Assembly: GCF_016623495.1 (NCBI RefSeq)
Contig: NZ_JAEHHL010000008.1
Location: 124,001 to 188,000, forward strand
Reading direction: 5' to 3'
Origin: Thermohalobaculum xanthum
GTDB taxonomy: Bacteria > Pseudomonadota > Alphaproteobacteria > Rhodobacterales > Rhodobacteraceae
DNA length: 64,000 nucleotides
The notes under the pieces were generated by a model. It made no database searches. It was not told where the DNA came from and worked only from the letters and a program-made list of their open reading frames with translations. Of this stretch, positions 1 to 64,000 are shown in pieces; position 1 is the stretch's first letter, and the number at the start of each line of letters is the position of its first letter. A program made the translations under genes and the position numbers.

Positions 1-1292
1 GGATAGCGCCGCGCCGCCAGCACCATCTGCGTGTGCCACCAATAAGGCGGCTGCAGCGTCGTATGCGCGTTGCGCCCGTTGGGCAGCGACTTCTCGGCGG
101 GGTAGCACGCCGCGACGACAAAGACGAACCGGCGCGCGCGGGCAAACATCTGATCGATGACCCAGGGCACGTCGAAGCTCGCCAGGTGCTCGACCACATC
201 GGTCGAGATCACGCCGTCGAACTGCTCGTCGGGCAGGGTGGCAAAGGGGGGATGGCCGGGATCGTAGCAGCGCACCCGCACCCCGGGCCATGCCGTCACG
301 GTACGCCAGGCGCTGTCCTCGGGCTCGCCCTCGATACGCGAATACTCCTTGCCCTTGCCCGAGCCGTAATCGAGCAGCGTCGCGGCACCGGTCTTCTTGA
401 TGAGCTCGGCGACCGTCTCGACATGCTTGCCCAGGCGATGCCCGGCGAAGGTCTCGGGCGTTTCGTGCATCTGCTGGTAGAGACGCACCAGCTCGGCGAA
501 CTCACGGCTCGGATGCTCGGCGGTGAACATCAGGTAGCCTGCCTCGTCCGCCGCCTTCTCCATGTCGTGCCAGAGATACCCCAGCGCATTCTCGCCATAG
601 CGCAGCATCTCGGGGAAGGGTTTCCAGGGCTGCGTGTGAAGGGTGGTGTAATGCAGGCACCTGATCTGCGGCACCGGATGCTCACCGTCGCGCGAGTTCC
701 AGACGCCGGGCAGCTCGCCGAACAGCCCCGTCGCGGACATCACGCCCTTGAAATGGGCATGCCCCTCGCCCGCCTTGACCGCGTCGAGCGTCCAGTGCGG
801 CGCCATCACCTCGCAGTCGATCAGCATGACCGAGTTCTCCTTCTCGGAGATCGCGAGCACGCCCTTGCCCTGCATGTCCAGGTCGAACATCTCCGCCGGG
901 TCGGACAGGTAGATCTGGTCCACGTCGTTGTAGATCCCCCGCCCGGCGTTACCGGCCAGGTGCGGGATGGCGTAGCGGTAGTTGGTGAAGCCGGTCTTCC
1001 ATCCCTCGCGCGGGATGCCGTCGAGGTCGGACATCAGCGTGATCTCGTAGGCGCGCGCCGGGTCGCGGTGCTGCATCACCGACCACACGAAGATGCGCGT
1101 GGCGCGGTACTGGCGCGGCTCGGTCCCGAGGAAGATCCGCACCGGCGGCTTGCCCGAGGGCTCGTGCCCCTCGACCGGGTCGAGGCGGATCACCTCGGGC
1201 GTCTTGTTCGTGCCCATCGGCCGATGCGGATCACGGTCGAGCCAGAATTGCGGCTGCCGGTGATACCAATGGGTCTTGTAGGGGTTTGCCAT
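1..1292 (-). CDS. Glycosyltransferase/SAM-methyltransferase fusion protein, 3' end missing
   Basis: The frame is open from an ATG at 1292 to the window edge, giving more than 430 residues and no stop, so the C-terminus is lost. The N-terminal ~230 residues contain FTNYRYAIPHLAGN followed by YNDVDQIYLSDP, which resembles the acceptor/DXD region of GT8-type glycosyltransferases. From about residue 320 comes a class I methyltransferase core: LLDYGSGKGKEYS (motif I) and FDGVISTDVVEHL (motif IV region). The likely job is adding a sugar and a methyl group to a surface polysaccharide; that is inferred from the domains and from the polymer genes transcribed just upstream. Acceptor unknown. The long plus-strand frame over the same DNA is a GC-skew shadow. 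Confidence 0.8.
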   Translation of the reverse strand, partial: MANPYKTHWYHRQPQFWLDRDPHRPMGTNKTPEVIRLDPVEGHEPSGKPPVRIFLGTEPRQYRATRIFVWSVMQHRDPARAYEITLMSDLDGIPREGWKTGFTNYRYAIPHLAGNAGRGIYNDVDQIYLSDPAEMFDLDMQGKGVLAISEKENSVMLIDCEVMAPHWTLDAVKAGEGHAHFKGVMSATGLFGELPGVWNSRDGEHPVPQIRCLHYTTLHTQPWKPFPEMLRYGENALGYLWHDMEKAADEAGYLMFTAEHPSREFAELVRLYQQMHETPETFAGHRLGKHVETVAELIKKTGAATLLDYGSGKGKEYSRIEGEPEDSAWRTVTAWPGVRVRCYDPGHPPFATLPDEQFDGVISTDVVEHLASFDVPWVIDQMFARARRFVFVVAACYPAEKSLPNGRNAHTTLQPPYWWHTQMVLAARRY

Positions 1293-1390
1293 GTCGCGGC
1301 CCTCTCTCGGATCGGCGCTGTTTTAGTGACGTATGGGGCAACCACGCAAGATGCCGGGAATGCCCCCCGGCGCGGCAGATGCGCGCCCCG

Positions 1391-2677
1391 TCATGAGGCG
1401 GATACATGGGGTTCCGGCTCGACCAGCCGGAAGCGGGCGGCGGGGACGCTCAGCGCCAGCTCGGCAAAGGCAGGACTCAGCGTGGCGATCTCGCCCTCGT
1501 AGGCGGCGAGGCAGCCGCGGATGAAGGCCGTGTCGGTCTCGAGGTCGTGGCTCGGGGTATAAGCGTTCTCGGCCGGACCGCCCCCCGGATAGGCGCCGGC
1601 CGGATGGCTGAACATGTCCATCCCGGCGACGATGATGCGCTCGGGCCGCAGCGCGACCGCGGCGGCGAGCATGTAGGCGCCTGTCGTCGGCCTGAGCGGC
1701 CCCTCGATCGCGGGGACCACGCCGGCCGCGATCTCCTCGATCACCGCGTAGCTGAAGGGGCCGTGCCAGAACTCCAGCAGCCGCGCCGCGAATAATGCCC
1801 GCTCCTTGCGCGCAGTGGCGACCCCGATCGGACCCCGCCCGGCCGCGCGCATCGACCGCTTTACCCCGGCGAAGATCATGTCGGGCGTCGCCAGAAACCC
1901 CTGTGACTTCCACTGGTGATTGACGCGGAAGAGGGCGTCATGGGCGATCTGCTCGAGCACAGGCTCGGCGCTGGTCGGACCGTTGCCGAGGCACAGGATC
2001 GTGCGCGGGGCACCCAGTCGGCGGGACAGGGCCTCGGCCGTATCGATGCGCGCGACGAACCGACCCAGCAGGCGCCGGGCCGGCGGCGTTGCCAGCGTCT
2101 TCTGCACCCGGCGCGAGGCCGCGTCGAGCAAAGGCCCCTGCCCGCGCTCGATCCCGACGGCACGCGCCAGATGACGCACCATCGCCTCGAAATCCGCGCC
2201 CGCCGCCGGCATCGTCTCGGCCGCGACCGCCGAAAGCGGCCGGAATCCACCATCCGCCTCGGCACCCGAGGCAAGCCGCTCCAGCGTATCGGGCGGCAGG
2301 GCATAGACCGGAAGGCCGCGCCGACGCGCCCCGGCGACGAGGCGCGCGAGTTCCCGGGGAAACGCCTCGGGCGCGCCCACGACCACCATCGCGCGCGCCC
2401 GCAGACCGGCAAGGACCGCGCGCACGGGCACCGCCGTTGGCAGACGAGGCACACGGATTTGCAAGCGGGGCAGCGACGAGAGCGGCTGCAGGGCGCCCGC
2501 GCTCTCCCGCCGGGAAACCGCGGCGACCACGTCCAGCCGGTGGCTGCCATCCGCCAGCCGGGCCAGAAGGCCGCTCGCCGCGCGCGCCGCATCCGCATCC
2601 GGCAGGACGACGACCAGCGCCTCCTCGGCCGGCTTGGGTCCGTCCGCCAGACGGCGAAGCAAGGCCTTCAGTGCCAT
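1391..2677 (-). CDS. Putative glycosyltransferase with GT42 (sialyltransferase)-like C-terminal domain
   Basis: A 428-residue protein. Residues ~20-135 look like a Rossmann half-domain (VVVLPDAD, MVVVGAPEAFPREL, GLPVYALPP), somewhat like the N-lobe of Kdo transferases. Residues ~225-390 carry the spacing of GT42 sialyltransferases: ILCLGNGPTS, then FRVNHQW, then TTGAYMLAAAVALRPERIIVAG-MDMF, then a SHDLETD segment where CstI/CstII have their His/Asp motif. The start overlaps the stop of the upstream CDP-glycerol transferase-like gene by 10 bp, so the two are co-translated. A role in capsule or LPS assembly is inferred; donor and acceptor cannot be told from sequence. It could also be a DUF115-like protein. 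Confidence 0.7.
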   Translation of the reverse strand: MALKALLRRLADGPKPAEEALVVVLPDADAARAASGLLARLADGSHRLDVVAAVSRRESAGALQPLSSLPRLQIRVPRLPTAVPVRAVLAGLRARAMVVVGAPEAFPRELARLVAGARRRGLPVYALPPDTLERLASGAEADGGFRPLSAVAAETMPAAGADFEAMVRHLARAVGIERGQGPLLDAASRRVQKTLATPPARRLLGRFVARIDTAEALSRRLGAPRTILCLGNGPTSAEPVLEQIAHDALFRVNHQWKSQGFLATPDMIFAGVKRSMRAAGRGPIGVATARKERALFAARLLEFWHGPFSYAVIEEIAAGVVPAIEGPLRPTTGAYMLAAAVALRPERIIVAGMDMFSHPAGAYPGGGPAENAYTPSHDLETDTAFIRGCLAAYEGEIATLSPAFAELALSVPAARFRLVEPEPHVSAS

Positions 2678-3834
2678 TCTGGCCCCAGCTCACCGGTTTC
2701 CATGAAGGTCGCGATCGCCCGCGCCCCGCGCGCCGAGGCGGGCTCGGGGCCGCGCAGGAAGGCATCGTCGCGCGCCGCTTCCTGCACGGGGCGGAACTCG
2801 GCGTCGAAGCGCTCGCGCGCGCCGGCAAGGGCGGCGCCCAGATCATGTGCCCGGTCGATCACGGGCCCGAACCGCCACGAGCGGAAGGCGGGATTCTCCT
2901 GCCAGTCGAAATCATGGGCGTTGAGGAAGACACAGGGACGCGGCCAGTTGATGAACTCGTAGATCTGGCTCGACAGGTCGCCCAGATAGATGTCCGCAGC
3001 CATCAGGTAGCTCAGGTCGACCGAGGCGCGGCTGCCAAGATCGATCCGCATGTGCGGCCCCGAGCGGTAGCGCCGCGGCAGCCGCGCGCCGCGGCTCAGC
3101 GCCCGCTTGAACAGCAACACGTGAGGCGCGAATATCAGGTTGTAGTCTTCTGATTTATCAAAGAAATCCAGGATCTCTATGCCGAACTTCCGCCACGACG
3201 TCGCGGCTGGCGTCTGGGTCGGATTGTAGAGCACCACCGGCCGGTCGTTCGTGAACAGGCGCGGGCGCTTGTCGTCCATGTCGCCGATCTCGAATTTCGG
3301 ATAACCGGCAATGGCATAGGGCGTGTTCTCGAAGCGGCCCAGCCCGGTCAGCTCGGCGGCGATCCTGCGGCCCTGCAGCAGCACCATGTCGAAGCGGTCG
3401 ATCCGCGGATCGAACATCCCGACATTGTTGTTGTAACCATCGCCCGCACCATGCCCGGTAAAGATCAGCTTCACCGCCGAAAGCCTTGGATCGTCGCGCA
3501 AGCCCAGGCTGGTGAGTTCGGGCACGATCAGCGCGTCGAAGGTTGCGAAAAGCGCGCGGTTGGCCTTCTGCACCGCAAGCTTTCGCGTGAAGGCGACGTG
3601 GCGGGCGACAGGGTCGATCGCCTCGGCCCAGAGCGGCGCGCCGATCCGCTCGATCCGCGCCGAGTGGCCCGGATAGCGCGCGCCGATCTCGGCGGCGAAC
3701 TCGGCCTCCGCGCGCGTCGAGCACAGGATGCGCACGCTCCAGTCGGGCTTCAGGCGCGACAGCGCGAAGCCGTACGGCACCACGTGAGGCACCTGGTGCG
3801 GCTCGTAATGGTTGAGGAGAATGCCGATCTGCAT
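2668..3834 (-). CDS. CDP-glycerol glycerophosphotransferase-like protein
   Basis: About 388 residues from the ATG at 3834 (MQIGILLNHYEPHQVPHVVPYG). An in-frame start 51 bp upstream adds a segment of unlikely composition, so the internal ATG is preferred. Family features are FTGHGAGDGYNN (the GHG segment of TagF/TagB-type enzymes), VVLYNPTQTP, LIFAPHVLL and MAADIYLGDLSSQIYEF near the C-terminus, matching the nucleotide-binding lobe that contacts CDP-glycerol in the family. Known members transfer glycerol-phosphate from CDP-glycerol to a growing polymer at the inner face of the membrane. It heads the minus-strand group with the two genes downstream and is divergent from the acyl-AMP ligase. Confidence 0.8.
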   Translation of the reverse strand: MQIGILLNHYEPHQVPHVVPYGFALSRLKPDWSVRILCSTRAEAEFAAEIGARYPGHSARIERIGAPLWAEAIDPVARHVAFTRKLAVQKANRALFATFDALIVPELTSLGLRDDPRLSAVKLIFTGHGAGDGYNNNVGMFDPRIDRFDMVLLQGRRIAAELTGLGRFENTPYAIAGYPKFEIGDMDDKRPRLFTNDRPVVLYNPTQTPAATSWRKFGIEILDFFDKSEDYNLIFAPHVLLFKRALSRGARLPRRYRSGPHMRIDLGSRASVDLSYLMAADIYLGDLSSQIYEFINWPRPCVFLNAHDFDWQENPAFRSWRFGPVIDRAHDLGAALAGARERFDAEFRPVQEAARDDAFLRGPEPASARGARAIATFMETGELGPEWH

Positions 3835-3985
3835 GGCCCTGTCGCGCAGCGGCGCGCAACCTGCCGCGCGCCCGCCGCACAGCAACCCGCCGTCGCCGGC
3901 GGAGCCCTAAAGCAAATCCTCCTGCAAGGCAATCTCGGGGCCCTGCCGCGAGGCCGGCACCGGCAAGCCGCGCAACGCCGCGGGC

Positions 3986-4013
3986 TTGCAGAGACGGACA
4001 GGTCTGCTATGAG
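3986..4013 (+). promoter_or_regulatory. Candidate sigma70-type promoter for the acyl-AMP ligase operon
   Basis: TTGCAG and TATGAG are separated by 16 bp in the 259-bp divergent gap, 80 bp upstream of the ligase start. This is a match by eye only, in a genome where such hexamers are rare by composition. No start site is known. Confidence 0.3.
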
Positions 4014-4093
4014 AGCGCCGCAAAGGAAACCCGCGCCTCGCGGCGGCGGGACATTTCTCATTCGCACGAAACATCGGGAGAGGCAGCTCGGGC

Positions 4094-5815
4094 ATGGAGC
4101 CGGCAGTTGAGCGGGTCGAAGGCAACTTGGCGCACCGGCGCGGCGATTTTCCCACGCTGACGGCTGCGCTCGACTACGCCGCGCGCGGCACGGGCAGCAT
4201 GCGCTTCCATGGTCCGCGCGGCGAGCTGGTCGAGGACCTGAGCTACGCGCGCCTCGCCGACGAGGCACGCGAGGCGGGTGCCCGCCTGCTCGGCCTCGGG
4301 CTCGAGCCAGGCGACCGCGTCGGCCTGATCGCCGAGACCGACGGCGACTTCATGCGCGGGTTCATGGGCTGCCTGCATGCGGGCCTCATCCCCGCGCCGA
4401 TGCCGCTGCCCGCGGCATTCGGCTCGCGCGAGGCCTATGCCGAGCAGATTCGCCGGATCGGAGCGGTGGCGGGCATTCGCGCCGTTCTGACCCCCGAGGT
4501 CATCCGCGATTGGGTGGTCGACGCCTTCGCCGGATCGGGCCTCGTCTACACGGGGACGCTCGGCGCAATCCCCGGCGAGCCGCGCCCCCTTCCGGCCGGC
4601 ACGCCTGCCTCCGACGCCATCGCCTACCTTCAGTTCTCGTCCGGCACCACCAGCCTGCCCAAGGGCATCGCCGTGAGCCACGCCGCGATGATGGCCAACA
4701 TCCGCGCGATGGCCGAGCACGGACTGGACATCACCGCGGACGACCGCGGGGTGAGCTGGCTGCCGCTCTACCACGACATGGGCCTTGTCGGCTGCATGTT
4801 CGTCCCAATCGCGGCCCAGATGCCGATCAGCTACTACGCGACTCGCGATTTCGTGCGCCGCCCAGGCCTGTGGCTCAAGCTGATCTCGGACACGCGCGCG
4901 ACGCTCTCCTACGCGCCCTCCTTCGGCTACGATCTCGCCGCACGGCGGGCGAAGGTCGACGGGCTCGACCTCTCCAGCTGGCGCATTGCCGGGATCGGCG
5001 GCGACATGATCAAGACGGGAACGCTCGCCGCCTTCGCCGAGGCGTTTGCCTCGGCCGGCTTCGATGCGCGCGCCTTCCTGCCGAGCTACGGCATGGCCGA
5101 GGCGACGCTGGGCCTGACCTTCGCGCCGCTGGGCCAGGGCTGCCGCGCGGTCAGCGTCGAGCTCGCACGCCTCGATCGCGGCGAAGTCGCACCCGCCGAG
5201 GCCGGCAGCCCCGGCGCGCGCAGTTTCGCGGTTTGCGGGTCGGCCCTGCCGGAGCACGAGGTGATCATCGCCGACGAGACGGGCGCGCCGCTCCCCGCTG
5301 GGCGGGTCGGTCACATCCTCGCACGCGGACCCAGCCTGATGACCGGCTATTTCGGTGACGAGCAGGCCACCCGGGCCGCGCTCTCGGCCGATGGCTGGCT
5401 CGACACCGGCGATCTGGGTTTCTTCGACGGCGACGAACTGGTGGTCACCGGACGCGCCAAGGATCTGATCATCATCAACGGCCGCAACATCTGGCCGCAG
5501 GACATCGAGTGGGCGATCGAGAGCGGCGCCGAGGGTGTCCGCGCCGGCGGTGTCGCGGCCTTCGGGGTCACGCCGTCTGACGGCGACGGCGGCACTGCCG
5601 AGGAGACCGTTACCGTGGTCGCCGAGTGCCGCGTGTCGGACCCCAACGCGCGGGCCACACTGCGCGAGCATATCCATGCGCTGGTTCGCGAGCGGATCGG
5701 CATCGAGGTCGAGGTGACGCTGGCCGGCCCCGGCGTGCTTCCGCGCACCTCGTCGGGCAAGCTGAGCCGTGCGCGGGCCCGCGAGATGTTCCTCGCGGGC
5801 GTCTTCGCGGCGTGA
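4094..5815 (+). CDS. Fatty-acyl-AMP ligase / acyl-ACP synthetase of the ceramide cluster
   Basis: A 573-residue ANL-superfamily enzyme. The P-loop motif FSSGTTSLPKG lies at ~181-191, SYGMAEATLGLTF is the A5 region, GWLDTGDLGFFDGDELVVTGRAKDLIIINGRNIWPQDIE is the A7-A8 hinge (split here for reading only), and a lysine lies in the C-terminal RTSSGKLSR. The overall look is that of FAAL/FadD-like enzymes that load fatty acids onto carrier proteins. With an ACP and serine palmitoyltransferase downstream it probably supplies the acyl-ACP for long-chain-base or ceramide synthesis, as the acyl-ACP synthetase of the Caulobacter ceramide locus does. A GGGAGAGG ribosome-binding site precedes the ATG. The stop overlaps the next start (GTGA). 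Confidence 0.85.
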   Translation: MEPAVERVEGNLAHRRGDFPTLTAALDYAARGTGSMRFHGPRGELVEDLSYARLADEAREAGARLLGLGLEPGDRVGLIAETDGDFMRGFMGCLHAGLIPAPMPLPAAFGSREAYAEQIRRIGAVAGIRAVLTPEVIRDWVVDAFAGSGLVYTGTLGAIPGEPRPLPAGTPASDAIAYLQFSSGTTSLPKGIAVSHAAMMANIRAMAEHGLDITADDRGVSWLPLYHDMGLVGCMFVPIAAQMPISYYATRDFVRRPGLWLKLISDTRATLSYAPSFGYDLAARRAKVDGLDLSSWRIAGIGGDMIKTGTLAAFAEAFASAGFDARAFLPSYGMAEATLGLTFAPLGQGCRAVSVELARLDRGEVAPAEAGSPGARSFAVCGSALPEHEVIIADETGAPLPAGRVGHILARGPSLMTGYFGDEQATRAALSADGWLDTGDLGFFDGDELVVTGRAKDLIIINGRNIWPQDIEWAIESGAEGVRAGGVAAFGVTPSDGDGGTAEETVTVVAECRVSDPNARATLREHIHALVRERIGIEVEVTLAGPGVLPRTSSGKLSRARAREMFLAGVFAA

Positions 5816-6783
5816 GCGAGGCGCTCACGGGCGGCACGACCTCTGGGCTTGCGGCCGTCACCGGCGCGACCGGCTTTCTCGGCGCGCACGTCATCGAGGC
5901 ACTCGCAACGCGCGGCTGGCGGCTCAGGGTTCTGACGCGCCGGCATCCCGCCTTCTCGCACGCCGGTGCCCCGGTCGAGGTCGTCCCGGGCGATCTCGCG
6001 GACGCGGCCGCGCTCGACCGGCTGGTCGAGGGGGCGGACGCGGTCATCCATCTTGCCGGCGCCGTGCGGGCGCGCAACCCGGCCGGCTTCCTGGCGGCGA
6101 ACGCCGAAGGAACCGGCCGGCTCGCCGCGTCGTGGCGGCGCCTCTCGCCGCGGGCGCATTTCGTGCTCATTTCGTCGATGGCGGCGCGCGAGCCCGAGCT
6201 GTCGCCCTACGCAGCGTCCAAGCGTGAGGGCGAGGCGCGCCTCGTTGGCGAGGCCGGTGCCGAGGGCGGATTCACCATCCTCCGCCCCGCAGCCGTCTAC
6301 GGTCCCGGCGACCGCGAGACCCTCGGCATCTTCCGCGCCGCGACATTGCCGGTGCAGCCGATGCTCAACCACCCCTCGGCCCGGCTCTGCCTGGTGCACG
6401 GTGCCGATGTCGCCCGCGCGGTTGCCGCGATCGCCGAAATGGCGCCAGCGCGGCAGGTGCTCGAACTCAGCGATGCGCGTCGCGAGGGATATTCCTGGCC
6501 CGAAATCGCCGCGGCCGCGGCCGTCGCGCTGGGACATCGCCCCCGACCGGTGCAGGCGCCGCGCGCGCTGCTCGCCCTCGTCGCCCGCATTGGCGACATC
6601 GCGGCAGCGCGGGGCGCGGGGACAGGCATGCTGACCACGGCCAAGCTGCGCGAGATGCGCCATCCCGACTGGTCCTCTGGCCCCGAGGCACAGCCGCCCG
6701 CGGCGATCTGGCAACCCGGAATCACGCTCGATCAGGGCTTCGCGACGACCATTGCGTGGTACCGGGAACGGGGATGGCTTTGA
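5812..6783 (+). CDS. cerR: NAD-dependent epimerase/dehydratase-family reductase, CerR-like
   Basis: The GTG at 5812 overlaps the TGA of the ligase (GTGA), giving 323 residues; a longer upstream frame would run through the ligase. The extended-SDR features are TGATGFLG at ~17-24 (NAD(P) Rossmann), VIHLAGAVRA, LISSMA and the catalytic YAASK, followed by RPAAVYGPGDRE. In Caulobacter an SDR of this type encoded beside spt and acp reduces the 3-keto group of oxidised ceramide. The shared order (ligase, SDR, ACP, SPT) is the reason for the name; the fold alone would only support sugar epimerase or steroid-dehydrogenase-like function. Confidence 0.75.
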   Translation: MSEALTGGTTSGLAAVTGATGFLGAHVIEALATRGWRLRVLTRRHPAFSHAGAPVEVVPGDLADAAALDRLVEGADAVIHLAGAVRARNPAGFLAANAEGTGRLAASWRRLSPRAHFVLISSMAAREPELSPYAASKREGEARLVGEAGAEGGFTILRPAAVYGPGDRETLGIFRAATLPVQPMLNHPSARLCLVHGADVARAVAAIAEMAPARQVLELSDARREGYSWPEIAAAAAVALGHRPRPVQAPRALLALVARIGDIAAARGAGTGMLTTAKLREMRHPDWSSGPEAQPPAAIWQPGITLDQGFATTIAWYRERGWL

Positions 6784-6839
6784 CTGGCGCATCCCGATGA
6801 AATGGCGCGCCGATCCCGTCGCGCGCAGTCGATCACGCG

Positions 6840-6863
6840 TTTCATGTCAATTCGCGAATGAAA
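6840..6863. promoter_or_regulatory. Inverted repeat, possible operator upstream of the nucleotidyltransferase
   Basis: TTTCAT (6840-6845) and ATGAAA (6858-6863) are perfect arms, and between and overlapping them lies the perfect palindrome ATTCGCGAAT (6850-6859). It sits in the 178-bp gap before the gene at 6962. The AT-rich arms stand out against the local composition. No cognate regulator is recognised. Confidence 0.3.
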
Positions 6864-6941
6864 TCGCTGCCATTTGTGAGAAGGCGTGAGCGGTTCGAGG
6901 CTTGAGTGGCGAAAAATTGTAACTATTCTGTCGTCAAAATT

Positions 6942-6960
6942 GAGGAGAGAGCGGTTCCTC
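6942..6960 (+). other. Possible ribosome-binding-site-masking hairpin
   Basis: GAGGA (6942-6946), the ribosome-binding site of the gene starting at 6962, can pair with TCCTC (6956-6960) across a 9-nt loop. The stem ends one base before the ATG, so translation may depend on opening it. Only five pairs; a weak prediction. Confidence 0.3.
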
Positions 6961-6961
6961 C

Positions 6962-7750
6962 ATGACAAATGCTGTGATCTTGAGCGCCGGGCAAGGCAAG
7001 CGTCTCGCCCCGCTGACGGATACGCGTCCGAAATGCCTCGTGAAGGTCGGCGGACAGCCGGTCCTCTATTGGCAGCTTCGCGCGCTTGCCGCCGCGGGGG
7101 TCGAGGACGTTACCATCGTGACGGGCTTCGGCGCCGAGATGGTCGAGACGGCCGTCCGCACGATGGACCTGCCGCAGCTGCCCGAGTGCCTCTACAACCC
7201 GTTCTTCGCGGTCGCCGACAACATCGGGTCGTGCTGGATCGCGCACGAGCGCTTTGGCGAGGACACGATCCTGCTCAACGGCGACACGATCGTCGACCCG
7301 CGAATCCTGCGGCGCGTGCTGTCCGAGGCGGTCGATCCGATCAGCGTCACCATCGACCGCAAGTCGGGCTATGACGACGACGACATGAAGATCCGCCGCG
7401 AGGGCCGCCGCCTCACCGCGATCGGCAAGACGCTGAGCGCGCCGGTCGATGGCGAGTCGATCGGCCTGCTGCGTTTCCTTGGCGATGGCGGCGAACGCTT
7501 CGTCTCGGCCATGCGCACGGCGCTGAGCGACCAGGCGGCGCTCAAGCGGTGGTATCTTTCGATCATCGATCAGGTGGCGCAGACTGGGGCTGTCGGTACC
7601 GTCTCGATCGAGGGCCTTCCCTGGACCGAGATCGACTTCCCGCGTGACCTGCCCATCGCGGAGAGCCGCGTGACCCGTTTCGACTGGAGCGGCGCACATG
7701 CCGGTGTCGGCGTTGCCGCGAGCCTTGGCTCACCGCAGGGCGGCGCCTGA
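6962..7750 (+). CDS. Sugar/choline-phosphate-type nucleotidyltransferase (LicC-like)
   Basis: 262 residues of the NTP_transferase fold. The N-terminus AVILSAGQGKRLAPLTD is the G-x-G-x-R nucleotide loop, RPKCLVKVGGQPVL follows with the binding lysine, and LLNGDTIVD carries the metal-binding aspartate. The short length and ADNIGSCW segment resemble LicC/phosphocholine cytidylyltransferases. In this locus it may make a CDP-activated polar alcohol (for example from a phospho-alcohol) for the CDP-alcohol phosphotransferase at 12129; that link is inference. It lies between the SDR and the ACP, after a 178-bp gap that could hold its own promoter. Confidence 0.75.
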   Translation: MTNAVILSAGQGKRLAPLTDTRPKCLVKVGGQPVLYWQLRALAAAGVEDVTIVTGFGAEMVETAVRTMDLPQLPECLYNPFFAVADNIGSCWIAHERFGEDTILLNGDTIVDPRILRRVLSEAVDPISVTIDRKSGYDDDDMKIRREGRRLTAIGKTLSAPVDGESIGLLRFLGDGGERFVSAMRTALSDQAALKRWYLSIIDQVAQTGAVGTVSIEGLPWTEIDFPRDLPIAESRVTRFDWSGAHAGVGVAASLGSPQGGA

Positions 7751-7799
7751 TCTGGACACGAGACGTGCGGAGCATTATCTGCGACGCCTCACGATCGTC

Positions 7800-7830
7800 G
7801 CTGGCCCGGGCGTTGGACGCCCCGGCCAGC
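7800..7830 (+). terminator. Strong hairpin between nucleotidyltransferase and ACP genes
   Basis: Two 14-nt arms (7800-7813 and 7817-7830) pair with a single mismatch around a 3-nt loop, 50 bp after the stop of the nucleotidyltransferase. No clean U-tract follows, so it may be an attenuator or transcript stabiliser rather than a full terminator. It would let the acp-spt pair be expressed at a different level from the genes upstream. Confidence 0.45.
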
Positions 7831-7891
7831 GCAACACCTTTGGCTTAGCGGCGCGACCACGCGCGGGCTGCGCCTCATGAATTGAAAGACG

Positions 7892-8146
7892 ATGGGCATG
7901 ACCACGGCCGACGAGATCGAAGCGCGCATTCTTGATCTGCTCTCCGCCAAGGTGAAGTCGGAGACCGCGGTGACGCGCGAGACGAACATCGTCGCCGACA
8001 CCGGCCTCGACTCGGTCAGTGTCATGGACTTCGTGCTCGAGCTCGAGGACGAGTTCGACATCAACATTCCGCTCGACCGGATCGCCGAGGTGAAGACGGT
8101 GGCCGATCTGGCGAAGGCAGTGCAGGACCTGGGCAAGACGAGCTGA
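7892..8146 (+). CDS. acpR: Dedicated acyl carrier protein of the ceramide cluster
   Basis: 84 residues, acidic, with the phosphopantetheine site GLDSVSVMDF (Ser41) and a helix II rich in Glu/Asp (LELEDEFDI), typical of type II ACPs. Another ATG two codons in is equally possible as start. The gene is 48 bp upstream of serine palmitoyltransferase and downstream of an acyl-AMP ligase, so it most likely carries the acyl chain condensed with serine. In Caulobacter a specialised ACP encoded beside spt is required for ceramide formation; the symbol is given by that analogy. It is not the housekeeping acpP, which would sit with fabD/fabG/fabF. Confidence 0.85.
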   Translation: MGMTTADEIEARILDLLSAKVKSETAVTRETNIVADTGLDSVSVMDFVLELEDEFDINIPLDRIAEVKTVADLAKAVQDLGKTS

Positions 8147-8194
8147 GGGCGAAGAACCCCGGGCAGCGACCCGAAGTGGGGAAGGAACGAGACG

Positions 8195-9508
8195 ATGGGA
8201 CTCAAGGACAGGATTGCCGCGGTCGAGGCAAATTACGGGCGGTTGCGCGCACTGGGCCGCGACCCCAGCCGACTCGAGTTCCAGAACGTCTGGTCGCCGA
8301 CCGAGGCAACGCTCGAAGGCCGCCCGATGATGTTGTTCGGAACCAACAACTATCTGGGCCTGACCTTCGATCCGAACGTGCTCGAGGCCGCCACCGCCGC
8401 GACCCGCGCCCTGGGTTCGGGCACCACCGGCTCGCGCATCGCCAACGGCAGCTATGGCGGCCACAAGGCGCTCGAGGCCGAGATCGCTCGCTTCTACGCC
8501 AAGCAGCACTGCATCGTGTTCTCGACGGGCTACGTCGCCAATATCGGCATGATCACCGCGCTCGGCGGCAAGGACGACGTGCTGCTGATCGACGCCGACA
8601 GCCATGCCTCGATCTATGACGGCTGCAAGATGGCCGATGCCGAGACCATCCGGTTCCGCCACAACAGCCCCGAGGACCTGGCCAAGAAGCTGCGCCGCCT
8701 CGAAGGGCACCCGGGCGACAAGATCATCATCGTCGAGGGCATCTACTCGATGCTGGGCGACACCGCCCCGCTGGCCGAGTTCGCGGCCGTCAAGCGCGAG
8801 GCCGGCGACAACGTCTACCTGATGGTGGACGAGGCGCATTCGCTGGGCGTGCTGGGCGAATCGGGCCGCGGCCAGTGCCAGGCAGCCCATGTCGAGGACG
8901 ACTGCGACTTCATCGTCGGCACGTTCTCGAAGAGCGTGGGCACCATCGGCGGCTACTGCGTGTCGAATGTCGAGGGCTTCGACTGGATCCGCTCGTTCTG
9001 CCGCCCCTACATGTTCACCGCGTCGATGACCCCCGGCACGGTCTCGACCGCGCGCGCCGCCTTCCGGCGGATGGCCGAGCGACCCGAGCTTCGCGCCAAG
9101 CTGTGGTCGAATTCGGCCGCGCTCTTCCGCGGCCTGGGCGATCTGGGCTTCGAGACCGGCCCCGAGGTCAGCCCGGTCGTCGCCGTGAAGCTGCCGGCGC
9201 CCGAGGTTGCCGTGGCGCTCTGGAACCGCCTGATCGACGAGGGCGTCTACACCAACATCGCGATCCCGCCGGCCACGCCCAACGCGCTCTCGCTGCTTCG
9301 GGTCTCGGTCTCGGCCGCGCACTCCGAGGCGCAGATCGAGCGGGCCCTGGGGGTATTCGCCTCGGTCGGTGCCGAGCTCGGCATCATCGAGCCGGGCACG
9401 GCGCGCGGCGAGCGTTTCCAGGTGATCACCGGAGGCGCCGCTGCCAAAGAAGCCGGGCGAACACGAACGGCGCAGCAAGGATCGGCCAACGCCGCTGCCA
9501 CCCGCTGA
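8195..9508 (+). CDS. spt: Serine palmitoyltransferase (alpha-oxoamine synthase family)
   Basis: 437 residues, a PLP fold-type I enzyme. It shows FGTNNYLGLTFDP at ~48-60, ALGSGTTGSRIANG at ~72-85, VDEAHSLGVLG at ~211-221 (Asp and His contacting PLP) and the Schiff-base lysine in GTFSKSVGTIGG (Lys246). TFSKSVG and the missing biotin-cluster context point to serine palmitoyltransferase rather than 8-amino-7-oxononanoate synthase. It condenses serine with a C16-type acyl thioester to 3-ketosphinganine, the first step of sphingolipid synthesis, in the cytoplasm. The last ~30 residues form an Ala/Thr-rich tail overlapping the opposite-strand gene by 83 bp. A ribosome-binding site (GGGGAAGGAACGAG) precedes the ATG. 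Confidence 0.9.
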   Translation: MGLKDRIAAVEANYGRLRALGRDPSRLEFQNVWSPTEATLEGRPMMLFGTNNYLGLTFDPNVLEAATAATRALGSGTTGSRIANGSYGGHKALEAEIARFYAKQHCIVFSTGYVANIGMITALGGKDDVLLIDADSHASIYDGCKMADAETIRFRHNSPEDLAKKLRRLEGHPGDKIIIVEGIYSMLGDTAPLAEFAAVKREAGDNVYLMVDEAHSLGVLGESGRGQCQAAHVEDDCDFIVGTFSKSVGTIGGYCVSNVEGFDWIRSFCRPYMFTASMTPGTVSTARAAFRRMAERPELRAKLWSNSAALFRGLGDLGFETGPEVSPVVAVKLPAPEVAVALWNRLIDEGVYTNIAIPPATPNALSLLRVSVSAAHSEAQIERALGVFASVGAELGIIEPGTARGERFQVITGGAAAKEAGRTRTAQQGSANAAATR

Positions 9509-10337
9509 GCTCGACCGGGCGGCCGCTGTGCCGCTCGACCTTTGACAAGGCATAGGCAAGGCCGCCGCGGAACGTCGCGGCGGCCTTTGTCAATCGCACG
9601 GCATTGATCAGCTTGCCGACCCGACGTCGCCGCGCCCACATCCCCTCCGCGCGCCGACGCGCCGCCGCTTTCGGGAGGGGGGCGCCGGCGATCAGTGCGG
9701 CATACGCCCCCTCGAAGAACTCCGGATGCGCGTCCAGGATCGCGTCGGCCCGCGCCGCGCTTTCGACCCGCAGCTCGGCGCCATAGGTCCGCGCATAGAG
9801 GCCGGCCCAGCAGGCGCGCCACCCTGCCCCATCCTCGGCGAAGTGCCGCGCCCACCATGCCGCCGCACCAGCCGCGGCCGCCAGTGCGTCGAGCACGGCT
9901 TCTCGCGCCGCCGCGTCGCGGGCATATGCCAGCACGACCGGCTGCGAGAACCGCGCCCACAGCGTCGTATCCCAGCTTTCGGCCCGCATCCGCGCGCCGA
10001 AGGCGGCCAGGCGCATCACCGCGACCTTGGCATGGACCGGCCCATCCTGCCCCGGCAGCTCGACATGATAGACATTGGGCGGCAGCAGGCGGCACCCGAG
10101 CGCCGCAAGCCCCGGCCCGGACCAGTCGGCGTCGCGCTCGGTCAGGCAGTAGAAATCCAGCAGCCCGCCGGCCGCGGTGTCGCGCAGCATGTTGCCGTAG
10201 AAGAGCACCGCCAGCACGCCCGGCCGCGTGGCCAGATGCGCGGCCATCGCGGCCGCCGCGCCGTGCAGCGGCCGGTCGGCCGCAGCCGCGACAAGCGCGC
10301 GAAGCTCCGGCCCGGGCGGCTGCCCGGGTGCCGTCAC
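9426..10337 (-). CDS. Conserved protein of the ceramide cluster, nucleotidyltransferase-like motif, function unknown
   Basis: 303 residues from a GTG at 10337 that overlaps the hydroxylase stop (GTGA). I do not recognise the family with confidence. VLAVLFYGNMLRDTAAGGLLDFYCL resembles the strand and G-S/N loop of minimal nucleotidyltransferases (split for reading; the conserved positions are the YGN and the D of LDFY). Later come KVAVMRL, two Trp-rich segments and a basic C-terminus with WARRRRVGKL and VERHSGRPVEL. No signal peptide. The last 83 bp run antisense to the 3' end of spt, and a terminator-like hairpin for spt lies inside it. It is the last gene of the minus-strand headgroup block, so a role in headgroup activation or transfer is likely but unproven. 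Confidence 0.65.
   Translation of the reverse strand: MTAPGQPPGPELRALVAAAADRPLHGAAAAMAAHLATRPGVLAVLFYGNMLRDTAAGGLLDFYCLTERDADWSGPGLAALGCRLLPPNVYHVELPGQDGPVHAKVAVMRLAAFGARMRAESWDTTLWARFSQPVVLAYARDAAAREAVLDALAAAAGAAAWWARHFAEDGAGWRACWAGLYARTYGAELRVESAARADAILDAHPEFFEGAYAALIAGAPLPKAAARRRAEGMWARRRRVGKLINAVRLTKAAATFRGGLAYALSKVERHSGRPVELSGWQRRWPILAAPFVFARLLWQRRLR
9560..9590 (+). terminator. Rho-independent terminator-like hairpin for spt inside an antisense gene
   Basis: A perfect 10-bp GC stem (9560-9569 with 9576-9585) and a 6-nt loop, followed by TTTGT, lies 51 bp past the spt stop. The flanks TTGACAA (9542-9548) and TTTGTCAA extend the pairing with a bulge. The same bases are codons of the opposite-strand gene. 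Confidence 0.55.
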
Positions 10338-11158
10338 TTGCGCTCGCTCATGCTCTCGAGGATCTGGTCGGCGCGCCGGGTGGCCGCCTCGAAACGATCC
10401 TCGAAATCGGCGATGTTCTTCTTCGGCTCCTTGTAGAACGCCGTGAACTTCATCGCCCGGATGAACAGCTGTGTCACCATCCGCGCCGGCCAGCGCATCG
10501 GCCGGTCGAAGTCGAACAGCAGGATGACGCGCTCCTCGTCGGTCTCGTTCCAGACCTCGTGCTCGTAGGTGTCGTCCAGCACGATCACCTTGCCCGCCGC
10601 CCAGGCGCGGATCTCGTCGCCGACGCGGATGCGGCACTTCTCGCGCTCCTGCGGGATGATCAGCCCCAGATGCGCGCGCACGATCCCCTTGGTCACGCCG
10701 GTATGCGCCGGGATGTGGTAGCCCGGCGCGAGGATCGAGAACCACGCCGTCTGGATCATTGGCACCCGCGACAGGATCTCGGCGGTCACCGGCGCCTGGC
10801 GGCAGTTGCGCTCGAGCCGCAGGCCGAAGCCATAGAGGATGAAGGTGCGCCAGTTCTTGGCCGTGGCGATGCGGTACTGGTCGGGCGAGATCTCCTGGAA
10901 CGCCGGGATCGCCTCGCGAAACTTGAGGATCTCACGCGCTTCCGCCTCGATCTCCTGCCAGCGATCCTCGAACTCCTTCAGGAAGGGGAAATGCTCGTTG
11001 CCGATGAAGGGTGTGTCGGGCACCAGGCTCTGGCGCGCCTGGAACGACGCCATCCAGCGCGTGAGCCGCTTGCCGAGGCGCTTGACGCGCTTTCGGATCG
11101 GGCTCTTCAGGGTTGCCGGCTTGGCCCCCGGCGCGGGCGCGGGCTGCATCTGGTTCAT
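10334..11158 (-). CDS. Aspartyl/asparaginyl beta-hydroxylase-family dioxygenase (LpxO-like)
   Basis: 274 residues. The basic N-terminus (SPIRKRVKRLGKRLTRW) could bind membrane. The double-stranded beta-helix core shows GYHIPAHTGVTKGIVRAHLGL (iron His in AHTG and the RAHLGL 2-oxoglutarate strand) and VLDDTYEHEVWNET with the second iron His and DDTYEHEV signature. Family members use Fe(II) and 2-oxoglutarate; LpxO members 2-hydroxylate the acyl chains of lipid A. Between the lipid kinase and the GTGA-coupled unknown gene in this cluster, the likely substrate is the ceramide acyl chain or long-chain base. That substrate is inference; family membership is clear. Confidence 0.85.
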   Translation of the reverse strand: MNQMQPAPAPGAKPATLKSPIRKRVKRLGKRLTRWMASFQARQSLVPDTPFIGNEHFPFLKEFEDRWQEIEAEAREILKFREAIPAFQEISPDQYRIATAKNWRTFILYGFGLRLERNCRQAPVTAEILSRVPMIQTAWFSILAPGYHIPAHTGVTKGIVRAHLGLIIPQEREKCRIRVGDEIRAWAAGKVIVLDDTYEHEVWNETDEERVILLFDFDRPMRWPARMVTQLFIRAMKFTAFYKEPKKNIADFEDRFEAATRRADQILESMSERK

Positions 11159-11205
11159 GCGCGTCTCATATGCCCACGCCCGGGAAAAGTCGAGCGCGGG
11201 GGCGC

Positions 11206-12132
11206 TCAGGCATGCACGAATGTGACCGAGCGGGTCACCGAGAACCGAACGCGTCCCTGCGGGCCCGCGGCGAAGCGCTCGCCATCGATCACCAATCCGC
11301 CCTCGAGCGCGAGATCAAGCCGCTCGGCGCGGCCCGAGCGGTAGCCGGCCTCGCCCATCCACCGGCGCGGCCGGCCCATCAGCGCGAAGGGTGCGGCCAG
11401 CACCAGCCGCCGCGCCGGCGCCGCGACGTCAAGCCAGCGCAGGCCCCCCTCGCCCTCGCCCCAGAAGGGGTTGAGCCCCATCACCAGCCGGCCGGGCAGG
11501 CTCGTCACCAGCCCCGCGAAGCGCGGCCCGCCGGGCAGCTCTTGGCCATCCACCCGCAGCGAGGCGGGCACGCCGCGCCGGATCGCCGCCGCCTCGCGCC
11601 CGACCAGCGCACGACGCAGCATCGACAGGACGGCGAGCGCCACCTGACCGCCGCCGCGCGCCGCGATCTCCTCGGCGGCAAGCCGCGTGCCTGTCTCGTA
11701 GACGCCCCAGCCGGCGATGAAACCGCGGACCGTTGGCGCGCCCTCGCGCTCGATCTCCAGCATGTCGAGCCGGCGGTCGGACAGCTTTCCGCCACGCGCC
11801 GCCGCGATCAGCTGCGCGAGGCCCTCCTCCCCGCGCGCAGCGCCGGTCTTGCGGGCGATCAGGTTTGTGTTGCCATGCGCCAGCAGGCCCAGCCTCGGCA
11901 GAGCGCCGTTCCAGATGTCGGGAAGGCGCGTCACCACCTCGCGAACCGTGCCGTCGCCGCCATCGAGGATCAGCAGATCCGTCCCCGCCGCGTGCAGCGC
12001 GGTCAGCGCACCGGTCAGCTCGTCGAGGCTCCGCGTCTCGTGGAACAGGACGCCCGCGGGCGGCGCGCCCGAGGCGGCGCGCCGGTTGCGCGTGCTTGCG
12101 CGGTTGCGGATCAGGCCGATCGACAATGTCAC
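11206..12132 (-). CDS. cpgB: Diacylglycerol/ceramide kinase-family lipid kinase (CpgB-like)
   Basis: 308 residues from a GTG at 12132 overlapping the upstream stop (GTGA); the longer frame upstream lies in the CDP-alcohol transferase and is a shadow. DLLILDGGDGTVREV carries the GGDGT nucleotide loop of the DAGK catalytic domain, LGLLAHGNTNLIA follows, and the C-terminal lobe has VIDGERF. This family phosphorylates lipid hydroxyls. In Caulobacter the DAGK-like CpgB is a ceramide kinase used to build ceramide phosphoglycerate, and the present gene sits with spt and a ceramide-synthase-like gene, so ceramide is the preferred substrate. Diacylglycerol or long-chain base remains possible. Confidence 0.8.
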   Translation of the reverse strand: MTLSIGLIRNRASTRNRRAASGAPPAGVLFHETRSLDELTGALTALHAAGTDLLILDGGDGTVREVVTRLPDIWNGALPRLGLLAHGNTNLIARKTGAARGEEGLAQLIAAARGGKLSDRRLDMLEIEREGAPTVRGFIAGWGVYETGTRLAAEEIAARGGGQVALAVLSMLRRALVGREAAAIRRGVPASLRVDGQELPGGPRFAGLVTSLPGRLVMGLNPFWGEGEGGLRWLDVAAPARRLVLAAPFALMGRPRRWMGEAGYRSGRAERLDLALEGGLVIDGERFAAGPQGRVRFSVTRSVTFVHA

Positions 12133-13259
12133 GCGGCCGTCATCCACGAGGTGAGCGGTCCCTTGCGCCGCGCGATCTCGGCCTGCGCGACACGGACCAG
12201 GTGAACCGCGAAGCAGATACCGGTCCACCATGCCACGGCGATCAGCCCCTCGCGCGGCGCGCCGAAGATGGTGAACGCCATCAGGATCAGCAGGTTGGGA
12301 TTGCGCCGCGCGGTGATCTCGCGGAACAGGCTGTCGAAGCGGCGCCAGATATGCATCTCGATGCCATAGCGCGCGATGAACCAGCCTTCCTCGAGCCGCT
12401 GCGCGACATAGCCCCCGACGATCACCCCCATCACCAGCGCGAAGTCCTCGATGGGGTCGCCGATCGCGGCGCAGCCCACCGCCCAGGCCCACCACCAGAA
12501 CGGCGGGTGGATCAGGTCGATGCCGTGATCGAGCACATCGCCCAGTTTCGACGCGGTGACGGTCACGCGCGCCAGCTTGCCGTCGACCGTGTCGAGGAAG
12601 GTCATCACCCAGGCCACCACCAGCCCCAGCGCGAACTGCCCGGTCCAGAACAGCCAGAAGGCCAGGATCACCAGCGCGAGGCTCGCCCAGGTCACCTGGT
12701 TCGGCGTGATGCCCCTGAGCGCGCAAAAGCGCGTCACGGCCAGCGCGGGCCGCGGCCAGACATGCTTGGTGACGAGATCCGTGACCCCCTTGTAGGACGC
12801 CCCAAACAGCGCCCGCTCGACCGCCACGCGGTCCCGTGCCGGCATCACCAGCGGATCGGCCTTTTTCCTCAGCTTCTGGTCGTAGCGCCCGGCCAGCTCG
12901 ACCCCGGTGAGCGCGCGCGCGCCCGGCGCCAGCCCCTCGGCCGCGCCGTGCCCGCCCACCAGCGCCCGGGCCCAGTCCCGGCTTTCGTCGTCGATGCGGG
13001 CGCCGACCGCGCGGCCCTCGGCGTCAATCAGCACCGTGCCCGGCGCCGCCTGCGCCAGCGCGGTCAGCACGCCCGCGCCATAGACGTGATCGGCGCGCAG
13101 CAGCACGCTGGCCTCGGCCTCGTCGCCGGGGCGCATGCCCGCGCGTGGCAACTGCCGCGCCAGCCGTGCCGCGCCGCTCAGCCCGAAGGCCGCCTGCCCC
13201 TCGGGACCAATGATCGCCGCGATCATCTCCGCCAAGGCTCGCCTCTCCCGTCCGTTCAT
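12129..13259 (-). CDS. CDP-alcohol phosphotransferase with degenerate nucleotidyltransferase-like N-domain
   Basis: 376 residues. The CDP-alcohol phosphotransferase signature is complete at 223-248: D-TV-DG-KL-AR, then G240, D244 and D248. Several hydrophobic helices surround it (~187-220, 250-290, 320-350). The first ~130 residues (FGLSGAARLARQLPRAG, SVLLRADHVYG, TVLIDAEG) look like a nucleotidyltransferase fold that has lost its catalytic loop, an arrangement like the inositol-phosphate bifunctional enzymes. It would transfer a phospho-alcohol from or onto a CDP-activated partner at the membrane. In this block it is the natural enzyme for attaching a ceramide headgroup; the exact alcohol is unknown. 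Confidence 0.8.
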   Translation of the reverse strand: MNGRERRALAEMIAAIIGPEGQAAFGLSGAARLARQLPRAGMRPGDEAEASVLLRADHVYGAGVLTALAQAAPGTVLIDAEGRAVGARIDDESRDWARALVGGHGAAEGLAPGARALTGVELAGRYDQKLRKKADPLVMPARDRVAVERALFGASYKGVTDLVTKHVWPRPALAVTRFCALRGITPNQVTWASLALVILAFWLFWTGQFALGLVVAWVMTFLDTVDGKLARVTVTASKLGDVLDHGIDLIHPPFWWWAWAVGCAAIGDPIEDFALVMGVIVGGYVAQRLEEGWFIARYGIEMHIWRRFDSLFREITARRNPNLLILMAFTIFGAPREGLIAVAWWTGICFAVHLVRVAQAEIARRKGPLTSWMTAA

Positions 13260-13361
13260 CCTTGCACGCCGCTGCCCGCACGCCTAAGCCATGCGCGAAC
13301 GGGCGGCGCATGACGGGCTCTTACCCGCTGTGCGCGGCCCGCGAAAGGCGGAGATTGCCCC

Positions 13362-14336
13362 ATGGACGGCGAAATCGTCGTCGCGCATCTGACCGACCCG
13401 CATCTCGACCTCGGTAGCCCGCGGGGCGCCGAGTTCCTGTCCAAGCGGGCCCTGAGCTGGCTGAACTGGAAGCGCAAGCGCCGCCGCATCCAGTCGCCCG
13501 CGCTGTGCCGGATGATCGTCGACGACATCCACGCCCGGTCACCCGACCTGATCGCGATGACCGGGGATCTCGTGAACTTCGCGCTCGAGGAAGAGTTCCG
13601 CCGCGGCCGCGACTGGCTCGAACGCCTCGGCCCGCCCGAGCGGGTCGCCGCAGTCCCCGGCAACCACGAGGCGCTCGCACCCGGCATGGCCGACAGGCTC
13701 GCGACCGCCTGGGGCCCTTACCTCGCCGGCGACGATGGCCAGCCCGGCTTCCCTTGGCGGCGCGAGCTCGGCCCGATCACGGTGGTCGGCATCTCAACCG
13801 CCGTCGCCACGCCGCCCTTCTTCGCCACCGGCACGGTGGGGCCGGCACAACTCGCGCGGCTCGACGCCATGCTGGGGGCGATTGCGGCCGAGGGCCGCTT
13901 CGCCCTCGTCCTGATCCATCACCCGCCGACCCCGATCACGGTCTGGCGCAAGCGGCTCACCGACGGGCCCGCCGTCTGCGCCTGCATCGCGCGCCACGGC
14001 GCTGGGCTCGTGCTGCACGGCCACACGCACAAGCCCGAACTGTCGTGGATCGACAGCCCCGCAGGCCGCATCCCCGTCCTCGGCGCGCCCTCGGCCAGCT
14101 GGAAGCCCGGCCCCAAGCGCGACGGCGCCGCGTGGCGCTGCCTGCGGCTTTCCGCCGACGCCCGCGGCTGGCGGCTGACCATGGAGGAACGCGCGGCGAC
14201 CGAGGACGGCATCGTCGCCCGCACCCCGCTCGAATTCGTGCTGCCCGCCCCGGCGGGACGCGACGCCCGCGCCCCCCTTGTGAGCGCCGAGCCAGCGGAT
14301 AGAATGCCGCGCAACGCCGCCGGGCCACGGCCCTGA
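13362..14336 (+). CDS. Metallophosphoesterase (calcineurin-like)
   Basis: 324 residues with all metal motifs in order: TDPHLD near residue 11, TGDLVNF, VPGNHEA, LIHHPP and HGHTHKP. No signal peptide or membrane helix, so cytoplasmic. It starts the plus-strand arm that diverges from the headgroup block across only 102 bp, so both arms may share control. Family members hydrolyse phosphomonoesters, nucleotides or UDP-lipid pyrophosphates (LpxH type); a lipid-phosphate or CDP-alcohol substrate fits the context but is inferred. The last ~35 residues are low-complexity. Confidence 0.8.
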   Translation: MDGEIVVAHLTDPHLDLGSPRGAEFLSKRALSWLNWKRKRRRIQSPALCRMIVDDIHARSPDLIAMTGDLVNFALEEEFRRGRDWLERLGPPERVAAVPGNHEALAPGMADRLATAWGPYLAGDDGQPGFPWRRELGPITVVGISTAVATPPFFATGTVGPAQLARLDAMLGAIAAEGRFALVLIHHPPTPITVWRKRLTDGPAVCACIARHGAGLVLHGHTHKPELSWIDSPAGRIPVLGAPSASWKPGPKRDGAAWRCLRLSADARGWRLTMEERAATEDGIVARTPLEFVLPAPAGRDARAPLVSAEPADRMPRNAAGPRP

Positions 14337-14379
14337 CAACGCCGCGCGGCGCCCAGGTCCGAGCGAGCCGGGAGAGAGC

Positions 14380-14814
14380 ATGCCCAACCAGACGATCCGC
14401 AACTTCGGCTGGCCCGAGACCCACATCGCCGAGACCGATCACTGGATGGTGCTGCTGCGCCCGGCCCAGCCGACGCTGGGCGCGCTGGTGCTGGCGGCGA
14501 AGTCCGACGCGACCGCATGGGGCGCCCTGCCCGCCGCCGCGCATGCCGACCTGGGCCGCGTCATCCCTGCGGTCGAGACCATGCTGCGCAAGGCCGTGGG
14601 TTACGAGAAGATCAACTATCTCATGCTGATGATGGTCGATCCTCACGTCCACTTCCACGTGCTGCCACGTTATCCCGGCAGCCACGAGGCCGAGGGGATC
14701 GAGGTCCCGGATGCCGGCTGGCCTGGCCCGCCCGCACTTGGTCAGGCGGTGACGCCGGACGCCGACGCACGCACCCGGCTGGTGGCCCGCCTCGTCGCCG
14801 CCTGGCCCGGCTGA
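14380..14814 (+). CDS. HIT-family nucleotide-binding protein
   Basis: 144 residues, with the histidine triad HVHFHVLPRY late in the chain and YEKINYLMLMMVD before it. HIT proteins hydrolyse or transfer nucleoside monophosphates through the central triad His. It follows the metallophosphoesterase by 43 bp and precedes the LptF-like gene by 10 bp, so it is in the same transcript. A clean-up function on nucleotide-activated intermediates is plausible; nothing in the sequence proves it. Confidence 0.8.
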   Translation: MPNQTIRNFGWPETHIAETDHWMVLLRPAQPTLGALVLAAKSDATAWGALPAAAHADLGRVIPAVETMLRKAVGYEKINYLMLMMVDPHVHFHVLPRYPGSHEAEGIEVPDAGWPGPPALGQAVTPDADARTRLVARLVAAWPG

Positions 14815-14824
14815 GGCGCCGCGC

Positions 14825-16045
14825 TTGTCGCCCCTCCTCTCCCGCCGGCTGGTCGACCGCTACCTGCTGCGGCTGATGCTGCCGCGCATGGGGGCGGCGC
14901 TGATCGTGACGCTGGTCGCGCTCCTGCTCGAGCGCATGCTGCGCCTCTTCGACCTCGTGACCGGCCAGGGGGCGACCATCGGCCCGGCGCTGGGCATGGC
15001 GATCAGCCTCGTGCCGCATTATATCGGCCTCGCCATGCCGGCGGCCTTCTGCATCGGCGTGCTGACCTGCCTCGCCTCGCTCAGCCAGCAGAACGAGATC
15101 GACGCGCTCGAATCCGCTGGCTGGTCGCTGCGCCGCATCGGCGTGCCCTTCATCCTCTGCGCGCTGGTGCTGATGCTGTTCAGCCTCGCGCTCTTCGGCG
15201 TGATCCAGCCCTATAGCCGCTATGCCTATTACGAGATCCGCCACTCGGTCCTGACCTCGGCCTGGAACGGCCGGATCGAGCAGGGCGTGTTCGTCGAGGC
15301 GGGCGAGGACCTCACCCTCTCGGCCGCCGCCATCGACCCCACCGGGCGCGTGCTCGACCGTGTCTTCGCGATCCAGAAGGACGTCAAGGGCGAGGTCGTG
15401 CTCACCGCCCGGCGCGGCCTCGTGGTGCCGGAAGACGGCGGCAAGACGGTCCGGCTCCTGCTGAGCGACGGCGTCGCGATGACGCCGGACGGCGGGCGGC
15501 TCGACTTCAACGAACTGGCGCTCGAGCGCCGCTTCCCGGCCGACGCGAACCCGTTCCGCCCGCGCGGCGACTCGGAGCGCGAGCTCACCATGGCCGAGCT
15601 CTTCACCCTGATGCGCGGCGAAGGCGTCCTGCCCCCCGATCCGCGCTATGCGGCCGAGTTCCATGCCCGGCTGATCCGCGCCGTCTCGCTCATCGGCGTG
15701 GCGCTCCTCGCCGTGCCGCTGGGGGTGGCGCGCAAGCGCTCTCCCGCCTGGCCACGCATCGCCATCGCCATCGGGATCCTTGCCGCCTATGACAACGTCA
15801 TCAAGATGGTCGAGAGCATGGCCGATCTCGGCAAGATCGACCCCGCGCTTGGCCTCTGGGGCCTCTGCGCGGGGTTCATCGCGCTGACCGGGCTCGTCTT
15901 CCTGCTGACGCCCGGACAGGGCGCGCTCTCGCCGGTGCGCAGCGTGCTGCGCCTGATCGACCTTGTCATCGGCGACGTGCGCCGCCTGCTGCGCCGGTCC
16001 GGCGACACGGATGAAAGCGAGGACTCCGCCGGGGCCCGCGGATGA
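14825..16045 (+). CDS. LptF/LptG-family permease, first of a pair (LptF-like)
   Basis: 406 residues from a TTG start; no ATG fits better. It has the YjgP/YjgQ layout: three N-terminal membrane segments (~18-36, 55-75, 97-120 with LASLSQQNEIDALESAGWS), a periplasmic beta-rich domain (~140-260, VFAIQKDVKGEVVLTARRG) and three C-terminal helices (~290-370). LptF/G pairs with LptB form the ABC exporter that lifts LPS from the inner membrane. This pair lies inside a ceramide cluster, without lptC/A/B or pepA nearby, so it may export the sphingolipid instead. It overlaps the next gene by ATGA. Confidence 0.8.
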   Translation: MSPLLSRRLVDRYLLRLMLPRMGAALIVTLVALLLERMLRLFDLVTGQGATIGPALGMAISLVPHYIGLAMPAAFCIGVLTCLASLSQQNEIDALESAGWSLRRIGVPFILCALVLMLFSLALFGVIQPYSRYAYYEIRHSVLTSAWNGRIEQGVFVEAGEDLTLSAAAIDPTGRVLDRVFAIQKDVKGEVVLTARRGLVVPEDGGKTVRLLLSDGVAMTPDGGRLDFNELALERRFPADANPFRPRGDSERELTMAELFTLMRGEGVLPPDPRYAAEFHARLIRAVSLIGVALLAVPLGVARKRSPAWPRIAIAIGILAAYDNVIKMVESMADLGKIDPALGLWGLCAGFIALTGLVFLLTPGQGALSPVRSVLRLIDLVIGDVRRLLRRSGDTDESEDSAGARG

Positions 16046-17088
16046 GGCTCGCCCTCTACATCTCGCGCCAGGTGGGGCTCGCGATCGCCGGCGCGGGCGG
16101 CGTCCTGCTGGTGCTCGCGCTCGGGCTTGACCTCCTCGACACGGCGACCGAGCTGCTCGACCTCGGCGGCTTCGCGGCGCTCGCGCGCTACTCGGCGCTG
16201 CGGCTCCCGCTGATTGCGGTGACGGTGCTGCCGATCGCGGTGCTGACCGGCGGCGCCATCGCCTTCTTCGCCATGGCCGCGCGCAGCGAGTTGGTGGTGA
16301 TCCGCGCCTCGGGCGTGAACACCTTGCGCATGATGCTCCTGCTCGCGCCGCTTTCGGGCCTGATCGGGCTCGGCTACGGGTATCTTTCCGACGCTCTCGC
16401 CGCGCGCGCCGAGCAGGCGCTCGTGCGCAGCTTTCCCGAGCTGGTCGGCACACCCACCGCGCGCATGGTCTGGGCGCGCGCGCCGAACGAGATCGTGCGC
16501 ATCCGCAGCTCGATTCCCTCCGGCGGGACGCTCTCGGGCGTGTCGATCTTCGACCTCGACGACGACGGGCTGATCCTCGGCCGGACCGACGCCGAGGGGG
16601 CCGAGTTCCGCGGCGACGGCTGGGAGCTGACCGGCGAGGTCACCGTCACCGGCCTCGGCGGCGTCAACGGCCCCGGCGGCAACCGTCACTGGATCACGCG
16701 GCTGAGACCCGCCGACGTGCGCACGCTTGCGGCCAAGCCCGAATTCGTCGGGGCCCAGCGCGCGGCCCAGGTGCTGGCGGGCATCGCCTATGGCGCGCGC
16801 GGGGCGCCCTTCTACCAGACCCGGCTCTGGCGCGGCTATGTCGCCATCGCGGTGCCCGCGATCATGCTGCTCTTCGCCGCCGCCGCGGGCTTTGGCCTTA
16901 TCCGCTCGGGCGGGCGCGGCTGGCTCGCCGCCGGCGGCGTGGCCACGGGGTTCCTGTTCATCGCGACCGACGGCTTCCTGATCTCGCTGGGGGCAAGCGG
17001 GGCGATGGACCCGATGCTCGCGGTCCTCAGCGCGCCGGTCCTCTTCGCCGGGCTCGGGCTGTGGAGCATCATCCTGCTCGAGGAATAG
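16042..17088 (+). CDS. LptF/LptG-family permease, second of a pair (LptG-like)
   Basis: 348 residues, ATG inside the previous stop (ATGA). N-terminal segments include VGLAIAGAGGVLLVLALGL, then ELLDLGGFAALARYSALRLP and the coupling-helix-like region ARSELVVIRASGVNTLRMM, which in LptG contacts the ATPase. The periplasmic domain spans ~125-230, and C-terminal helices lie at ~265-345. The two permeases together match an LptFG heterodimer. No ATPase is encoded in the window, so it would have to borrow LptB. Start, length and topology fit the family well; the cargo is inferred from the neighbouring ceramide genes. Confidence 0.8.
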   Translation: MRLALYISRQVGLAIAGAGGVLLVLALGLDLLDTATELLDLGGFAALARYSALRLPLIAVTVLPIAVLTGGAIAFFAMAARSELVVIRASGVNTLRMMLLLAPLSGLIGLGYGYLSDALAARAEQALVRSFPELVGTPTARMVWARAPNEIVRIRSSIPSGGTLSGVSIFDLDDDGLILGRTDAEGAEFRGDGWELTGEVTVTGLGGVNGPGGNRHWITRLRPADVRTLAAKPEFVGAQRAAQVLAGIAYGARGAPFYQTRLWRGYVAIAVPAIMLLFAAAAGFGLIRSGGRGWLAAGGVATGFLFIATDGFLISLGASGAMDPMLAVLSAPVLFAGLGLWSIILLEE

Positions 17089-17161
17089 CCCCCTTGGCCC
17101 GCGGCGCCGCAGTCTGGTAACGCTGCGCTCGACGCGCCCCAATGGAGACCCCGCGCCCCGC

Positions 17162-18298
17162 ATGCCCGCCGAGATCGAGATCCGCCCCGTCGCCACGCGG
17201 GCCGAGCGCGAGGCCTTCATCCGCCTTCCCGGACGGCTGATGGCGGATGACCCGGCCTGGGTCGAGCCGTTGCATGCCGAGCGGCGCCAGCACATCGACC
17301 CCGCGCGCAACCCGTTCTTCCGCCACGCCGAGGTCGAGCTCTGGCTCGCCTGGCGCGGGACCGAGCCGGTGGGCCGGATCAGCGCGCAGCTCGACCGCCT
17401 CGCCCCGCCGGTCGAGGGCCGGAGCGTCGGCTTCTGGGGTATGCCCGCCGCGTGCGACACCGAGACCCTCGGCGCCCTGCTCGCGACCGCCGAGCGCTGG
17501 CTCGCGGATCGCGGCGCCGGGCTCGGGCGCGGGCCGTTCTCGCTTTCGGTGAACGAGACCTCGGGCCTCCTGGTCGACGGCTTCGACACGCCGCCATACC
17601 TGCTGATGGCGCATGACCCGGCCTGGATGGGCGCCGCGGTCGAGGGCTGCGGCTGGTCGAAGGGCCGCGACCTCGTGGCCTATGTCATGGACGTCTCGCG
17701 TGGCCTGCCCGACCGGCCGCGCCGGATCGCCGAGCGCAGTCTTGCCGAGGGGGTGACGCTACGCCCGCTCGACCGCCGCCGCTTCGCCGACGAGATCCGC
17801 ATGGTCACGGCGATCTTCAACGACGCCTGGGCCGGCAACTGGGGCTTCGTGCCGCTGACCGAGGCCGAGATCGACGCCATGGCCGCCGAACTCAAGCCGA
17901 TCCTCGACTCCGAACTGGTGTGCATCGCCGAGATCGACGGCGCGCCCGCGGGCTTCATCGTGCTCCTGCCCAACATCAACGAGGCGATCGGCGATCTCGG
18001 CGGTCGCCTGCTGCCCTTCGGCTGGGCCAAGCTGCTGTGGCGGCTCAAGGTCCGCGGACTCAGGACCGGGCGCGTGCCCCTGATGGGCGTGACGCGCCCG
18101 GTCGCCGCGACCGTTCTGGGCAAGACGCTGCCGCTCCTGCTGATCTATGCGCTCGAGGAGCGGGCACGCGCGCGCGGCATCGACGAGATCGAGCTCTCGT
18201 GGCTGCTCGAGGACAACCTGCCGGTCCGCCGCCTGATCGAGTCGCTGGGCGGCCGTCTGACCAAGACCTGGCGCGTCTACGAGAAGGTGCTGGCATGA
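17162..18298 (+). CDS. bcerS: GNAT-fold acyltransferase, bacterial ceramide synthase-like
   Basis: 378 residues. The start IEIRPVATRAEREAFIRLPGRL is followed by DDPAWVEPLHAERRQHIDP-RNPFF and AEVELWLAWRGTEPVGRISA, a set typical of the long GNAT-like proteins that include Caulobacter bCerS (CC_1154). The second half has ELVCIAEIDGAPAGFIVLLP and a final GNAT strand near LSWLLEDNLPVRRLIESLGG. Bacterial ceramide synthase N-acylates 3-ketosphinganine with an acyl-CoA before the keto group is reduced. With spt, acp, ligase and SDR nearby, this completes a five-gene ceramide set. The stop overlaps the next start (ATGA). Confidence 0.8.
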   Translation: MPAEIEIRPVATRAEREAFIRLPGRLMADDPAWVEPLHAERRQHIDPARNPFFRHAEVELWLAWRGTEPVGRISAQLDRLAPPVEGRSVGFWGMPAACDTETLGALLATAERWLADRGAGLGRGPFSLSVNETSGLLVDGFDTPPYLLMAHDPAWMGAAVEGCGWSKGRDLVAYVMDVSRGLPDRPRRIAERSLAEGVTLRPLDRRRFADEIRMVTAIFNDAWAGNWGFVPLTEAEIDAMAAELKPILDSELVCIAEIDGAPAGFIVLLPNINEAIGDLGGRLLPFGWAKLLWRLKVRGLRTGRVPLMGVTRPVAATVLGKTLPLLLIYALEERARARGIDEIELSWLLEDNLPVRRLIESLGGRLTKTWRVYEKVLA

Positions 18299-19050
18299 GC
18301 TGGACCGCGCTGATCCTCGCCGGCTCGCGCGGGGCCGCCGACCCGGTCGCGCAGGCCGCAGGTGTCAGCCACAAGGCCTTCGCCGAGCTGGAAGGCCGGA
18401 CGATGCTGGCGCGCGTCGCCACGGCGCTGTCGGCGGTGCCGCAGGTCGGGCGCATCCTCGTCTCGATCGAGCCCGGCGCACCCGCCCTGCCCGCGGGGCT
18501 CGAGCGCCTCGATGCCGCCCCCTCACCCGCCCGGTCGGTGGGAGCGGCGCTCGCCACCGCCGCGCCCCCGGTGCTGGTCACGACGGCCGACCATCCGCTT
18601 CTGACCCCGGACATGGTGGCCGACTTCATCCGCGGGGCCGAGGCTGCGGGCGCCGACATCTGCGCGGGCGTGGCGACGCGGCCGGTGGTCGAGGCCGCGG
18701 GCAATCCCGCGCGCCGCACCTATCTGCGGTTCCGCGACGCCGAGGTCAGCGGCTGCAACCTGTTCGCCCTGCGCACGCCCCGGGCCGAGGCCGCGGTGCG
18801 GTTCTGGCAGCGCCTCGAGACCGAGCGCAAGAAGCCCTGGCGCATGGCCCTCGCGATCGGGCCGCTCACGCTTGCGTCCTACGCCGCGGGCCTGCTGACG
18901 ATGGCGGGTGCGGCGGGCGCGATCGGGCGCGCCGCCGGGTGCAGCGCGGCTCTGGTCACTCTCGACCATCCCGACGCCGCGCATGACGTCGACAAGCCCG
19001 CCGATCTCGTATTCGCCGAGACGCGGCTGCGCGCGCGGAAGGCAGGCTAG
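18295..19050 (+). CDS. MobA-like NTP transferase of the ceramide cluster
   Basis: 251 residues from an ATG overlapping the ceramide-synthase-like stop. WTALILAGSRGAADPVAQA is the modified nucleotide loop, with SHKAFAELEGRTML supplying the binding Lys, VLVTTADHPLLT the metal aspartate, and AHDVDKPAD near the end. These are the hallmarks of MobA-like NTP transferases. It is the third nucleotidyltransferase-type protein in 15 kb (with 6962-7750 and the N-domain at 12129-13259), suggesting nucleotide-activated headgroup building blocks. True molybdopterin guanylyltransferase is unlikely because no moa/mob genes are near. Converges on the DUF2147 gene with a 4-bp overlap. Confidence 0.75.
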   Translation: MSWTALILAGSRGAADPVAQAAGVSHKAFAELEGRTMLARVATALSAVPQVGRILVSIEPGAPALPAGLERLDAAPSPARSVGAALATAAPPVLVTTADHPLLTPDMVADFIRGAEAAGADICAGVATRPVVEAAGNPARRTYLRFRDAEVSGCNLFALRTPRAEAAVRFWQRLETERKKPWRMALAIGPLTLASYAAGLLTMAGAAGAIGRAAGCSAALVTLDHPDAAHDVDKPADLVFAETRLRARKAG

Positions 19051-19523
19051 AGGCCGCTGCCGTCGTCCGGCTCGCAGCCCGGCAACTCGCCATTCGCCCG
19101 GGTCCAGATCTCGGTCTTGCCCAGCAGCTTCACACCCAAATAGGCGCGTACCTTCAGCGTGTCATCGCCGTTCTGGCGCATCTCCAGATCAAAGGTCTTG
19201 CCTTCCTTGGGGTAGTAGAAGCTGCCATCCTCCCAGTCGCGGCCGTCGGGGCGCAGGCCGCTGATCACCTCGATGCCGCACCAGGGGCGCTCGCGCAGGG
19301 CGGGGTCGGGATTGCGCTCGTCGCGCTTGAGGGTGCCCTCGCTCCAGCGCGGCTTCTCCAGCCAGACGATCTTGCCGCACATCCGCTCGCCACAGGGATA
19401 AAGCTCGACCGCGACTTTCCCCTTCTCGGTCAGCCAGACGCCCTCGACGCCGGCCGCTTGCGCCGCGGCGCTGCCAAGGCCCAGCGCGGCGGCAAGCGCG
19501 AAAACTGCGGAAAATCGGGTCAT
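19047..19523 (-). CDS. DUF2147-family secreted protein
   Basis: 158 residues from the ATG at 19523, preceded by GGAGGAAGG. The signal peptide (TRFSAVFALAAALGLGSAAAQA) ends near residue 23. The mature part opens GVEGVWLTEKGKVAVELYPCG and has CGKIVWLEKPR, GLRPDGRDWEDGSFYYP and YLGVKLLGKTEIW, the family's usual pattern with a pair of conserved cysteines. Function of the family is unknown; it is periplasmic. A longer upstream frame lacks a ribosome-binding site and is rejected. Confidence 0.85.
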   Translation of the reverse strand: MTRFSAVFALAAALGLGSAAAQAAGVEGVWLTEKGKVAVELYPCGERMCGKIVWLEKPRWSEGTLKRDERNPDPALRERPWCGIEVISGLRPDGRDWEDGSFYYPKEGKTFDLEMRQNGDDTLKVRAYLGVKLLGKTEIWTRANGELPGCEPDDGSGL

Positions 19524-19696
19524 GTCATCCTTCCTCCCGGCCCGGCCGGGGACGTGGCGACGGTCGTGATCCTGCGGCGCGCGCCGCAAGCGTTCAAGTC
19601 CTGCAACGGGAGGCCGGCCCGTCTCCGTCGCCGCTTGACGCGGTTGCCGCACCTTGCAACGCTCGACCGCGCATCACCGCATCTGGAGGCATCCGC

Positions 19697-21292
19697 ATGG
19701 CACGCCCCGTCCTCATCGCCACCGTGCTCGTTCTTGGCGCCGTCGCCGCACCGGCCCGCGCCGACTACAGCCTGACGATCCTGCACACCAACGACTTCCA
19801 CAGCCGTGTCGAGCCGATCAACAAGTATGACTCGGCCTGCGGCGAAAAGGATGCGGCCGAGGGCGCCTGCTTCGGCGGCTCAGCGCGGCTGGTGACCGCG
19901 ATTCGCGCGCGGCGTGCGGCGCTCGCGAACTCGATCCTGGTCGATGGCGGCGACCAGTTCCAGGGCTCGCTGTTCTACACCACCTACAAGGGCCGGGCCG
20001 CGGCCGAGCTGATGAACGCGCTGGGCTACGAGGCGATGACCGTCGGCAATCACGAGTTCGACGACGGGCCCGAGATCCTGCGCGACTTCATGGCGGCGGT
20101 CGAGTTTCCGGTGCTGCTGGCCAATGCCGATGTCAGCGCCGAGCCCGCGCTCGCCGACGTGCTGCACCCCTCGGCCGTGATCGAGAAGGCGGGCCAGCGC
20201 ATCGGCCTGATCGGGCTCACCCCGGCCGACACCGCCGAGCTGGCCGCGCCCGGGCCGAACGTCACCTTCTCGGACCCGATCCCGGCGCTGTCGGCCGAGG
20301 TCGCGCGCCTCACCGCTGATGGCATCGACAAGATCATCGTGCTCAGCCATTCGGGCTACCGGCGCGACCTCGAGATCGCCGCCGCCGTGCCGGGCGTCGA
20401 CGTGATCGTGGGCGGCCACAGCAACACCTTCCTGTCGAACACCAGCAACAAGGCCGACGGCCCCTACCCGACCTGGGTCGACGGCCCCGACGGCACCCGG
20501 GTGCCGGTGGTGCAGGCCTATGCCTATGGCAAGTTCCTGGGCGAACTGGCGGTAACCTGGGACGACGCGGGCCGCGTCGTCTCGGCCGAGGGCGAGCCGA
20601 TCCTGATGGACGGCCAGATCGCCGAGGACGCCCCCCTCAAGGCCCGCATCGCCGAACTCGCCATGGCCTTCGACGAGATCCGCAACAAGGTGGTGGCCGA
20701 GACCGCGGCCCCGATCGATGGCGAGCGGGACACCTGCCGCGCCGCCGAATGCCAGATGGGCAACCTCGTGGCCGACGCGATGCTCGACCGGGTGAAGGGC
20801 CAGGGCATCCAGATCGCCATCGCCAATGGCGGGGGCCTGCGCGCATCGATCGAAGCGGGCCCGATCACGATGGGCGAGATCATGACCGTGTTGCCGTTCC
20901 AGAACACGCTCTCGACTTTTGCGCTGACCGGCGCCGACGTGATCGCGGCGCTCGAGAACGGCGTGAGCCAGGTCGAGGACGGCGCCGGCCGCTTCCCGCA
21001 GGTCGCGGGCATGCGCTACAGCTTCCAGCGCTCGGCGCCTCCGGGCGCGCGCATCCGCACGGTCGAGCTGCGCGAGGGTGACGCCTGGGTGCCGCTCGAT
21101 CCCGCGCGGACCTATGGCGTCGTGTCCAACGATTACGTCCGCCGCGGCGGCGACGGCTATGCCGTGTTCGCCGAGCGTGCGATCGATGCCTACGACTACG
21201 GTCCCGCGCTCGACCTCGTGGTGGCCGAATTCCTGATCGCCGGCGGCCCCTACCAGCCCTATATCGACGGCAGAATCACGCCGCTCGACTGA
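19697..21292 (+). CDS. Secreted 5'-nucleotidase/2',3'-cyclic phosphodiesterase (UshA-like)
   Basis: 531 residues with a signal peptide ending near ARA (residue 22). The metallophosphatase domain shows LTILHTNDFHSRVEP, LVDGGDQFQGSLFY, MTVGNHEFDDGPE, LSHSGYRRDLEIA and VDVIVGGHSNTFL, and the C-terminal 5'-nucleotidase domain shows GNLVADAMLDR, IANGGGLRASI, TVLPFQNTL and NDYVRRGGDGYAVF. It releases phosphate from nucleotides in the periplasm. Length and motif order are those of the family. Its 3' end overlaps the convergent racemase gene by 34 bp. Confidence 0.9.
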   Translation: MARPVLIATVLVLGAVAAPARADYSLTILHTNDFHSRVEPINKYDSACGEKDAAEGACFGGSARLVTAIRARRAALANSILVDGGDQFQGSLFYTTYKGRAAAELMNALGYEAMTVGNHEFDDGPEILRDFMAAVEFPVLLANADVSAEPALADVLHPSAVIEKAGQRIGLIGLTPADTAELAAPGPNVTFSDPIPALSAEVARLTADGIDKIIVLSHSGYRRDLEIAAAVPGVDVIVGGHSNTFLSNTSNKADGPYPTWVDGPDGTRVPVVQAYAYGKFLGELAVTWDDAGRVVSAEGEPILMDGQIAEDAPLKARIAELAMAFDEIRNKVVAETAAPIDGERDTCRAAECQMGNLVADAMLDRVKGQGIQIAIANGGGLRASIEAGPITMGEIMTVLPFQNTLSTFALTGADVIAALENGVSQVEDGAGRFPQVAGMRYSFQRSAPPGARIRTVELREGDAWVPLDPARTYGVVSNDYVRRGGDGYAVFAERAIDAYDYGPALDLVVAEFLIAGGPYQPYIDGRITPLD

Positions 21293-22029
21293 GCCCGCGG
21301 CCCGTCCGAGCCGGGCTCACTCGGCGGCGCGGGCTGCCTGCCCGGGGCGCCCAGCCGCACGATCTCGGCCGCCAGCGCGTCCATGGCGTCAAGCACCGGC
21401 GCGCCGGGCGCGATCGCGCCGGCGATCACGGATAGCTCGGTGCAGGCGATCAGCACGGCGTCGGTTTCGGCCCGCAACTCCTCGGTCACTGCCGCCAGGG
21501 CGGCGCGCTCGGCTGGGCCCGTCTGCCCGCGCTTGACGGCGCGGATCAGCTCCATCACCGCCTCCTGCCGCGCGGGGAAGACCGGCTCGAGCCCCGCCTC
21601 GTCCAGCGCGCGGTCATAGAGGCCCAGCATCCGCACCGCGGTCGATGCCAGCAGCCCCACCCGGCGGACGCCGGGCATCGCCGCCAACCGTGCCGCGCTC
21701 AGGCCCAGCATGTCGAGCACCGGCACGCCGACCGCTGCCCGGATCTCGGCCAGGTAGGCGTGCGCGGTGTTGCAGGGCATCGCCAGCGCGACCGAGCCCG
21801 CCGCCTCCAGCCCGCGCGCCATCGCCGCCAGCACGGGCGCGGGGCTCTCGCCCGTGCCCTCGATCACCGCCTTGATGCGCGAGGGCACCTGCGGGTTCTG
21901 ATCGACCAGAAGGTGGACGTGATCGGCGTCGTCCGCCGCGGGCGTCGCGGCGATGACGCGCGCCATCAGGTCGACCGTCGCCTCGGGGCCCATTCCGCCG
22001 AGGATTCCGATCACCGGCCGTTGCTGCAT
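21259..22029 (-). CDS. Aspartate/glutamate racemase-family protein
   Basis: 256 residues from the ATG at 22029 (MQQRPVIGILGGMGPEATVDL); an in-frame start 36 bp upstream only adds basic residues. The catalytic cysteines are in MPCNTAHAYL and LIACTELSVI, and the DQNPQVPSR segment is typical of the RacX/YgeA branch. Members racemise aspartate or other amino acids without PLP, or degrade maleate-type substrates; the presence of both cysteines argues for a racemase. The last ~30 residues (PSEPGSDGPRAQ) are low-complexity and overlap the nucleotidase gene. Confidence 0.8.
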   Translation of the reverse strand: MQQRPVIGILGGMGPEATVDLMARVIAATPAADDADHVHLLVDQNPQVPSRIKAVIEGTGESPAPVLAAMARGLEAAGSVALAMPCNTAHAYLAEIRAAVGVPVLDMLGLSAARLAAMPGVRRVGLLASTAVRMLGLYDRALDEAGLEPVFPARQEAVMELIRAVKRGQTGPAERAALAAVTEELRAETDAVLIACTELSVIAGAIAPGAPVLDAMDALAAEIVRLGAPGRQPAPPSEPGSDGPRAQSSGVILPSI

Positions 22030-22318
22030 GCCCGCTCTCCGTCGCGCGGGGGCCTTCGCCGCCACCGGCCCGGCCCGTCACCTTCGATCCGGCCCGAGGA
22101 TAGTGCGCGACGCCCGGCCCGCGCAAACCCGTTCGCGGCCCGGCCCGGCCGCCGCGCGCTGCCTCGCGCCTTTGCGCAACGCCCGGCGCACCATGCCTAT
22201 CCTCGGCGCACTCCGTCCCTCGAAAGCGTCCGCGGGGCGGCGCGGGCCTGCCCCACACGCCAGCCCGCGCCTTCGCGCCCCGCGGACGCCGAGACATCCC
22301 CAGATCGCAGGAGCCCCC

Positions 22319-22618
22319 ATGACCTTGCCAGGACCCTCACGCCACCTCCGCGCCGCCACCGCCATTTCTCTCGGCATCGGCGCCCTCGCGCTCGGCGGCT
22401 GCGCCACGCTCGCGCCGACCCTGAAAACCGCCGCCGAAGGGGTGCGGGTGACCGCGATCACCGCCTCGGGCGGCGACGACCGCACCGCGGCCACGCGCGT
22501 CGCCCAGGGCATCGCCGCGGGCCAGGCCGCCGTCACCATCGGCTGCGCCATGGTCAGCGACGCGGCCGAGATCGCGCTCTTCGACGGGCTGCGCGACTAC
22601 TGCGCCGCGCGGGACTGA
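22319..22618 (+). CDS. Small lipoprotein of unknown function
   Basis: 99 residues with a ribosome-binding site (GCAGGAG) and a lipoprotein signal: ISLGIGALALGGCATL, lipobox LGGC with Cys near residue 28. The mature ~70 residues contain GVRVTAITASGGDD, IAAGQAAVTIGCAMVSDAA and a final CAARD, with no family I recognise. A longer frame starting upstream has no signal peptide at its front. It converges on the metal transporter operon with 12 bp between stops. Confidence 0.65.
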   Translation: MTLPGPSRHLRAATAISLGIGALALGGCATLAPTLKTAAEGVRVTAITASGGDDRTAATRVAQGIAAGQAAVTIGCAMVSDAAEIALFDGLRDYCAARD

Positions 22619-22630
22619 CGCCCGCGCCCT

Positions 22631-23767
22631 TCAGCCACCGCCGCGCCGCCAGGGCTCGAGCAGGGCCTCCGCCGCGCGGCGGCCCTCGTCGGTCAGCAAC
22701 AGGGCCTCGCCCTCGCGCCGGACCAGTCCCGCGGCGACACCCTTGACCAGCACCTCGCGCGCCCGGCGGTCGGGCCAGTCGAGGTGCAGGCGCAGCGCCG
22801 CGGCGACGTTCTCCTCGCGCCGCGCCGCGGTGTCCTCGTGCGTGGCCAGGTGGACGACCAGCGCGCGGGTCTCGTTCTCGCGCCGGCTCCGTGCTCGGCG
22901 CAGCATGGCCGCGACCACGCCATGGCGCGGCGCGGCCAGCACGGCCAGCCCCAGGCATGCGCCCGTCACCACAGCCATCATGCCCGAGATCGACACGTCC
23001 CACTGCAGGGCCAGCCCATAGCCGCCCAGGCTTGCGATCCCGGCCACGGCCACGCCGATCGGCACCATCCGCTCGAGCCGGTCGGTCAGCAGGTAGGCGG
23101 TGGCGGGCGGCATCACGATGAAGGCGATGAACAGGATCGCGCCCACCGCGTCGAAGGCCGCGACCGCAGTGCCCGATGTCAGGAACAGCAGAACGTAGAA
23201 CAGCGCGCGCGGCGCCAGGCCCATCGCATGCGCCAGCACCGGGTCGAAGGTGCCGATCTTCAGCTCCTTCCAGAACAGCGTGATGAATGCGAGGTCCGCC
23301 GCCGCCGCAGCCCCCATCCACACCAGCGCGCGCGGCACCGACAGGCCCGCCACCTCCAGCGTGTCGAGCCAGACGAAGCCGATCTCGCCCAGCAGAACGG
23401 TATGCGTGTCGATATGGACGTCCGACGCATAGAGGTTCAGCAGCAACACCCCCGCCGCGAACAGCGCGGGGAACACCAGCCCGATCGCGGCGTCGCTCTT
23501 AACCCGACCGGTGGCGGCGATCATCTCGGTCAGGACCACGGTCAGCACGCCGGTCAACGCGGCTCCCAGGATCTGCAGCGGCCCCGATACCGCGCCTGTG
23601 AGCAGCCAGACCGCGACGATGCCAAGCACGATCGAATGGCTGATAGCGTCCGACAGCATCGCCGCGCGGCGCAGGATCAGGAACGGGCCCAGCATGGCCG
23701 CGGCCGCCCCCACCAGGAAGCCGGTGGCCATGATCGAGAAGCCCGGATCGTCGAACAGCGCCTGCAT
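22631..23767 (-). CDS. sitD: Mn/Zn/Fe ABC transporter permease with C-terminal winged-helix-like extension
   Basis: 378 residues from the ATG at 23767, sharing one base with the preceding TGA. Residues 1-285 are an ABC-3 family permease with about eight membrane helices and the motifs AAMLGPFLILRRAAMLSDAISHSIV and FDAVGAILFIAFIVMPPATAYLL. Residues ~290-378 are soluble and include a segment GLVRREGEALLLTDEGRRAAEALL that looks like the recognition helix and wing of a DtxR-type HTH. The two permeases, an ATPase, a binding protein and a divergent MntR-like gene define a SitABCD-type importer. Such C-terminal extensions are known in some family members; their role is unclear. Confidence 0.85.
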   Translation of the reverse strand: MQALFDDPGFSIMATGFLVGAAAAMLGPFLILRRAAMLSDAISHSIVLGIVAVWLLTGAVSGPLQILGAALTGVLTVVLTEMIAATGRVKSDAAIGLVFPALFAAGVLLLNLYASDVHIDTHTVLLGEIGFVWLDTLEVAGLSVPRALVWMGAAAAADLAFITLFWKELKIGTFDPVLAHAMGLAPRALFYVLLFLTSGTAVAAFDAVGAILFIAFIVMPPATAYLLTDRLERMVPIGVAVAGIASLGGYGLALQWDVSISGMMAVVTGACLGLAVLAAPRHGVVAAMLRRARSRRENETRALVVHLATHEDTAARREENVAAALRLHLDWPDRRAREVLVKGVAAGLVRREGEALLLTDEGRRAAEALLEPWRRGGG

Positions 23768-24915
23768 CACGGCCGGTCTCCCTCGCCGCCTGCAAGGATG
23801 TCCTCGGCCTCGGCCTGGCCCTGGGGCGTCAGCACCCAGTGCACGCCCTCGGTGCGGAAATGCGCCGCACGCCTGACCGCGCCGCGGGCCTCGAGCCGGT
23901 CCAGCGCCGCCGCGGTGCCGCCGCCGAAATACACGTCGAGCATGCTCTGCTCGGCCGGGTACTCGGGATCGCCATGCTCGGCCGCCAGCGCGTGGATCGC
24001 GGTCAGCACCCGCTGCCCGCCCAGCGCGCGCCGCTCGGCCCGCCGCTTCATCCAGTCCCAGATCACCCCGCGCCCCGGCGCCAGCAGGATCGAGACCAGC
24101 ACCGCGGCCGACGCCGCCAGCACCACCAGCGGCCCCGTCGCAAGGCCCCGGCCCATCGCGCTGATCAGGGCGCCGGTCACGCCCGCGCCCATCCCGATCG
24201 CGGCCGAGATCACGACCATTGGCCCCAGCCGCGTGACCCACTGCCGGGCCGCCACCGCCGGCGCCACGATCATCGCGGCCATCAGCACCACGCCGACCAT
24301 TTGCAGCCCGATCACCACCGCGACCGCCACCATCACGGTCAGCACCGCCTCGAGCGCGACCACCGGCAGGCCCAGCGTGCGGGCGAAGACGGGGTCGAAG
24401 GTGACCAGCTTGAACTCCTTCCACAGCAGCGCCACCGCGCCCAGCGAGGCCAGCGCCAGCACCCCCATCACCTGCAGGTCCTCGCGCAGGATCGCCGCCG
24501 CCTGCCCGAACAGGAAGGCCTCGAGCCCCGCCTGCCCCGCGCCCGCCTGCCGCTGGATCAGCGTCAGCAGCACGATGCCGAGGGCGAAATAGAAGCTCAG
24601 CACCGAGCCCAGCGCCGCATCGGTCTTGAGCCGCGTCAGCCGGGTCATCGCCATCACCGTCAGCGCGGCCAGCGCCCCCGCCGCCAGAGCGCCGCCCAAG
24701 ATCGCGCCCAGGTCGCGGCTACCGGCCCAAAGGAACCCGAGGCAGATCCCCGGCAGCGCGGCATGGCTCAGCGCATCACCCATCAGCGACTGCTGGCGCA
24801 GCACCGCGAAGGCGCCGAGCACGCCCGACACGGCGCCCAGGATGGCCGCACCGATCGCCACGGTCTGCAGGGTGTGATCGCTGAGGATCTCCACGAGGCC
24901 CACGGCGCGCCTCAC
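23767..24915 (-). CDS. sitC: Mn/Zn/Fe ABC transporter permease, second subunit, with C-terminal extension
   Basis: 382 residues from the GTG at 24915, which overlaps the ATPase stop (GTGA). ABC-3 permease core with GVLGAFAVLRQQSLMGDALSHAALPG and QMVGVVLMAAMIVAPAVAARQW, about eight helices to residue ~285. The soluble tail (~290-382) contains MLDVYFGGGTAAALDRLEARGAV and EGVHWVLTPQGQAEAEDIL, again resembling a winged helix. It pairs with the downstream permease as a heterodimer in the inner membrane. The track of an open frame reaches further upstream but there it lies in the ATPase gene. Confidence 0.85.
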   Translation of the reverse strand: MRRAVGLVEILSDHTLQTVAIGAAILGAVSGVLGAFAVLRQQSLMGDALSHAALPGICLGFLWAGSRDLGAILGGALAAGALAALTVMAMTRLTRLKTDAALGSVLSFYFALGIVLLTLIQRQAGAGQAGLEAFLFGQAAAILREDLQVMGVLALASLGAVALLWKEFKLVTFDPVFARTLGLPVVALEAVLTVMVAVAVVIGLQMVGVVLMAAMIVAPAVAARQWVTRLGPMVVISAAIGMGAGVTGALISAMGRGLATGPLVVLAASAAVLVSILLAPGRGVIWDWMKRRAERRALGGQRVLTAIHALAAEHGDPEYPAEQSMLDVYFGGGTAAALDRLEARGAVRRAAHFRTEGVHWVLTPQGQAEAEDILAGGEGDRP

Positions 24916-25718
24916 ATCGTCCCGGCGCCGGCGGGCGCCTCGGGCGCGGCGTCGATCAGCGCGATCTGTCCGCCATAGGCTCGGCGCAGGTTCTCGGCGG
25001 TGTGCACCTCGGCGACTGGCCCCTGGGCAATGACCCGCACGTTCAGGATCACCATCCAGTCGTAGTAGCGACGGACGGTCTGCAGATCGTGATGCACCAC
25101 GACCACGGTCCGGCCGCGGTCCCGCAGCCCCTGCAGCAACTTCACGATCGCGCGCTCGGTGGTCGCGTCGACCCCGGCCATCGGCTCGTCCAGCAGGTAG
25201 AGGTCGGCCTCCTGCACCAGCGCGCGCGCTAGGAACACGCGCTGCTGCTGGCCGCCGGAAAGCTGGCTGATCTGGCGGTCGGCATAGGCGGCCATGCCGA
25301 CCTGCCCGAGCGCCGCCATCGCCTGCGCGCGCGTCTCGCGCCCCGGGCGGCGCAGCCAGCCCAGATGCCCGTAGCGGCCCATCATCACCACGTCGAGCGC
25401 GGTGGTCGGGAAATCCCAGTCGACCGAGCTGCGCTGCGGCACATAGGCCACGCGCTTGCGCGCCCGGGCATAGGGCGCGCCGAACACGCGCACATGCCCC
25501 GCCGTCTTGGGCACGAGCTCGAGCACCGCCTTGATCAGCGTCGACTTGCCCGCGCCGTTGGGCCCCACGATCGCAGCCATCACGCCGGGCGGAACGTCGA
25601 GGTCGATGTCCCACAGCACCGGGCGCGCGTGATAGCTGACCGTCAGGTCCTCAACATGAAGGGCAAGGCCGGGCTCGTGCAGCCGGCCCTGGACCTCGGC
25701 GCGGGGACGGAAGAACAC
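24912..25718 (-). CDS. sitB: Mn/Zn/Fe ABC transporter ATP-binding protein
   Basis: 268 residues from a GTG at 25718. Walker A is GPNGAGKST, the Q-loop lies at VAYVPQRSSVDWDFP, the signature is LSGGQQQRV, Walker B is LYLLDEPMAGVD, and the switch His is VVHHDL. The VPQRSSVDWDFPTTALDVV segment is characteristic of the metal-transport branch (ZnuC/SitB/MntB). Gene order from the promoter is binding protein, this ATPase, permease, permease. The start is 12 bp after the binding-protein stop; a later start cannot be excluded because the first ~18 residues are not conserved. Confidence 0.9.
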   Translation of the reverse strand: MFFRPRAEVQGRLHEPGLALHVEDLTVSYHARPVLWDIDLDVPPGVMAAIVGPNGAGKSTLIKAVLELVPKTAGHVRVFGAPYARARKRVAYVPQRSSVDWDFPTTALDVVMMGRYGHLGWLRRPGRETRAQAMAALGQVGMAAYADRQISQLSGGQQQRVFLARALVQEADLYLLDEPMAGVDATTERAIVKLLQGLRDRGRTVVVVHHDLQTVRRYYDWMVILNVRVIAQGPVAEVHTAENLRRAYGGQIALIDAAPEAPAGAGTM

Positions 25719-25730
25719 CGGCCTGCCCCC

Positions 25731-26732
25731 TCAGCCCGCGACGCCCCAGCGCACCGCCCAGGCGCCAAGCGCCTCGGGCAGCGGCGCGGGAGTGCCGCCC
25801 AGCGCGCCCACGATGGCGCGGACATTGGCGTGGATCATGCCGATATAGGTGCCCTCGCCCGTGCCCGCCCCGCCCATCGCGTCGGCATAGAGCTCGGCCC
25901 CCACCGTGACCTCGTGCCCCTCGCGGCGCGCGGCCTCGATCACGGCCTCGACGGTGCGCGGGCTGATGGTCGACTCGACGAACAGCGCGGGCACCTTGCG
26001 GCTGACCACAAGGTCCACCACCGCGCGGATGTCGGCAATTCCCGCCTCGCTCTCGGTCGAGACGCCCTGGATGCCGACGACCTCGACGTCATAGGCACGG
26101 CCGAAATACTCGAAGGCGTCATGCGCCGTGACCAGCAACCGCGCCCCTTCCGGCACCGAGGCCAGGCTCTCGCGCACCCAGCCGTCCAGCGCCGTCACGG
26201 CGCGCGCGGCGTCCTCGGCCCGTGCGGCCATGTCCGCGGCGCAATCGGGTGCAAGCGGCGCCAGCGCCTCGGCGATCACACCGGGCACCCGCGACCAGAG
26301 GCTCGGGTCCATCCAGACATGGGGGTCGACGCCATAGCCCTCGCCGGTCAGGATGCGCTCGGCCTCGGGCACCGCGCGCTCGGCGACGGCGACGGTCACG
26401 ACCCGGCCCGACAGCCGGTCCAGCACCTCGCCCAGCTGCCCCTCGAGATAGAGGCCGCTGTAGAGTATCGCGTCGGCACCCGCGAGCCGGCGGACATCGC
26501 CCGCGCTGGGCTTGTAGAGATGCGGGTCTACGCCGGGCCCCATCATCACTGTCACCTCGGCGCAGCCACCGGCCACCTCGGCCGCAAGATCGCCGATCAT
26601 GCCGGTCGTGGCGACCACCTGCACGGGTTCCGCGGCGCGCGCCGGCAGCGCGGCACCCAGCGCAAGCGCCATGGCAAGCGGGGCCGCGCACAGCACGCGG
26701 GCGGTGAGGGGGGCGCGGTCTTTCGATCGCAT
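25731..26732 (-). CDS. sitA: Mn/Zn/Fe ABC transporter periplasmic binding protein
   Basis: 333 residues. The signal peptide ends at about ARAAEP (residue ~35). Cluster A-I binding-protein features are VVATTGMIGDLAAEVAG, the first metal His in GVDPHLYKPSAGDV, the second in GVDPHVWMDPSLW, the Glu in VESTISPRTVEAV and the Asp in ELYADAMGG. The His/His/Glu/Asp set is that of Mn-selective members (MntA, PsaA, SitA) rather than ZnuA with its His-rich loop. It is the first gene of the operon and faces the MntR-like gene across 136 bp. Confidence 0.9.
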   Translation of the reverse strand: MRSKDRAPLTARVLCAAPLAMALALGAALPARAAEPVQVVATTGMIGDLAAEVAGGCAEVTVMMGPGVDPHLYKPSAGDVRRLAGADAILYSGLYLEGQLGEVLDRLSGRVVTVAVAERAVPEAERILTGEGYGVDPHVWMDPSLWSRVPGVIAEALAPLAPDCAADMAARAEDAARAVTALDGWVRESLASVPEGARLLVTAHDAFEYFGRAYDVEVVGIQGVSTESEAGIADIRAVVDLVVSRKVPALFVESTISPRTVEAVIEAARREGHEVTVGAELYADAMGGAGTGEGTYIGMIHANVRAIVGALGGTPAPLPEALGAWAVRWGVAG

Positions 26733-26805
26733 GTTGGTCTCCGGGCTCCTGTTGTCTCCTTCGAGTCAGAGCTAGGCAGAGGCTCAAATTTCGTCAACGG
26801 GCTAT

Positions 26806-26829
26806 AAATTTTAGCTTGCACTAAATTTT
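26806..26829. promoter_or_regulatory. Candidate MntR operator in the sit/mntR divergent promoter
   Basis: An AT-rich imperfect inverted repeat: AAATTTTAG on the left and CTAAATTTT on the right around CTTGCA. It sits between the binding-protein start (26732) and the regulator start (26869). The base composition breaks sharply from the surrounding DNA. Metal-regulator boxes of this type repress Mn import genes. Binding by the adjacent regulator is inference. Confidence 0.45.
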
Positions 26830-26868
26830 GTCATCAGTCATTGCATTGCTTCGCGTCCGGAGGATCAC

Positions 26869-27321
26869 ATGCCCGCGAAACGTCCCAGCCCGACCGTCCT
26901 GCGCGAGGCCACGCGCCAGGCGCGCAGCTTCGAGCGCGTGCGCCAGGCCCATCAGCGCGAGGTGGCCGAGGATTACGTCGAGCTGATCGCCGACCTCATC
27001 GACGTCACCGGCGAGGCCCGCGCCGTCGACCTGGCCGAACGCCTCGGGGTCACCAACGCCACGGTGAACGCGGCCCTCAACCGCCTCGCCCGCGACGGGC
27101 TGGTGACGCGCCAGCGCTACCGCTCGATCTTTCTCACCACCGAGGGGCGAAGGCTGGCCGAGGAATCGCGCGCCCGCCACCGCATCGTGCGCGATGCGCT
27201 GATCAAGCTGGGCGTGGACAGCGAGACCGCCGAGATCGACGCCGAGGGGATCGAGCATCACATCAGCGCCCGCACCTTGGCCGCGCTGAGGGAATTCCTC
27301 GAAGGCGCCGGGACGCCCTGA
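26869..27321 (+). CDS. mntR: MntR-like DtxR-family metalloregulator
   Basis: 150 residues. The winged helix has GEARAVDLAERLGVTNATVNAALNRLARDGLVTRQRYRSIFLT (recognition helix TNATVNAALNRL). The dimerisation half holds RHRIVRDALIKLGV and DAEGIEHHISARTL, where the Glu/His residues correspond to the metal site of MntR. It lacks the C-terminal SH3-like domain of DtxR/IdeR, as MntR does. Divergent from sitABCD, it likely represses that operon when Mn(II) is plentiful. Ribosome-binding site CGGAGG lies ahead of the ATG. Confidence 0.85.
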   Translation: MPAKRPSPTVLREATRQARSFERVRQAHQREVAEDYVELIADLIDVTGEARAVDLAERLGVTNATVNAALNRLARDGLVTRQRYRSIFLTTEGRRLAEESRARHRIVRDALIKLGVDSETAEIDAEGIEHHISARTLAALREFLEGAGTP

Positions 27322-27459
27322 CACGCAAGCCCGCGCGGCATGCGCCGGATGCGGCGTTGCGCCCCGCCCGGGCACTCCTGGGCAGTGGTAGAATGACCAC
27401 GCGGGCGATCCATGGAATCATCGGCGCAGTCCGCCGCCGAAATTCGTGCCGAGGTGAAG

Positions 27460-27879
27460 ATGATTGGTCGCGTCGCAACCGCCATGGCCCTAGCCTTCCT
27501 ATCGTCACCCGCCGCCGCAACCGGCGTCGGAGCCGACGCCGGCGCCAAGCAGTATGCCGAGCACTGCGCCATCTGCCACGGCGCGGCGGCGAAGGGTGAC
27601 GGCCCGCTGGCCGAACTTCTCATCGCGCCGCCACCGGACCTCACCGGGCTCTCGGCCCGCAATGGCGGCACCTTCCCCGAGGAAAGGGTCTACCGGACCA
27701 TCGACGGCCGGGCCGACATCCGCGCGCATGGCACGCGCGCGATGCCGGCATGGGGCTCGGCCTTCCGCGCCAAGGCCGAGGAAGCCGCCGATCCCTCGAC
27801 GGGCCCGGTCAACCCCGAGAACGTGGTGACCGCGCGCATTCTCTCGCTGGTCCGCTATCTCGAGAGCATCCAGGAGTGA
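27460..27879 (+). CDS. Periplasmic mono-heme cytochrome c
   Basis: 139 residues from the ATG at 27460, after GAGGTGAAG; an upstream ATG would put 16 polar residues before the signal peptide. Signal MIGRVATAMALAFLSSPAAATG. The heme motif is HCAICHG and the Met ligand is probably in GTRAMPAWGSAF. A small class I cytochrome that carries electrons in the periplasm. Nothing adjacent fixes its partner. Confidence 0.8.
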   Translation: MIGRVATAMALAFLSSPAAATGVGADAGAKQYAEHCAICHGAAAKGDGPLAELLIAPPPDLTGLSARNGGTFPEERVYRTIDGRADIRAHGTRAMPAWGSAFRAKAEEAADPSTGPVNPENVVTARILSLVRYLESIQE

Positions 27880-28014
27880 CACCCCGCCCAGCGTGGCACG
27901 CAATCGTGATGCGCGGCGGCGTGGCGCCCGGCTAATCTCGCGCCCCGGCCACGCGGCCCCGGACACACTGGGATCCGCCGGCACCGGCCGATCAACGCCC
28001 GCCACGGTATCGAG

Positions 28015-28542
28015 ATGGACCGCCCGCCAGACCCCCGGCCAGAATTCCGGAGATCCACCCGCAAGCCCGGCGCCCCCCGGATCAGCTTCACCCGGCTGAC
28101 CGGGATCGCGCTGGACGAGATTGTGACCCACATGTCCGACCCGCGGCTGGCCGCGCACATGCCGCTCCTGACCGGCCCCTGGGACCGCGACGCCGCCGCC
28201 AGCTTCGTCGCCGCCAAGGAGGCATGCTGGCGCCGCGACGGCCTTGGCCACTGGGCGATCCTTGCCGACGGCCGTTATGTCGGCTGGGGCGGCTTCCAGA
28301 GGGAGGGCGCCGACTGGGATTACGGCCTCGTGCTCAGGCCCGAGGCCTTCGGGCTCGGCGCGCCCATCACGCGCAAGGCGCTTGCCTTCGCCAGGGCCGA
28401 CGCGCGCATCCCGCATGTTACGTTCCTGCTGCCCCCCTCGCGTCGCAAGCTCGGCGCGCTGGGGCGCCTCGGCGCCCAGCTGGTGGGCGAGGTCGATTAC
28501 GACGGCGCCCGGTTCAGGAAATTCCGGCTCGAGACGGCCTGA
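28015..28542 (+). CDS. GNAT-family acetyltransferase
   Basis: 175 residues. SFTRLTGIALDEIVTHMSDPRLAAHMP and WAILADGRYVGWGGFQREGADWDYGLVL look like the RimJ/RimL-type GNAT strands, and GLGAPITRKALAFARAD is the region that binds acetyl-CoA (the usual Q/RxxGxG/A loop is only partly kept). The start is uncertain because no clear ribosome-binding site is visible. Substrate unknown. Confidence 0.65.
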   Translation: MDRPPDPRPEFRRSTRKPGAPRISFTRLTGIALDEIVTHMSDPRLAAHMPLLTGPWDRDAAASFVAAKEACWRRDGLGHWAILADGRYVGWGGFQREGADWDYGLVLRPEAFGLGAPITRKALAFARADARIPHVTFLLPPSRRKLGALGRLGAQLVGEVDYDGARFRKFRLETA

Positions 28543-28619
28543 TCGCCGCTCCGGCAAACACCGCGTTGTCCGCCTCGGGCCCGCGATGCTAGAGTGCCGC
28601 GCGATCCGGACGCAGAACC

Positions 28620-29585
28620 ATGGGACCGGCAAACCGCATGTTCAGCAAAGTCACCACCGCAGGGCTTGCCCTGCTTCTCGCCATGCTCGCCCCGCGCGAG
28701 GCCGCCAGCGCGCCCCAGGAGGGCGAGGACATCATCGGCGAGACCGGGTATTACGTCACGCGCTACGAGGACACGATCCCGCAGCTCGCGCGGCGCTTCG
28801 ACCTCGGTTTCGTCGAGCTGATGGCTGCCAATCCCGGTGTCGACCCGTGGCTGCCGGGCGCGGGCCGCCAGCTCCTGCTGCCGCTCAGGCGCATCCTGCC
28901 GGACGTGCCGCGCAAGGGGATCGTCATCAACCTCGCCGAACTGCGCCTCTATTACTTCCGGCGCGACGGCAGCGTGGTCACCCATCCCGTGGGTATCGGG
29001 CGCGATTACTGGCAGACCCCCGAGATCAGGTCCACCATCTCGCTCAAGCGCAAGGATCCGACCTGGACCCCGCCTGCCTCGATCCGCGCCGAGCGCCCCA
29101 ACCTGCCCGCCCAGATCGGGCCGGGCCCGGATAACCCGCTGGGCGACTACGCGATGAACATCAACTACGGCGCCTATGTCATCCACGGCACGAACAAGCC
29201 GCTGGGCGTCGGCCGCCGCGTCAGCCACGGCTGCATCCGACTCTATCCCGAGGACATCGAGGCATTGTTCGCCGAGGTGCCGACCGGCACCCCGGTCCAT
29301 ATCATCGATCACGAGATCAAGCTCGGCTGGTCGGGCGGCGCGCTCTATCTCGAGGCGCATCCCGGCCAGAAGCAGGCCGACGCGATCGAGGCCGGCGAGA
29401 CCCCCGACTACCATGTCGACATTCCGGGGCTGATGATCCGGCTGCTCGAGATCCCCGGCGCGAGCGACCTGCAACTCGACTGGACGCTGATCGAGGCCAC
29501 GCTGCAGGAACGCCGCGGCGTTCCCGTGCGCATCTCGCTGGCCCCGGTGGGCGGGGACGTGATGCCCCTGCCCCCGCTCGATTAG
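28620..29585 (+). CDS. L,D-transpeptidase (ErfK/YbiS type) with LysM-like N-domain
   Basis: 321 residues (an ATG six codons in is an alternative start). After the signal peptide, YYVTRYEDTIPQLARRFDLGFVELMAANPGVDPWLP is LysM-like (split into strand-helix-helix), then the YkuD domain from ~95: GIVINLAELRLYYF, IHGTNKPLGVG and the catalytic SHGCIRLYPEDI with Cys. Such enzymes make 3-3 crosslinks or attach lipoproteins to meso-diaminopimelate in the periplasm. Its stop is 1 bp from that of a convergent Lpp-like gene, a probable substrate. Confidence 0.88.
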   Translation: MGPANRMFSKVTTAGLALLLAMLAPREAASAPQEGEDIIGETGYYVTRYEDTIPQLARRFDLGFVELMAANPGVDPWLPGAGRQLLLPLRRILPDVPRKGIVINLAELRLYYFRRDGSVVTHPVGIGRDYWQTPEIRSTISLKRKDPTWTPPASIRAERPNLPAQIGPGPDNPLGDYAMNINYGAYVIHGTNKPLGVGRRVSHGCIRLYPEDIEALFAEVPTGTPVHIIDHEIKLGWSGGALYLEAHPGQKQADAIEAGETPDYHVDIPGLMIRLLEIPGASDLQLDWTLIEATLQERRGVPVRISLAPVGGDVMPLPPLD

Positions 29586-29586
29586 A

Positions 29587-29811
29587 TTACTTGCGCAGCG
29601 ACTCGCGATAGATCCGGTCGGCACGCTCCTGGGCCGCAAGCGCGGCAGCCTCGGCCGAGGCCGCGCGCTGCTTCGCCTCGGCGGCGTCGGCCTGCGCCTG
29701 CGCCACATCGGCCCTCAGGGCATCCACGTCGGATTTCGAGGCGCAGGCGCTCAGCAGGGCCAGCGCGGCGACGGCCGCGACACGCGGCATCGTATGCCTG
29801 AAGGTTCGCAT
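29587..29811 (-). CDS. Lpp-like alanine-rich coiled-coil lipoprotein ending in lysine
   Basis: 74 residues from the ATG at 29811 (GGGAG upstream). Lipobox LLSAC with Cys at ~23. The mature ~50 residues are one heptad-type helix, VDALRADVAQAQADAAEA then KQRAASAEAAALAAQERA, and the chain ends DRIYRESLRK. Size, alanine-rich coiled coil and C-terminal basic-Lys end match Braun lipoprotein, whose last Lys is linked to peptidoglycan by YkuD enzymes. An L,D-transpeptidase lies on each side. Covalent attachment is inferred. Confidence 0.75.
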   Translation of the reverse strand: MRTFRHTMPRVAAVAALALLSACASKSDVDALRADVAQAQADAAEAKQRAASAEAAALAAQERADRIYRESLRK

Positions 29812-29940
29812 TCGGTGATCTCCCAGAATTGGCTGCCTCGGCGTGGCCGCGGCGCAGCGAAATATCTGCCCGGGGCCGGGGGGATCATACGACAATCGGC
29901 ATGCCAGTTGAAGCGCCAGCCCCGGCGGCGCGGCAGCGCG

Positions 29941-30462
29941 TCACGGTCGGATCTCGATCGGCGTGCCGTCGTCCACCATCGCCCAGATCTCGTCCATCTC
30001 GGTATTGGTCACGGCGATGCAGCCCTCGGTCCAGTCGAATCGGGCGTGGTCCGCGCCAATCCAGCCCCGCCCGTTGGGCAGGCCGTGGATCATGATGTCG
30101 CCGCCCGGATCGACCCCCATCGCGCGCGCGCGCTCGCGATCCTCGGGGCCGGGATACGAGACGTGGATCGAGCGGTAGAAGCTGCTGTTGGGGTTGCGCC
30201 GGTCCAGCAGGTAATGACCCTCGGGTGTGCGCCCGTCGCCGCTTTGCCGCTTGGGCCCCTCGGGAGCGAAGCCCAGCGCGACGGGGTAAACCCGCAGCGT
30301 CTGCGACCCGGCCAGCAGGTGCAACTCGCGCTCGCCCTTCAGCACCACCACCCGGTCGGCCTTGTCCGGCAGCGGCGCGGGCGCGACGTCGGGCTGCGGC
30401 TTCTCGCAGCCGACCAGCAGCACCAACGCCGCGAGCCCCGCCAGAACTCTTGCCTTCGACAT
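29941..30462 (-). CDS. Lipoprotein L,D-transpeptidase (YkuD family)
   Basis: 173 residues. Signal with lipobox LLVGC (Cys ~19). The YkuD domain follows directly: RVVVLKGERELHLLAG, GRTPEGHYLLDRRNPNSSFYRSI in two parts, IMIHGLPNGRGWIG and the catalytic WTEGCIAVTNTEMDEI. Compact single-domain form, probably anchored to a membrane. Likely role in peptidoglycan crosslinking or protein attachment, like the larger enzyme at 28620. Confidence 0.88.
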   Translation of the reverse strand: MSKARVLAGLAALVLLVGCEKPQPDVAPAPLPDKADRVVVLKGERELHLLAGSQTLRVYPVALGFAPEGPKRQSGDGRTPEGHYLLDRRNPNSSFYRSIHVSYPGPEDRERARAMGVDPGGDIMIHGLPNGRGWIGADHARFDWTEGCIAVTNTEMDEIWAMVDDGTPIEIRP

Positions 30463-30592
30463 TCGCCGTCTTCCGCTCGAAACCTTGCCTCGGCGGCCAG
30501 TCTACCCGCTCCCAACGCGCGGCCCAAGCCGAGACGCGCGCGCATCGGCAGGCGATACGGATTTCTACATTAAATCATACGCTTGATGTGGA

Positions 30593-30606
30593 TTTCACGC
30601 GTGAAA
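30593..30606. promoter_or_regulatory. Perfect 14-bp palindrome, possible operator
   Basis: TTTCACGCGTGAAA lies 131 bp upstream of the lipoprotein L,D-transpeptidase start and 33 bp past the stop of the cytochrome c gene. A second imperfect dyad (ACATTAA/TTGATGT) is just to its left at about 30567-30589. The shape suits a LacI- or GntR-like dimer; no regulator gene is adjacent. Confidence 0.3.
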
Positions 30607-30638
30607 ACGGTGCCATTCTCGCGCGCAGGGGGCCTGCG

Positions 30639-30977
30639 TCACTCCGGCAAGGTCACCTCGAACTTGATCGACGCATACCAGGCCGCAAGATCCGCGATAT
30701 CCTCGTCGCTCAGGTCTTTGGCGATCACCGACATGATCTCGTGCTCGCGCTTGCCCGACCGGAAGGCCTTGAGCTGGGTCTCGAGATAGACCGAAGTCTC
30801 GCCCGCGATATGCGGCGCGATCGGGATCCTGGCGACGCCGTCGATCCCGTGGCAGACGGCGCATTGCTTCGCCTTGACCTTGCCCGCGGCGGCATCGGCC
30901 GCGTCGGCAGGCTTGGCAAGGCAGACGGCGCCGAGCACGGCGAGGCTGGCCGCAAGGCCGCGGAAGAAAGGGATCAT
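30639..30977 (-). CDS. Cytochrome c, probable electron acceptor of the sugar dehydrogenase
   Basis: 112 residues from the ATG at 30977 behind GGAG. Signal peptide FFRGLAASLAVLGAVCLAKPADA. Heme motif QCAVCHGIDG, then IPIAPHIAGETSVYLETQL and the Met ligand region HEIMSVIAKDLSDEDI, the class I c-type/c4-like pattern. It follows the PQQ-type dehydrogenase by 96 bp on the same strand, the usual pairing in which the cytochrome takes electrons from PQQH2. Confidence 0.85.
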   Translation of the reverse strand: MIPFFRGLAASLAVLGAVCLAKPADAADAAAGKVKAKQCAVCHGIDGVARIPIAPHIAGETSVYLETQLKAFRSGKREHEIMSVIAKDLSDEDIADLAAWYASIKFEVTLPE

Positions 30978-31028
30978 GGGGTCTCCGGGTCCGGGAAATG
31001 GCGAGGGCACCGCGCGCCCCCGCCCCGT

Positions 31029-31048
31029 CCCTCCCCGGTAGGGGAGGG
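31029..31048 (-). terminator. Intercistronic hairpin after the sugar dehydrogenase
   Basis: A perfect 8-bp inverted repeat, CCCTCCCC/GGGGAGGG around GGTA, lies 26 bp past the dehydrogenase stop and 52 bp before the cytochrome start. No U-tract. It probably stabilises or attenuates the transcript between the two genes. Confidence 0.45.
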
Positions 31049-31073
31049 AAATCTGCATGCAGTTCGCCGCGCC

Positions 31074-32318
31074 TCAGCCGCCCGTGTACGAGATGCGGTA
31101 GAGCGCACCCGCCAGGTCGTCCGAGACGATGATCGAGCCGTCAGGCAGCTGCGCCACGTCGACCGGCCGACCCAGGTACTCACCATCTCCGGTCAGCCAG
31201 CCCTCGGCGAAGGGCTCCATCGTGGCCGAGCCGTCCTCGCCGATGAAGGTCACCATGACCCGCGCGCCGACCGGATCGGTGCGGTTCCACGACCCGTGCT
31301 GGGCCGAGAAGATGGCGTTCTTGTATTTCGACGGAAACTGCTTGCCGGTGTAGAACATCATGCCCAGGTCGGCGGCGTGGGCGACGGTTTCGACCGCCGG
31401 CATCACGACGTCCACGGGAACCTCCTGGCCCTCGTACTCCTTGGTCCGGACCGAGCCGCCGCCATACCACGGGTGTCCGAAATGCTGCCCGGCCGCGGTC
31501 TGGTGGTTCAGCTCGCCCGGCGGGATGTCGTCGCCCATGCCGTCGACCTGGTTGTCGGTCCACCACAGCTCGCCGGTCTCGGGGTGGAAGTCCTGCCCGA
31601 CCGAGTTGCGCACGCCATAGGTATAGACCTCGCGGCCGGTGCCGTCGGTGTTCATGCGGATGATCCCGCCGATGCCGACCTCGCGGTAGAGGTCGAGCTT
31701 TTCAGGCGGGGCCACGTTGAAGGGCTGGCCGAGCGAGATGTAGAGCTTGCCGTCGGGGCCCACGTCACAGACCCGCGCGGTGTGGTTGTAGCTCGCCTCG
31801 TCCGGCGGGATCAGGTTGCCCTCGGCCACGACGTTGAACGCGGCGACGTCGGGGCTCTCGTAGAAGAACTCTGCCGCTGGAAAGACGAGCACGCGGTTCT
31901 GCTCGGCGATGTAGAGGAACCCGTCCCTCGAGAAGCAGGGCCCGTTCGGGATGGTGAAGTCGAGCGAGGGGGCGAAGTCCTTCACCTCGTCCGCCACGCG
32001 GTCCTTGTCGCGGTCGGTCACGGCCCAGACCTTGGTCTTGCGGGTACCGACGAAGGTCACGATGCCTTGCGGCCCCACCGCGATGTGCCGCGCGTCCGGC
32101 ACCAGCGCGTAGAGCGAGATCTCGAAGCCGGCGGGCAGCTTGATCGCCTTCAGGGTCTCGCGGATCTGGTCGGCGCGATCGCCGCCCTGATCGACGTATG
32201 TGAACTCGGTAACGCCGGTGGACTTGAACTGGCCCAGCTTTTCGAGGTTCGACTGAGCCGCGGCCGTCCCGGCGGCAAGCGCCATCATGGCCGTCGCCCC
32301 AAGCAACGATTTGAGCAT
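31074..32318 (-). CDS. PQQ-dependent aldose sugar dehydrogenase (GSDH/sorbosone dehydrogenase type)
   Basis: 414 residues from the ATG at 32318 with GGGGAGGAG upstream. Signal peptide to about AAAQ. Beta-propeller features are ISLYALVPDARHIAVGP, HTARVCDVGPDGKLYISLGQPFN in two strands, EVYTYGVRNSVGQDFHPETGE, WWTDNQVDGMGDDIPPGELN and FSAQHGSWNRTDPVGARV. These are the soluble glucose/sorbosone dehydrogenase signatures with Arg/His positions that hold PQQ. It oxidises sugars in the periplasm and passes electrons to the cytochrome downstream. Exact sugar unknown. Confidence 0.85.
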   Translation of the reverse strand: MLKSLLGATAMMALAAGTAAAQSNLEKLGQFKSTGVTEFTYVDQGGDRADQIRETLKAIKLPAGFEISLYALVPDARHIAVGPQGIVTFVGTRKTKVWAVTDRDKDRVADEVKDFAPSLDFTIPNGPCFSRDGFLYIAEQNRVLVFPAAEFFYESPDVAAFNVVAEGNLIPPDEASYNHTARVCDVGPDGKLYISLGQPFNVAPPEKLDLYREVGIGGIIRMNTDGTGREVYTYGVRNSVGQDFHPETGELWWTDNQVDGMGDDIPPGELNHQTAAGQHFGHPWYGGGSVRTKEYEGQEVPVDVVMPAVETVAHAADLGMMFYTGKQFPSKYKNAIFSAQHGSWNRTDPVGARVMVTFIGEDGSATMEPFAEGWLTGDGEYLGRPVDVAQLPDGSIIVSDDLAGALYRISYTGG

Positions 32319-32515
32319 TATTCTCCTCCCCATGGTCGCGGGCGGTTCATTCTTCGCCCGTCCTGCGACACTAGAACCGAGAATCGGCGGTCAGTAAAGC
32401 AGACCAATTGCGACAATCTCTCGCCGAGCACCCGGACGCCGTCTCGCACGCGCCAAAGGCCGAAGAACGCGGCCCGGACAAGCGACCGGGGAGAGCGCAG
32501 AAGGCCGGCAGGACA

Positions 32516-33121
32516 TCAAGAGGCGAACTTGTCCTCGTCGAGCTGAAGCATCGGGCGGCCCCCGCGCGTGATCGAGCTTCCAAGGCCGTCCTCGATCACC
32601 GTCGCCCCGCGCTCGCGCGTAATGGTAAGATCGTCGATCGACGGGGCGTCGTTGCCCGGCAGATCGAGCGGCAGCAGGATGCGGTCGATGACATGCACGA
32701 TGCTGTTCGTTGCCGCGATGTCCGTCGCAACCAGCGAGGGGTCCGCGATATCGGGCTCCAGATCCACGAGCACGGGCAGATCGGTCGAGATCACCTCGCC
32801 CGCCAGGGTGTCGATCTCCTCGAGATCCGAAACCGCGATCGCGTCCTTGGCACCTGTCGACACCTGGTAGAGCAGGACCTGCTCGAGTACAGCCGCATCG
32901 ACATTGGCAAGCAGGTAGTCGCGCGATCCGGTCTCGTCATCGCCCACATCGCCAAGGTCCTGGGCCAGCTGGACGAATGCCGCATCCGTCGGCGCAAAGA
33001 CCGTGAAATCGCCCGATAGGTCGTCGAGGTCGTCGTCCAGTTCGAACGCTGCAAGGGCCTGACCGAGAAGCTCGAAATCGGCCGAGCCCTCGACAATTCC
33101 AGTGATCGTCTCCGCGGGCAT
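32516..33121 (-). CDS. Fasciclin (FAS1)-domain protein
   Basis: 201 residues; ribosome-binding site GGGAGGT before the ATG. One FAS1 domain at ~5-150: FTVFAPTDAAFVQLAQDLG, LLANVDAAVLEQVLLYQV and the C-terminal H-box SIVHVIDRILLPLDLP. No signal peptide is visible, which is odd because FAS1 proteins are normally exported. A C-terminal ~50-residue tail (SIDDLTITRERGATVIEDG) is outside the domain. Acidic. Could be released by another route, or the true start may be elsewhere; no longer frame offers a signal. Confidence 0.8.
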   Translation of the reverse strand: MPAETITGIVEGSADFELLGQALAAFELDDDLDDLSGDFTVFAPTDAAFVQLAQDLGDVGDDETGSRDYLLANVDAAVLEQVLLYQVSTGAKDAIAVSDLEEIDTLAGEVISTDLPVLVDLEPDIADPSLVATDIAATNSIVHVIDRILLPLDLPGNDAPSIDDLTITRERGATVIEDGLGSSITRGGRPMLQLDEDKFAS

Positions 33122-33337
33122 GTGCTGCTACCTCCCGCGTTCGCCGGAGGTCCGCTCCGGCCTTGTGTGCGGCGCTAGGCGGCGCCGCGGGAAGTCACGA
33201 AAAATCCGAGGATTCCGTTAAGTCATTTCACCCTGCAGCTGCGCATCCCGAAATGCGGAATGGGATCGACGCATCTCGAGACGAGTAAACGCTGGTCCGC
33301 CAGGCCACGAAGTGAGCGGCGAGAAAAGCCTCGTTCT

Positions 33338-33893
33338 TCAGCGTATGTCACGGCGCTCCTCCCTCTCTTGTTTTGTTTCCTGGCAGGTCCGGAATGCTTT
33401 TGTTGCACTGCAGTCCGGTTGCGCTATCCCCAACTTGAATAAGGCACGATGAACTCCAAAAAAATAGGTTTGGCTGTCTCTCGACGGCACTAGGGAATCA
33501 CATAAGATGGCGTTTGGTGGTCCGCCGAAAAACTTGAGATCAAGTATGTACTTTGCTTTGATACAGCGGAGCTTTCGGCCGACCAGAAATTGCCTTAGAG
33601 CCTCGGCATTGATGGCCTGGACCGCAAACAATTCATAGCCCCACAATCCCCACCAGATTTCTTTAAAGTAGACTGTCCCACCGTCACCCACACTCTCAAC
33701 AGTGCCTTCGAAGGATTCGGGGGGGGGCAGTTTCCAAATACGTGGCAGAAATTGGCGTTGCAAACAACAACGAGACCAAAAAGCAAAGCCAGGCCGATAT
33801 TTTTCTCGGTCGACTATACCGGTCGCGGCCTTTCGATCGACCTGCGTATGCGATCTGGAGTTTGGGATTCCGGTCCACCAATTTCTTCACCAA
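33338..33893 (-). pseudogene. Secreted nuclease-like (SNase/TNase-like) gene frameshifted at a C9 run
   Basis: Two frames join into one protein. The first (33893 to 33696, TTG or later start) gives a signal peptide, ISAWLCFLVSLLFATPISA, then TYLETAPP. The second (to 33338) continues PPESFEGTVESVGDGGTVYF, then LWGYELFAVQAINAEALRQF and NAILCDSLVPS. The G-x-V-x-x-V-x-DG-x-T start and the LxxF/VG-R pattern resemble staphylococcal-nuclease-fold proteins. The break is exactly at nine consecutive C on the coding strand (33719-33727); eight would restore the frame. The DNA here is much less GC-rich than its neighbours. It may be a real pseudogene, a slippage switch or a sequencing error. Confidence 0.55.
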
Positions 33894-34023
33894 GCGTTCT
33901 GTTTAGCGCAGGTACTATACCTCACTCGGAACTTGCCTTGCCCGAACAGCACCCTCCCATCAAAGTATCATGACCGATGGATAGAAATATCCGAAAGGAT
34001 CCGGCGCCATCACGGCCAGGACG

Positions 34024-35217
34024 TCAGGCAGCCACCGCCGCGCCCGAGGCGATCATCCCGGCGATCTCGTCGGCGGTGTAGCCGGCCTCGGCCAGGACCT
34101 CGCGGGTGTGCTGTCCCAGAAGCGGCGCGGGCGCCGTCGCCCCGCCCGGGGTCGCCGAGAACTTGACCGGCAGCCCGATGGCCTCAACCCGCCCGGCGAC
34201 CGGGTGATCGGTCGACACCACCATGTCGCGCGCCCGGGTCTGCGGATCGGCATGCATCTGGCTCACGTCCAGCACCGGCCCCGCGGGAAGTCCGCCCGCG
34301 TCGAAGGCCTCGAGCCACTCCGCGGTGGGGCGCGTGCGCAGGATCGCGTTGAGTTCGGCCTCCAGTTCACCGCGATGCGCCATGCGCTCGGCATTGGTCG
34401 CGAAACGCGGGTCGGCGGCAAGCCCGGGCGCGCCGATGATGGCGACCAGGCGCTCCCAGTTGCGCTGGTTCGCGGCGCCGACATTCACCCAGCCATCCGC
34501 CGTCTGGAAGGCCTGGTAGGGGGCGTTGAGCGGATGCGCCGAGCCCATTGGCCCCGGCGCCTCGCCGGTGGCAAAGGCGATGGCCGACTGCCAGTAGGTA
34601 TGCGTGATCGCGGCCTCGAAGAGCGAAGTGTCCACCACCTGCCCCTCGCCCGTCCGCAGCTTGTGGGCATAGGCCGCCGCGACCCCCATCGCCGCCAGGA
34701 TCCCCGCGGTGATGTCCGAGACCGGCGCGCCGACCTTGACCGGCGGCCGGCCGGGCCCCTCGCCGGTAATCGACATCAGCCCGGACATGCCCTGCGCGAT
34801 CAGGTCGAAGCCGCCCCGGTCGGCATAGGGCCCGGTCCGCCCGAAGCCCGAGATCGAGACGTAGATCAGCCCCGGGTTCAGCGCCCGCAGGGACTCGTAG
34901 CCGAGACCCAGCTTCTCCATCGTGCCCATCCGGTAGTTCTCGATCACCACGTCCGCGTCGCGCAGCAGGCGGCGCAGCGCCTCGGCCGCCTCGGGCGCCT
35001 TGAGATCGAGCGCGACGCCGCGCTTGCCCCGGTTCATCATCAGGAAGGCGGCGCTCTCGCCGTTGACCGTGGGCGGCACCATGCGCCGCGTGTCGTCGCC
35101 GTTCGGCTTCTCCAGCTTGATCACGTCGGCGCCCATGTCGGCCAGCATCAGCCCGCAGACCGGACCCGCCATCACATGCGCCAGCTCGACGACCCTGCAC
35201 CCCTCGAGCGGCCCCAT
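34024..35217 (-). CDS. CaiB/BaiF (family III) CoA-transferase
   Basis: 397 residues from ATG 35217 (a GTG one codon earlier overlaps the previous stop as GTGA). Motifs are VVELAHVMAGPVCGLMLADMGADVIKLE in two strands, AAFLMMNRGKRGVALDLK, DVVIENYRMGTMEKLGLGY, YVSISGFGRTGPYADRGG and the catalytic Asp in VVDTSLFEAAI. Moves CoA between carboxylic acids. It is translationally coupled to an enoyl-CoA hydratase and followed upstream by a TRAP transporter, so it probably activates an imported organic acid for hydration. Confidence 0.88.
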   Translation of the reverse strand: MGPLEGCRVVELAHVMAGPVCGLMLADMGADVIKLEKPNGDDTRRMVPPTVNGESAAFLMMNRGKRGVALDLKAPEAAEALRRLLRDADVVIENYRMGTMEKLGLGYESLRALNPGLIYVSISGFGRTGPYADRGGFDLIAQGMSGLMSITGEGPGRPPVKVGAPVSDITAGILAAMGVAAAYAHKLRTGEGQVVDTSLFEAAITHTYWQSAIAFATGEAPGPMGSAHPLNAPYQAFQTADGWVNVGAANQRNWERLVAIIGAPGLAADPRFATNAERMAHRGELEAELNAILRTRPTAEWLEAFDAGGLPAGPVLDVSQMHADPQTRARDMVVSTDHPVAGRVEAIGLPVKFSATPGGATAPAPLLGQHTREVLAEAGYTADEIAGMIASGAAVAA

Positions 35218-35996
35218 CACCGGCCCTTCCAGTTCGGCGCGCGCTTGCCGAGGAAGGCCTCCATCCCCTCGCGGAAGTCCTCGGACATGTAGGTCATCAA
35301 AATCAGGTCGGCGTCGTCGGCCTTGGGGCCGTGGTAGAAGACGCGACGTAGCCCCTCCTTGGTTGCGCGCATCGTCAGCGGCGCGTGCCCGGACAGCAGC
35401 CGCGCAAGCTCGTGCGCCCGCGCCCGCACCGCCTCGGCATCGGGCAGCACCTCCGAGACCAGGCCGATCATGTTGGCCTCGTCGGCCTCGATCAGGCGCG
35501 CGGTCAGAAGGATCTCGCGCGTGCGCGCCGGCCCCAGCAGCGAGGCGAGCCGCGCGAGATTTCCGACCGACAGGCAGTTGCCAAGCGTCCGCGCGATGGG
35601 AAAGCCGAACTTCAGCCGCGCGTCCGAGATCCGCAGGTCGCAGCAGGCGGCGATCGCCGCCCCCCCGCCGGTACAGGCGCCGGTGATCGCGGCGATGGTC
35701 GGCACGGGGCAGGACTCGATCGCCTTCAGCACCCCGTCCATCTTGTGCTCGTAATCCAGAGCGTCCTGGTCGGCGCTGAAGCCGCGGAACTGCGTCATGT
35801 CAGTTCCGGCCGCGAAGGCACGGTCGCCGGCGCCCGTCACGATGATCGCCTTGACCGAGCCGTCCGTGGGCGCCGCGGCGCAGATCGCGGCCAGCCCCTC
35901 GTACATGGCGAAGGTCAGGGCGTTGCGGCTCTCGGGCCGGTTGAAGGTGACGGTCGCGATTCCGCCCTCGACTGCGTAAATCAGTTCGTTCGTCAT
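35217..35996 (-). CDS. Enoyl-CoA hydratase/isomerase-family protein
   Basis: 259 residues, crotonase fold. VTFNRPESRNALTFAMYEGL, oxyanion-hole segments RAFAAGTDMTQF and ITGACTGGGAAIAACCDLRI, and FGFPIARTLGNCLSVGNLARL. In the place of the usual catalytic Glu at GGG-E there is Ala (TGGGAAIA), as in several non-hydratase members; the second acidic position is not evident either. So it could be an isomerase, lyase or decarboxylase of a CoA ester. Coupled to the CoA-transferase gene. Confidence 0.8.
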   Translation of the reverse strand: MTNELIYAVEGGIATVTFNRPESRNALTFAMYEGLAAICAAAPTDGSVKAIIVTGAGDRAFAAGTDMTQFRGFSADQDALDYEHKMDGVLKAIESCPVPTIAAITGACTGGGAAIAACCDLRISDARLKFGFPIARTLGNCLSVGNLARLASLLGPARTREILLTARLIEADEANMIGLVSEVLPDAEAVRARAHELARLLSGHAPLTMRATKEGLRRVFYHGPKADDADLILMTYMSEDFREGMEAFLGKRAPNWKGR

Positions 35997-36072
35997 GCTC
36001 TGCTCCGGTCGGTCGCCTGGCCGGCCCTTCCGGGCCAGGGCGGACGCGCGGCGCCCGTCCCGGCCGCGGGAA

Positions 36073-37353
36073 TCAGCCGTAGAAGTAATGCACCAGGAAC
36101 ATCGGGATCGCGGGGATGTAGGTGCACATCATCAGGACCGCGAGCAGCACCAGCACGAACCAGATGTTGACCTTGGACACCGCCCAGATGTTCGCCCGCG
36201 CCACCGCGCAGGCGGTGATCAGGACCGAGGCCACCGGCGGCGTCTGCTGGCCGATCGCGAGGTTCAGTGTCACCACCAGCCCGAAATGGATGGGGTCGAT
36301 CCCGGCCGCGTTGATCAGCGGGATCACGATCGGAACCACCAGGATGATGGCGGCGGCCGAGTGGAGGAAGAACCCGATGATCAGGAAAAAGATGTTCAGG
36401 ATCAGCAGGATCATCCACTTGTTCGAAGTCAGGTCGAGGATCCCCTGCGCCAGGTCCTGCGGCAGCTGCGCGCGCGTCAGGAACCCGCCCATCACCACCG
36501 AGGCCGCGACCAGCAGCATCACCACCGCCGTCTGCATGCCGCCGTCGAGCATCGAGCGCCGCAGGTGCCGCAGGTCCAGCTGGTTGTACCAAAGCCCCAC
36601 GACGAAGGCCGCGAGCACCGCCAGCCCCGCCGCCTCGGTCGCGGTGACGAAGCCGCCGAAGATGCCGCCCAGGATGATGACAGGAAGCGAGAAGGCCGGC
36701 AGCGCGTCCCAGAAGGTCTCGCGCAGGCGCGCGACGTTGAACGCCTCCTCGGTCGGCAGGTCGTAGCGGCGCGCGAAGATATAGGCGACGAACATCAGTC
36801 CCGCGGCGCCCAGCAGGCCCGGAATGATACCCGCCACGAACAGCTGCTCGACCGAAGTGCCCGCCGATGTCGCGTAGAGGATCATCGGGATCGAGGGCGG
36901 GATGATGATCGCGAGCGAGGCCGAGGACGATGTGACCGCCGCCGCGAGCGGCCCGGAATAGCCGCGCTTCTTCATCTGCGGGATCAGGACCGACCCCATC
37001 GCGGCGACATCGGCAACCGCCGAGCCCGAGATCTCGGCAAAGAACAGCGACACGCCGATATTGACCATCGCGAGCCCGCCGCGGACGAAGCCGATCAGGG
37101 CCGAGACGAAATTGATCAGCCGGTCGGTGACCCCGCCGGCGTTCATGATCGCGCCCGCGAGCACGAACATCGGGATCGCGATCAGCGAGAACTTGGTCGC
37201 GCCGTCATACATGTCGAGCGCGATGGTCACGAGGCTGCCCCAGCCCTCATAGCCCAGGAGCCCGATGATGCCGCCCACCGCCAGTGCGATGGCGATCGGC
37301 ACATTGATGCAGATCATCAGGATGATTGCAATGACGATGCCAATGATCAGCAT
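36073..37353 (-). CDS. dctM: TRAP transporter large permease (DctM)
   Basis: 426 residues with about 12 hydrophobic segments. Family features are PIAIALAVGGIIGLLGYEG, IAIPMFVLAGAIMNAGGVTDRL, FFAEISGSAVADVAAMGSVLIPQM and IIIPPSIPMILYATSAGTS. A ribosome-binding site GGGGAG stands before the ATG, 15 bp after the small-permease stop. Inner-membrane subunit that drives substrate uptake with a sodium gradient. Confidence 0.92.
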   Translation of the reverse strand: MLIIGIVIAIILMICINVPIAIALAVGGIIGLLGYEGWGSLVTIALDMYDGATKFSLIAIPMFVLAGAIMNAGGVTDRLINFVSALIGFVRGGLAMVNIGVSLFFAEISGSAVADVAAMGSVLIPQMKKRGYSGPLAAAVTSSSASLAIIIPPSIPMILYATSAGTSVEQLFVAGIIPGLLGAAGLMFVAYIFARRYDLPTEEAFNVARLRETFWDALPAFSLPVIILGGIFGGFVTATEAAGLAVLAAFVVGLWYNQLDLRHLRRSMLDGGMQTAVVMLLVAASVVMGGFLTRAQLPQDLAQGILDLTSNKWMILLILNIFFLIIGFFLHSAAAIILVVPIVIPLINAAGIDPIHFGLVVTLNLAIGQQTPPVASVLITACAVARANIWAVSKVNIWFVLVLLAVLMMCTYIPAIPMFLVHYFYG

Positions 37354-37368
37354 GTCAGTCGGCTCCCC

Positions 37369-37911
37369 TCACTTCGCGCCCGCCTTCTTCATCTCGCTCT
37401 CGACCTCTTCCTCGATCTCGGCGTGCTCGAGCGAAACGCCCCGGATCGTCATGCTCCAGTAGTGCGGCAGGCTCAGCAGTTCGGCGACGATGAACAGGAT
37501 CGCCCCGATCGGGATGACCGACTGGGTGAACTGCACCGGCACCCAGCGCAACGAGACCAGCCGGTCGCCCTCGAGCACCGACAGCACCTCGAGACCGGCC
37601 CAGGCCAAGGCGACGAAGAAGCCGATGACGACGACCTCGGCCACGATCACCGATGCCATCCGCAAGGGGCGCGAGAGCGACAGCAGGACCGTGTCGAACC
37701 CGATATGGCGCCGCTTCAGCGCCGCGAGCGCCGAGCCGTAATAGGTGATCCACGCAAGCATGATCGCCGCAACCTCGTCGTACCACGAGAAGGACGAGCC
37801 CCCGATACGGAACAGGACGGCGACGATCACGACCACCGTGAGGGTGATCATCAGGAAGATCACCACCCATTCGAGCAGCCATTCGAGAAGGCGTGACGCG
37901 CGCAAGATCAT
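37369..37911 (-). CDS. dctQ: TRAP transporter small permease (DctQ)
   Basis: 180 residues from ATG 37911 (MILRASRLLEWLLEW); an earlier in-frame ATG adds a Pro/Arg-rich leader. Four membrane helices: ~12-36, 48-68, 90-110 and 130-155. SFSWYDEVAAIMLAWITYYGSALA is the conserved W-x-E/D segment of DctQ proteins. It pairs with DctM. The C-terminus is acidic and basic (ILEEEVESEMKKAGAK-like). Confidence 0.88.
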   Translation of the reverse strand: MILRASRLLEWLLEWVVIFLMITLTVVVIVAVLFRIGGSSFSWYDEVAAIMLAWITYYGSALAALKRRHIGFDTVLLSLSRPLRMASVIVAEVVVIGFFVALAWAGLEVLSVLEGDRLVSLRWVPVQFTQSVIPIGAILFIVAELLSLPHYWSMTIRGVSLEHAEIEEEVESEMKKAGAK

Positions 37912-37980
37912 GATGTCTGGCTTTCGGAAGGTTCGGAGCCTCGGCCCCGGCGCCGCCATCGGCCGCGCCCCGGGATGCGT

Positions 37981-38005
37981 CCCTCTCCCGCGTGGCGGGA
38001 GAGGG
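37981..38005 (-). terminator. Perfect hairpin between dctP and dctQ
   Basis: An 11-bp perfect inverted repeat (37981-37991 with 37995-38005) and a 3-nt loop, 17 bp after the dctP stop. No U-tract on the transcribed strand. Such an element would keep the binding-protein mRNA more abundant than that of the permeases, as is needed for a periplasmic receptor. Confidence 0.55.
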
Positions 38006-38022
38006 CATGGCCTGTCGGCGGT

Positions 38023-38997
38023 TTACGAGCCGGCGGCGAGCCCGCTGATCTTCTCGACCAGCACGGGGCCACCCTCGACGGTCGCGGCAAACTCGTCATA
38101 GATCGGCTTCGACGCGGCGATGAAGGCATCCTTGTCGGCCTCGTTCACCTCGACGCCCGCGTCCTTGATGACCTTGAGCAGGTCGGTCTCGAACTGGGCC
38201 GCGATCTCGTAGACCTTCGCGCGGCTCTCCTCGCCGCACTGCAGCAGCGCGGCCTGAACGTCCTCGGGCAGGTTGCCGAAATGCTTGTCCGACACCAGCA
38301 CGTAACCCGGCGTGTAGACGTGGCCGGTGATCGAGAGGTACTTCTGCACCTCCTGGAACTTGGCCGAGGCGATCTGCGCGTAGGGGTTCTCCTGCCCGTC
38401 GATCACGCCGGTCTGCAGCGCCGTGAAGACCTCCGAGAAGGCCATCGGCGTCGGGTTCGCGCCATAGAGCTGGAACATCTTCACGCGCCACGCGCCCTTC
38501 GGGGTCCGCAGCTTGATGCCGGCCAGGTCCTCGGGCTTGTTGATCGGCCGCACGTTGTTGGTGATGTGGCGGAAGCCGTTCTCCATCAGCCCGATGATGC
38601 GGTACCCGTTCTTCTGCGCCGCCGCCTGGAAGGTCGGCTCCATCTCGGCCCAGACCCGGGTCATGTGGTCGCGGTCCTTGATGATGTAGGGCATCTCGAA
38701 CACGCCGAAGGTGTCGTCGACCGACGACATGATCGACGACGGCAGCGCGAAATCGACCTGGCCCAGCTTCAGCTTCTGCAGAAGCTCCTTGTCGTTGCCC
38801 AGCTGCGACGAGCCGAACACCACGACCTCGGCCTTGTCGCCCAGTGCGGCGTTCGAGCACGAGGCGAAGGCCTCGGCGCTGGCCTGGAACAGCGAGCCCG
38901 GCTCGCCCACATGCCCGAATTTCAGCTCGAGCGCATGAGCGCCGGTGCTGATGCCTGCGGCAAGCGCTACGCCCGCCAGAAGCGTCGAAATCTTCAT
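38023..38997 (-). CDS. dctP: TRAP transporter solute-binding protein (DctP)
   Basis: 324 residues; signal peptide MKISTLLAGVALAAGISTGAHA. DctP-family features are LKFGHVGEPGSLFQASAEAF, VVVFGSSQLGNDKELLQKLKLGQ in part, GFRHITNNVRPINKPEDLAGIKLRTP in two parts with the carboxylate-binding Arg, PTPMAFSEVFTALQTGVIDGQENP. It binds an organic acid anion in the periplasm for DctQM. The CoA-ester enzymes alongside suggest a carboxylate substrate; identity unknown. Confidence 0.92.
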   Translation of the reverse strand: MKISTLLAGVALAAGISTGAHALELKFGHVGEPGSLFQASAEAFASCSNAALGDKAEVVVFGSSQLGNDKELLQKLKLGQVDFALPSSIMSSVDDTFGVFEMPYIIKDRDHMTRVWAEMEPTFQAAAQKNGYRIIGLMENGFRHITNNVRPINKPEDLAGIKLRTPKGAWRVKMFQLYGANPTPMAFSEVFTALQTGVIDGQENPYAQIASAKFQEVQKYLSITGHVYTPGYVLVSDKHFGNLPEDVQAALLQCGEESRAKVYEIAAQFETDLLKVIKDAGVEVNEADKDAFIAASKPIYDEFAATVEGGPVLVEKISGLAAGS

Positions 38998-39088
38998 GCT
39001 ACGTTCCTCCCGTTGAGGGACAGGCTGCGCCCGTCCGGTTGTCTTCCGCCCGGGATCTTGCCGTCCCGGTGCGCTTCCCTCGTCCGAC

Positions 39089-40273
39089 TCAGGCCGCCGC
39101 GTTCGCGCCGGCCGCGCCGTTTCCGGTCAGATGGCGCATCGCCACCATCACGCCCCCCTTCTCGTGGGGAACGCCTGCCAGTTCCAGTCCCATCTCGACA
39201 CCCGAGAGCGTGCCCATGAGCATCAGTTCGTTGAAATCGCCAAGGTGCCCGATCCGGAACACCTTGTCAGCGACCTTCGAGAGCCCGTTGCCCAGCGACA
39301 TGTCGAAGGCCTCGAGCGTAATGCGCCGGAAGCGGTCGGCCGAATGCCCCTCGGGCATCATCACCGCGGTCAGCACGTTCGAGCGGTGACCCGGCTCGGC
39401 GCACAGGATCTCGAGCCCCCAGTGCTCGACCGCCGCGCGCGCCGCCGTGGCCAGCCGCGCATGCCGGTCGAAGACGTTGTCGAGCCCTTCCTCCAGCAGC
39501 ATGTCGATGGCCTCGTTCAGGCCATAGAGCATGAGCGAGGCGGGCGTGTAGGGGAAATAGCCCTTCTCGTTCGGGCCCTTCATCTCCTCCCAGTCCCAGT
39601 AGGAGCGCGGCAGCGTTGCCTTCTTGCTGGCCTCCTTCGCGCGGGCACCGACGGCGTTGAAGCTGAGGCCCGGGGGCAGCATCAGCCCCTTCTGGCTGCC
39701 CGTGACGGCGACGTCGATGCCCCACTCGTCGAACCGGAAGTCGATCGAGGCGAGGCCCGAGATGGTGTCGACCATCAGAAGCGCGGGGTGCCCCAGATCG
39801 TCGATCGCCTTGCGGATCTGCGGGATCTGGGTGACCGAACCGGTCGAGGTCTCGTTGTGGACGACGCAGACGGCCTTGATCTCGCGCGCCTTGTCGGCGG
39901 ACAGCCGCTCGGCGATCGCGACCGGATCGGCGCCGTGGCGCCAGTCGCCAACGATCACCTCGGCGTCGAGGCCGAGGCGCTTGGCCATGTTCGACCACAG
40001 GAAGGCGAAGTGGCCGGTCTCGTACATCAGCACCTTGTCGCCGGGCGAGCAGGTGTTGACCAGCGCCGCCTCCCACGCACCGGTGCCCGAGGCAGGATAG
40101 ATCACCACGTCCTGGCGGGTCTTGAAGATCTTCTTCATCCCCTCCAGCGACTTCGCACCGATGTCGCCGAAGCCCGGCCCCCGGTGGTCGGGCACCGGCT
40201 GGTCCATCGCACGGAGGATACGGTCCGGCGTGTTCGAGGGCCCCGGGATCTGAAGAAAATGCCGACCGGCCAT
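39089..40273 (-). CDS. Serine/aspartate-glyoxylate-type aminotransferase (class V)
   Basis: 394 residues from ATG 40273 with GGGGAGGG upstream. PGPSNTPDRILRAMDQPVPDHRGPGF is the N-terminal pattern of the alanine/serine-glyoxylate family; HNETSTGSVTQI, MVDTISGLASIDFRFDEWG and the PLP lysine in VTGSQKGLMLPPGLSF follow. BhcA (aspartate-glyoxylate) and SgaA (serine-glyoxylate) look alike here, and no bhcBCD genes are in the window. Divergent from a D-2-hydroxyacid dehydrogenase that may make the oxo-acid it uses. Last gene boundary is 91 bp before the TRAP operon. Confidence 0.85.
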   Translation of the reverse strand: MAGRHFLQIPGPSNTPDRILRAMDQPVPDHRGPGFGDIGAKSLEGMKKIFKTRQDVVIYPASGTGAWEAALVNTCSPGDKVLMYETGHFAFLWSNMAKRLGLDAEVIVGDWRHGADPVAIAERLSADKAREIKAVCVVHNETSTGSVTQIPQIRKAIDDLGHPALLMVDTISGLASIDFRFDEWGIDVAVTGSQKGLMLPPGLSFNAVGARAKEASKKATLPRSYWDWEEMKGPNEKGYFPYTPASLMLYGLNEAIDMLLEEGLDNVFDRHARLATAARAAVEHWGLEILCAEPGHRSNVLTAVMMPEGHSADRFRRITLEAFDMSLGNGLSKVADKVFRIGHLGDFNELMLMGTLSGVEMGLELAGVPHEKGGVMVAMRHLTGNGAAGANAAA

Positions 40274-40342
40274 GATGAACCCTCCCCGTCGTTTCCGTCT
40301 CATCTGCGGACTTGTCCCGCCGCGCCGTGGCGGCTAGAGATT

Positions 40343-40357
40343 TGTATACAGAATACA
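40343..40357. promoter_or_regulatory. Candidate GntR/FCD operator in the divergent promoter
   Basis: TGTAT and ATACA are perfect arms around ACAGA, 15 bp before the dehydrogenase ATG and 69 bp before the aminotransferase start. The TGTATACA-like core matches the style of FadR-subfamily sites. The GntR gene at 43311 is translationally coupled downstream, so autoregulation of the cluster is likely. Confidence 0.45.
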
Positions 40358-40374
40358 GATCGGAAGGCCTGTCA

Positions 40375-43314
40375 ATGACCCGAATTGCAACTCCCGCCGA
40401 TGACGCGCTCGTGCGCAAGCTCAGCGCGGCGGTCGAGGGGACGGTGATGGGTGACGCCTTCTCGCGCGGCCGCTATGCGACCGACGCCTCGATCTACCAG
40501 ATGATGCCCAAGGCGGTGGTCGTGCCCCGCAGCATGGGCGATGTCAGCGCCGCCATGCAGGTGGCGCGCGAGGCCGGGGTGCCGGTGCTGCCCCGCGGCG
40601 GCGGCACCTCGCAGTGCGGCCAGACGGTCAACGAGGCCGTGGTGCTCGACCTCTCGAAGCACCTGAACGCCATCGTCTCAATCGACGCCGAGCGGCGCGA
40701 GGCGGTGGTCGAACCGGGCCTCGTGCTCGACCATCTCAACGCCGCGCTCAAGCCGCACGGGCTGTGGTACCCGGTCGACGTCTCGACGTCGTCACGCGCC
40801 ACGCTCGGCGGCATGACGGCGAACAACTCCTGCGGCTCGCGCTCGCTGCGCTACGGCACCTCGCGCGACAACGTGCTCGCCATCGACGCGCTCATGGCCG
40901 ACGGCACCCGCGCGCGTTTCGGCGAGGTCCAGCCCGGCGCGAACCTGCCTGGGCCCATCGGCGAGCTCGCCCGCGACCTGCTGGCCATCGGCGCGCGCGA
41001 GGCGGACGAGATCGCCGCGCGCTTCCCGGACGTCTATCGCCGCGTCGGCGGCTACAATCTCGACGCGCTGGTGGCGAATGGGCGTCCCGTGAACCTCGCG
41101 CATCTGCTGGTGGGATCGGAAGGCACCCTCGCCTTCTCCGAGCGCATCACGCTCAAGCTCTCGCCCCTGCCCCGCAACAAGGTGCTGGGAGTTTGCCACT
41201 TTCCCAGCTTCTACAAGGCGATGGATGCGGCGCAGCACCTCGTCAAGCTCGACCCCACCGCGATCGAACTGGTCGACGCCACCATGATCGCGCTGGCCCG
41301 CGACATCCCGATCTTCCGCCCCGTCGTCGAGGAATTCGTCCGTGGCGCGCCGGAGGCGCTGCTGATCGTTGAGTTCGCCGAGGACGACCAGGCCGAGAAC
41401 CTCCGCCGGCTTGCCGCGCTGCACGACGTCATGGCCGATCTCGGCTTCCGTTGGGACGACCCGGGCAAGGCACCGGGCGGCGTCGTCGAGGCCATCGACC
41501 CCGCCTTCCAGTCCCGCATCATCGAGGTCCGCAAACAGGGCCTCAACATCATGATGAGCATGAAATCCGAGGGGAAGCCCGTGAGCTTCGTCGAGGATTG
41601 CTGCGTGCGGCTCGCGGACCTGGCCGAATACACGGACCGGCTGACCGCGATCTTCCGCAAGCACGGCACCAACGGCACCTGGTATGCCCATGCCTCGGTG
41701 GGCACGCTGCATGTGCGCCCCGTCCTGAACCTCAAGCAGGACCTCGGCGTCAGCACGATGCGCGCCATTGCCGAGGAAGCCTTCGAGATGGTGCGCGGCT
41801 ACAAGGGTAGCCATTCCGGCGAGCATGGCGACGGCATCGTGCGCTCGGAATTCCACCGCCAGATGTTCGGCGAACGCATCGTCGCAGCCTTCGAGGAGGT
41901 CAAGGATCGGCTGGACCCGGGCGGGCTGATGAACCCGGGCAAGATCGTCCGCCCGCCGAAGATGGACGACCGCAGCCTGATGCGGTTCGACCCCGGCTAC
42001 ACGGTCCCCGAGTTCGATTCGGTGTTCCGCTGGGAGGGGCACCACGGCGCCGGGCGTGGCCTGCAGGGCGCGGTCGAGATGTGCAACAACAACGGCGCCT
42101 GCCGCAAGACGCTCGACGGCGTGATGTGCCCGAGCTATCGCGTCACCCGCGACGAGCGGGATCTCACGCGCGGCCGCGCCAACACCCTGCGCCTCGCGAT
42201 CTCGGGCCAGCTTGGCCCCGACGCCTTCACCTCGGACGAGATGGCCGAGACGATGAAGCTCTGCGTCTCGTGCAAGGCCTGCCGGCGCGAGTGCCCCACC
42301 GGCGTCGACATGGCCAAGATGAAGATCGAGGTGCAGGCAGCCCGTGCGCGCCGCAACGGCGTGCCGCTGCGCGAGCGCCTTGTCGGGCACATGCCGCGCT
42401 ATGCCCGGATCGCCGCGCGCCTCGCCCCGCTCGTCAATCTCAGGAACCGCATCCCCGCCCTGCGCCGCCTGTCCGAACGCGCGCTGGGCTTCGCCGCCGA
42501 GCGCGACTTGCCCGAGTGGCGCGGCGACTGGTTCCGGACGGAAAGCTCGGCCTCCGAAATGTCGGCGGCCGATGTCGTGCTGTTCGCCGACTGCTTCAAC
42601 CGCTATTTCGAGCCCCAGAACCTTCGCGCCGCCGAAGCCGTGCTTAAGCGCGCGGGGCTCAGGGTCGCGCATGCGACGGCGCCCGACGGCAGCCGCCCGC
42701 TATGCTGCGGGCGCACCTATCTCTCGGCCGGGATGGCGACCGAGGCGAAGGCCGAGATGGCCCGCACCGCCGCGGCCCTGCGCCCGGCGCTGGAGAACGG
42801 CGCAAGCGTCGTGGGGCTCGAGCCCTCGTGCCTGCTGACCTTCCGCGACGAGGCCCCCGCCCTCCTCGACGACTGGAGCGCCGAGTTCGGCGCGCGCGTG
42901 ATGCTGTTCGAGGAATTCCTCGCGGCCCGCGCGGCCGAGGGCCGGCTCGCACTTCCGCTCGCGCCGCTCGACGCGCAGACCGCGCTGCTCCACGGCCACT
43001 GCCATCAGAAGGCGATGAACGTCATGGGGCCGGTGCAGAAGGTGCTGGGCCTCGTGCCGGGACTGAAGGTCGAGCTCATCGCCTCGTCCTGCTGCGGGAT
43101 GGCGGGTGCCTTCGGCTACCAGGCCGAGACAGTCGGCACAAGCCGTGCCATGGCCGAGCTGAGCCTGCTGCCGAGGGTGCGCGCGGCGGGCGATGACGCT
43201 ATTGTCGTGGCCGACGGCACATCCTGCCGCCACCAGATCGCCGACGGGGCGGGACGCGCGGCGCTGCATGTCGCGCGGGTTCTGGAGGAGAGTTCGAAGA
43301 GGGCCCTGACGTGA
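40375..43314 (+). CDS. FAD/4Fe-4S D-2-hydroxyacid dehydrogenase (D-lactate/D-2-hydroxyglutarate type)
   Basis: 979 residues from ATG 40375; an earlier TTG frame includes the promoter. N-terminal FAD_binding_4 domain (VLPRGGGTSQCGQTVNEAVV, LGGMTANNSCGSRSLRYGTS), an FAD-oxidase C-domain (GLMNPGKIV), then a Fe-S segment (CNNNGACRKTLDGVMCPSY at ~560 and CVSCKACRRECPTGVDM at ~630), then CCG-type cysteine clusters (PLCCGRTYLSAG, LIASSCCGMAGAFG). The order fits YdiJ and Dld-type fusions, which oxidise D-lactate, D-2-hydroxyglutarate or glycolate to the 2-oxo acid and reduce a quinone or cytochrome. GTGA overlap with the regulator. Confidence 0.88.
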   Translation: MTRIATPADDALVRKLSAAVEGTVMGDAFSRGRYATDASIYQMMPKAVVVPRSMGDVSAAMQVAREAGVPVLPRGGGTSQCGQTVNEAVVLDLSKHLNAIVSIDAERREAVVEPGLVLDHLNAALKPHGLWYPVDVSTSSRATLGGMTANNSCGSRSLRYGTSRDNVLAIDALMADGTRARFGEVQPGANLPGPIGELARDLLAIGAREADEIAARFPDVYRRVGGYNLDALVANGRPVNLAHLLVGSEGTLAFSERITLKLSPLPRNKVLGVCHFPSFYKAMDAAQHLVKLDPTAIELVDATMIALARDIPIFRPVVEEFVRGAPEALLIVEFAEDDQAENLRRLAALHDVMADLGFRWDDPGKAPGGVVEAIDPAFQSRIIEVRKQGLNIMMSMKSEGKPVSFVEDCCVRLADLAEYTDRLTAIFRKHGTNGTWYAHASVGTLHVRPVLNLKQDLGVSTMRAIAEEAFEMVRGYKGSHSGEHGDGIVRSEFHRQMFGERIVAAFEEVKDRLDPGGLMNPGKIVRPPKMDDRSLMRFDPGYTVPEFDSVFRWEGHHGAGRGLQGAVEMCNNNGACRKTLDGVMCPSYRVTRDERDLTRGRANTLRLAISGQLGPDAFTSDEMAETMKLCVSCKACRRECPTGVDMAKMKIEVQAARARRNGVPLRERLVGHMPRYARIAARLAPLVNLRNRIPALRRLSERALGFAAERDLPEWRGDWFRTESSASEMSAADVVLFADCFNRYFEPQNLRAAEAVLKRAGLRVAHATAPDGSRPLCCGRTYLSAGMATEAKAEMARTAAALRPALENGASVVGLEPSCLLTFRDEAPALLDDWSAEFGARVMLFEEFLAARAAEGRLALPLAPLDAQTALLHGHCHQKAMNVMGPVQKVLGLVPGLKVELIASSCCGMAGAFGYQAETVGTSRAMAELSLLPRVRAAGDDAIVVADGTSCRHQIADGAGRAALHVARVLEESSKRALT

Positions 43315-44000
43315 ACGAAAGCTTCACCCCGATGCAGCGGCTCCTGCCGGATGCGCTCAGCGACCGCCTGCGCGAGATGATCGTCGAGGGCGAACTTTCC
43401 CCTGGCGAGAAGATCAACGAGCGCGAGCTGTGCGAGAGCTTTGGCGTCTCGCGCACGCCGCTGCGCGAGGCGGTGCAGGCCCTCGCCAAGGAGGGGCTGA
43501 TCCAGATCACGCCCCGCCGTGGGGCGCGCGTCGCACCGATGACGGTCGAGGACCTCGACGAGGTCTTTCCGATCATGGGCGCGCTGGAATCGCTGGCGGG
43601 CGAGCTTGCCTGCGCCCGGATCGCGCCGAACCAGGTGTCCGAGATCAGGGTGCTGCACAACGCGATGGTCACGGCCTACGAGCGCGGCGACCGCCACAGC
43701 TATTTCCATCTGAACGAGGAAATCCACGATCGCATCTTCAAGGCCGCAGGCAACCAGACGCTGATCCAGATGCGCCGCGGCCTAGCCGCCCGTGTGCGCC
43801 GGGCGCGCTTCCGCGCCAACCTCTCGGCCGCCCGATGGAAGAAGGCGGTCTCCGAGCACGAGGAAATCGTTGCCGCGCTCGAGGCTCGTGACGGGCCGCG
43901 CCTGTCGCGCCTGCTGCGCGACCACCTCGCGGGCAAGCTCGACACCGTGCGCGCCGCGATCAGGGCCGAGATGGCCGAGCGCGAGGGCGCGGCCGACTGA
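43311..44000 (+). CDS. GntR-family transcriptional regulator (FCD subfamily)
   Basis: 229 residues from a GTG overlapping the dehydrogenase stop. Winged helix: LPDALSDRLREMIVEGELSPGEKINERELCESFGVSRTPLREAVQALAKEGLIQ (three parts), with SRTPLREAVQALAKEGL as recognition region. FCD ligand domain ~85-220 with a possible metal/ligand His set (HNAMVTAY, HLNEEIHDRIF, HEEIVAAL). Regulators of this subclass sense organic acids. Probably controls this operon and the divergent genes through the site at 40343. Confidence 0.9.
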   Translation: MNESFTPMQRLLPDALSDRLREMIVEGELSPGEKINERELCESFGVSRTPLREAVQALAKEGLIQITPRRGARVAPMTVEDLDEVFPIMGALESLAGELACARIAPNQVSEIRVLHNAMVTAYERGDRHSYFHLNEEIHDRIFKAAGNQTLIQMRRGLAARVRRARFRANLSAARWKKAVSEHEEIVAALEARDGPRLSRLLRDHLAGKLDTVRAAIRAEMAEREGAAD

Positions 44001-44015
44001 CGCCGGGCCCGCCCG

Positions 44016-44330
44016 TCAGGCGCAGTTGCGGCAGCGCGGGGCGTGGGGCACGAGTTCGAGGCGTTCCTCCGAGATCTCCTCGCCGCAATTGACGCAGTAG
44101 CCGAAGCTGCCATCCTCGATCCGCGCAAGCGCGGCCTCGATCATCCGCATCTCGGCCACGCCGGCCTGCCCCAGCCCCTCCAGCACCTCGTCGCCCTCGC
44201 GCTCGGTCGCGCGCTCCTCGAAGTCGGCCGATGCGGGCTCGTCAAGCTGCGCCTCCACGCCGGTGACCCGGGTCGTTAGCTCGGCGAGCCGAGCCCGCAA
44301 CCGCGCTTCGTAATGGCTGACGTCCTTCAC
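44016..44330 (-). CDS. DksA/TraR-family zinc-finger protein
   Basis: 104 residues from a GTG at 44330 after GAGGAA. N-terminal helices (HYEARLRARLAELTTRV, DFEERATEREGDEVLEGLG) form the coiled-coil part, with an acidic tip, and the C-terminal zinc finger is GYCVNCGEEI...APRCRNCA (CxxC twice). Shorter than DksA (about 150 aa), like the small members that modulate RNA polymerase. It could affect transcription start without ppGpp; not tested. The longer upstream frame overlaps other promoter DNA. Confidence 0.82.
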   Translation of the reverse strand: MKDVSHYEARLRARLAELTTRVTGVEAQLDEPASADFEERATEREGDEVLEGLGQAGVAEMRMIEAALARIEDGSFGYCVNCGEEISEERLELVPHAPRCRNCA

Positions 44331-44533
44331 CCGGTGTTCCTCTTCGTTGTCTGTCCGGCGCGGCCCTGGCGGCAGCGATCCTGCCAGCCTATGCAGAAGC
44401 GTGGCCCGGACGGAAGCCCCCGAAATCCCTGCACCCCCGCGGTTGCGCAAGCCTCGCGCCCCTTTCCAAGACCCGCGCGATGATGGCAGTCTGCCCCCCG
44501 GTCGCGGTCGGCCGGCATGCGAGGGAGGCCCCG

Positions 44534-45286
44534 ATGACATTCTCGATCGTTGCGCGCGACCCGGTCTCGGGCCAGTTCGGCGTCGCCGTGGCCAGCCGAT
44601 TCTTTGCGGTCGGCGCCTTGGTCCCGCATATCCGGCCCGGCCGGGCCGCGGTCGCGACGCAGGCCTTCATCAGCCCGTTCTGGGGGATCGAGGCCGCCGA
44701 CCGGGTCGCCGCGGGCGAGGCGCCCGGGCCCGTGCTCGCCGATCTCGCGGCGCGCGACGCGGGCGCCGAGAACCGCCAGATCCACGCCATCGACGCCGAC
44801 GGCCGGACCGCGCAGTTCACCGGCGGCAAATGCGTCGACTGGGCCGGGCACATGGCGGGCGAGAACGTCTCGGTCGCGGGCAACATGCTGGCGGGCCCGC
44901 AGGTCCTGGCCGCCATGCTCGCTGCGTGGCGCGATGCGGCCGCCCTGCCCCTCCCCGAGCGCCTCTTGGCGTCGATGGAAGCGGCGGAGGCCGCTGGCGG
45001 CGACAAGCGGGGCCGCCAGTCTGCGGCGCTCAGGATCCACCGCGCCGAGGTCTATCCCTGGATCGACCTGCGCGCCGACGACCACCCCGACCCGCTGGCC
45101 GAGCTGCGCCGCCTGTGGGACGTCGCGCACGAGCGTTTCCTGCACTTCGCCGAGAACATGCCGACCGCCGCGAATTTCTCGGGAACCACCGACCGCACCG
45201 ACCTCGACCGCCGCATCATCGAGGAGGAAAGGCGCCGCGCCGCCGACGGGATCCCTTCGCGATCGTTCGCGACCCCGCTGGTCTGA
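44534..45286 (+). CDS. DUF1028-family protein
   Basis: 250 residues from ATG 44534 behind GGGAGG. TFSIVARDPVSGQFGVAVAS at the mature N-terminus is like an Ntn-hydrolase beginning, then ALVPHIRPGRAAVATQAF, GQNAHAIDADGRTAQFTGGKC-like, GENVSVAGNMLAGPQVLAAM and QSAALRIHRAEVYPWIDLRADDHPDPLAELRRL (read in parts). The family has no settled activity; some members occur with peptidases and transporters. Converges on thiX. Confidence 0.85.
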   Translation: MTFSIVARDPVSGQFGVAVASRFFAVGALVPHIRPGRAAVATQAFISPFWGIEAADRVAAGEAPGPVLADLAARDAGAENRQIHAIDADGRTAQFTGGKCVDWAGHMAGENVSVAGNMLAGPQVLAAMLAAWRDAAALPLPERLLASMEAAEAAGGDKRGRQSAALRIHRAEVYPWIDLRADDHPDPLAELRRLWDVAHERFLHFAENMPTAANFSGTTDRTDLDRRIIEEERRRAADGIPSRSFATPLV

Positions 45287-45309
45287 CGCCCCCGGCGCGG
45301 GGTCAGACC
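45280..45309. terminator. Bidirectional terminator-like dyad between DUF1028 gene and thiX
   Basis: Arms GGTCTGAC (45280-45287) and GTCAGACC (45302-45309) are perfect, with an inner CCCG/CGGG pair. The stop codons of both convergent genes lie inside it. No clear T-tracts. Confidence 0.4.
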
Positions 45310-46058
45310 GCCTCCCGACGCCCCGCCGCGTAAGCGTCGAGCCGCCGGCCCAGCGCGCCCACGCCCGCATGCAGCGCGACCGTCATCAGCGCCAGCACGA
45401 TCAGGGCGGCGAACATCAGGTCGGTCTTGGCCCGGCCATTTGCCAGCAGCATCAGGTAGCCCAGGCCCTGCGAGGCCCCGACCCACTCGCCGATCACCGC
45501 CCCGATCGGCGCATAGACCGCCGCAAGCCGCAGGCCCGAGGCAAAGGCCGGCAGCGCCGCAGGCAGCCGGAGGAACAAAAGCGTGCGCCCGCGCCCCGCC
45601 CCCATCGTCCGCGCGAGATCGAGCAGCCCGGGATCGGTGCGCCCGAGCCCGTCGAGAAAGGCCGAGGCCACCGGGAAATAGATGATCAGCAAGGTCATCG
45701 CGATCTTCGACCACACGCCGTAGCCCAGCCACAGCGTCAGCAGCGGCGCCAGCGCGAAGACCGGCACCGCCTGCGTGAAGACGAGAAGCGGCATCACCGC
45801 ACGGCCCAGCCGCGGCGCCGCGACCAACTGCACCGCCGTCAGCGCGCCAAGGACCGAACCCAGCGCAATCCCCGCCAAGACCTCGGCCGCAGTCACCACG
45901 AAATGCTGCGCAAGCAGAGCCCGGGCCTCCCACAGGGCGGTGGCGACCCGGCCCGGGCCGGGCAGGATGAAGGGCGGCACGCCGGTCGCCCAGACCAAGA
46001 CCTGCCAGAAGGCGATGGCGCAGGCCACGACCACCGCGACGCTGGCCACGCGGGTCAT
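45303..46058 (-). CDS. thiX: Pyrimidine (HMP/FAMP) ABC transporter permease ThiX
   Basis: 251 residues, six membrane helices, with a BPD_transp_1 EAA-like loop ARTMGAGRGRTLLFLRLPAALPAFASG in two parts. Features FWQVLVWATGVPPFILPGP and IGEWVGASQGLGYLMLLANG are typical of the ThiX/SsuC branch. ATG overlaps the thiZ stop (ATGA). Last gene of the thi operon. Imports thiamine pyrimidine precursors with thiY and thiZ. Confidence 0.85.
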   Translation of the reverse strand: MTRVASVAVVVACAIAFWQVLVWATGVPPFILPGPGRVATALWEARALLAQHFVVTAAEVLAGIALGSVLGALTAVQLVAAPRLGRAVMPLLVFTQAVPVFALAPLLTLWLGYGVWSKIAMTLLIIYFPVASAFLDGLGRTDPGLLDLARTMGAGRGRTLLFLRLPAALPAFASGLRLAAVYAPIGAVIGEWVGASQGLGYLMLLANGRAKTDLMFAALIVLALMTVALHAGVGALGRRLDAYAAGRREAV

Positions 46059-46801
46059 GACACGCCCTCAATCACGGCGCCAGGCGCGCGCAGCGCCGCC
46101 AGCAGCGCGGCCTGCGCCTCGAGCGTCTCGCGCGCGCCGGCCGGCCTGATCGGCGGCGCCGCGGGCGCGGGAAACGGGCTCAGCCCAATCTCGGTCATGA
46201 CGTGGATCTGGTGGCCCAGCCGCGCCGCCTCGGCCGGGTCGTGGGTCACGATCAGCACGGTCCGCCCGGCCAGCACCCGGAAGGCAAGCTCCTGCATCTC
46301 GGCCCGGGTGCGGGCGTCGAGGGCCGAGAACGGCTCGTCCAGCAGCGCCACCGGCCGGTCCTCCATCAGCGTGCGCGCCAGCGCCACGCGCTGGCGCATG
46401 CCGCCCGACAGCGCCGGCGGCCGCTTGGCCTTGTGGCCCGCAAGCCCGACCTCGGCGATCAGACCCTCGATCCGAGCGGGATCTGCTCTCTCACCCCGCA
46501 GCCGGGCGCCGAGCCCCACATTGCCCGCGACGTCGAGCCAGGGGGCGAGCAGGTCGCTCTGCCCCATCCAGGCGATCCGCCCGGCCAGCGCGCGCCCGTC
46601 GCTCGCCGCGATCTCGCCCTCGAGCGCGCCGCCCGCGTCGAGCCCCGCGATCAGCCGCAGCAGCGTCGACTTGCCGACGCCCGACGGCCCCAGCAGGCAG
46701 GTCCACTGCCCCGCGGGCACGTCGAGATCGAGCCCGGGGATGCGATAGCCGTCCCCGAAGTCCAGCGTGCCGCGGATGCGGATGCCCGGTGCCGGCGTCA
46801 C
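46055..46801 (-). CDS. thiZ: Pyrimidine ABC transporter ATPase ThiZ
   Basis: 248 residues from GTG 46801 overlapping the tenA stop (GTGA). Walker A GPSGVGKST, signature LSGGMRQRV, Walker B VALLDEPFSALD, switch His VTHDPAEAARLG. Tau-type nitrate/sulfonate-like ATPase, consistent with ThiZ. A ~40-residue C-terminal extension, rich in Ala/Pro, follows the domain. Coupled on both sides by 4-bp overlaps. Confidence 0.87.
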   Translation of the reverse strand: MTPAPGIRIRGTLDFGDGYRIPGLDLDVPAGQWTCLLGPSGVGKSTLLRLIAGLDAGGALEGEIAASDGRALAGRIAWMGQSDLLAPWLDVAGNVGLGARLRGERADPARIEGLIAEVGLAGHKAKRPPALSGGMRQRVALARTLMEDRPVALLDEPFSALDARTRAEMQELAFRVLAGRTVLIVTHDPAEAARLGHQIHVMTEIGLSPFPAPAAPPIRPAGARETLEAQAALLAALRAPGAVIEGVS

Positions 46802-47484
46802 GCCCCGCCCCTCAGCCCCATGTCCCAGAAGCCGACCTCGAGCCGCGTCGCCGTGGCGAAGCGGCGGCAGAGCCTGTCCCAGCGGGGCGAGCGCTCGGGC
46901 TCGGCGCCCAGCCGCGCGGCCGCGGCCGCGTCGATCAGCCCGCCCACCTCGGCGCAGACCCCTTGATACTCCTCGCCCGCATAGGTGCCGATCCAGTCGG
47001 CGTAGACGTCCGAGGTGGCCTCGCGACCCAGCCGCGCGCCGATCTCGCCATAGCCCAGCACGCACGGCGCGAGCGCCGCCATCAGGTCGAGGAAATCACC
47101 CGACAGCCCCGCGTCCATCACGTAGCGGGTATAGGCGAGGTTCTCGGGCTCCTCGGCCGCGGAATAAAGCGCCGCCTCGGTGATGCCGGCCTTGGCGCAG
47201 ACCTCGACGTGCAGCCGCATCTCGTGGTTCACCAGCGCGTCCACCGTGGCCGCGGCGGTGCGCATCTCGGCCAGGCTCTCGGCCTTGACCACGCCCATCG
47301 CCCAGGCCCGCGAGAAATGCACGAGGAAGACGTAGTCCTGCACCAGGTAGTGCAGGAAGGCCGGGCGCGGCAGTTGGCCCGTGCGCATCCCCTCGACGAA
47401 GGCGTGGCGTGTATAGGCGTCCCACGCGGGCGCGGCCGCGCGCCAGCCCGCGAAGACGCGGCTGCCAAAGTCGGGCGGGCTCAC
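46798..47484 (-). CDS. tenA: Aminopyrimidine aminohydrolase/thiaminase II (TenA)
   Basis: 228 residues from a GTG overlapping the thiY stop (GTGA). All-helical TenA features: AWDAYTRHAFVEGM, YLVQDYVFLVHFSRAWA with the Asp that holds the pyrimidine, ALAPCVLGYGEIGARL with the catalytic Cys, and WIGTYAGEEYQ. TenA hydrolyses aminopyrimidines from broken thiamine to HMP. Next to ThiXYZ this makes the base-degraded thiamine salvage route. Confidence 0.9.
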   Translation of the reverse strand: MSPPDFGSRVFAGWRAAAPAWDAYTRHAFVEGMRTGQLPRPAFLHYLVQDYVFLVHFSRAWAMGVVKAESLAEMRTAAATVDALVNHEMRLHVEVCAKAGITEAALYSAAEEPENLAYTRYVMDAGLSGDFLDLMAALAPCVLGYGEIGARLGREATSDVYADWIGTYAGEEYQGVCAEVGGLIDAAAAARLGAEPERSPRWDRLCRRFATATRLEVGFWDMGLRGGA

Positions 47485-48431
47485 GGCGCACCCACGTCGA
47501 TCGCGATCTCAGCGACCGGGCGCGCGTCCTCGATCAGCCCGGCCTCCAGCAAGAACGCCTCGAAGCGCGCATAGCGCCCGGCGTCGAGCGCCGCCGGCCG
47601 CAGGGCGAAGCGCGGCAGCGTGTCGATCCAGGCGCGGCGGTTCAGCTCGTCGTCGAGTTCGGCGGCGGTGCCCTTGAAGATCTCCCACGACGCCTCCGGG
47701 TTGTTGATGATGTACTGCGTCGCCAGCTCGGTCGCGGCCAGGAAGCGGGCCATCAGCTCGCGGTCGAGACCTTCAGCGCGGGCGACGTAGATCAGTTCGT
47801 CATAGGCCGGCACGCCCTCCTCCTCGATGAAGAAGCAGCGGCCCGCAACACCCTCGATATCCATCTGGTTGAGCTCAAAATTGCGGTAGGCGCCGATCAC
47901 CGCATCCACCTGCCCCGACATCAGCGAGGGCGAGAGCGACCAGTTGACGTTGACCAGCTCGATATCCGCCGTGCTCAGCCCATGGCGGCCGAGCACCGCG
48001 CCCAGAAGCGCCTCCTCGACCCCGGCGACCGAGAAGCCGATCTTGCCGCCCTTGAGATCGGCGATCGACTTGACCGGGCCGTCCGCCAGCACCAGCAGGC
48101 AGTTGAGCGGCGTCGCCACCAGCGTGCCCACGCGCACCAGGCCCAGCCCCTCGTGCACCTGCAGGTGCAGCTGCGGCTGGTACGAGACCGCAATGTCAGC
48201 CTTGCCCGCCGCCACCAGCTTGGGCGGATCCGAGGGGTCGGCCGGCGGAATGATCTCGACCTCGAGGCCCTGTGCGGCGAAGAAGCCCTTCTCCTGCGCC
48301 ACGATGATCGGACCGTGATCAGGGTTCACGAACCAGTCGAGGATCAGCGTCACCTTGTCCGCCGCCGCGGCGGGCGTGGCGATCAGAAGGGCGGCGATCA
48401 GGGGTATCAGGCGCATGCGTGTCTCCGTCAT
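47481..48431 (-). CDS. thiY: Pyrimidine-binding protein ThiY
   Basis: 316 residues from ATG 48431 overlapping the thiE stop (ATGA); a second ATG five codons on is possible. Signal peptide MRLIPLIAALLIATPAAAAD. The NMT1/THI5-like fold starts VTLILDWFVNPDHGPIIVAQEKGFF and continues ADPSDPPKLVAAGKADIAVSYQP in two parts, VEEALLGAVLGRHGL, SLMSGQVDAVIGAYRN. Binds HMP-like or formylaminopyrimidine ligands in the periplasm for ThiXZ. Confidence 0.87.
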   Translation of the reverse strand: MTETRMRLIPLIAALLIATPAAAADKVTLILDWFVNPDHGPIIVAQEKGFFAAQGLEVEIIPPADPSDPPKLVAAGKADIAVSYQPQLHLQVHEGLGLVRVGTLVATPLNCLLVLADGPVKSIADLKGGKIGFSVAGVEEALLGAVLGRHGLSTADIELVNVNWSLSPSLMSGQVDAVIGAYRNFELNQMDIEGVAGRCFFIEEEGVPAYDELIYVARAEGLDRELMARFLAATELATQYIINNPEASWEIFKGTAAELDDELNRRAWIDTLPRFALRPAALDAGRYARFEAFLLEAGLIEDARPVAEIAIDVGAP

Positions 48432-49066
48432 GTTGCGGCGTGGCGGGTGGCTGCAGGGCGGGTGGCGGCGACCCACTCGCGGGTGCGCGCCTCGGGATCG
48501 GGGTTGAGCAGGATGTCGGTGACGACCGAGACGACGTCGGCACCCGCGGCCAGCACGCCGGGCGCGCGCGCGACCGTGAGCCCGCCGATGGCGACCAGCG
48601 GGACCGCGCCCACGCGGCGCTTCCACTCGGCGACGCGGTCGAGCCCCTGCTCGGCCCATTTCATCTTCTTGAGGATGGTGGGGTAGACCGGCCCCAGCGC
48701 CACGTAGTCGGGCGCCAGCGCCAGCGCGCGCTCGAGCTCGGCATCGTCATGGGTCGACACGCCAAGCCGCATCCCGGCGCGGCGGATCGCGGGCACGTCG
48801 GCCGTGTCGAGATCCTCCTGCCCCAGATGGACGAAGTCGCAGCCCGCCTCGATCGCCAGCTGCCAGTAATCGTTCACGACCAGCGTGCAGCCCGCGGCCC
48901 GGCACAGGTCGCGCGCGGTGGCGATCTGCTGGCGCAGCTCGTCCTCGGGCCGGTCCTTCACCCGCAGCTGCACAAGCCGCACGCCCTGCGGCAGCAGCCG
49001 CGGCAGCCAGCCCGCGTCGTCGACGATCGGGTAGAACGGGTCGAGGGTCATGGCCTGCGCGCTCAT
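48428..49066 (-). CDS. thiE: Thiamine phosphate synthase ThiE
   Basis: 212 residues. [38 protein letters not shown] in two parts, [29 protein letters not shown] and [31 protein letters not shown] in parts give the TIM barrel with pyrophosphate-binding strand. Joins HMP-PP to the thiazole phosphate. ATG overlaps the thiG stop (ATGA). A Thr/Ala-rich C-terminal tail is non-conserved. Confidence 0.9.
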
Positions 49067-49836
49067 CCCAGGAACGCCTTTCCCATCACCGGGGTCGAGG
49101 GCGCGGCCATGTCGCGCGGCTCCATCGGGTCGGCCTCGAAGGCGACCCGCCCGGCCTCGACGGCCAGCGCGAAGGCCCGCGCCATGGCCGCGGGATCACC
49201 CGCCTTGGCGACGGCGGTGTTGAGCAGCACCGCGTCGTAACCCATCTCCATCGCGCGGGCGGCATGCGAGGGCACGCCGATGCCCGCATCGACCACCAGC
49301 GTCACGTCCGGGAAATGCGACCGCATCGCGCGCAGGCCATAAGGGTTAACCAGCCCCTGCCCCGAGCCGATCGGCGCGCCCCAGGGCATCAGCACCTCGC
49401 AGCCGGCATCCACCAGCCTGCCGGCGGCGACCAGGTCCTCGGTGGTGTAGGGAAAGACCTTGAAGCCCTCGGCGACCAGGATCCGCGCGGCCTCGATCAG
49501 CCCGAACAGGTCGGGCTGCAGCGTGTCGTCCTCGCCGATCACCTCGAGCTTGATCCAGTCGGTGCCGAAGACCTCGCGCGCCATCTGCGCCGTGGTCACC
49601 GCCTCGCGCACCGTGTGGCAGCCGGCGGTGTTCGGCAATACCTGCGCGCCGAGTCCACGGATCATCTCCCAGAAGGCCTGGCCTGATCGCCCCTCGGCCG
49701 ACTCGCGGCGCAGCGAGACAGTGACGATGCCCGCGCCCGACGCGCTGACCGCCTCGGCCATGACCGCGGGCGAAGGGTAGAGCGCGGTGCCCAGCAGCAG
49801 CCGGCTCGCGACCTCGGTGCCGTAGAAATTGACCAT
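49063..49836 (-). CDS. thiG: Thiazole synthase ThiG
   Basis: 257 residues. [37 protein letters not shown], the Schiff-base Lys in [37 protein letters not shown] and [28 protein letters not shown] (read in parts) are the full set of ThiG motifs. Makes the thiazole ring from DXP, dehydroglycine and ThiS-thiocarboxylate. Four bp separate it from thiS. Confidence 0.95.
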
Positions 49837-49840
49837 GGTT

Positions 49841-50038
49841 TCAGCCTCCCTGAAGGGGTGCGAGAACTTCCAGCCGGTCGCCGTCGTTGAGTTCGACGCC
49901 CGCCCGAGCGCCGCGCGGCACGAAGTCGCCGTTCACGGCGGTGGCGACATGCGCGCCGCCATAGCCAAGCTCGGCCAGCGCCGCGTCGAGCGCGCGCGCC
50001 GCGATCTCGCGCGGCTCACCGTTGAGAATGATCGTCAT
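49841..50038 (-). CDS. thiS: Sulfur carrier protein ThiS
   Basis: 65 residues from ATG 50038, ending in the Gly-Gly needed for adenylation and thiocarboxylation. [11 protein letters not shown] at the start and [12 protein letters not shown] in the middle are ubiquitin-fold strands of ThiS. Overlaps the thiO 3' end by 23 bp. The adenylating ThiF is not in the window. Confidence 0.92.
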
Positions 50039-51062
50039 CGATCCACTCCGATCCGTGGTTCGCGCCCATCGCGGCCGCCGCGGCCTCGGCCCCGACCGTG
50101 GGCCCCAGCAGGAAGCCGTGGCGGTAGAGCCCGTTGACGTGCAGCCGGCCGTCGCGGCGGACGACGCGGGGCAGATTGTCGGCGAAGGCCGGACGCGCAT
50201 CGACGCCGATCTCCAGCACCTCGGCCTCGGCGAAGGCGGGATGCAGCGCATAGGCCGCGCCAAGAAGCTCGAGCATCGAGCGCGCGGTGATCCGGTTGCG
50301 GTCGTCGCTCTCGATCATCGTCGCGCCCAGCATGTAGACGCCATCGCCGCGCGGCACGATGTAGATCGGCCAGCGCGGATGCAGGAGCCGCACGGGACGC
50401 GACAGGCGCAACTCGCGGCTGCGGATCACCAGCATCTCGCCCTTGACGCCGCGCAACCCCGGCAGCGTGTCGGCGGCGGCGAGGCCGCGGCAGTCGATCA
50501 CCTGTCCGGCGGAAGGCGCGTCCTCCATCGAGGTGCCCCACAGGACCCGCGCGCCCCCCGCCTCGAGCCAGCCGAGCAATGCCGCGGTCGCCGCGCGCGG
50601 GTCGAGATGCGCCTCGTCGGGGAAAAACAGGCCGCGGCCGAAGCGGCCCTCGAGATCAGGTTCGAGCTCGGTAATCCGCGCGCCCGTCACCTCCTCGAAG
50701 CCTGACGTGCGACGCGCGAAACGCGCAAGCTCGGCCCGGTCGCGCCCGGGCGCGACCACCAGGGTGCCCGCGCGCGTGACACCGCCCGCGTGGCGCTCCC
50801 ACCAGTCGGCGGCGAGGCGGCCGAAGCGCAGCACCGGCTCCTCGGCGCTCTCGCGCTCGCAATAGGGCGCGAGCATTCCCCCCGCCCACCACGAGCACGA
50901 GGCAGGCCCCGGTCCCGGCGCGCGGTCGACAACCGTCACGCGCGCCCCGCGCGCCATCAGCTCGGTCGCCGTGCACAGCCCGGCAACGCCCGCGCCGACG
51001 ACCAGCACGTCGCCATGGCCGTCTACGGGGCCGTCGCTCGCGATCGTTCCTGCCTGCGCCAT
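50016..51062 (-). CDS. thiO: Glycine oxidase ThiO (FAD)
   Basis: 348 residues from ATG 51062; the longer frame upstream runs into the riboswitch. FAD-binding VLVVGAGVAGLCTATELMARGARVTVVD (Rossmann, GxGxxG), CSWWAGGMLAPYCE, and the C-terminal VNGLYRHGFLLGPTVG. Oxidises glycine to dehydroglycine for ThiG. First gene of the riboswitch-controlled operon. Confidence 0.93.
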   Translation of the reverse strand: MAQAGTIASDGPVDGHGDVLVVGAGVAGLCTATELMARGARVTVVDRAPGPGPASCSWWAGGMLAPYCERESAEEPVLRFGRLAADWWERHAGGVTRAGTLVVAPGRDRAELARFARRTSGFEEVTGARITELEPDLEGRFGRGLFFPDEAHLDPRAATAALLGWLEAGGARVLWGTSMEDAPSAGQVIDCRGLAAADTLPGLRGVKGEMLVIRSRELRLSRPVRLLHPRWPIYIVPRGDGVYMLGATMIESDDRNRITARSMLELLGAAYALHPAFAEAEVLEIGVDARPAFADNLPRVVRRDGRLHVNGLYRHGFLLGPTVGAEAAAAAMGANHGSEWIDDDHSQR

Positions 51063-51130
51063 GCGCGTATTCGCCCTTCGCCTCCGGCGCCACGGGAGCG
51101 GGCAATGCCACGAGACTGTCTGGCGAAACC

Positions 51131-51212
51131 CGTTCCCTACGCCGGTCTTATCCGGATCAGGTTCGATGGGTTCGCGCGTTTCCGCGCATCTCAGCCGAAG
51201 CACCCCAACGGT
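51131..51212 (-). promoter_or_regulatory. TPP riboswitch (THI element)
   Basis: Read on the minus strand the conserved pieces appear in order: GGGGTGC at the 5' side, CTGAGA in the first arm, ACCCATCGAACCTGATCCGG around the pyrimidine sensor, then GGATAA and GCGTAGGGAA closing the aptamer. It lies about 70 bp ahead of thiO. Between it and the ATG, a GCTCC/GGAGGC pairing could hide the GGAGG ribosome-binding site, so the switch may act on translation. Binding of TPP would shut the operon. Confidence 0.93.
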
Positions 51213-51353
51213 AAGGCCCGATTATCATCGCGCGGCGGGTGGACGCAAGGGCAACGGGCGGCGACGCGCAGGATCGCCGCCCGGTTTTCAGGCACGCTGA
51301 AGAGGTGAGGCCCCGCCAATTCGGCGAAGCCCGAAAGGCGCTCGGCGTCGGCC

Positions 51354-53321
51354 TCAGTGGGCCGCGCGCGCCTCGGCACGCTCGGCGCTGATCTTGTCTG
51401 CCTCCTTGCCGTAAAGCTCCTGGTAGTGGTCGAAGCTGTGGTCGAAATGCCCGACCCCCTGCGTGACCGACCTGAGCTGCCCGGCCAGGTCCCCCAGCGC
51501 CGCGCCGGGCAGCAGGGCGCGGAACACGTCCCAGCCCTTGGCCCCGGGATCGCGGTCGAAGCCCAGCACCTGCCCCTTGAGCGAGGAGACCACCGGCACC
51601 AGCGCCCCCGAGAAGATCGAGGGCACGTGGAAGCGCACCTCGTGGAACGGTTGCAGCAGCACCGGCACCCCGTCGGCCAGCCCCTCGGCCACGCCCGCGC
51701 GGCCGGCGATGCGGAAGGCCATGTCCGAGCTGTCGACCGAGTGGTGCTGGCCGTCGGTCAAGGTCACCCGGACATCGACCACCGGGAAGCCCAGCGGCCC
51801 GCGCGCGGTAGCATCTTCTGCCCCCGCCGCCACGGCGGGGATGTAGTTGCGCGGCACGGCGCCGCCCTTGACCACCTCGTCGAAGGCGAAGCCCGCGCCG
51901 CGGGCGTTGGGTTCGATCACCAGTTTCACATCGGCGAACTGCCCCGCCCCGCCGGTCTGCTTGCGGTGGCGGTGATGCACCTCGGCGCGCCGCGTGATGG
52001 TCTCGCGATAGACCGGGGGCACGGGCTGCTCGACCGTCTCGACGCCGAAAACCCCGGCCAGCGTCTCGCGCAGGCAGCGCAGATGGATCGGCCCCTGCGA
52101 CTCGACCCGCTGCCCGCCGCTCTCGGCGTCCTGGGAGACATGGACCGACCGGTCGTCCGCGGCGATCCGGCCCAGCGCCGTCGACAGCTTGACGTCGTCG
52201 CGGTCGCTCGTGGGCGCCAGGATGCAGAAAATCTGCCCCGGCGAGGGCGCCGACCAGGCCGGCGCGGGAAGGATCTCGTCCCGCGTCAGCATTCCGGCGG
52301 CCGGCAGGTGATCGGACTTGACCGCGGCGGCCAGCCCGCCGGCGGGCACCTCGGATACCGCTCCGGCCTTGTCCGACCCCGCATCGACCAGCGAGCCCAG
52401 CGCGTGCCCGCCCAGCATGGCCGAGCCCTTGAGCCCCTCGTCCAGCGCGCGCAGCCAGATGGTGCGGCCGACATGGCGGCGATGGCGGGCATGGAAGGCC
52501 GCGGCCATGAGCGGGGCCTTCGCCCCCGACGCCTCGGCCAGCCGCTCGCGCAGCGCCCCGACGGGCGGCGCCTCGTGGCGCAGGGCCTTGGCCAGGCGCA
52601 CCATCCCATTGCCATGCCCGGCCGAGCCGAACAGGCAGGGGATCACCTTGTTCTCGGCCAGGACCCGCGCGGCGATGCCGAAGACCGGCCCGCCCTCGGG
52701 CTCGTGATCCTCGATGATCTGCTCGAGCAGCCAGTCGTCGAAATCGGCCAGGTGCTCGAGAAGCTCGCCGCGCGCCTCGTGCTCGCGCTCCTCGACATCG
52801 GGCGGCAGCGCGATCAGCGCCGAGGGCTCGCCCTCGCGATACTTCCACGCCCGCTCCGAGATCAGATCGACCGCGCCCACGACCTTGTCGCCGTCGCGGA
52901 TCGGCACCTGCCGCAGGCAGATGACGTGGTTGGCGTAGTCCTGCAGCGCGGCAACGATCTCGCGCACCCGCGCGGACGCCTCGTCCATCCGGTTGATGAA
53001 CAGGATCGCGGGCGTACCCGACGCCTCGACGGCGCGAAGGTAGGGCGCGGCCAGCACCGCCTGCGCCGGATCGGGCGAGACGCAGACGATCGCGGCATCC
53101 GCGACCGTCAGGGCGTTCACGCTCTCCTGCAGGAACTCGATCGAGCCGGGGCAGTCGATCGCCCACCAGGGCTCGTCCGACCAGGTGAAACCGACGATGC
53201 GCGGGTCGGCCGGCGAGGCCGCGGCGCCAGGCGGGCTCTGGCCCTCGAGCCGGCAGAAGCGATCGACCAATGTCGACTTGCCGGTGCCGGGCGCACCGAT
53301 GACCGCTACGCATCGCGCCAT
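51354..53321 (-). CDS. Elongation factor G-like protein with degenerate G-domain
   Basis: 655 residues from ATG 53321 behind GGGGGAG. P-loop GAPGTGKST, G3 DCPG, G4 FINRMD; domains II-V follow in order with CLRETLAGVFGVETVEQPVP, VVYRETI-type TRRAEVHHRHRKQTGGAGQFADV and DGVPVLLQPFHEVRFHVPS. The RGITI switch-I motif of true EF-G/TetM is missing and G4 is NRMD instead of NKMD. Common as an extra copy in Rhodobacteraceae and some others; role unknown. It is monocistronic. Confidence 0.85.
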   Translation of the reverse strand: MARCVAVIGAPGTGKSTLVDRFCRLEGQSPPGAAASPADPRIVGFTWSDEPWWAIDCPGSIEFLQESVNALTVADAAIVCVSPDPAQAVLAAPYLRAVEASGTPAILFINRMDEASARVREIVAALQDYANHVICLRQVPIRDGDKVVGAVDLISERAWKYREGEPSALIALPPDVEEREHEARGELLEHLADFDDWLLEQIIEDHEPEGGPVFGIAARVLAENKVIPCLFGSAGHGNGMVRLAKALRHEAPPVGALRERLAEASGAKAPLMAAAFHARHRRHVGRTIWLRALDEGLKGSAMLGGHALGSLVDAGSDKAGAVSEVPAGGLAAAVKSDHLPAAGMLTRDEILPAPAWSAPSPGQIFCILAPTSDRDDVKLSTALGRIAADDRSVHVSQDAESGGQRVESQGPIHLRCLRETLAGVFGVETVEQPVPPVYRETITRRAEVHHRHRKQTGGAGQFADVKLVIEPNARGAGFAFDEVVKGGAVPRNYIPAVAAGAEDATARGPLGFPVVDVRVTLTDGQHHSVDSSDMAFRIAGRAGVAEGLADGVPVLLQPFHEVRFHVPSIFSGALVPVVSSLKGQVLGFDRDPGAKGWDVFRALLPGAALGDLAGQLRSVTQGVGHFDHSFDHYQELYGKEADKISAERAEARAAH

Positions 53322-53639
53322 GACGTCTCCCCCTGTCTTGTCTGTTTTGTTTGTTGTGCTTGTCCGGTGTCTTGGTCGTGCAGGCCCCGTCCGATTACCC
53401 CATTGCTCGCCGCGCCGAAGCCCGGTCGGGAAACCAGTAAAGCGCGGCCTGCGGCGGTTGAACACCCCCATTGGCGGCCGAGCCCGCTTGATCCCGGCCC
53501 GGTGCCGGGTCTATGTCCTGAGTGGACGGCGGGCGCGCTCCGTGATGGATCGCCCGCAGCCCGGCACGCGCGCCCGCCGGGGCCGGCGGGCGGCGCGGAC
53601 CGGACCGACCCCACATCGAAAACCCACGAGGAGACCTCC
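53322..53639. other. 318-bp divergent intergenic region (EF-G-like / gabD)
   Basis: No gene fits here. The left third is T/G-rich on the plus strand (TTGTCTGTTTTGTTTGTTG), the leader of the EF-G-like gene. A weak sigma70-like match for gabD, TTGATC (53488) and TATGTC (53512), has an 18-bp spacer, with a CCCGGC/GCCGGG hairpin between. Nothing else stands out. Confidence 0.4.
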
Positions 53640-55115
53640 ATGCTGGACCGCACAGACCTCAAGCAGTCGCTCGGCGACCCATCGCTGCTGACCGACAAGG
53701 CGTTCGTCGCGGGCGAATGGGTCGGCGCGGGATCGGGTCCGACCTTCCCGGTCCACAATCCCTCGACCGGCGCGAAGATCGTCGACCTGCCCGACCTCGG
53801 CTTCGCCGATGCGCGCCGCGCGATCGACGCGGCCGAGGAGGCGCAGAAGGCCTGGGCCGCCAGGACCGGCAAGGAGCGCGCCGCCGTGCTGCGCAAGTGG
53901 TACGACCTGATGATCGCCCATGCCGACGACCTGGCCGCGATCCTGACCGCCGAGATGGGCAAGCCCTTCGCCGAGGCCAAGGGCGAGATCATGTACGGCG
54001 CGAGCTTCATCGAGTGGTTCGCCGAGGAGGCCAAGCGCGTCTACGGCGACGTGATCCCCGGCCACCAGCCCGACAAGCGCATCGTGGTGGTCAAGCAGCC
54101 GGTGGGCGTCGTCGCCTCGATCACGCCGTGGAACTTCCCCAATGCGATGATCGCGCGCAAAGTCGGCCCCGCGCTGGCGGTGGGCTGCGCCTTCGTCTCG
54201 AAGCCGGCCAAGCAGACGCCGCTCTCGGCGCTGGCCATGGCCGTGCTGGCCGAGCGCGCGGGCGTGCCCAAGGGCGTCCTGTCGGTGGTGACCTCGGCCT
54301 CGTCTTCGAAGATCGGCGAGGAGTTCTGCTCGAACCCCAAGGTGCGCAAGATCACCTTCACCGGCTCGACCGAGGTGGGCCGCATCCTGATGCGCCAGTC
54401 GGCCGAGCAGATCAAGAAGACCTCGATGGAGCTGGGCGGCAACGCACCCTTCATCGTCTTCGACGACGCCGATCTCGACGCCGCGGTCGAGGGCGCAATG
54501 ATGTCCAAGTACCGCAACAACGGCCAGACCTGCGTCTGCGCCAACCGCATCTACGTCCAGGCCGGCGTCTATGACGCCTTCGCCGAGAAGCTGGTGGCGG
54601 CGGTGAACAAGATGAAGGTCGGCGACGGCTTCGAGGACGGCGTGACCACCGGCCCGCTGATCGACATGGCCGCGGTCGAGAAGGTCGAGGAGCACATCGC
54701 CGACGCAACCGGCAAGGGCGCCAAAATCGCCACCGGCGGCAAGCGTCACGCGCTGGGCGGCACCTTCTTCGAGCCGACCGTGCTGACCGGCGTCACCCCC
54801 GCCATGGCCGTGACGCAGGAGGAGACCTTCGGCCCGGTCGCCCCCCTCTTCCGCTTCGAGGACGAGGCTGACGTGATCGCCCAGGCCAACGACACGATCT
54901 TCGGTCTCGCCTCGTATTTCTATGCAAAGGACATGGGCCGCGTCTGGCGCGTGGCCGAGGCGCTGGAATACGGCATCGTCGGCATCAACACCGGCATCAT
55001 CTCGACCGAGGTCGCGCCGTTCGGCGGCGTCAAGCAGTCGGGCACGGGCCGCGAGGGCTCGAAATACGGCTGCGACGACTACCTCGAGATCAAGTACATG
55101 TGCATGTCGATCTGA
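53640..55115 (+). CDS. gabD: NAD(P)-dependent succinate-semialdehyde dehydrogenase
   Basis: 491 residues from ATG 53640 behind GAGGAG. Aldehyde dehydrogenase family 5 features: TPWNFPNAMIARKVGPALAVGC in two parts, FTGSTEVGRILM, catalytic Glu in MELGGNAPFIVFDDADLD and Cys in NNGQTCVCANRIYV, and PFGGVKQSGTGREGSKYG. The KKTSMELGGNAPF and CVCANR pattern is typical of GabD. Completes GABA catabolism to succinate in the cytoplasm. Longer upstream frames are antisense to EF-G. Confidence 0.9.
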   Translation: MLDRTDLKQSLGDPSLLTDKAFVAGEWVGAGSGPTFPVHNPSTGAKIVDLPDLGFADARRAIDAAEEAQKAWAARTGKERAAVLRKWYDLMIAHADDLAAILTAEMGKPFAEAKGEIMYGASFIEWFAEEAKRVYGDVIPGHQPDKRIVVVKQPVGVVASITPWNFPNAMIARKVGPALAVGCAFVSKPAKQTPLSALAMAVLAERAGVPKGVLSVVTSASSSKIGEEFCSNPKVRKITFTGSTEVGRILMRQSAEQIKKTSMELGGNAPFIVFDDADLDAAVEGAMMSKYRNNGQTCVCANRIYVQAGVYDAFAEKLVAAVNKMKVGDGFEDGVTTGPLIDMAAVEKVEEHIADATGKGAKIATGGKRHALGGTFFEPTVLTGVTPAMAVTQEETFGPVAPLFRFEDEADVIAQANDTIFGLASYFYAKDMGRVWRVAEALEYGIVGINTGIISTEVAPFGGVKQSGTGREGSKYGCDDYLEIKYMCMSI

Positions 55116-55134
55116 TCGACGCACCGAAGACCGC

Positions 55135-55160
55135 CGGCCGCCCCACGGGGCGGCCGCTTT
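55135..55160 (+). terminator. Terminator after gabD
   Basis: A perfect stem: CGGCCGCCCC at 55135-55144 with GGGGCGGCCG at 55147-55156, then CTTTCCCT. It begins 20 bp past the gabD stop and ends before the convergent methyltransferase gene, so it could serve both directions. Confidence 0.65.
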
Positions 55161-55163
55161 CCC

Positions 55164-56036
55164 TCAGCCCGGGTTGCGGGCCGAAATCACCCACGAGCTC
55201 GAGCCCATCCACACCCCGTCCCCGGTGACGTGGGGGCGCAGCAGCTCCCGCAGGTCGGCCCGGATGGCGCCGTCTCGCTGCACCGCCAGTTCGCCCGCCT
55301 CTCGCACCACCTCGCCCGCCGGGCCGAGCGCGATCTGGAAGCCGATCGAATCCTCGACATCGTTGCCCATGCGCACCTCGGCATCGACCCGTTCGAAGGT
55401 GATGTCGTCGAAGCCCGCGGCGCGCATCTGACCCTCGACCAGCTCGCGGCTGGCCATCGAGAAGGGGCCCGGCCCGCAGGTCTCGGCATCCTCGCCCGGC
55501 GCCGGCAGGTGGCGCAGCACCACGTCCTTGGCGGCCGAGAGCCACGGGTTGTCGGCCCGGTCGCGCCAGACGATATGCGTGAGCCGCCCGCCCGGCTTCA
55601 GCGCCCGGCGCATGTTCTTCAATGCTGCCACCGGGTTCGAGAAGAACATCGTCCCGAAGCGCGAGAACACGAGGTCGAAATCGCCCTCGAAGGGGTGACG
55701 CTCGACATCCGCTACCACGAAATCGATGTTCGCAAGCCCGCGCCTCGCGGCATCCTTGCGCCCGAAATCGAGGAAGGCGTCGCAGCAATCCATCGCCACC
55801 ACGCGCCCCTCCGGGCCGACGCGCTCGGCCAGCATGCAGGCGGTGTCGCCAAAGCCCGCGCCGGCATCCAGCACGCGCTCGCCCGGCCGCACGTCGAGCC
55901 GTGGAAAGATCGCATCCGAATGCTGCGAGAGGCCGCCCACCAGAACGTGTTTCCACGCGATGAACTTGGGAACAAGGACGCTGTTCCAGAACTTCACGAA
56001 CTCGGAATCGTCTTGAGTTTCATGCGTCAAGGTCAT
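55164..56036 (-). CDS. Class I SAM-dependent methyltransferase
   Basis: 290 residues from ATG 56036 (an ATG eight codons earlier is possible). Motif I VLDAGAGFGDTACMLAE, motif II FVVADVERHPF, motif IV FDLVFSRFGTMFFSNP, then LKPGGRLTHIVWRD. Resembles UbiE/Coq5- or arsenite-type small-molecule methyltransferases with an extra C-terminal ~90 residues. Substrate unknown; alone in its transcript. Confidence 0.8.
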   Translation of the reverse strand: MTLTHETQDDSEFVKFWNSVLVPKFIAWKHVLVGGLSQHSDAIFPRLDVRPGERVLDAGAGFGDTACMLAERVGPEGRVVAMDCCDAFLDFGRKDAARRGLANIDFVVADVERHPFEGDFDLVFSRFGTMFFSNPVAALKNMRRALKPGGRLTHIVWRDRADNPWLSAAKDVVLRHLPAPGEDAETCGPGPFSMASRELVEGQMRAAGFDDITFERVDAEVRMGNDVEDSIGFQIALGPAGEVVREAGELAVQRDGAIRADLRELLRPHVTGDGVWMGSSSWVISARNPG

Positions 56037-56093
56037 GCCGGCCCCCCTGTTCGCGGTCATGGCGCCGCAGTGGGCCCGAGGTCCCGGATCGAG

Positions 56094-56702
56094 TCAACCC
56101 CTGGTTGAAAAGGCTGGGGATAACTCGTATCCCGCACGTAAAACAGCAACCACCGGCACGGGCGTCAGCACCTCGACCATGCCGTCGGGCAGTGGTGCGG
56201 GGGCGCCATAGCCACCGTCCCAGGGGATGGCCGCGCCACGCCAGGCCAGCGCCACGACCCCGTCCGCGCGAATGAACGCGCCATCGGGCACCTTGCCCGC
56301 CTCGGCCCGGTGCGTGACCTGCCGCCGGTCGCGCGTCACCCGCGCGCGGTGCAGCACGCGGTCGCGCTCGACCAGCCCCCTGCCCGGCAGACCAGCCGCC
56401 TCCCACGCCGCCATGAAGCGGCGGTAATCCGCGTGGCGGCACTCGCCGCAGGGCCGATGGCCCGCGGCCAGGGCCGCGGCCTCGTCCCAGAAGAACAGCG
56501 CGGTCCAGCGCCCCGGCGGCATGATCGGCCGCCACCGCCCGCGGAACGCCGTGAGGCAACACACCCAGTTCTGGTGGCGCCAGCGCACGGCGCCCAGCCG
56601 GCCCCCGGCATCGTGCAGGCAGCCGCGGTTGCCGGTGAAGGCGCCGCGCCAGGGGGCAGCGACGATCTCGCCGGTCGGCAGGACGCGGTTCTGGTGGGGC
56701 AT
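56094..56702 (-). CDS. Conserved hypothetical protein with HRPCGECR motif
   Basis: 202 residues. It opens MPHQNRVLPTGEIVAAPWRG and FTGNRGCLHD, then WVCCLTAFRGRWRPIM, GHRPCGECRHADYRRF and a C-terminal ALAWRGAAIPWDGGY. This array belongs to a widespread uncharacterised bacterial family. The CxxC is reminiscent of an Ada-like zinc site, but only one pair is present. No signal peptide. Function unknown. Confidence 0.72.
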   Translation of the reverse strand: MPHQNRVLPTGEIVAAPWRGAFTGNRGCLHDAGGRLGAVRWRHQNWVCCLTAFRGRWRPIMPPGRWTALFFWDEAAALAAGHRPCGECRHADYRRFMAAWEAAGLPGRGLVERDRVLHRARVTRDRRQVTHRAEAGKVPDGAFIRADGVVALAWRGAAIPWDGGYGAPAPLPDGMVEVLTPVPVVAVLRAGYELSPAFSTRG

Positions 56703-56749
56703 CGCCGTCTCCGCTAGGCTCGCGCGGCCCGAGCCTAGGAGATCACCCC

Positions 56750-57214
56750 ATGCCCGAAAAGTCCCCGCGCGGCTTCCGCGTCCGCACCCTTGGCGAGATT
56801 GCCATCCGCTGCGCCGACCTCGACGCGATGACGCGCTTCTACCGCGACATGATCGGGCTGCCGCTGCTGCCCGGCGGGCACCGCGGGGGGATCGTGTTCT
56901 TCGACCTTGGCGAAAGCTACGGCGGCCACACCGCCGTACTCGCCCTGTTCCGCGAGGACGCGGCAGCGCGCGCCCTGACGCCGGCCGAGGCGGGACCGCC
57001 CGTCGCCGGCGCGCGCTCGGCCCTGCATCACTTCGCCCTCGCGATCGACGCGACCGAGCAGGAGGCCGCGATCGCCTGGCTACGCGGCCAGGGCTTGCCC
57101 GTCACGATCCAGGATTTCGGCTGGATCGGCTGGCGCGGCGTCTTCACCACCGACCCCGAGGGCAACACGGTCGAGCTGGTCGCCCGCGTGGCCGACCCCG
57201 ACCCGCAGGCCTGA
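56750..57214 (+). CDS. VOC-family (glyoxalase/dioxygenase fold) protein
   Basis: 154 residues, single VOC domain pair: LGEIAIRCADLDAMTRFYRDMIGLPL, then HHFALAIDATEQEAAIAWL and VFTTDPEGNTVELVA with the metal Glu. Metal ligands His (late HHF) and Glu are present; the first His of glyoxalase I is replaced (EIAI). So substrate and activity are open. Divergent from the HRPCGECR gene with 47 bp between. Confidence 0.78.
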   Translation: MPEKSPRGFRVRTLGEIAIRCADLDAMTRFYRDMIGLPLLPGGHRGGIVFFDLGESYGGHTAVLALFREDAAARALTPAEAGPPVAGARSALHHFALAIDATEQEAAIAWLRGQGLPVTIQDFGWIGWRGVFTTDPEGNTVELVARVADPDPQA

Positions 57215-57240
57215 CCGGCATCCGGCGCCGACCGCGCCGC

Positions 57241-58089
57241 TCAGCCCCCGGCGGCGCGTGCGCCGCCCGCCGCCAGGTAGGCGCCGGTCGCGATCTGCTC
57301 CATCTCGACCGCCCGCTCCCGCGGGCAGAACAACGCGCAGCGATAGGCGATGTTGCCCAGGTCGGTCGTCCCGATCCAGACCTTGGGCTCGACCTCAGGC
57401 AATTGCAGGCCGGTGCGCTTGCCGATCATCGCGGCATAGCGATGCGCGGTCTCGGCGAAGTCCGCGGTCGCCGTGGTCAGTGCCGCGCAGATCGCGTCGC
57501 GCACCCGCTCGGCCTCCGGGTTGGGCTGCGAGTAGAGCGTGAATTCATGAAACAGGTAGCGCTTGCGGAAGTTCTCGTTGACGACCGTGTTGGTCAGGAG
57601 CAGCGCGTTCGGCACGGCGATGCTGCGGCCGGTGTAGCGCATGTTGACGGGGTCGATCTCCTGGAGCTGGGTGACCAGCATGGTCTCGTCGATCACCTCG
57701 CCGGAATGGGGCCCGATCCGCACCCAGTCACCGACGTCGAAGGCCCGCGTCGCGGCACGCCACGCGGCCCCCGAGAAGCACAGCAGCAGCTCCTTCGTGC
57801 CGATCACCAGCGCGACCGCGAAGGCCGTGATCGAGAGCGCGAACTCCTCGATCTCGAGCGACCAGAGGCCGATCAGACCAATCAGGATGACGGCCGTCGC
57901 CGAGTTGCGGACCGAGCTGATCCACCACCGCTGGCTGTCGGTCAGGACGTCCGACTGGCGCCGGATCATGCGCACCAGCAGCCAGCGCGCCAGCATCACG
58001 CCGGCGATGAAGGCCAGCGAGATGACGACCCTGATCTCGAACGCCCAGCGGTCGAGATCCCGTGTGATGCCGATATCCTCGGGGAGCAT
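57241..58089 (-). CDS. MscS-family mechanosensitive channel
   Basis: 282 residues from ATG 58089, 5 bp after the rlmN stop. Three membrane segments at ~20-42, 62-82 and 88-112; then the beta domain AFDVGDWVRIGPHSGEVIDETMLVTQL and IDPVNMRYTGRSIAVPNALLLTNTVVN, characteristic of MscS. The pore helix lacks the strict Gly-Ala stripe of E. coli MscS but VALVIGTKELLLCFSGAAWRA keeps a comparable shape. Osmotic safety valve. Confidence 0.82.
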   Translation of the reverse strand: MLPEDIGITRDLDRWAFEIRVVISLAFIAGVMLARWLLVRMIRRQSDVLTDSQRWWISSVRNSATAVILIGLIGLWSLEIEEFALSITAFAVALVIGTKELLLCFSGAAWRAATRAFDVGDWVRIGPHSGEVIDETMLVTQLQEIDPVNMRYTGRSIAVPNALLLTNTVVNENFRKRYLFHEFTLYSQPNPEAERVRDAICAALTTATADFAETAHRYAAMIGKRTGLQLPEVEPKVWIGTTDLGNIAYRCALFCPRERAVEMEQIATGAYLAAGGARAAGG

Positions 58090-58094
58090 CGCGC

Positions 58095-59312
58095 TCAGCC
58101 CAGCCCCGCCTCCGCCGCGATGGCGGCACGCGACTTGCGCGCCCGCTCGGTCGCCGACTTGAGCTGGCCGCAGGCGGCAAGGATGTCCTCGCCGCGCGGT
58201 GTGCGCACGGGGCTGGCATAGCCCGCGCGGTTCACGATCTCGGCGAAGGCCTCGATCCGGTCCCAGTCGGACCGTTCGTAGGTCGCGCCCGGCCAGGGGT
58301 TGAACGGGATCAGGTTGATCTTGGCCGGGATGCCGGCGATCAGCTTGACCAGCCGCTTGGCATCGGCATCCGTGTCGTTCACGCCCTTGAGCATCACGTA
58401 TTCGAAGGTGATGCGCTCGGCGTTCGACAGGCGCGGATAGGCCCGGCAGGCGGCCAGCAACTCCTCGATCGGCCACTTCTTGTTGATCGGCACCAGCACG
58501 TCGCGCACGTCGTTCGTGGTGGCGTGCAGGCTGATCGCCAGCAGCGTGCCCGCCTCGGCGCCCCAGCGAGGGATCTCGGGCACGACGCCGCTGGTCGACA
58601 GGGTGATGCGGCGGCGCGACAGGCTCAGCCCCTCGCCGTCCATGGCGATCAGCATGGCGTCGCGCACGTTGTCGGCGTTGTAGAGCGGCTCGCCCATCCC
58701 CATCAGCACGATGTTCGAGATCAGCCGCCGCTCGGGCGGGCGCTCGCCCGCCTTGGGCCACTCGCCAAGATCGTCGCGCGCCACCAGGATCTGGCCCACG
58801 ATCTCGGCCGCGGTGAGGTTGCGGACCAGCTTCTGCGTGCCGGTATGGCAGAAGGTGCAGGTCAGCGTGCAGCCCACCTGGCTCGACACGCACAGCGTGC
58901 CGCGGTCTTCCTCGGGGATGTAGACCGCCTCGACCTCGTGCCCGCCGGCGATGCGCAGCAGGTACTTGCGCGTGCCGTCACGGCTGATCTGCCGGGTCAC
59001 GATCTCGGGCCGCGCCACGGTGAAGGCTGCGGCCAGGTCGGCGCGGAAGCCCTTGCCCAGGTTGGTCATCGCGTCGAAGTCCGAGACGCCGCGCTGGTAG
59101 ATCCACTGCCAGAGCTGCCCGGCCCGCATCCGCGTCTGCCGCGCCGGCACGCCCGCGTCGGCCAGCGCCTGCTCGAGGCGCTCGCGCGTCAGCCCGACCA
59201 GGTTCGCCCGGCCGTCGGCCGCGACGCGGCGCGGCAGCGTCGCGAAGTCCGGCTGGATCGCCGTGGCTGCTGGTCGTTCGCTGGCCGTGCCGGACATCTT
59301 CTCCGCGTCCAT
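58095..59312 (-). CDS. rlmN: 23S rRNA/tRNA adenine-C2 methyltransferase RlmN
   Basis: 405 residues (ATG five codons in also possible). Radical-SAM cluster [22 protein letters not shown], the [12 protein letters not shown] and [21 protein letters not shown] segments, and the Cys near the C-terminus in DILAACGQL. Methylates A2503 of 23S rRNA and A37 of some tRNAs. Full length. Leads into the mscS gene. Confidence 0.95.
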
Positions 59313-59446
59313 CCCGCTTGCGTCCCGTCATGCGCCTGGCGGGCCCGCCCGGCGCTCCAAAAAATAGTGGCCCTTCCCCGGAAGGGAAAGGCCGGTCGCA
59401 TTACCATGCATGCGGGCCGCGCGCCAGTCGCGCAGCCGGGCCGCAG

Positions 59447-59980
59447 TTACTTGCAGCGCTCCTGCGCCGCCTCGAGCGCCGCGGTGAAGCCGAGCAGCGA
59501 GAAGGTGTCGACCGTCGTCGTCCCGCGCGACGAGGTTCCGCGCAGCTCGACCTGCGAGCCCGCCTTGAAGACGTTGATCGCCCGGGTGTCCTCGTCGCCG
59601 CTCTTGAACCAGGCGTTCTCGCCGTCGGTGAACATGGTCAGCGTGTTCGACCCGACCTTGGCCTCGACGTTCGACCCGGGCCGGAAGGGATAGCCCGCGA
59701 TGTAGGAAACCTCGTTGCTCACGCCGTCGGCCGGGCGCACCGCGACCATCAGGAAGATGTCGCCGCGCCGGACCTCGACCTGCTGGCCGCCGCGCAGGGC
59801 AACCGTCTTCAGCGGCTGCGACACGATCCAGCAGACCTTCGCCTTCTCGCCCGCCGCCTCGAAGATCGACCAGTCGCGCTTCGCGTCGACACGGGTGTGC
59901 GTCTGAGCTTCCGCGGGCGAGGCCAGCGCCAGCCCGCACACCGCCAGCGCAAGAAACCCCACCTTCAGGAAATCCATCAT
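59447..59980 (-). CDS. Invasion-associated locus B (IalB)-family protein
   Basis: 177 residues from ATG 59980. Signal peptide MMDFLKVGFLALAVCGLALASPAEA. Mature part DWSIFEAAGEKAKVCWIVSQP, FLMVAVRPADGVSNEVSYIAGYPF in two parts, FTDGENAWFKSGDED and a C-terminal Cys, the usual IalB pattern with two cysteines (CWIV and ERCK). Alphaproteobacterial periplasmic/outer-membrane family; named for Bartonella, role here unknown. Confidence 0.85.
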   Translation of the reverse strand: MMDFLKVGFLALAVCGLALASPAEAQTHTRVDAKRDWSIFEAAGEKAKVCWIVSQPLKTVALRGGQQVEVRRGDIFLMVAVRPADGVSNEVSYIAGYPFRPGSNVEAKVGSNTLTMFTDGENAWFKSGDEDTRAINVFKAGSQVELRGTSSRGTTTVDTFSLLGFTAALEAAQERCK

Positions 59981-60199
59981 GCTCGCCTCGTAGCTGTATA
60001 CTCGCAGGGTCTTAACTGCCCCATCGAGGGTAAGTTTCGGATCAATGTTTGTTCCGCAGGGAGTTTCACCATACTCTAGGTGCGGTGCAGAATTCCACCC
60101 CGAGGGCGTCGCCGGCAGCACAAGTTTGCCGCGATGGCAAGCCGCGGGCCGGACGCCGCATCCGGACCTTGCACTGACGGCAGCGAGAGGCAAGCCCCT

Positions 60200-60838
60200 G
60201 TGAACGACGACCCTGCGACACCCGGGCCCGAAAGCGGCGCCACTGGCGCCGGTGCCGGGACGGGTGCGCAGGACCCGGCGTCGGACGAGGCCTTGCTTGC
60301 GGCCATCGCCGACAGCCGCTCGCGCGACGCCTTCGCCGAGCTGTTTCGCCGCTATGCCGGCCGGGTCAAGGCGTTCCTGCTTCGCTCGGGCGCCAGCCAC
60401 GACGAGGCCGAGGAAGGCGCGCAGGAGGTGATGATCACGCTCTGGCGCCGGGCCGAGACCTTCGACCCCGCGCGCGCCGGCGCCTCGACATGGATCTTCA
60501 CCATCGCCCGGAACAAACGCATCGACATGGTGCGGCGCATCCGCCGCCCCACCCCGGACCCCGAGGACCCGCATTTCCGCCCGGACGACGACGGCAGCGC
60601 CGAGACCCGCTTCTCGGGCCGCGAGCGCGACGCCCGGGTGCGCGAGGCCCTTGCCGGGCTCGGCGAGGACCAGCTGACAGTCGTGCGGCTTGCGTTTTTC
60701 GCCGGGTTGAGCCACGCCGAGATTGCCGAGCGGCTCGAAACCCCGCTGGGCACGGTCAAATCCAGGCTGCGCCTCTCGTTCCGCCGCCTGCGCGACGAGT
60801 TGGGCGACAGCTTTGCCGAGGAGCTGCGCGATGACTGA
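60200..60838 (+). CDS. ECF-type RNA polymerase sigma factor
   Basis: 212 residues from GTG 60200 (GAGAGG upstream); starts at 60134 or 60080 are also open. Region 2 is RDAFAELFRRYAGRVKAFLLRSG-type followed by AEEGAQEVMITLWRRAETFD, and region 4 is HAEIAERLETPLGTVKSRLRLSFRRL. Close in look to R. sphaeroides RpoE. But the next gene is an asparaginase, overlapping by 8 bp, and not a ChrR-type anti-sigma factor. Its control is therefore unclear. Confidence 0.8.
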   Translation: MNDDPATPGPESGATGAGAGTGAQDPASDEALLAAIADSRSRDAFAELFRRYAGRVKAFLLRSGASHDEAEEGAQEVMITLWRRAETFDPARAGASTWIFTIARNKRIDMVRRIRRPTPDPEDPHFRPDDDGSAETRFSGRERDARVREALAGLGEDQLTVVRLAFFAGLSHAEIAERLETPLGTVKSRLRLSFRRLRDELGDSFAEELRDD

Positions 60839-61898
60839 GGCCGACACCCATTCCCTGCACCGCTCCGGCAAGCTGCACGACCACCGCGCCACCGGGATGG
60901 AGGCCTCGCCGGTGCTGGCCGAGGTCTGGCGCGGGCCGGTCCTCGAATCGGTCCACCGCGGCGCGGTCGCCATCTGCCGGCCCGACGGCGAGCTGGTCGA
61001 GGCCTGGGGTGAACCCGGCCGCGTGATCCTGCCGCGCTCGTCGTGCAAGATGATCCAGGCGCTGCCGCTGGTCGAATCCGGCGCGGCCGACCGCTACGGG
61101 CTGACGGCCGAGCACCTTGCGCTGGCCTGCGCCTCGCACCAGGGGGCGACGATCCACACCGCGCTCGCCCGCGACTGGCTGGCGACACTGGGGCTTGGCG
61201 ACGGCGACCTGCGCTGCGGGGCGCACGCGCCCTACGACACCGCCGCGCGGCGCGCGCTGCGCAACCGCGGCGAGCACCCCTGCCAGGTGCACAACAACTG
61301 CTCGGGCAAGCATTGCGGCTTTCTCACCGTGAACGCGCATCTGGGGGGCGATGCCGAGTACGTCGATCCCGACCACCCGGTGCAGCGCGCCGTGCGCGCC
61401 GCGACCGAGGAGGTCTGCGACGAGACTGTCACCGCCTTCGCCATCGACGGCTGCTCGGCGCCGAACTTCGCCGTGACGCTGAAGGGTCTCGCCACCGCCA
61501 TGGCCCGCTTCGCCCGCCCGGCCGAGGGCTTCCGCGGCATCCGCGCCCAGGCCGCCACCCGCTTGCGGGACGCGATGGCCGCCCATCCCGAGCTCGTGGC
61601 CGGCGAGGGCCGGGCCTGCACCGCCCTGATGCGCGCCATGAACAACGGCACCGTCGTCAAGACCGGGGCCGAGGCCGTCTTCGTCGGCATCCTGCCCGAA
61701 CAGGGCCTTGGCATTGCGCTCAAGATCGACGACGGCGCGACCCGCGGCTCCGAGGCCGCGATCGCGGCGCTGCTGGTCCGCCACGGCGCGCTCGATGCCC
61801 ACAGCCCGGCCTTCCGCGCCTATGCCGACCACCCGATCGAGAACCGCCGGCACATCGTGCACGGCCATCTGCGCGCGGCCGAGACGCTGTTCGACTGA
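60831..61898 (+). CDS. Type II asparaginase family protein
   Basis: 355 residues from ATG 60831 (GAGGAG upstream, 8-bp overlap with the sigma gene); the family core begins MEASPVLAEVWRGPVLESVHRG, so ATG 60897 is the alternative. CKMIQALPLVESGA, ACASHQGATIHTALA, VHNNCSGKHCGFL and FAIDGCSAPNFAVTLKGLA belong to the R. etli AnsA-like asparaginase group, now known as a distinct zinc-assisted class. Hydrolyses asparagine to aspartate and ammonia. Cytoplasmic. Confidence 0.85.
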   Translation: MTEADTHSLHRSGKLHDHRATGMEASPVLAEVWRGPVLESVHRGAVAICRPDGELVEAWGEPGRVILPRSSCKMIQALPLVESGAADRYGLTAEHLALACASHQGATIHTALARDWLATLGLGDGDLRCGAHAPYDTAARRALRNRGEHPCQVHNNCSGKHCGFLTVNAHLGGDAEYVDPDHPVQRAVRAATEEVCDETVTAFAIDGCSAPNFAVTLKGLATAMARFARPAEGFRGIRAQAATRLRDAMAAHPELVAGEGRACTALMRAMNNGTVVKTGAEAVFVGILPEQGLGIALKIDDGATRGSEAAIAALLVRHGALDAHSPAFRAYADHPIENRRHIVHGHLRAAETLFD

Positions 61899-62082
61899 GG
61901 GCGGTGGTGGGCGGCCGCCCAAGGCCCGCCCCGCGCCGGCCCCGCGCCCGCCCCGGGCGCGCGCGCCACATGCCACCCGCTTTCCCCGCGCTTCCGGACA
62001 ATGCGCGACGTCCCGGAAGATCAGGAAACTACATTTATTTCAAAATGATACGCCCAATTCCACACGTGAACGCCCACGCGGC

Positions 62083-63003
62083 TCATCCCTTCAACGATTT
62101 CTCGGCCGTCCGCGCCGCCGCCTTCGCACGCTCGATCGCGGCCCATTCGCGCCAGATCGCGTAGAGCCCCGCGCCGATGATCATCGCGCCGCCCAGCAGG
62201 GTGACCGGGTCGAAGGGCTCGCCGAACACCACCCAGCCCAGCGCCATGGTGAAGACCATCTGCAGGTAGATGAAGGGCTGGATGCGCACCGCCTCGGTCG
62301 CGTCCAGCGCGCGGATCAGGCAGTAGTGCCCGCTCATGCCGGTGACGCACAGCGCCCCCAGCCAGGCCCAGTCGGTCGCCAGCATCTCGGTCCAGAAGAA
62401 CGGGCCCACCAGCGTGGCCGCCACCGCGCCGGCGATGCCGGTGTAGAAGAAGGCCGGCCGTGCCGAGCCGTCCGCCCGTGCCACCAGCCGCGTCAGCACC
62501 GAGTAGAAGGCGAACAGGAAGGCCGAGCCGACGGCGATCAGCGCGTAGGGGTCGAACACCCCCGCGCCGGGCCGCAGGATCACCAGGATGCCCAGGAAGC
62601 CCACGCCGACCGCCACCATGCGGCGCCAGCCCACCATCTCGCCCAGGATCGGGATCGCCAGCAGCGTCGCCAGCAGCGGGTGCAGGGCAAAGATCGCATG
62701 CGTCGGCCCCAGCCCGATCAGGTCGAAGCTGGTGACGATCACCCAGATCTGGAACACCAGAAGCACGCCGCGGAAGATCTGGACCAAGGGCATCTTCGTG
62801 CGCCACGCGGCGCGGATGCCTCCCTCGCTGCGCGACGCCACCACGATCACGAAGGCCGCGAAGAACCAGTAGCGGATCATCACGAAGAACGGCACCGGGT
62901 AGGACTGCGCCAGGTGCTTCGAGATGCCGTCCTGCAGCGCGAACAGCATCACCGCAATCAGGACGAAGCGTATCCCCGTCGCGGGGTCCGAGGCACGGCT
63001 CAC
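62083..63003 (-). CDS. EamA/DMT-family transporter
   Basis: 306 residues from a GTG overlapping the CoA-transferase stop (GTGA). Ten hydrophobic segments with the two EamA repeats: MLFALQDGISKHLAQSYPVPFFVMIRY in the first and LFAFYSVLTRLVAR in the second; RALDATEAVRIQPFIYLQMVFTMALGW near the end. Exports small metabolites or drugs; substrate unknown. Coupling to a CoA-transferase suggests an organic-acid-related cargo. Confidence 0.85.
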   Translation of the reverse strand: MSRASDPATGIRFVLIAVMLFALQDGISKHLAQSYPVPFFVMIRYWFFAAFVIVVASRSEGGIRAAWRTKMPLVQIFRGVLLVFQIWVIVTSFDLIGLGPTHAIFALHPLLATLLAIPILGEMVGWRRMVAVGVGFLGILVILRPGAGVFDPYALIAVGSAFLFAFYSVLTRLVARADGSARPAFFYTGIAGAVAATLVGPFFWTEMLATDWAWLGALCVTGMSGHYCLIRALDATEAVRIQPFIYLQMVFTMALGWVVFGEPFDPVTLLGGAMIIGAGLYAIWREWAAIERAKAAARTAEKSLKG

Positions 63004-64000
63004 TCGCCGCGCTCCAGCGCATCGAGTTCGACGCGCACTTCCGCGTCGTGCTGGCCCAGGCCCGGCGCCGCGCGCTCCAGCGCCAGCCCGCTCTCCGAGA
63101 ACATCATCGGGCTGCGCACGCCCGGCACGCCCTCGACCTCGATCTGCATGCCGCGATGCACGATCTGGGGGTCGGCGAAGACGTCCTCGAGCCGGTTGAT
63201 CGGCCCGGCCGGCACGCCCGCGGCCTCAAGCGCGGCCAGCATCGCGTCGCGCGGCCGGGTGCGGGTCGCGGCTTCGATCAGCGGCACGATCTCGGCGCGC
63301 GCGGCGACCCGCGCCGCGTTCGACGCGCAGCGCGGGTCGGCCGCCAGCGCCTCGAGGCCGAGCACCCCGCACAGCCGCCGGAACTGCCCGTCATTGCCGA
63401 CCGCAATGATGATGTGGCCGTCGGCCGCCTCGAACACCTGGTAGGGTACGATGTTGGGATGCGCATTGCCCAGCCGACGCGGGCTCACGCCCGTCGCCAG
63501 GTAATTCATCGCCTGGTTGGCCAGCACACCCGTCATCGCGTCCATCAGGCTCATGTCGATATGCTGGCCTCGGCCAGTGGCGTCGCGCGTCCTGAGCGCC
63601 GCCTGCACTGCGATCACGCCATAGAGACCGGTGAAGATGTCGGCGAAGGCCACGCCGATCTTCTCGGGCGGTCCGTCGGGCTCGCCGGTCAGGTCCATGA
63701 TGCCGCCCATGCCCTGGATCATGAAGTCGTAGCCCGCCTGGTGCGCGCGCGGCCCGTCCTGTCCGAAGCCGGTGACCGAGCAGTAGATCAGCCGCGGGTT
63801 CACCGCCGAGAGCGCGGCGTAGTCGAGCCCGTATTTCGTCAGCCCGCCTACCTTGAAGTTCTCAACCAGCACGTCCGCTTGCGCCGCCAGCCGGCGCACC
63901 AGCGCCGCCCCCTCCTCGGTGCGGAAATCGGCGGTGACGGAGCGCTTGCCGCGGTTAGCCGAATGGAAATAGGCGGCCGAACGGTCGAAGCCGCCGCCCG
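63000..64000 (-). CDS. CaiB/BaiF CoA-transferase, 5' end outside the window
   Basis: Open from the window edge to 63000, at least 333 residues. AYFHSANRGKRSVTADF, DVLVENFKVGGLTKYGLDY, YCSVTGFGQDGPRAHQAGYDF, DMSLMDAMTGVLANQAMNYL with the catalytic Asp, and GPINRLEDVFADPQIVHRGM. Same family as the gene at 34024 but clearly a different paralogue. N-terminal ~60 residues and start are missing. Confidence 0.88.
   Translation of the reverse strand, partial: GGGFDRSAAYFHSANRGKRSVTADFRTEEGAALVRRLAAQADVLVENFKVGGLTKYGLDYAALSAVNPRLIYCSVTGFGQDGPRAHQAGYDFMIQGMGGIMDLTGEPDGPPEKIGVAFADIFTGLYGVIAVQAALRTRDATGRGQHIDMSLMDAMTGVLANQAMNYLATGVSPRRLGNAHPNIVPYQVFEAADGHIIIAVGNDGQFRRLCGVLGLEALAADPRCASNAARVAARAEIVPLIEAATRTRPRDAMLAALEAAGVPAGPINRLEDVFADPQIVHRGMQIEVEGVPGVRSPMMFSESGLALERAAPGLGQHDAEVRVELDALERGE

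Follow-up and report, generated by a model that had tools for sequence, protein, structure and literature searches.

A Caulobacter-type ceramide phosphoglycerate gene cluster with an inserted candidate acyl hydroxylase in Thermohalobaculum xanthum

As summarized in Table 1, the window, namely the whole 64,000-nucleotide stretch of Thermohalobaculum xanthum DNA analyzed herein, was found to carry homologues of aasR, acpR, cerR and cerS of the bacterial ceramide pathway together with spt. The five ceramide functions listed in the earlier note (aasR, cerR, acpR, spt and a bCerS-like GNAT protein) were all present, each with coding-type GC3. The spt run occupies the plus strand, with cpgD inside this first run between cerR and acpR; the bCerS block, described there as facing, lies on the same strand; the block that does face the plus-strand genes is the minus-strand cpg operon (9426-13259), in which the cpgA, cpgB and cpgC homologues stand together with a hydroxylase gene among them. 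Likewise, the ceramide set was correctly placed within 4094-19050, but the island does not begin at 4094, since homologues of CC_1167 and CC_1166 lie further left; it continues past the window edge up to the CC_1166 flippase homologue. Membership of the protein at 1391-2677 is uncertain; it has a homologue at two other SPT loci (L089 and L114).

Table 1. Genes of the ceramide locus and their assignments (window coordinates unless a contig is given).
Feature	Coordinates	Strand	Assignment
CC_1166 flippase homologue	host contig C32:122468-123991		just beyond left window edge
Protein without Pfam or NCBIfam match	1391..2677	-	overlaps CC_1167 homologue
CC_1167 homologue	2668..3834	-	TagF-like GT-B protein; divergent from aasR
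aasR	4094..5815	+	acyl-ACP synthetase for sphingolipid ACP, CC_1165 type
cerR	5812..6783	+	ceramide reductase-type SDR, CC_1164 type
cpgD	6962..7750	+	CTP:phosphoglycerate cytidylyltransferase, CC_1152 type
acpR	7892..8146	+	specialised acyl carrier protein, CC_1163 type
spt	8195..9508	+	serine palmitoyltransferase, CC_1162 type
cpgC	9426..10337	-	predicted CTP:ceramide-1-phosphate cytidylyltransferase, CC_1161 type
Inserted 2OG-Fe(II)-type acyl hydroxylase	10334..11158	-	predicted ceramide N-acyl 2-hydroxylase, PF05118
cpgB	11206..12132	-	ceramide kinase, CC_1160 type
cpgA	12129..13259	-	CDP-alcohol phosphotransferase, predicted CDP-glycerate:CPG phosphoglycerate transferase, CC_1159 type
Metallophosphoesterase	13362..14336	+	CC_1158 type; Metallophos
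HIT-like protein	14380..14814	+	CC_1157 type
lptF2	14825..16045	+	second LptF, presumed sphingolipid export; PF03739
lptG2	16042..17088	+	second LptG; PF03739
cerS (bCerS)	17162..18298	+	ceramide synthase, CC_1154 type
MobA/CofC-like nucleotidyltransferase	18295..19050	+	CC_1153 type; PF12804

The SPT scored 624.7 bits with the NCBIfam SPT equivalog NF047599 (cut-off 500), fell under the cut-offs of the bioF (309.9 against 426 bits) and glycine C-acetyltransferase (280 against 460 bits) models, and matched solved SPTs in the PDB at 5.5e-128. In a tree that included two related paralogues from the host genome and no BioF row, it fell into one group with 25 further alphaproteobacterial SPTs, to which neither paralogue belonged (SH-aLRT 99). 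The NCBIfam scores and the tree ruled out 8-amino-7-oxononanoate synthase and 2-amino-3-ketobutyrate ligase; the branching with other AOS enzymes that had been named as a refutation was not seen, and the protein is, judged by its sequence, a true serine palmitoyltransferase. The remaining core genes were compared with their counterparts in Caulobacter vibrioides DSM 9893 (L086), the reference for the gene-by-gene comparison. AasR, with an AMP-binding domain and 711 bits against the fatty acyl-AMP ligase model NF006624 (cut-off 600), is 49% identical to the syntenic gene. Conserved in position are also cerR (Epimerase family, 42%), whose GTG start overlaps the aasR stop, and cerS (50% over 376 aligned columns, 378 aa), while acpR (PP-binding, 41%) lies immediately upstream of spt. 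The host is a Limibaculum-type member of the Rhodobacterales. SPT was detected at E<=1e-85 in 5 of 295 sampled genomes of its family, in agreement with the rarity expected beforehand; across the class, 49 of 385 genomes were SPT-positive.

Gene by gene, the locus matched Caulobacter CC_1167-CC_1152, largely in order. It shares with the CPG/CPG2 cluster of Caulobacter crescentus (CC_1168-CC_1152) the order aasR, cerR, acpR, spt, cpgC, cpgB, cpgA, continuing with CC_1158, CC_1157, lptF2, lptG2, cerS and CC_1153, and both have cpgD, CC_1167 and CC_1166 homologues. A headgroup and export role for the additional genes was correctly anticipated, but their description as a novel set is ruled out by this match to a published cluster. 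The five core genes, cpgABC and lptF2G2 were all present in C. vibrioides DSM 9893 and 15 other loci among the 80 examined. The host differs from C. crescentus in that cpgD lies between cerR and acpR, the CC_1167 and CC_1166 homologues are inverted with two extra genes between them, a hydroxylase lies between cpgB and cpgC, and lptC2 was not detected. The Albimonas pacifica locus (L050) carries the same cluster, likewise with cpgD between cerR and acpR and with inverted CC_1167 and flippase homologues, but no hydroxylase or HIT-like gene was detected in the 21 kb examined. The lptF2/lptG2 genes are a second pair, as another LptF/LptG pair lies on contig C12. For lptC2 (CC_1168), tblastn gave no match within the window or 20 kb to its left, and the genome has one LptC-family match overall; this absence is not treated as disqualifying for a CPG/CPG2 cluster, since CC_1168 is likewise missing from the orthologous clusters described for N. 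eutropha, A. vinelandii and P. luteola.

The hydroxylase, listed earlier among the extra genes but not singled out, is the sole truly extra one. It is the only PF05118 gene of the host genome, and its domain (174 bits) covers the full length as in OlsC and LpxO. Its best NCBIfam model was OlsC (NF052565), yet the 223.6 bits obtained, like the 117.9 bits with LpxO (NF033391), were well under the respective cut-offs of 450 and 500; context and co-occurrence point instead to ceramide. The gene overlaps cpgC by GTGA, and its homologues adjoin cpgC in L. sediminis, the MAG contig L048, G082, G129 and G001, whereas in G295, G501, G498 and G420 they are next to or close by different ceramide genes; for seven of the genomes that carry a strong homologue, the stretch examined around it showed no ceramide gene. 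An 18 kb contig of the same-genus genome G003 carries cerR, cpgD, acpR and spt, and no cpgABC, cerS or hydroxylase. Within the family, strong homologues (70-74%) occurred in four genomes besides the host, and these five are exactly the SPT-positive ones of the 295 (Fisher 5.6e-11). Across the class, 11 of the 13 genomes with the hydroxylase at E<1e-40, a line picked after the list was seen, were SPT-positive, against 49 of 385 overall (Fisher 3.1e-9); neither test takes kinship into account. Relaxed to E<=1e-20, the proportion became 18 of 41. A strong homologue was absent from 38 of the 49 SPT-positive class genomes, and G437 and G622 had one with no SPT at the cut-off, that of G622 looking like OlsC.

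The enzyme might alternatively be an ornithine-lipid 2-hydroxylase of OlsC function, merely resident in the cpg operon. Ornithine lipid is a possible substrate, as the host encodes an OlsB barely above its equivalog cut-off (351.2 against 350), and OlsC is the best-scoring model. Nevertheless, the distance from the OlsC cut-off, which a second copy in G392, a genome having both hydroxylase types, does reach (452 bits), the tracking of SPT-positive genomes rather than the family at large, the overlap with cpgC, and the cpgC neighborhood in the host and three of the above genomes (G001, G082, G129) made this reading unlikely. The inserted enzyme may accordingly be regarded as a candidate ceramide N-acyl 2-hydroxylase distinct from CC_0202 of Caulobacter; a CC_0202-type hydroxylase is also possible in the host given two FA_desaturase-family proteins in its genome. 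We consider it reasonably likely that, within the OlsC/LpxO superfamily, a clade of its own is dedicated to the N-acyl 2-hydroxylation of sphingolipids in several lineages of alphaproteobacteria; if so, it would be unrelated in family to the reported P450, FA2H-like and DesA-type (CC_0202) enzymes. Among the titles and abstract starts listed, a set covering a minority of subscription papers, none connected ceramide with enzymes of the OlsC/LpxO type, or Rhodobacterales with genes for sphingolipids.

As for the headgroup genes, cpgB (DAGK_cat, 35% to C. vibrioides, position conserved) has a GTG start overlapping the stop of cpgA (PF01066, 49%). The CpgA sequence carries D-x2-DG-x2-AR-x8-G-x3-D-x3-D, which we take to be the CDP-alcohol phosphotransferase motif. 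The syntenic CC_1158-type metallophosphoesterase (46%) and CC_1153-type nucleotidyltransferase (42%) were accompanied by the HIT-like protein (56%), whose HIT match was weak (20.2 bits, under the cut-off of 21.5). CpgC is 44% identical to the C. vibrioides protein and conserved in position. A PDB sequence search with its profile gave a single match, too weak to be informative (E 0.96). All four Foldseek matches of its model (pLDDT 86.7) at E<=0.001 were the mitochondrial CDP-DAG synthase Tam41. Although identity is 13-14% and the TM-score about 0.5, and CpgC differs in residing in a bacterial lipid operon with ceramide-1-phosphate as predicted substrate, this modeled fold supports CDP-ceramide as its product.

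The CC_1167 homologue (35% to C. vibrioides) is TagF-like and co-occurs with SPT, and could conceivably be the missing CPG-formation enzyme, a transferase using CDP-glycerate or CDP-ceramide. It was found with cpgC in 14 of the 15 loci where detected, 9 of 11 class genomes carrying it were SPT-positive, and CC_1167 shows a cofitness of 0.57 with an spt mutant in Caulobacter, although it was called probably unrelated in print. The profile and fold matches are TagF-like; however, PF04464 was missed (19.5 bits, cut-off 22.1), the best fold matches of the model (pLDDT 86.5) were UDP-GlcNAc 2-epimerases, with glycosyltransferases listed beside TagF, and 10 of 22 cpgC loci of at least 20 kb had no homologue nearby. 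We thus regard this role as doubtful.

CpgD shared 122 of 247 aligned residues with its C. vibrioides homologue and conserved all eight published residues (G12, R16, K26, N90, G111, D112, M147 and K161; PMC12275187 and PMC13228409). A different headgroup made with the same folds, such as phosphoinositol or another phospho-alcohol, is improbable: CpgA and CpgD do match inositol-phosphate cytidylyltransferase/transferase and phosphatidylinositol-phosphate synthase models, but below cut-off, while the glycerate-contacting M147 and K161, the checked CTP-site residues and the ordered Caulobacter gene set are retained.

Taken together, these findings make it quite likely that the locus produces a ceramide phosphoglycerate lipid, anionic and probably 2-hydroxylated, and exports it. 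AasR would charge AcpR with a fatty acid, SPT would join the AcpR-bound acyl chain to serine, and bCerS would attach the amide acyl chain before CerR reduces the keto group, an order proposed in PMC11087976 and reversed by others. CpgB would phosphorylate ceramide, CpgC would activate ceramide-1-phosphate, most likely to CDP-ceramide, and a glycerate unit would be added to give CPG. In Caulobacter, CPG is still formed without CpgA, so that CpgA need not be the enzyme using an activated ceramide. CpgD would supply CDP-glycerate, from which CpgA would add the second phosphoglycerate of CPG2, the OlsC/LpxO-superfamily enzyme would introduce a hydroxyl group, probably at C2, into the amide-linked acyl chain, and LptF2/LptG2 with the flippase would carry the lipid toward the outer membrane. 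The identity and order of the genes, the CpgD residues, the modeled CpgC fold and the association of the hydroxylase with SPT and cpgC are shown here, and others have shown CpgB and CpgD activity in Caulobacter and the requirement for the ceramide and cpg genes; CDP-ceramide, the substrate and position of the hydroxylase, the lipid itself and its export we infer. Separately, a chemotaxonomic account of Paralimibaculum/Limibaculum (PMC11426391) reports phospholipids and aminolipids of unidentified nature, with no mention of a sphingolipid, a record that weighs neither for nor against the ceramide reading.

Both the resemblance of the predicted CpgC fold to Tam41 and the TagF-like character of the CC_1167 homologue bear on the CPG-formation step left unsettled in papers of 2024, 2025 and 2026. 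Several bacteria are known to have 2-hydroxy sphingolipids, and few of the hydroxylases have been named (PMC10002949). Caulobacter that has lost CC_0202 hydroxylation is reported, as cited in PMC11324152, to be colistin-resistant. Sphingolipid N-acyl 2-hydroxylation, if true, would be a function not listed for the OlsC/LpxO superfamily in the literature searched, and the operon-linked candidate offers a direct target for knock-out and assay.

All five ceramide genes named in the earlier note (aasR, cerR, acpR, spt and cerS, the last encoding bCerS) were confirmed in the window. The bCerS block, described there as facing the spt run, proved to lie on the same strand, and the block that does face the run is a minus-strand operon. 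The SPT scored 624.7 bits with the NCBIfam SPT equivalog (cut-off 500), fell below the cut-offs of the bioF and glycine C-acetyltransferase models, and matched solved SPT structures at 5.5e-128. In a tree without a BioF row, it clustered with 25 alphaproteobacterial SPTs, separate from two paralogues of its own genome. By models and tree together, its assignment as an SPT rather than another AOS enzyme held. The window SPT and those of five further family genomes (G001, G002, G003, G082 and G129) formed one starred group, with G295 placed outside.

Gene order was compared by running 19 proteins of the window in tblastn searches of 80 named SPT loci, which are biased to close kin because they are the best 80 of 582 confirmed candidates. 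CC numbers were assigned by gene order on the map published in PMC11324152, with C. vibrioides DSM 9893 as a proxy for CB15. In that strain, aasR-cerR-acpR-spt is followed by reversed cpgC-cpgB-cpgA and then by homologues of CC_1158, CC_1157, lptF2, lptG2, cerS and CC_1153 in the same order as in the window, so that the order of the core, cpgABC and export genes is shared. Among these best 80 of 582, at least 45 loci carry the five core genes within reach, at least 33 carry cpgC, and at least 16 carry the core, cpgABC and lptF2G2, these being lower bounds because only 46 loci reach 20 kb. According to published work, the Caulobacter genes produce CPG and CPG2 (PMC11324152), AasR is an acyl-ACP synthetase with AcpR as its ACP (PMC9386255), CpgB is the ceramide kinase (PMC10331486), CpgD is a phosphoglycerate cytidylyltransferase (PMC12275187) with published structures (PMC13228409), and the bCerS step precedes the CerR step in one model (PMC11087976). 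All eight CpgD residues checked (G12, R16, K26, N90, G111, D112, M147 and K161) are kept in the window homologue.

The window differs from the Caulobacter layout in that cpgD is placed between cerR and acpR, as it likewise is in L. sediminis, Albimonas, a Neomegalonema MAG, G001 and G003, and in that the CC_1167 and CC_1166 homologues are left-hand and on the minus strand, separated by two extra genes, with the CC_1166 (flippase) homologue just beyond the window edge. A search of the window and of the adjoining 20 kb on the left gave no lptC2 (CC_1168); the host genome has one LptC match and a further LptF/LptG pair on contig C12. CC_1168 is also absent from some clusters published in PMC11324152.

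Features in and around the ceramide cluster, and in related loci
Sequence	Coordinates	Strand	Feature	Observation
Window	1-1292, extending ~90 bases left	-	461 aa frame	Flanked by the flippase homologue and the 1391-2677 gene; resembles methyltransferases weakly (score under cut-off); N-terminus glycosyltransferase-like by eye
Window	1391-2677	-	No family match	Homologues located left of aasR, on the minus strand, in two loci (39-41%): Hansschlegelia (L089) and Chenggangzhangella (L114)
Window	9426-13259	-	Operon facing the spt run	
Window	10334-11158	-	Hydroxylase (PF05118)	Between cpgB and cpgC; stop overlaps cpgC GTG start
Window	~22.6-26.7 kb	-	TroA/SitA-like metal ABC transporter genes	Named from translations by eye
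Window	26869-27321	+	Small DtxR/MntR-like regulator	Beside the transporter genes (whole stretch ~22631-27321); named by eye
L127, left of window	17495-18424	+	TupA-like ATP-grasp protein (PF14305)	Convergent with the CC_1166-type flippase homologue
L220, genome G377	7570-8133	-	CC_1168 (LptC2-like) homologue	On a contig terminating in a hydroxylase gene fragment

The predicted model of CpgC (pLDDT 86.7) gave four Foldseek matches at E<=0.001, every one to Tam41, a mitochondrial CDP-DAG synthase, at TM about 0.5. This Tam41-like fold supports CpgC as a predicted activator of ceramide-1-phosphate, a role proposed from InterPro by Olea-Ozuna et al. (PMC11324152). The same source terms CC_1167 probably unrelated, against which the data here argue: of 385 class genomes, 11 encode the homologue and 9 of these are SPT-positive (Fisher 2.0e-7, ignoring kinship), and it is present in 15 of the best 80 of 582 loci, 14 of which have cpgC. 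It is not an obligatory core enzyme, since 10 of the 22 long cpgC loci in that set have none nearby. A profile search matched it to a TagF-like polymerase at 9e-5, and TagF was among the fold matches of its model (pLDDT 86.5), with UDP-GlcNAc 2-epimerases ranked higher.

With scoring limited to the 4 or 5 best candidates of each genome, 5 of the 295 family genomes, the host among them, had an SPT (E<=1e-85), as did 49 of 385 class genomes and four of five within the genus (E<=1e-80). The host SPT (4.05 Mb genome; window at C32:124001-188000) shares 92% identity with the SPT of Limibaculum sediminis FT325, whose genus NCBI places in Rhodobacterales, Paracoccaceae; the transfer of L. sediminis to Thermohalobaculum has been proposed, as noted in 2024 (PMC11426391). 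The ceramide cluster is real, complete and rare in the host family, as the earlier note held, and it is of an already known kind, matching the Caulobacter cluster rather than forming an undescribed set.

The hydroxylase is the sole PF05118 gene of the host genome. It scored 223.6 bits with NCBIfam OlsC (cut-off 450) and 117.9 bits with LpxO (cut-off 500). Eight of ten homologues scanned gave OlsC scores of 190-254, including that of the SPT-negative G437; the two highest were G622 (415) and the copy on contig C6 of G392 (452), a genome which, given this score, has both an OlsC copy and an SPT-type copy. Matches at E<=1e-20 occur in 14 of 295 family genomes, five at 70-100% identity, host included, and nine at 32-41%; the former five are exactly the SPT-positive family genomes (Fisher 5.6e-11, ignoring kinship). 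In the class, 18 of 41 matching genomes (of 385) are SPT-positive at E<=1e-20, and 11 of 13 at E<1e-40, a line chosen once the list was seen, versus 49/385 overall (Fisher 3.1e-9, ignoring kinship). In a tree of 44 homologues, a single open fork unites three SPT-positive sets (the window clade, the G420/G523 group and the G498-G459 group) with a mixed group. The gene adjoins cpgC in L. sediminis, MAG contig L048, G129, G082 and G001 (at the contig end), and lies near other ceramide genes in G295, G501, G498 and G420. No ceramide gene was found in the stretches fetched around it in seven further cases (C19 of G392, G523, G491, G459, G442, G454 and G159), some on short contigs, or in those of the SPT-negative G437 and G622. 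In G377 it is divided between two contig ends, the 18 kb contig of G003 has neither it nor cpgABC, and among the best 80 of 582 loci it occurs in L047 and L048 only. From identities in G295 (SPT 50%, hydroxylase 74%) and G129 (62% and 73%), the hydroxylase seems more conserved than SPT.

Since C2 of an acyl chain is the site that OlsC and LpxO hydroxylate, the simplest reading of the gene is a predicted ceramide N-acyl 2-hydroxylase. The main rival, action on ornithine lipid, is retained because the host genome encodes OlsB. The hydroxylase reported in Caulobacter is the DesA-family CC_0202, its position of hydroxylation being left undefined in the relevant passages of PMC11324152, and the sphingolipid hydroxylases listed in a review include P450s from Sphingomonas and FA2H-like enzymes from myxobacteria (PMC10002949). 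Two FA_desaturase-family proteins in the host leave room for a CC_0202-type enzyme as well. The PF05118 gene adds to the known cluster what is plausibly a new sphingolipid hydroxylase.
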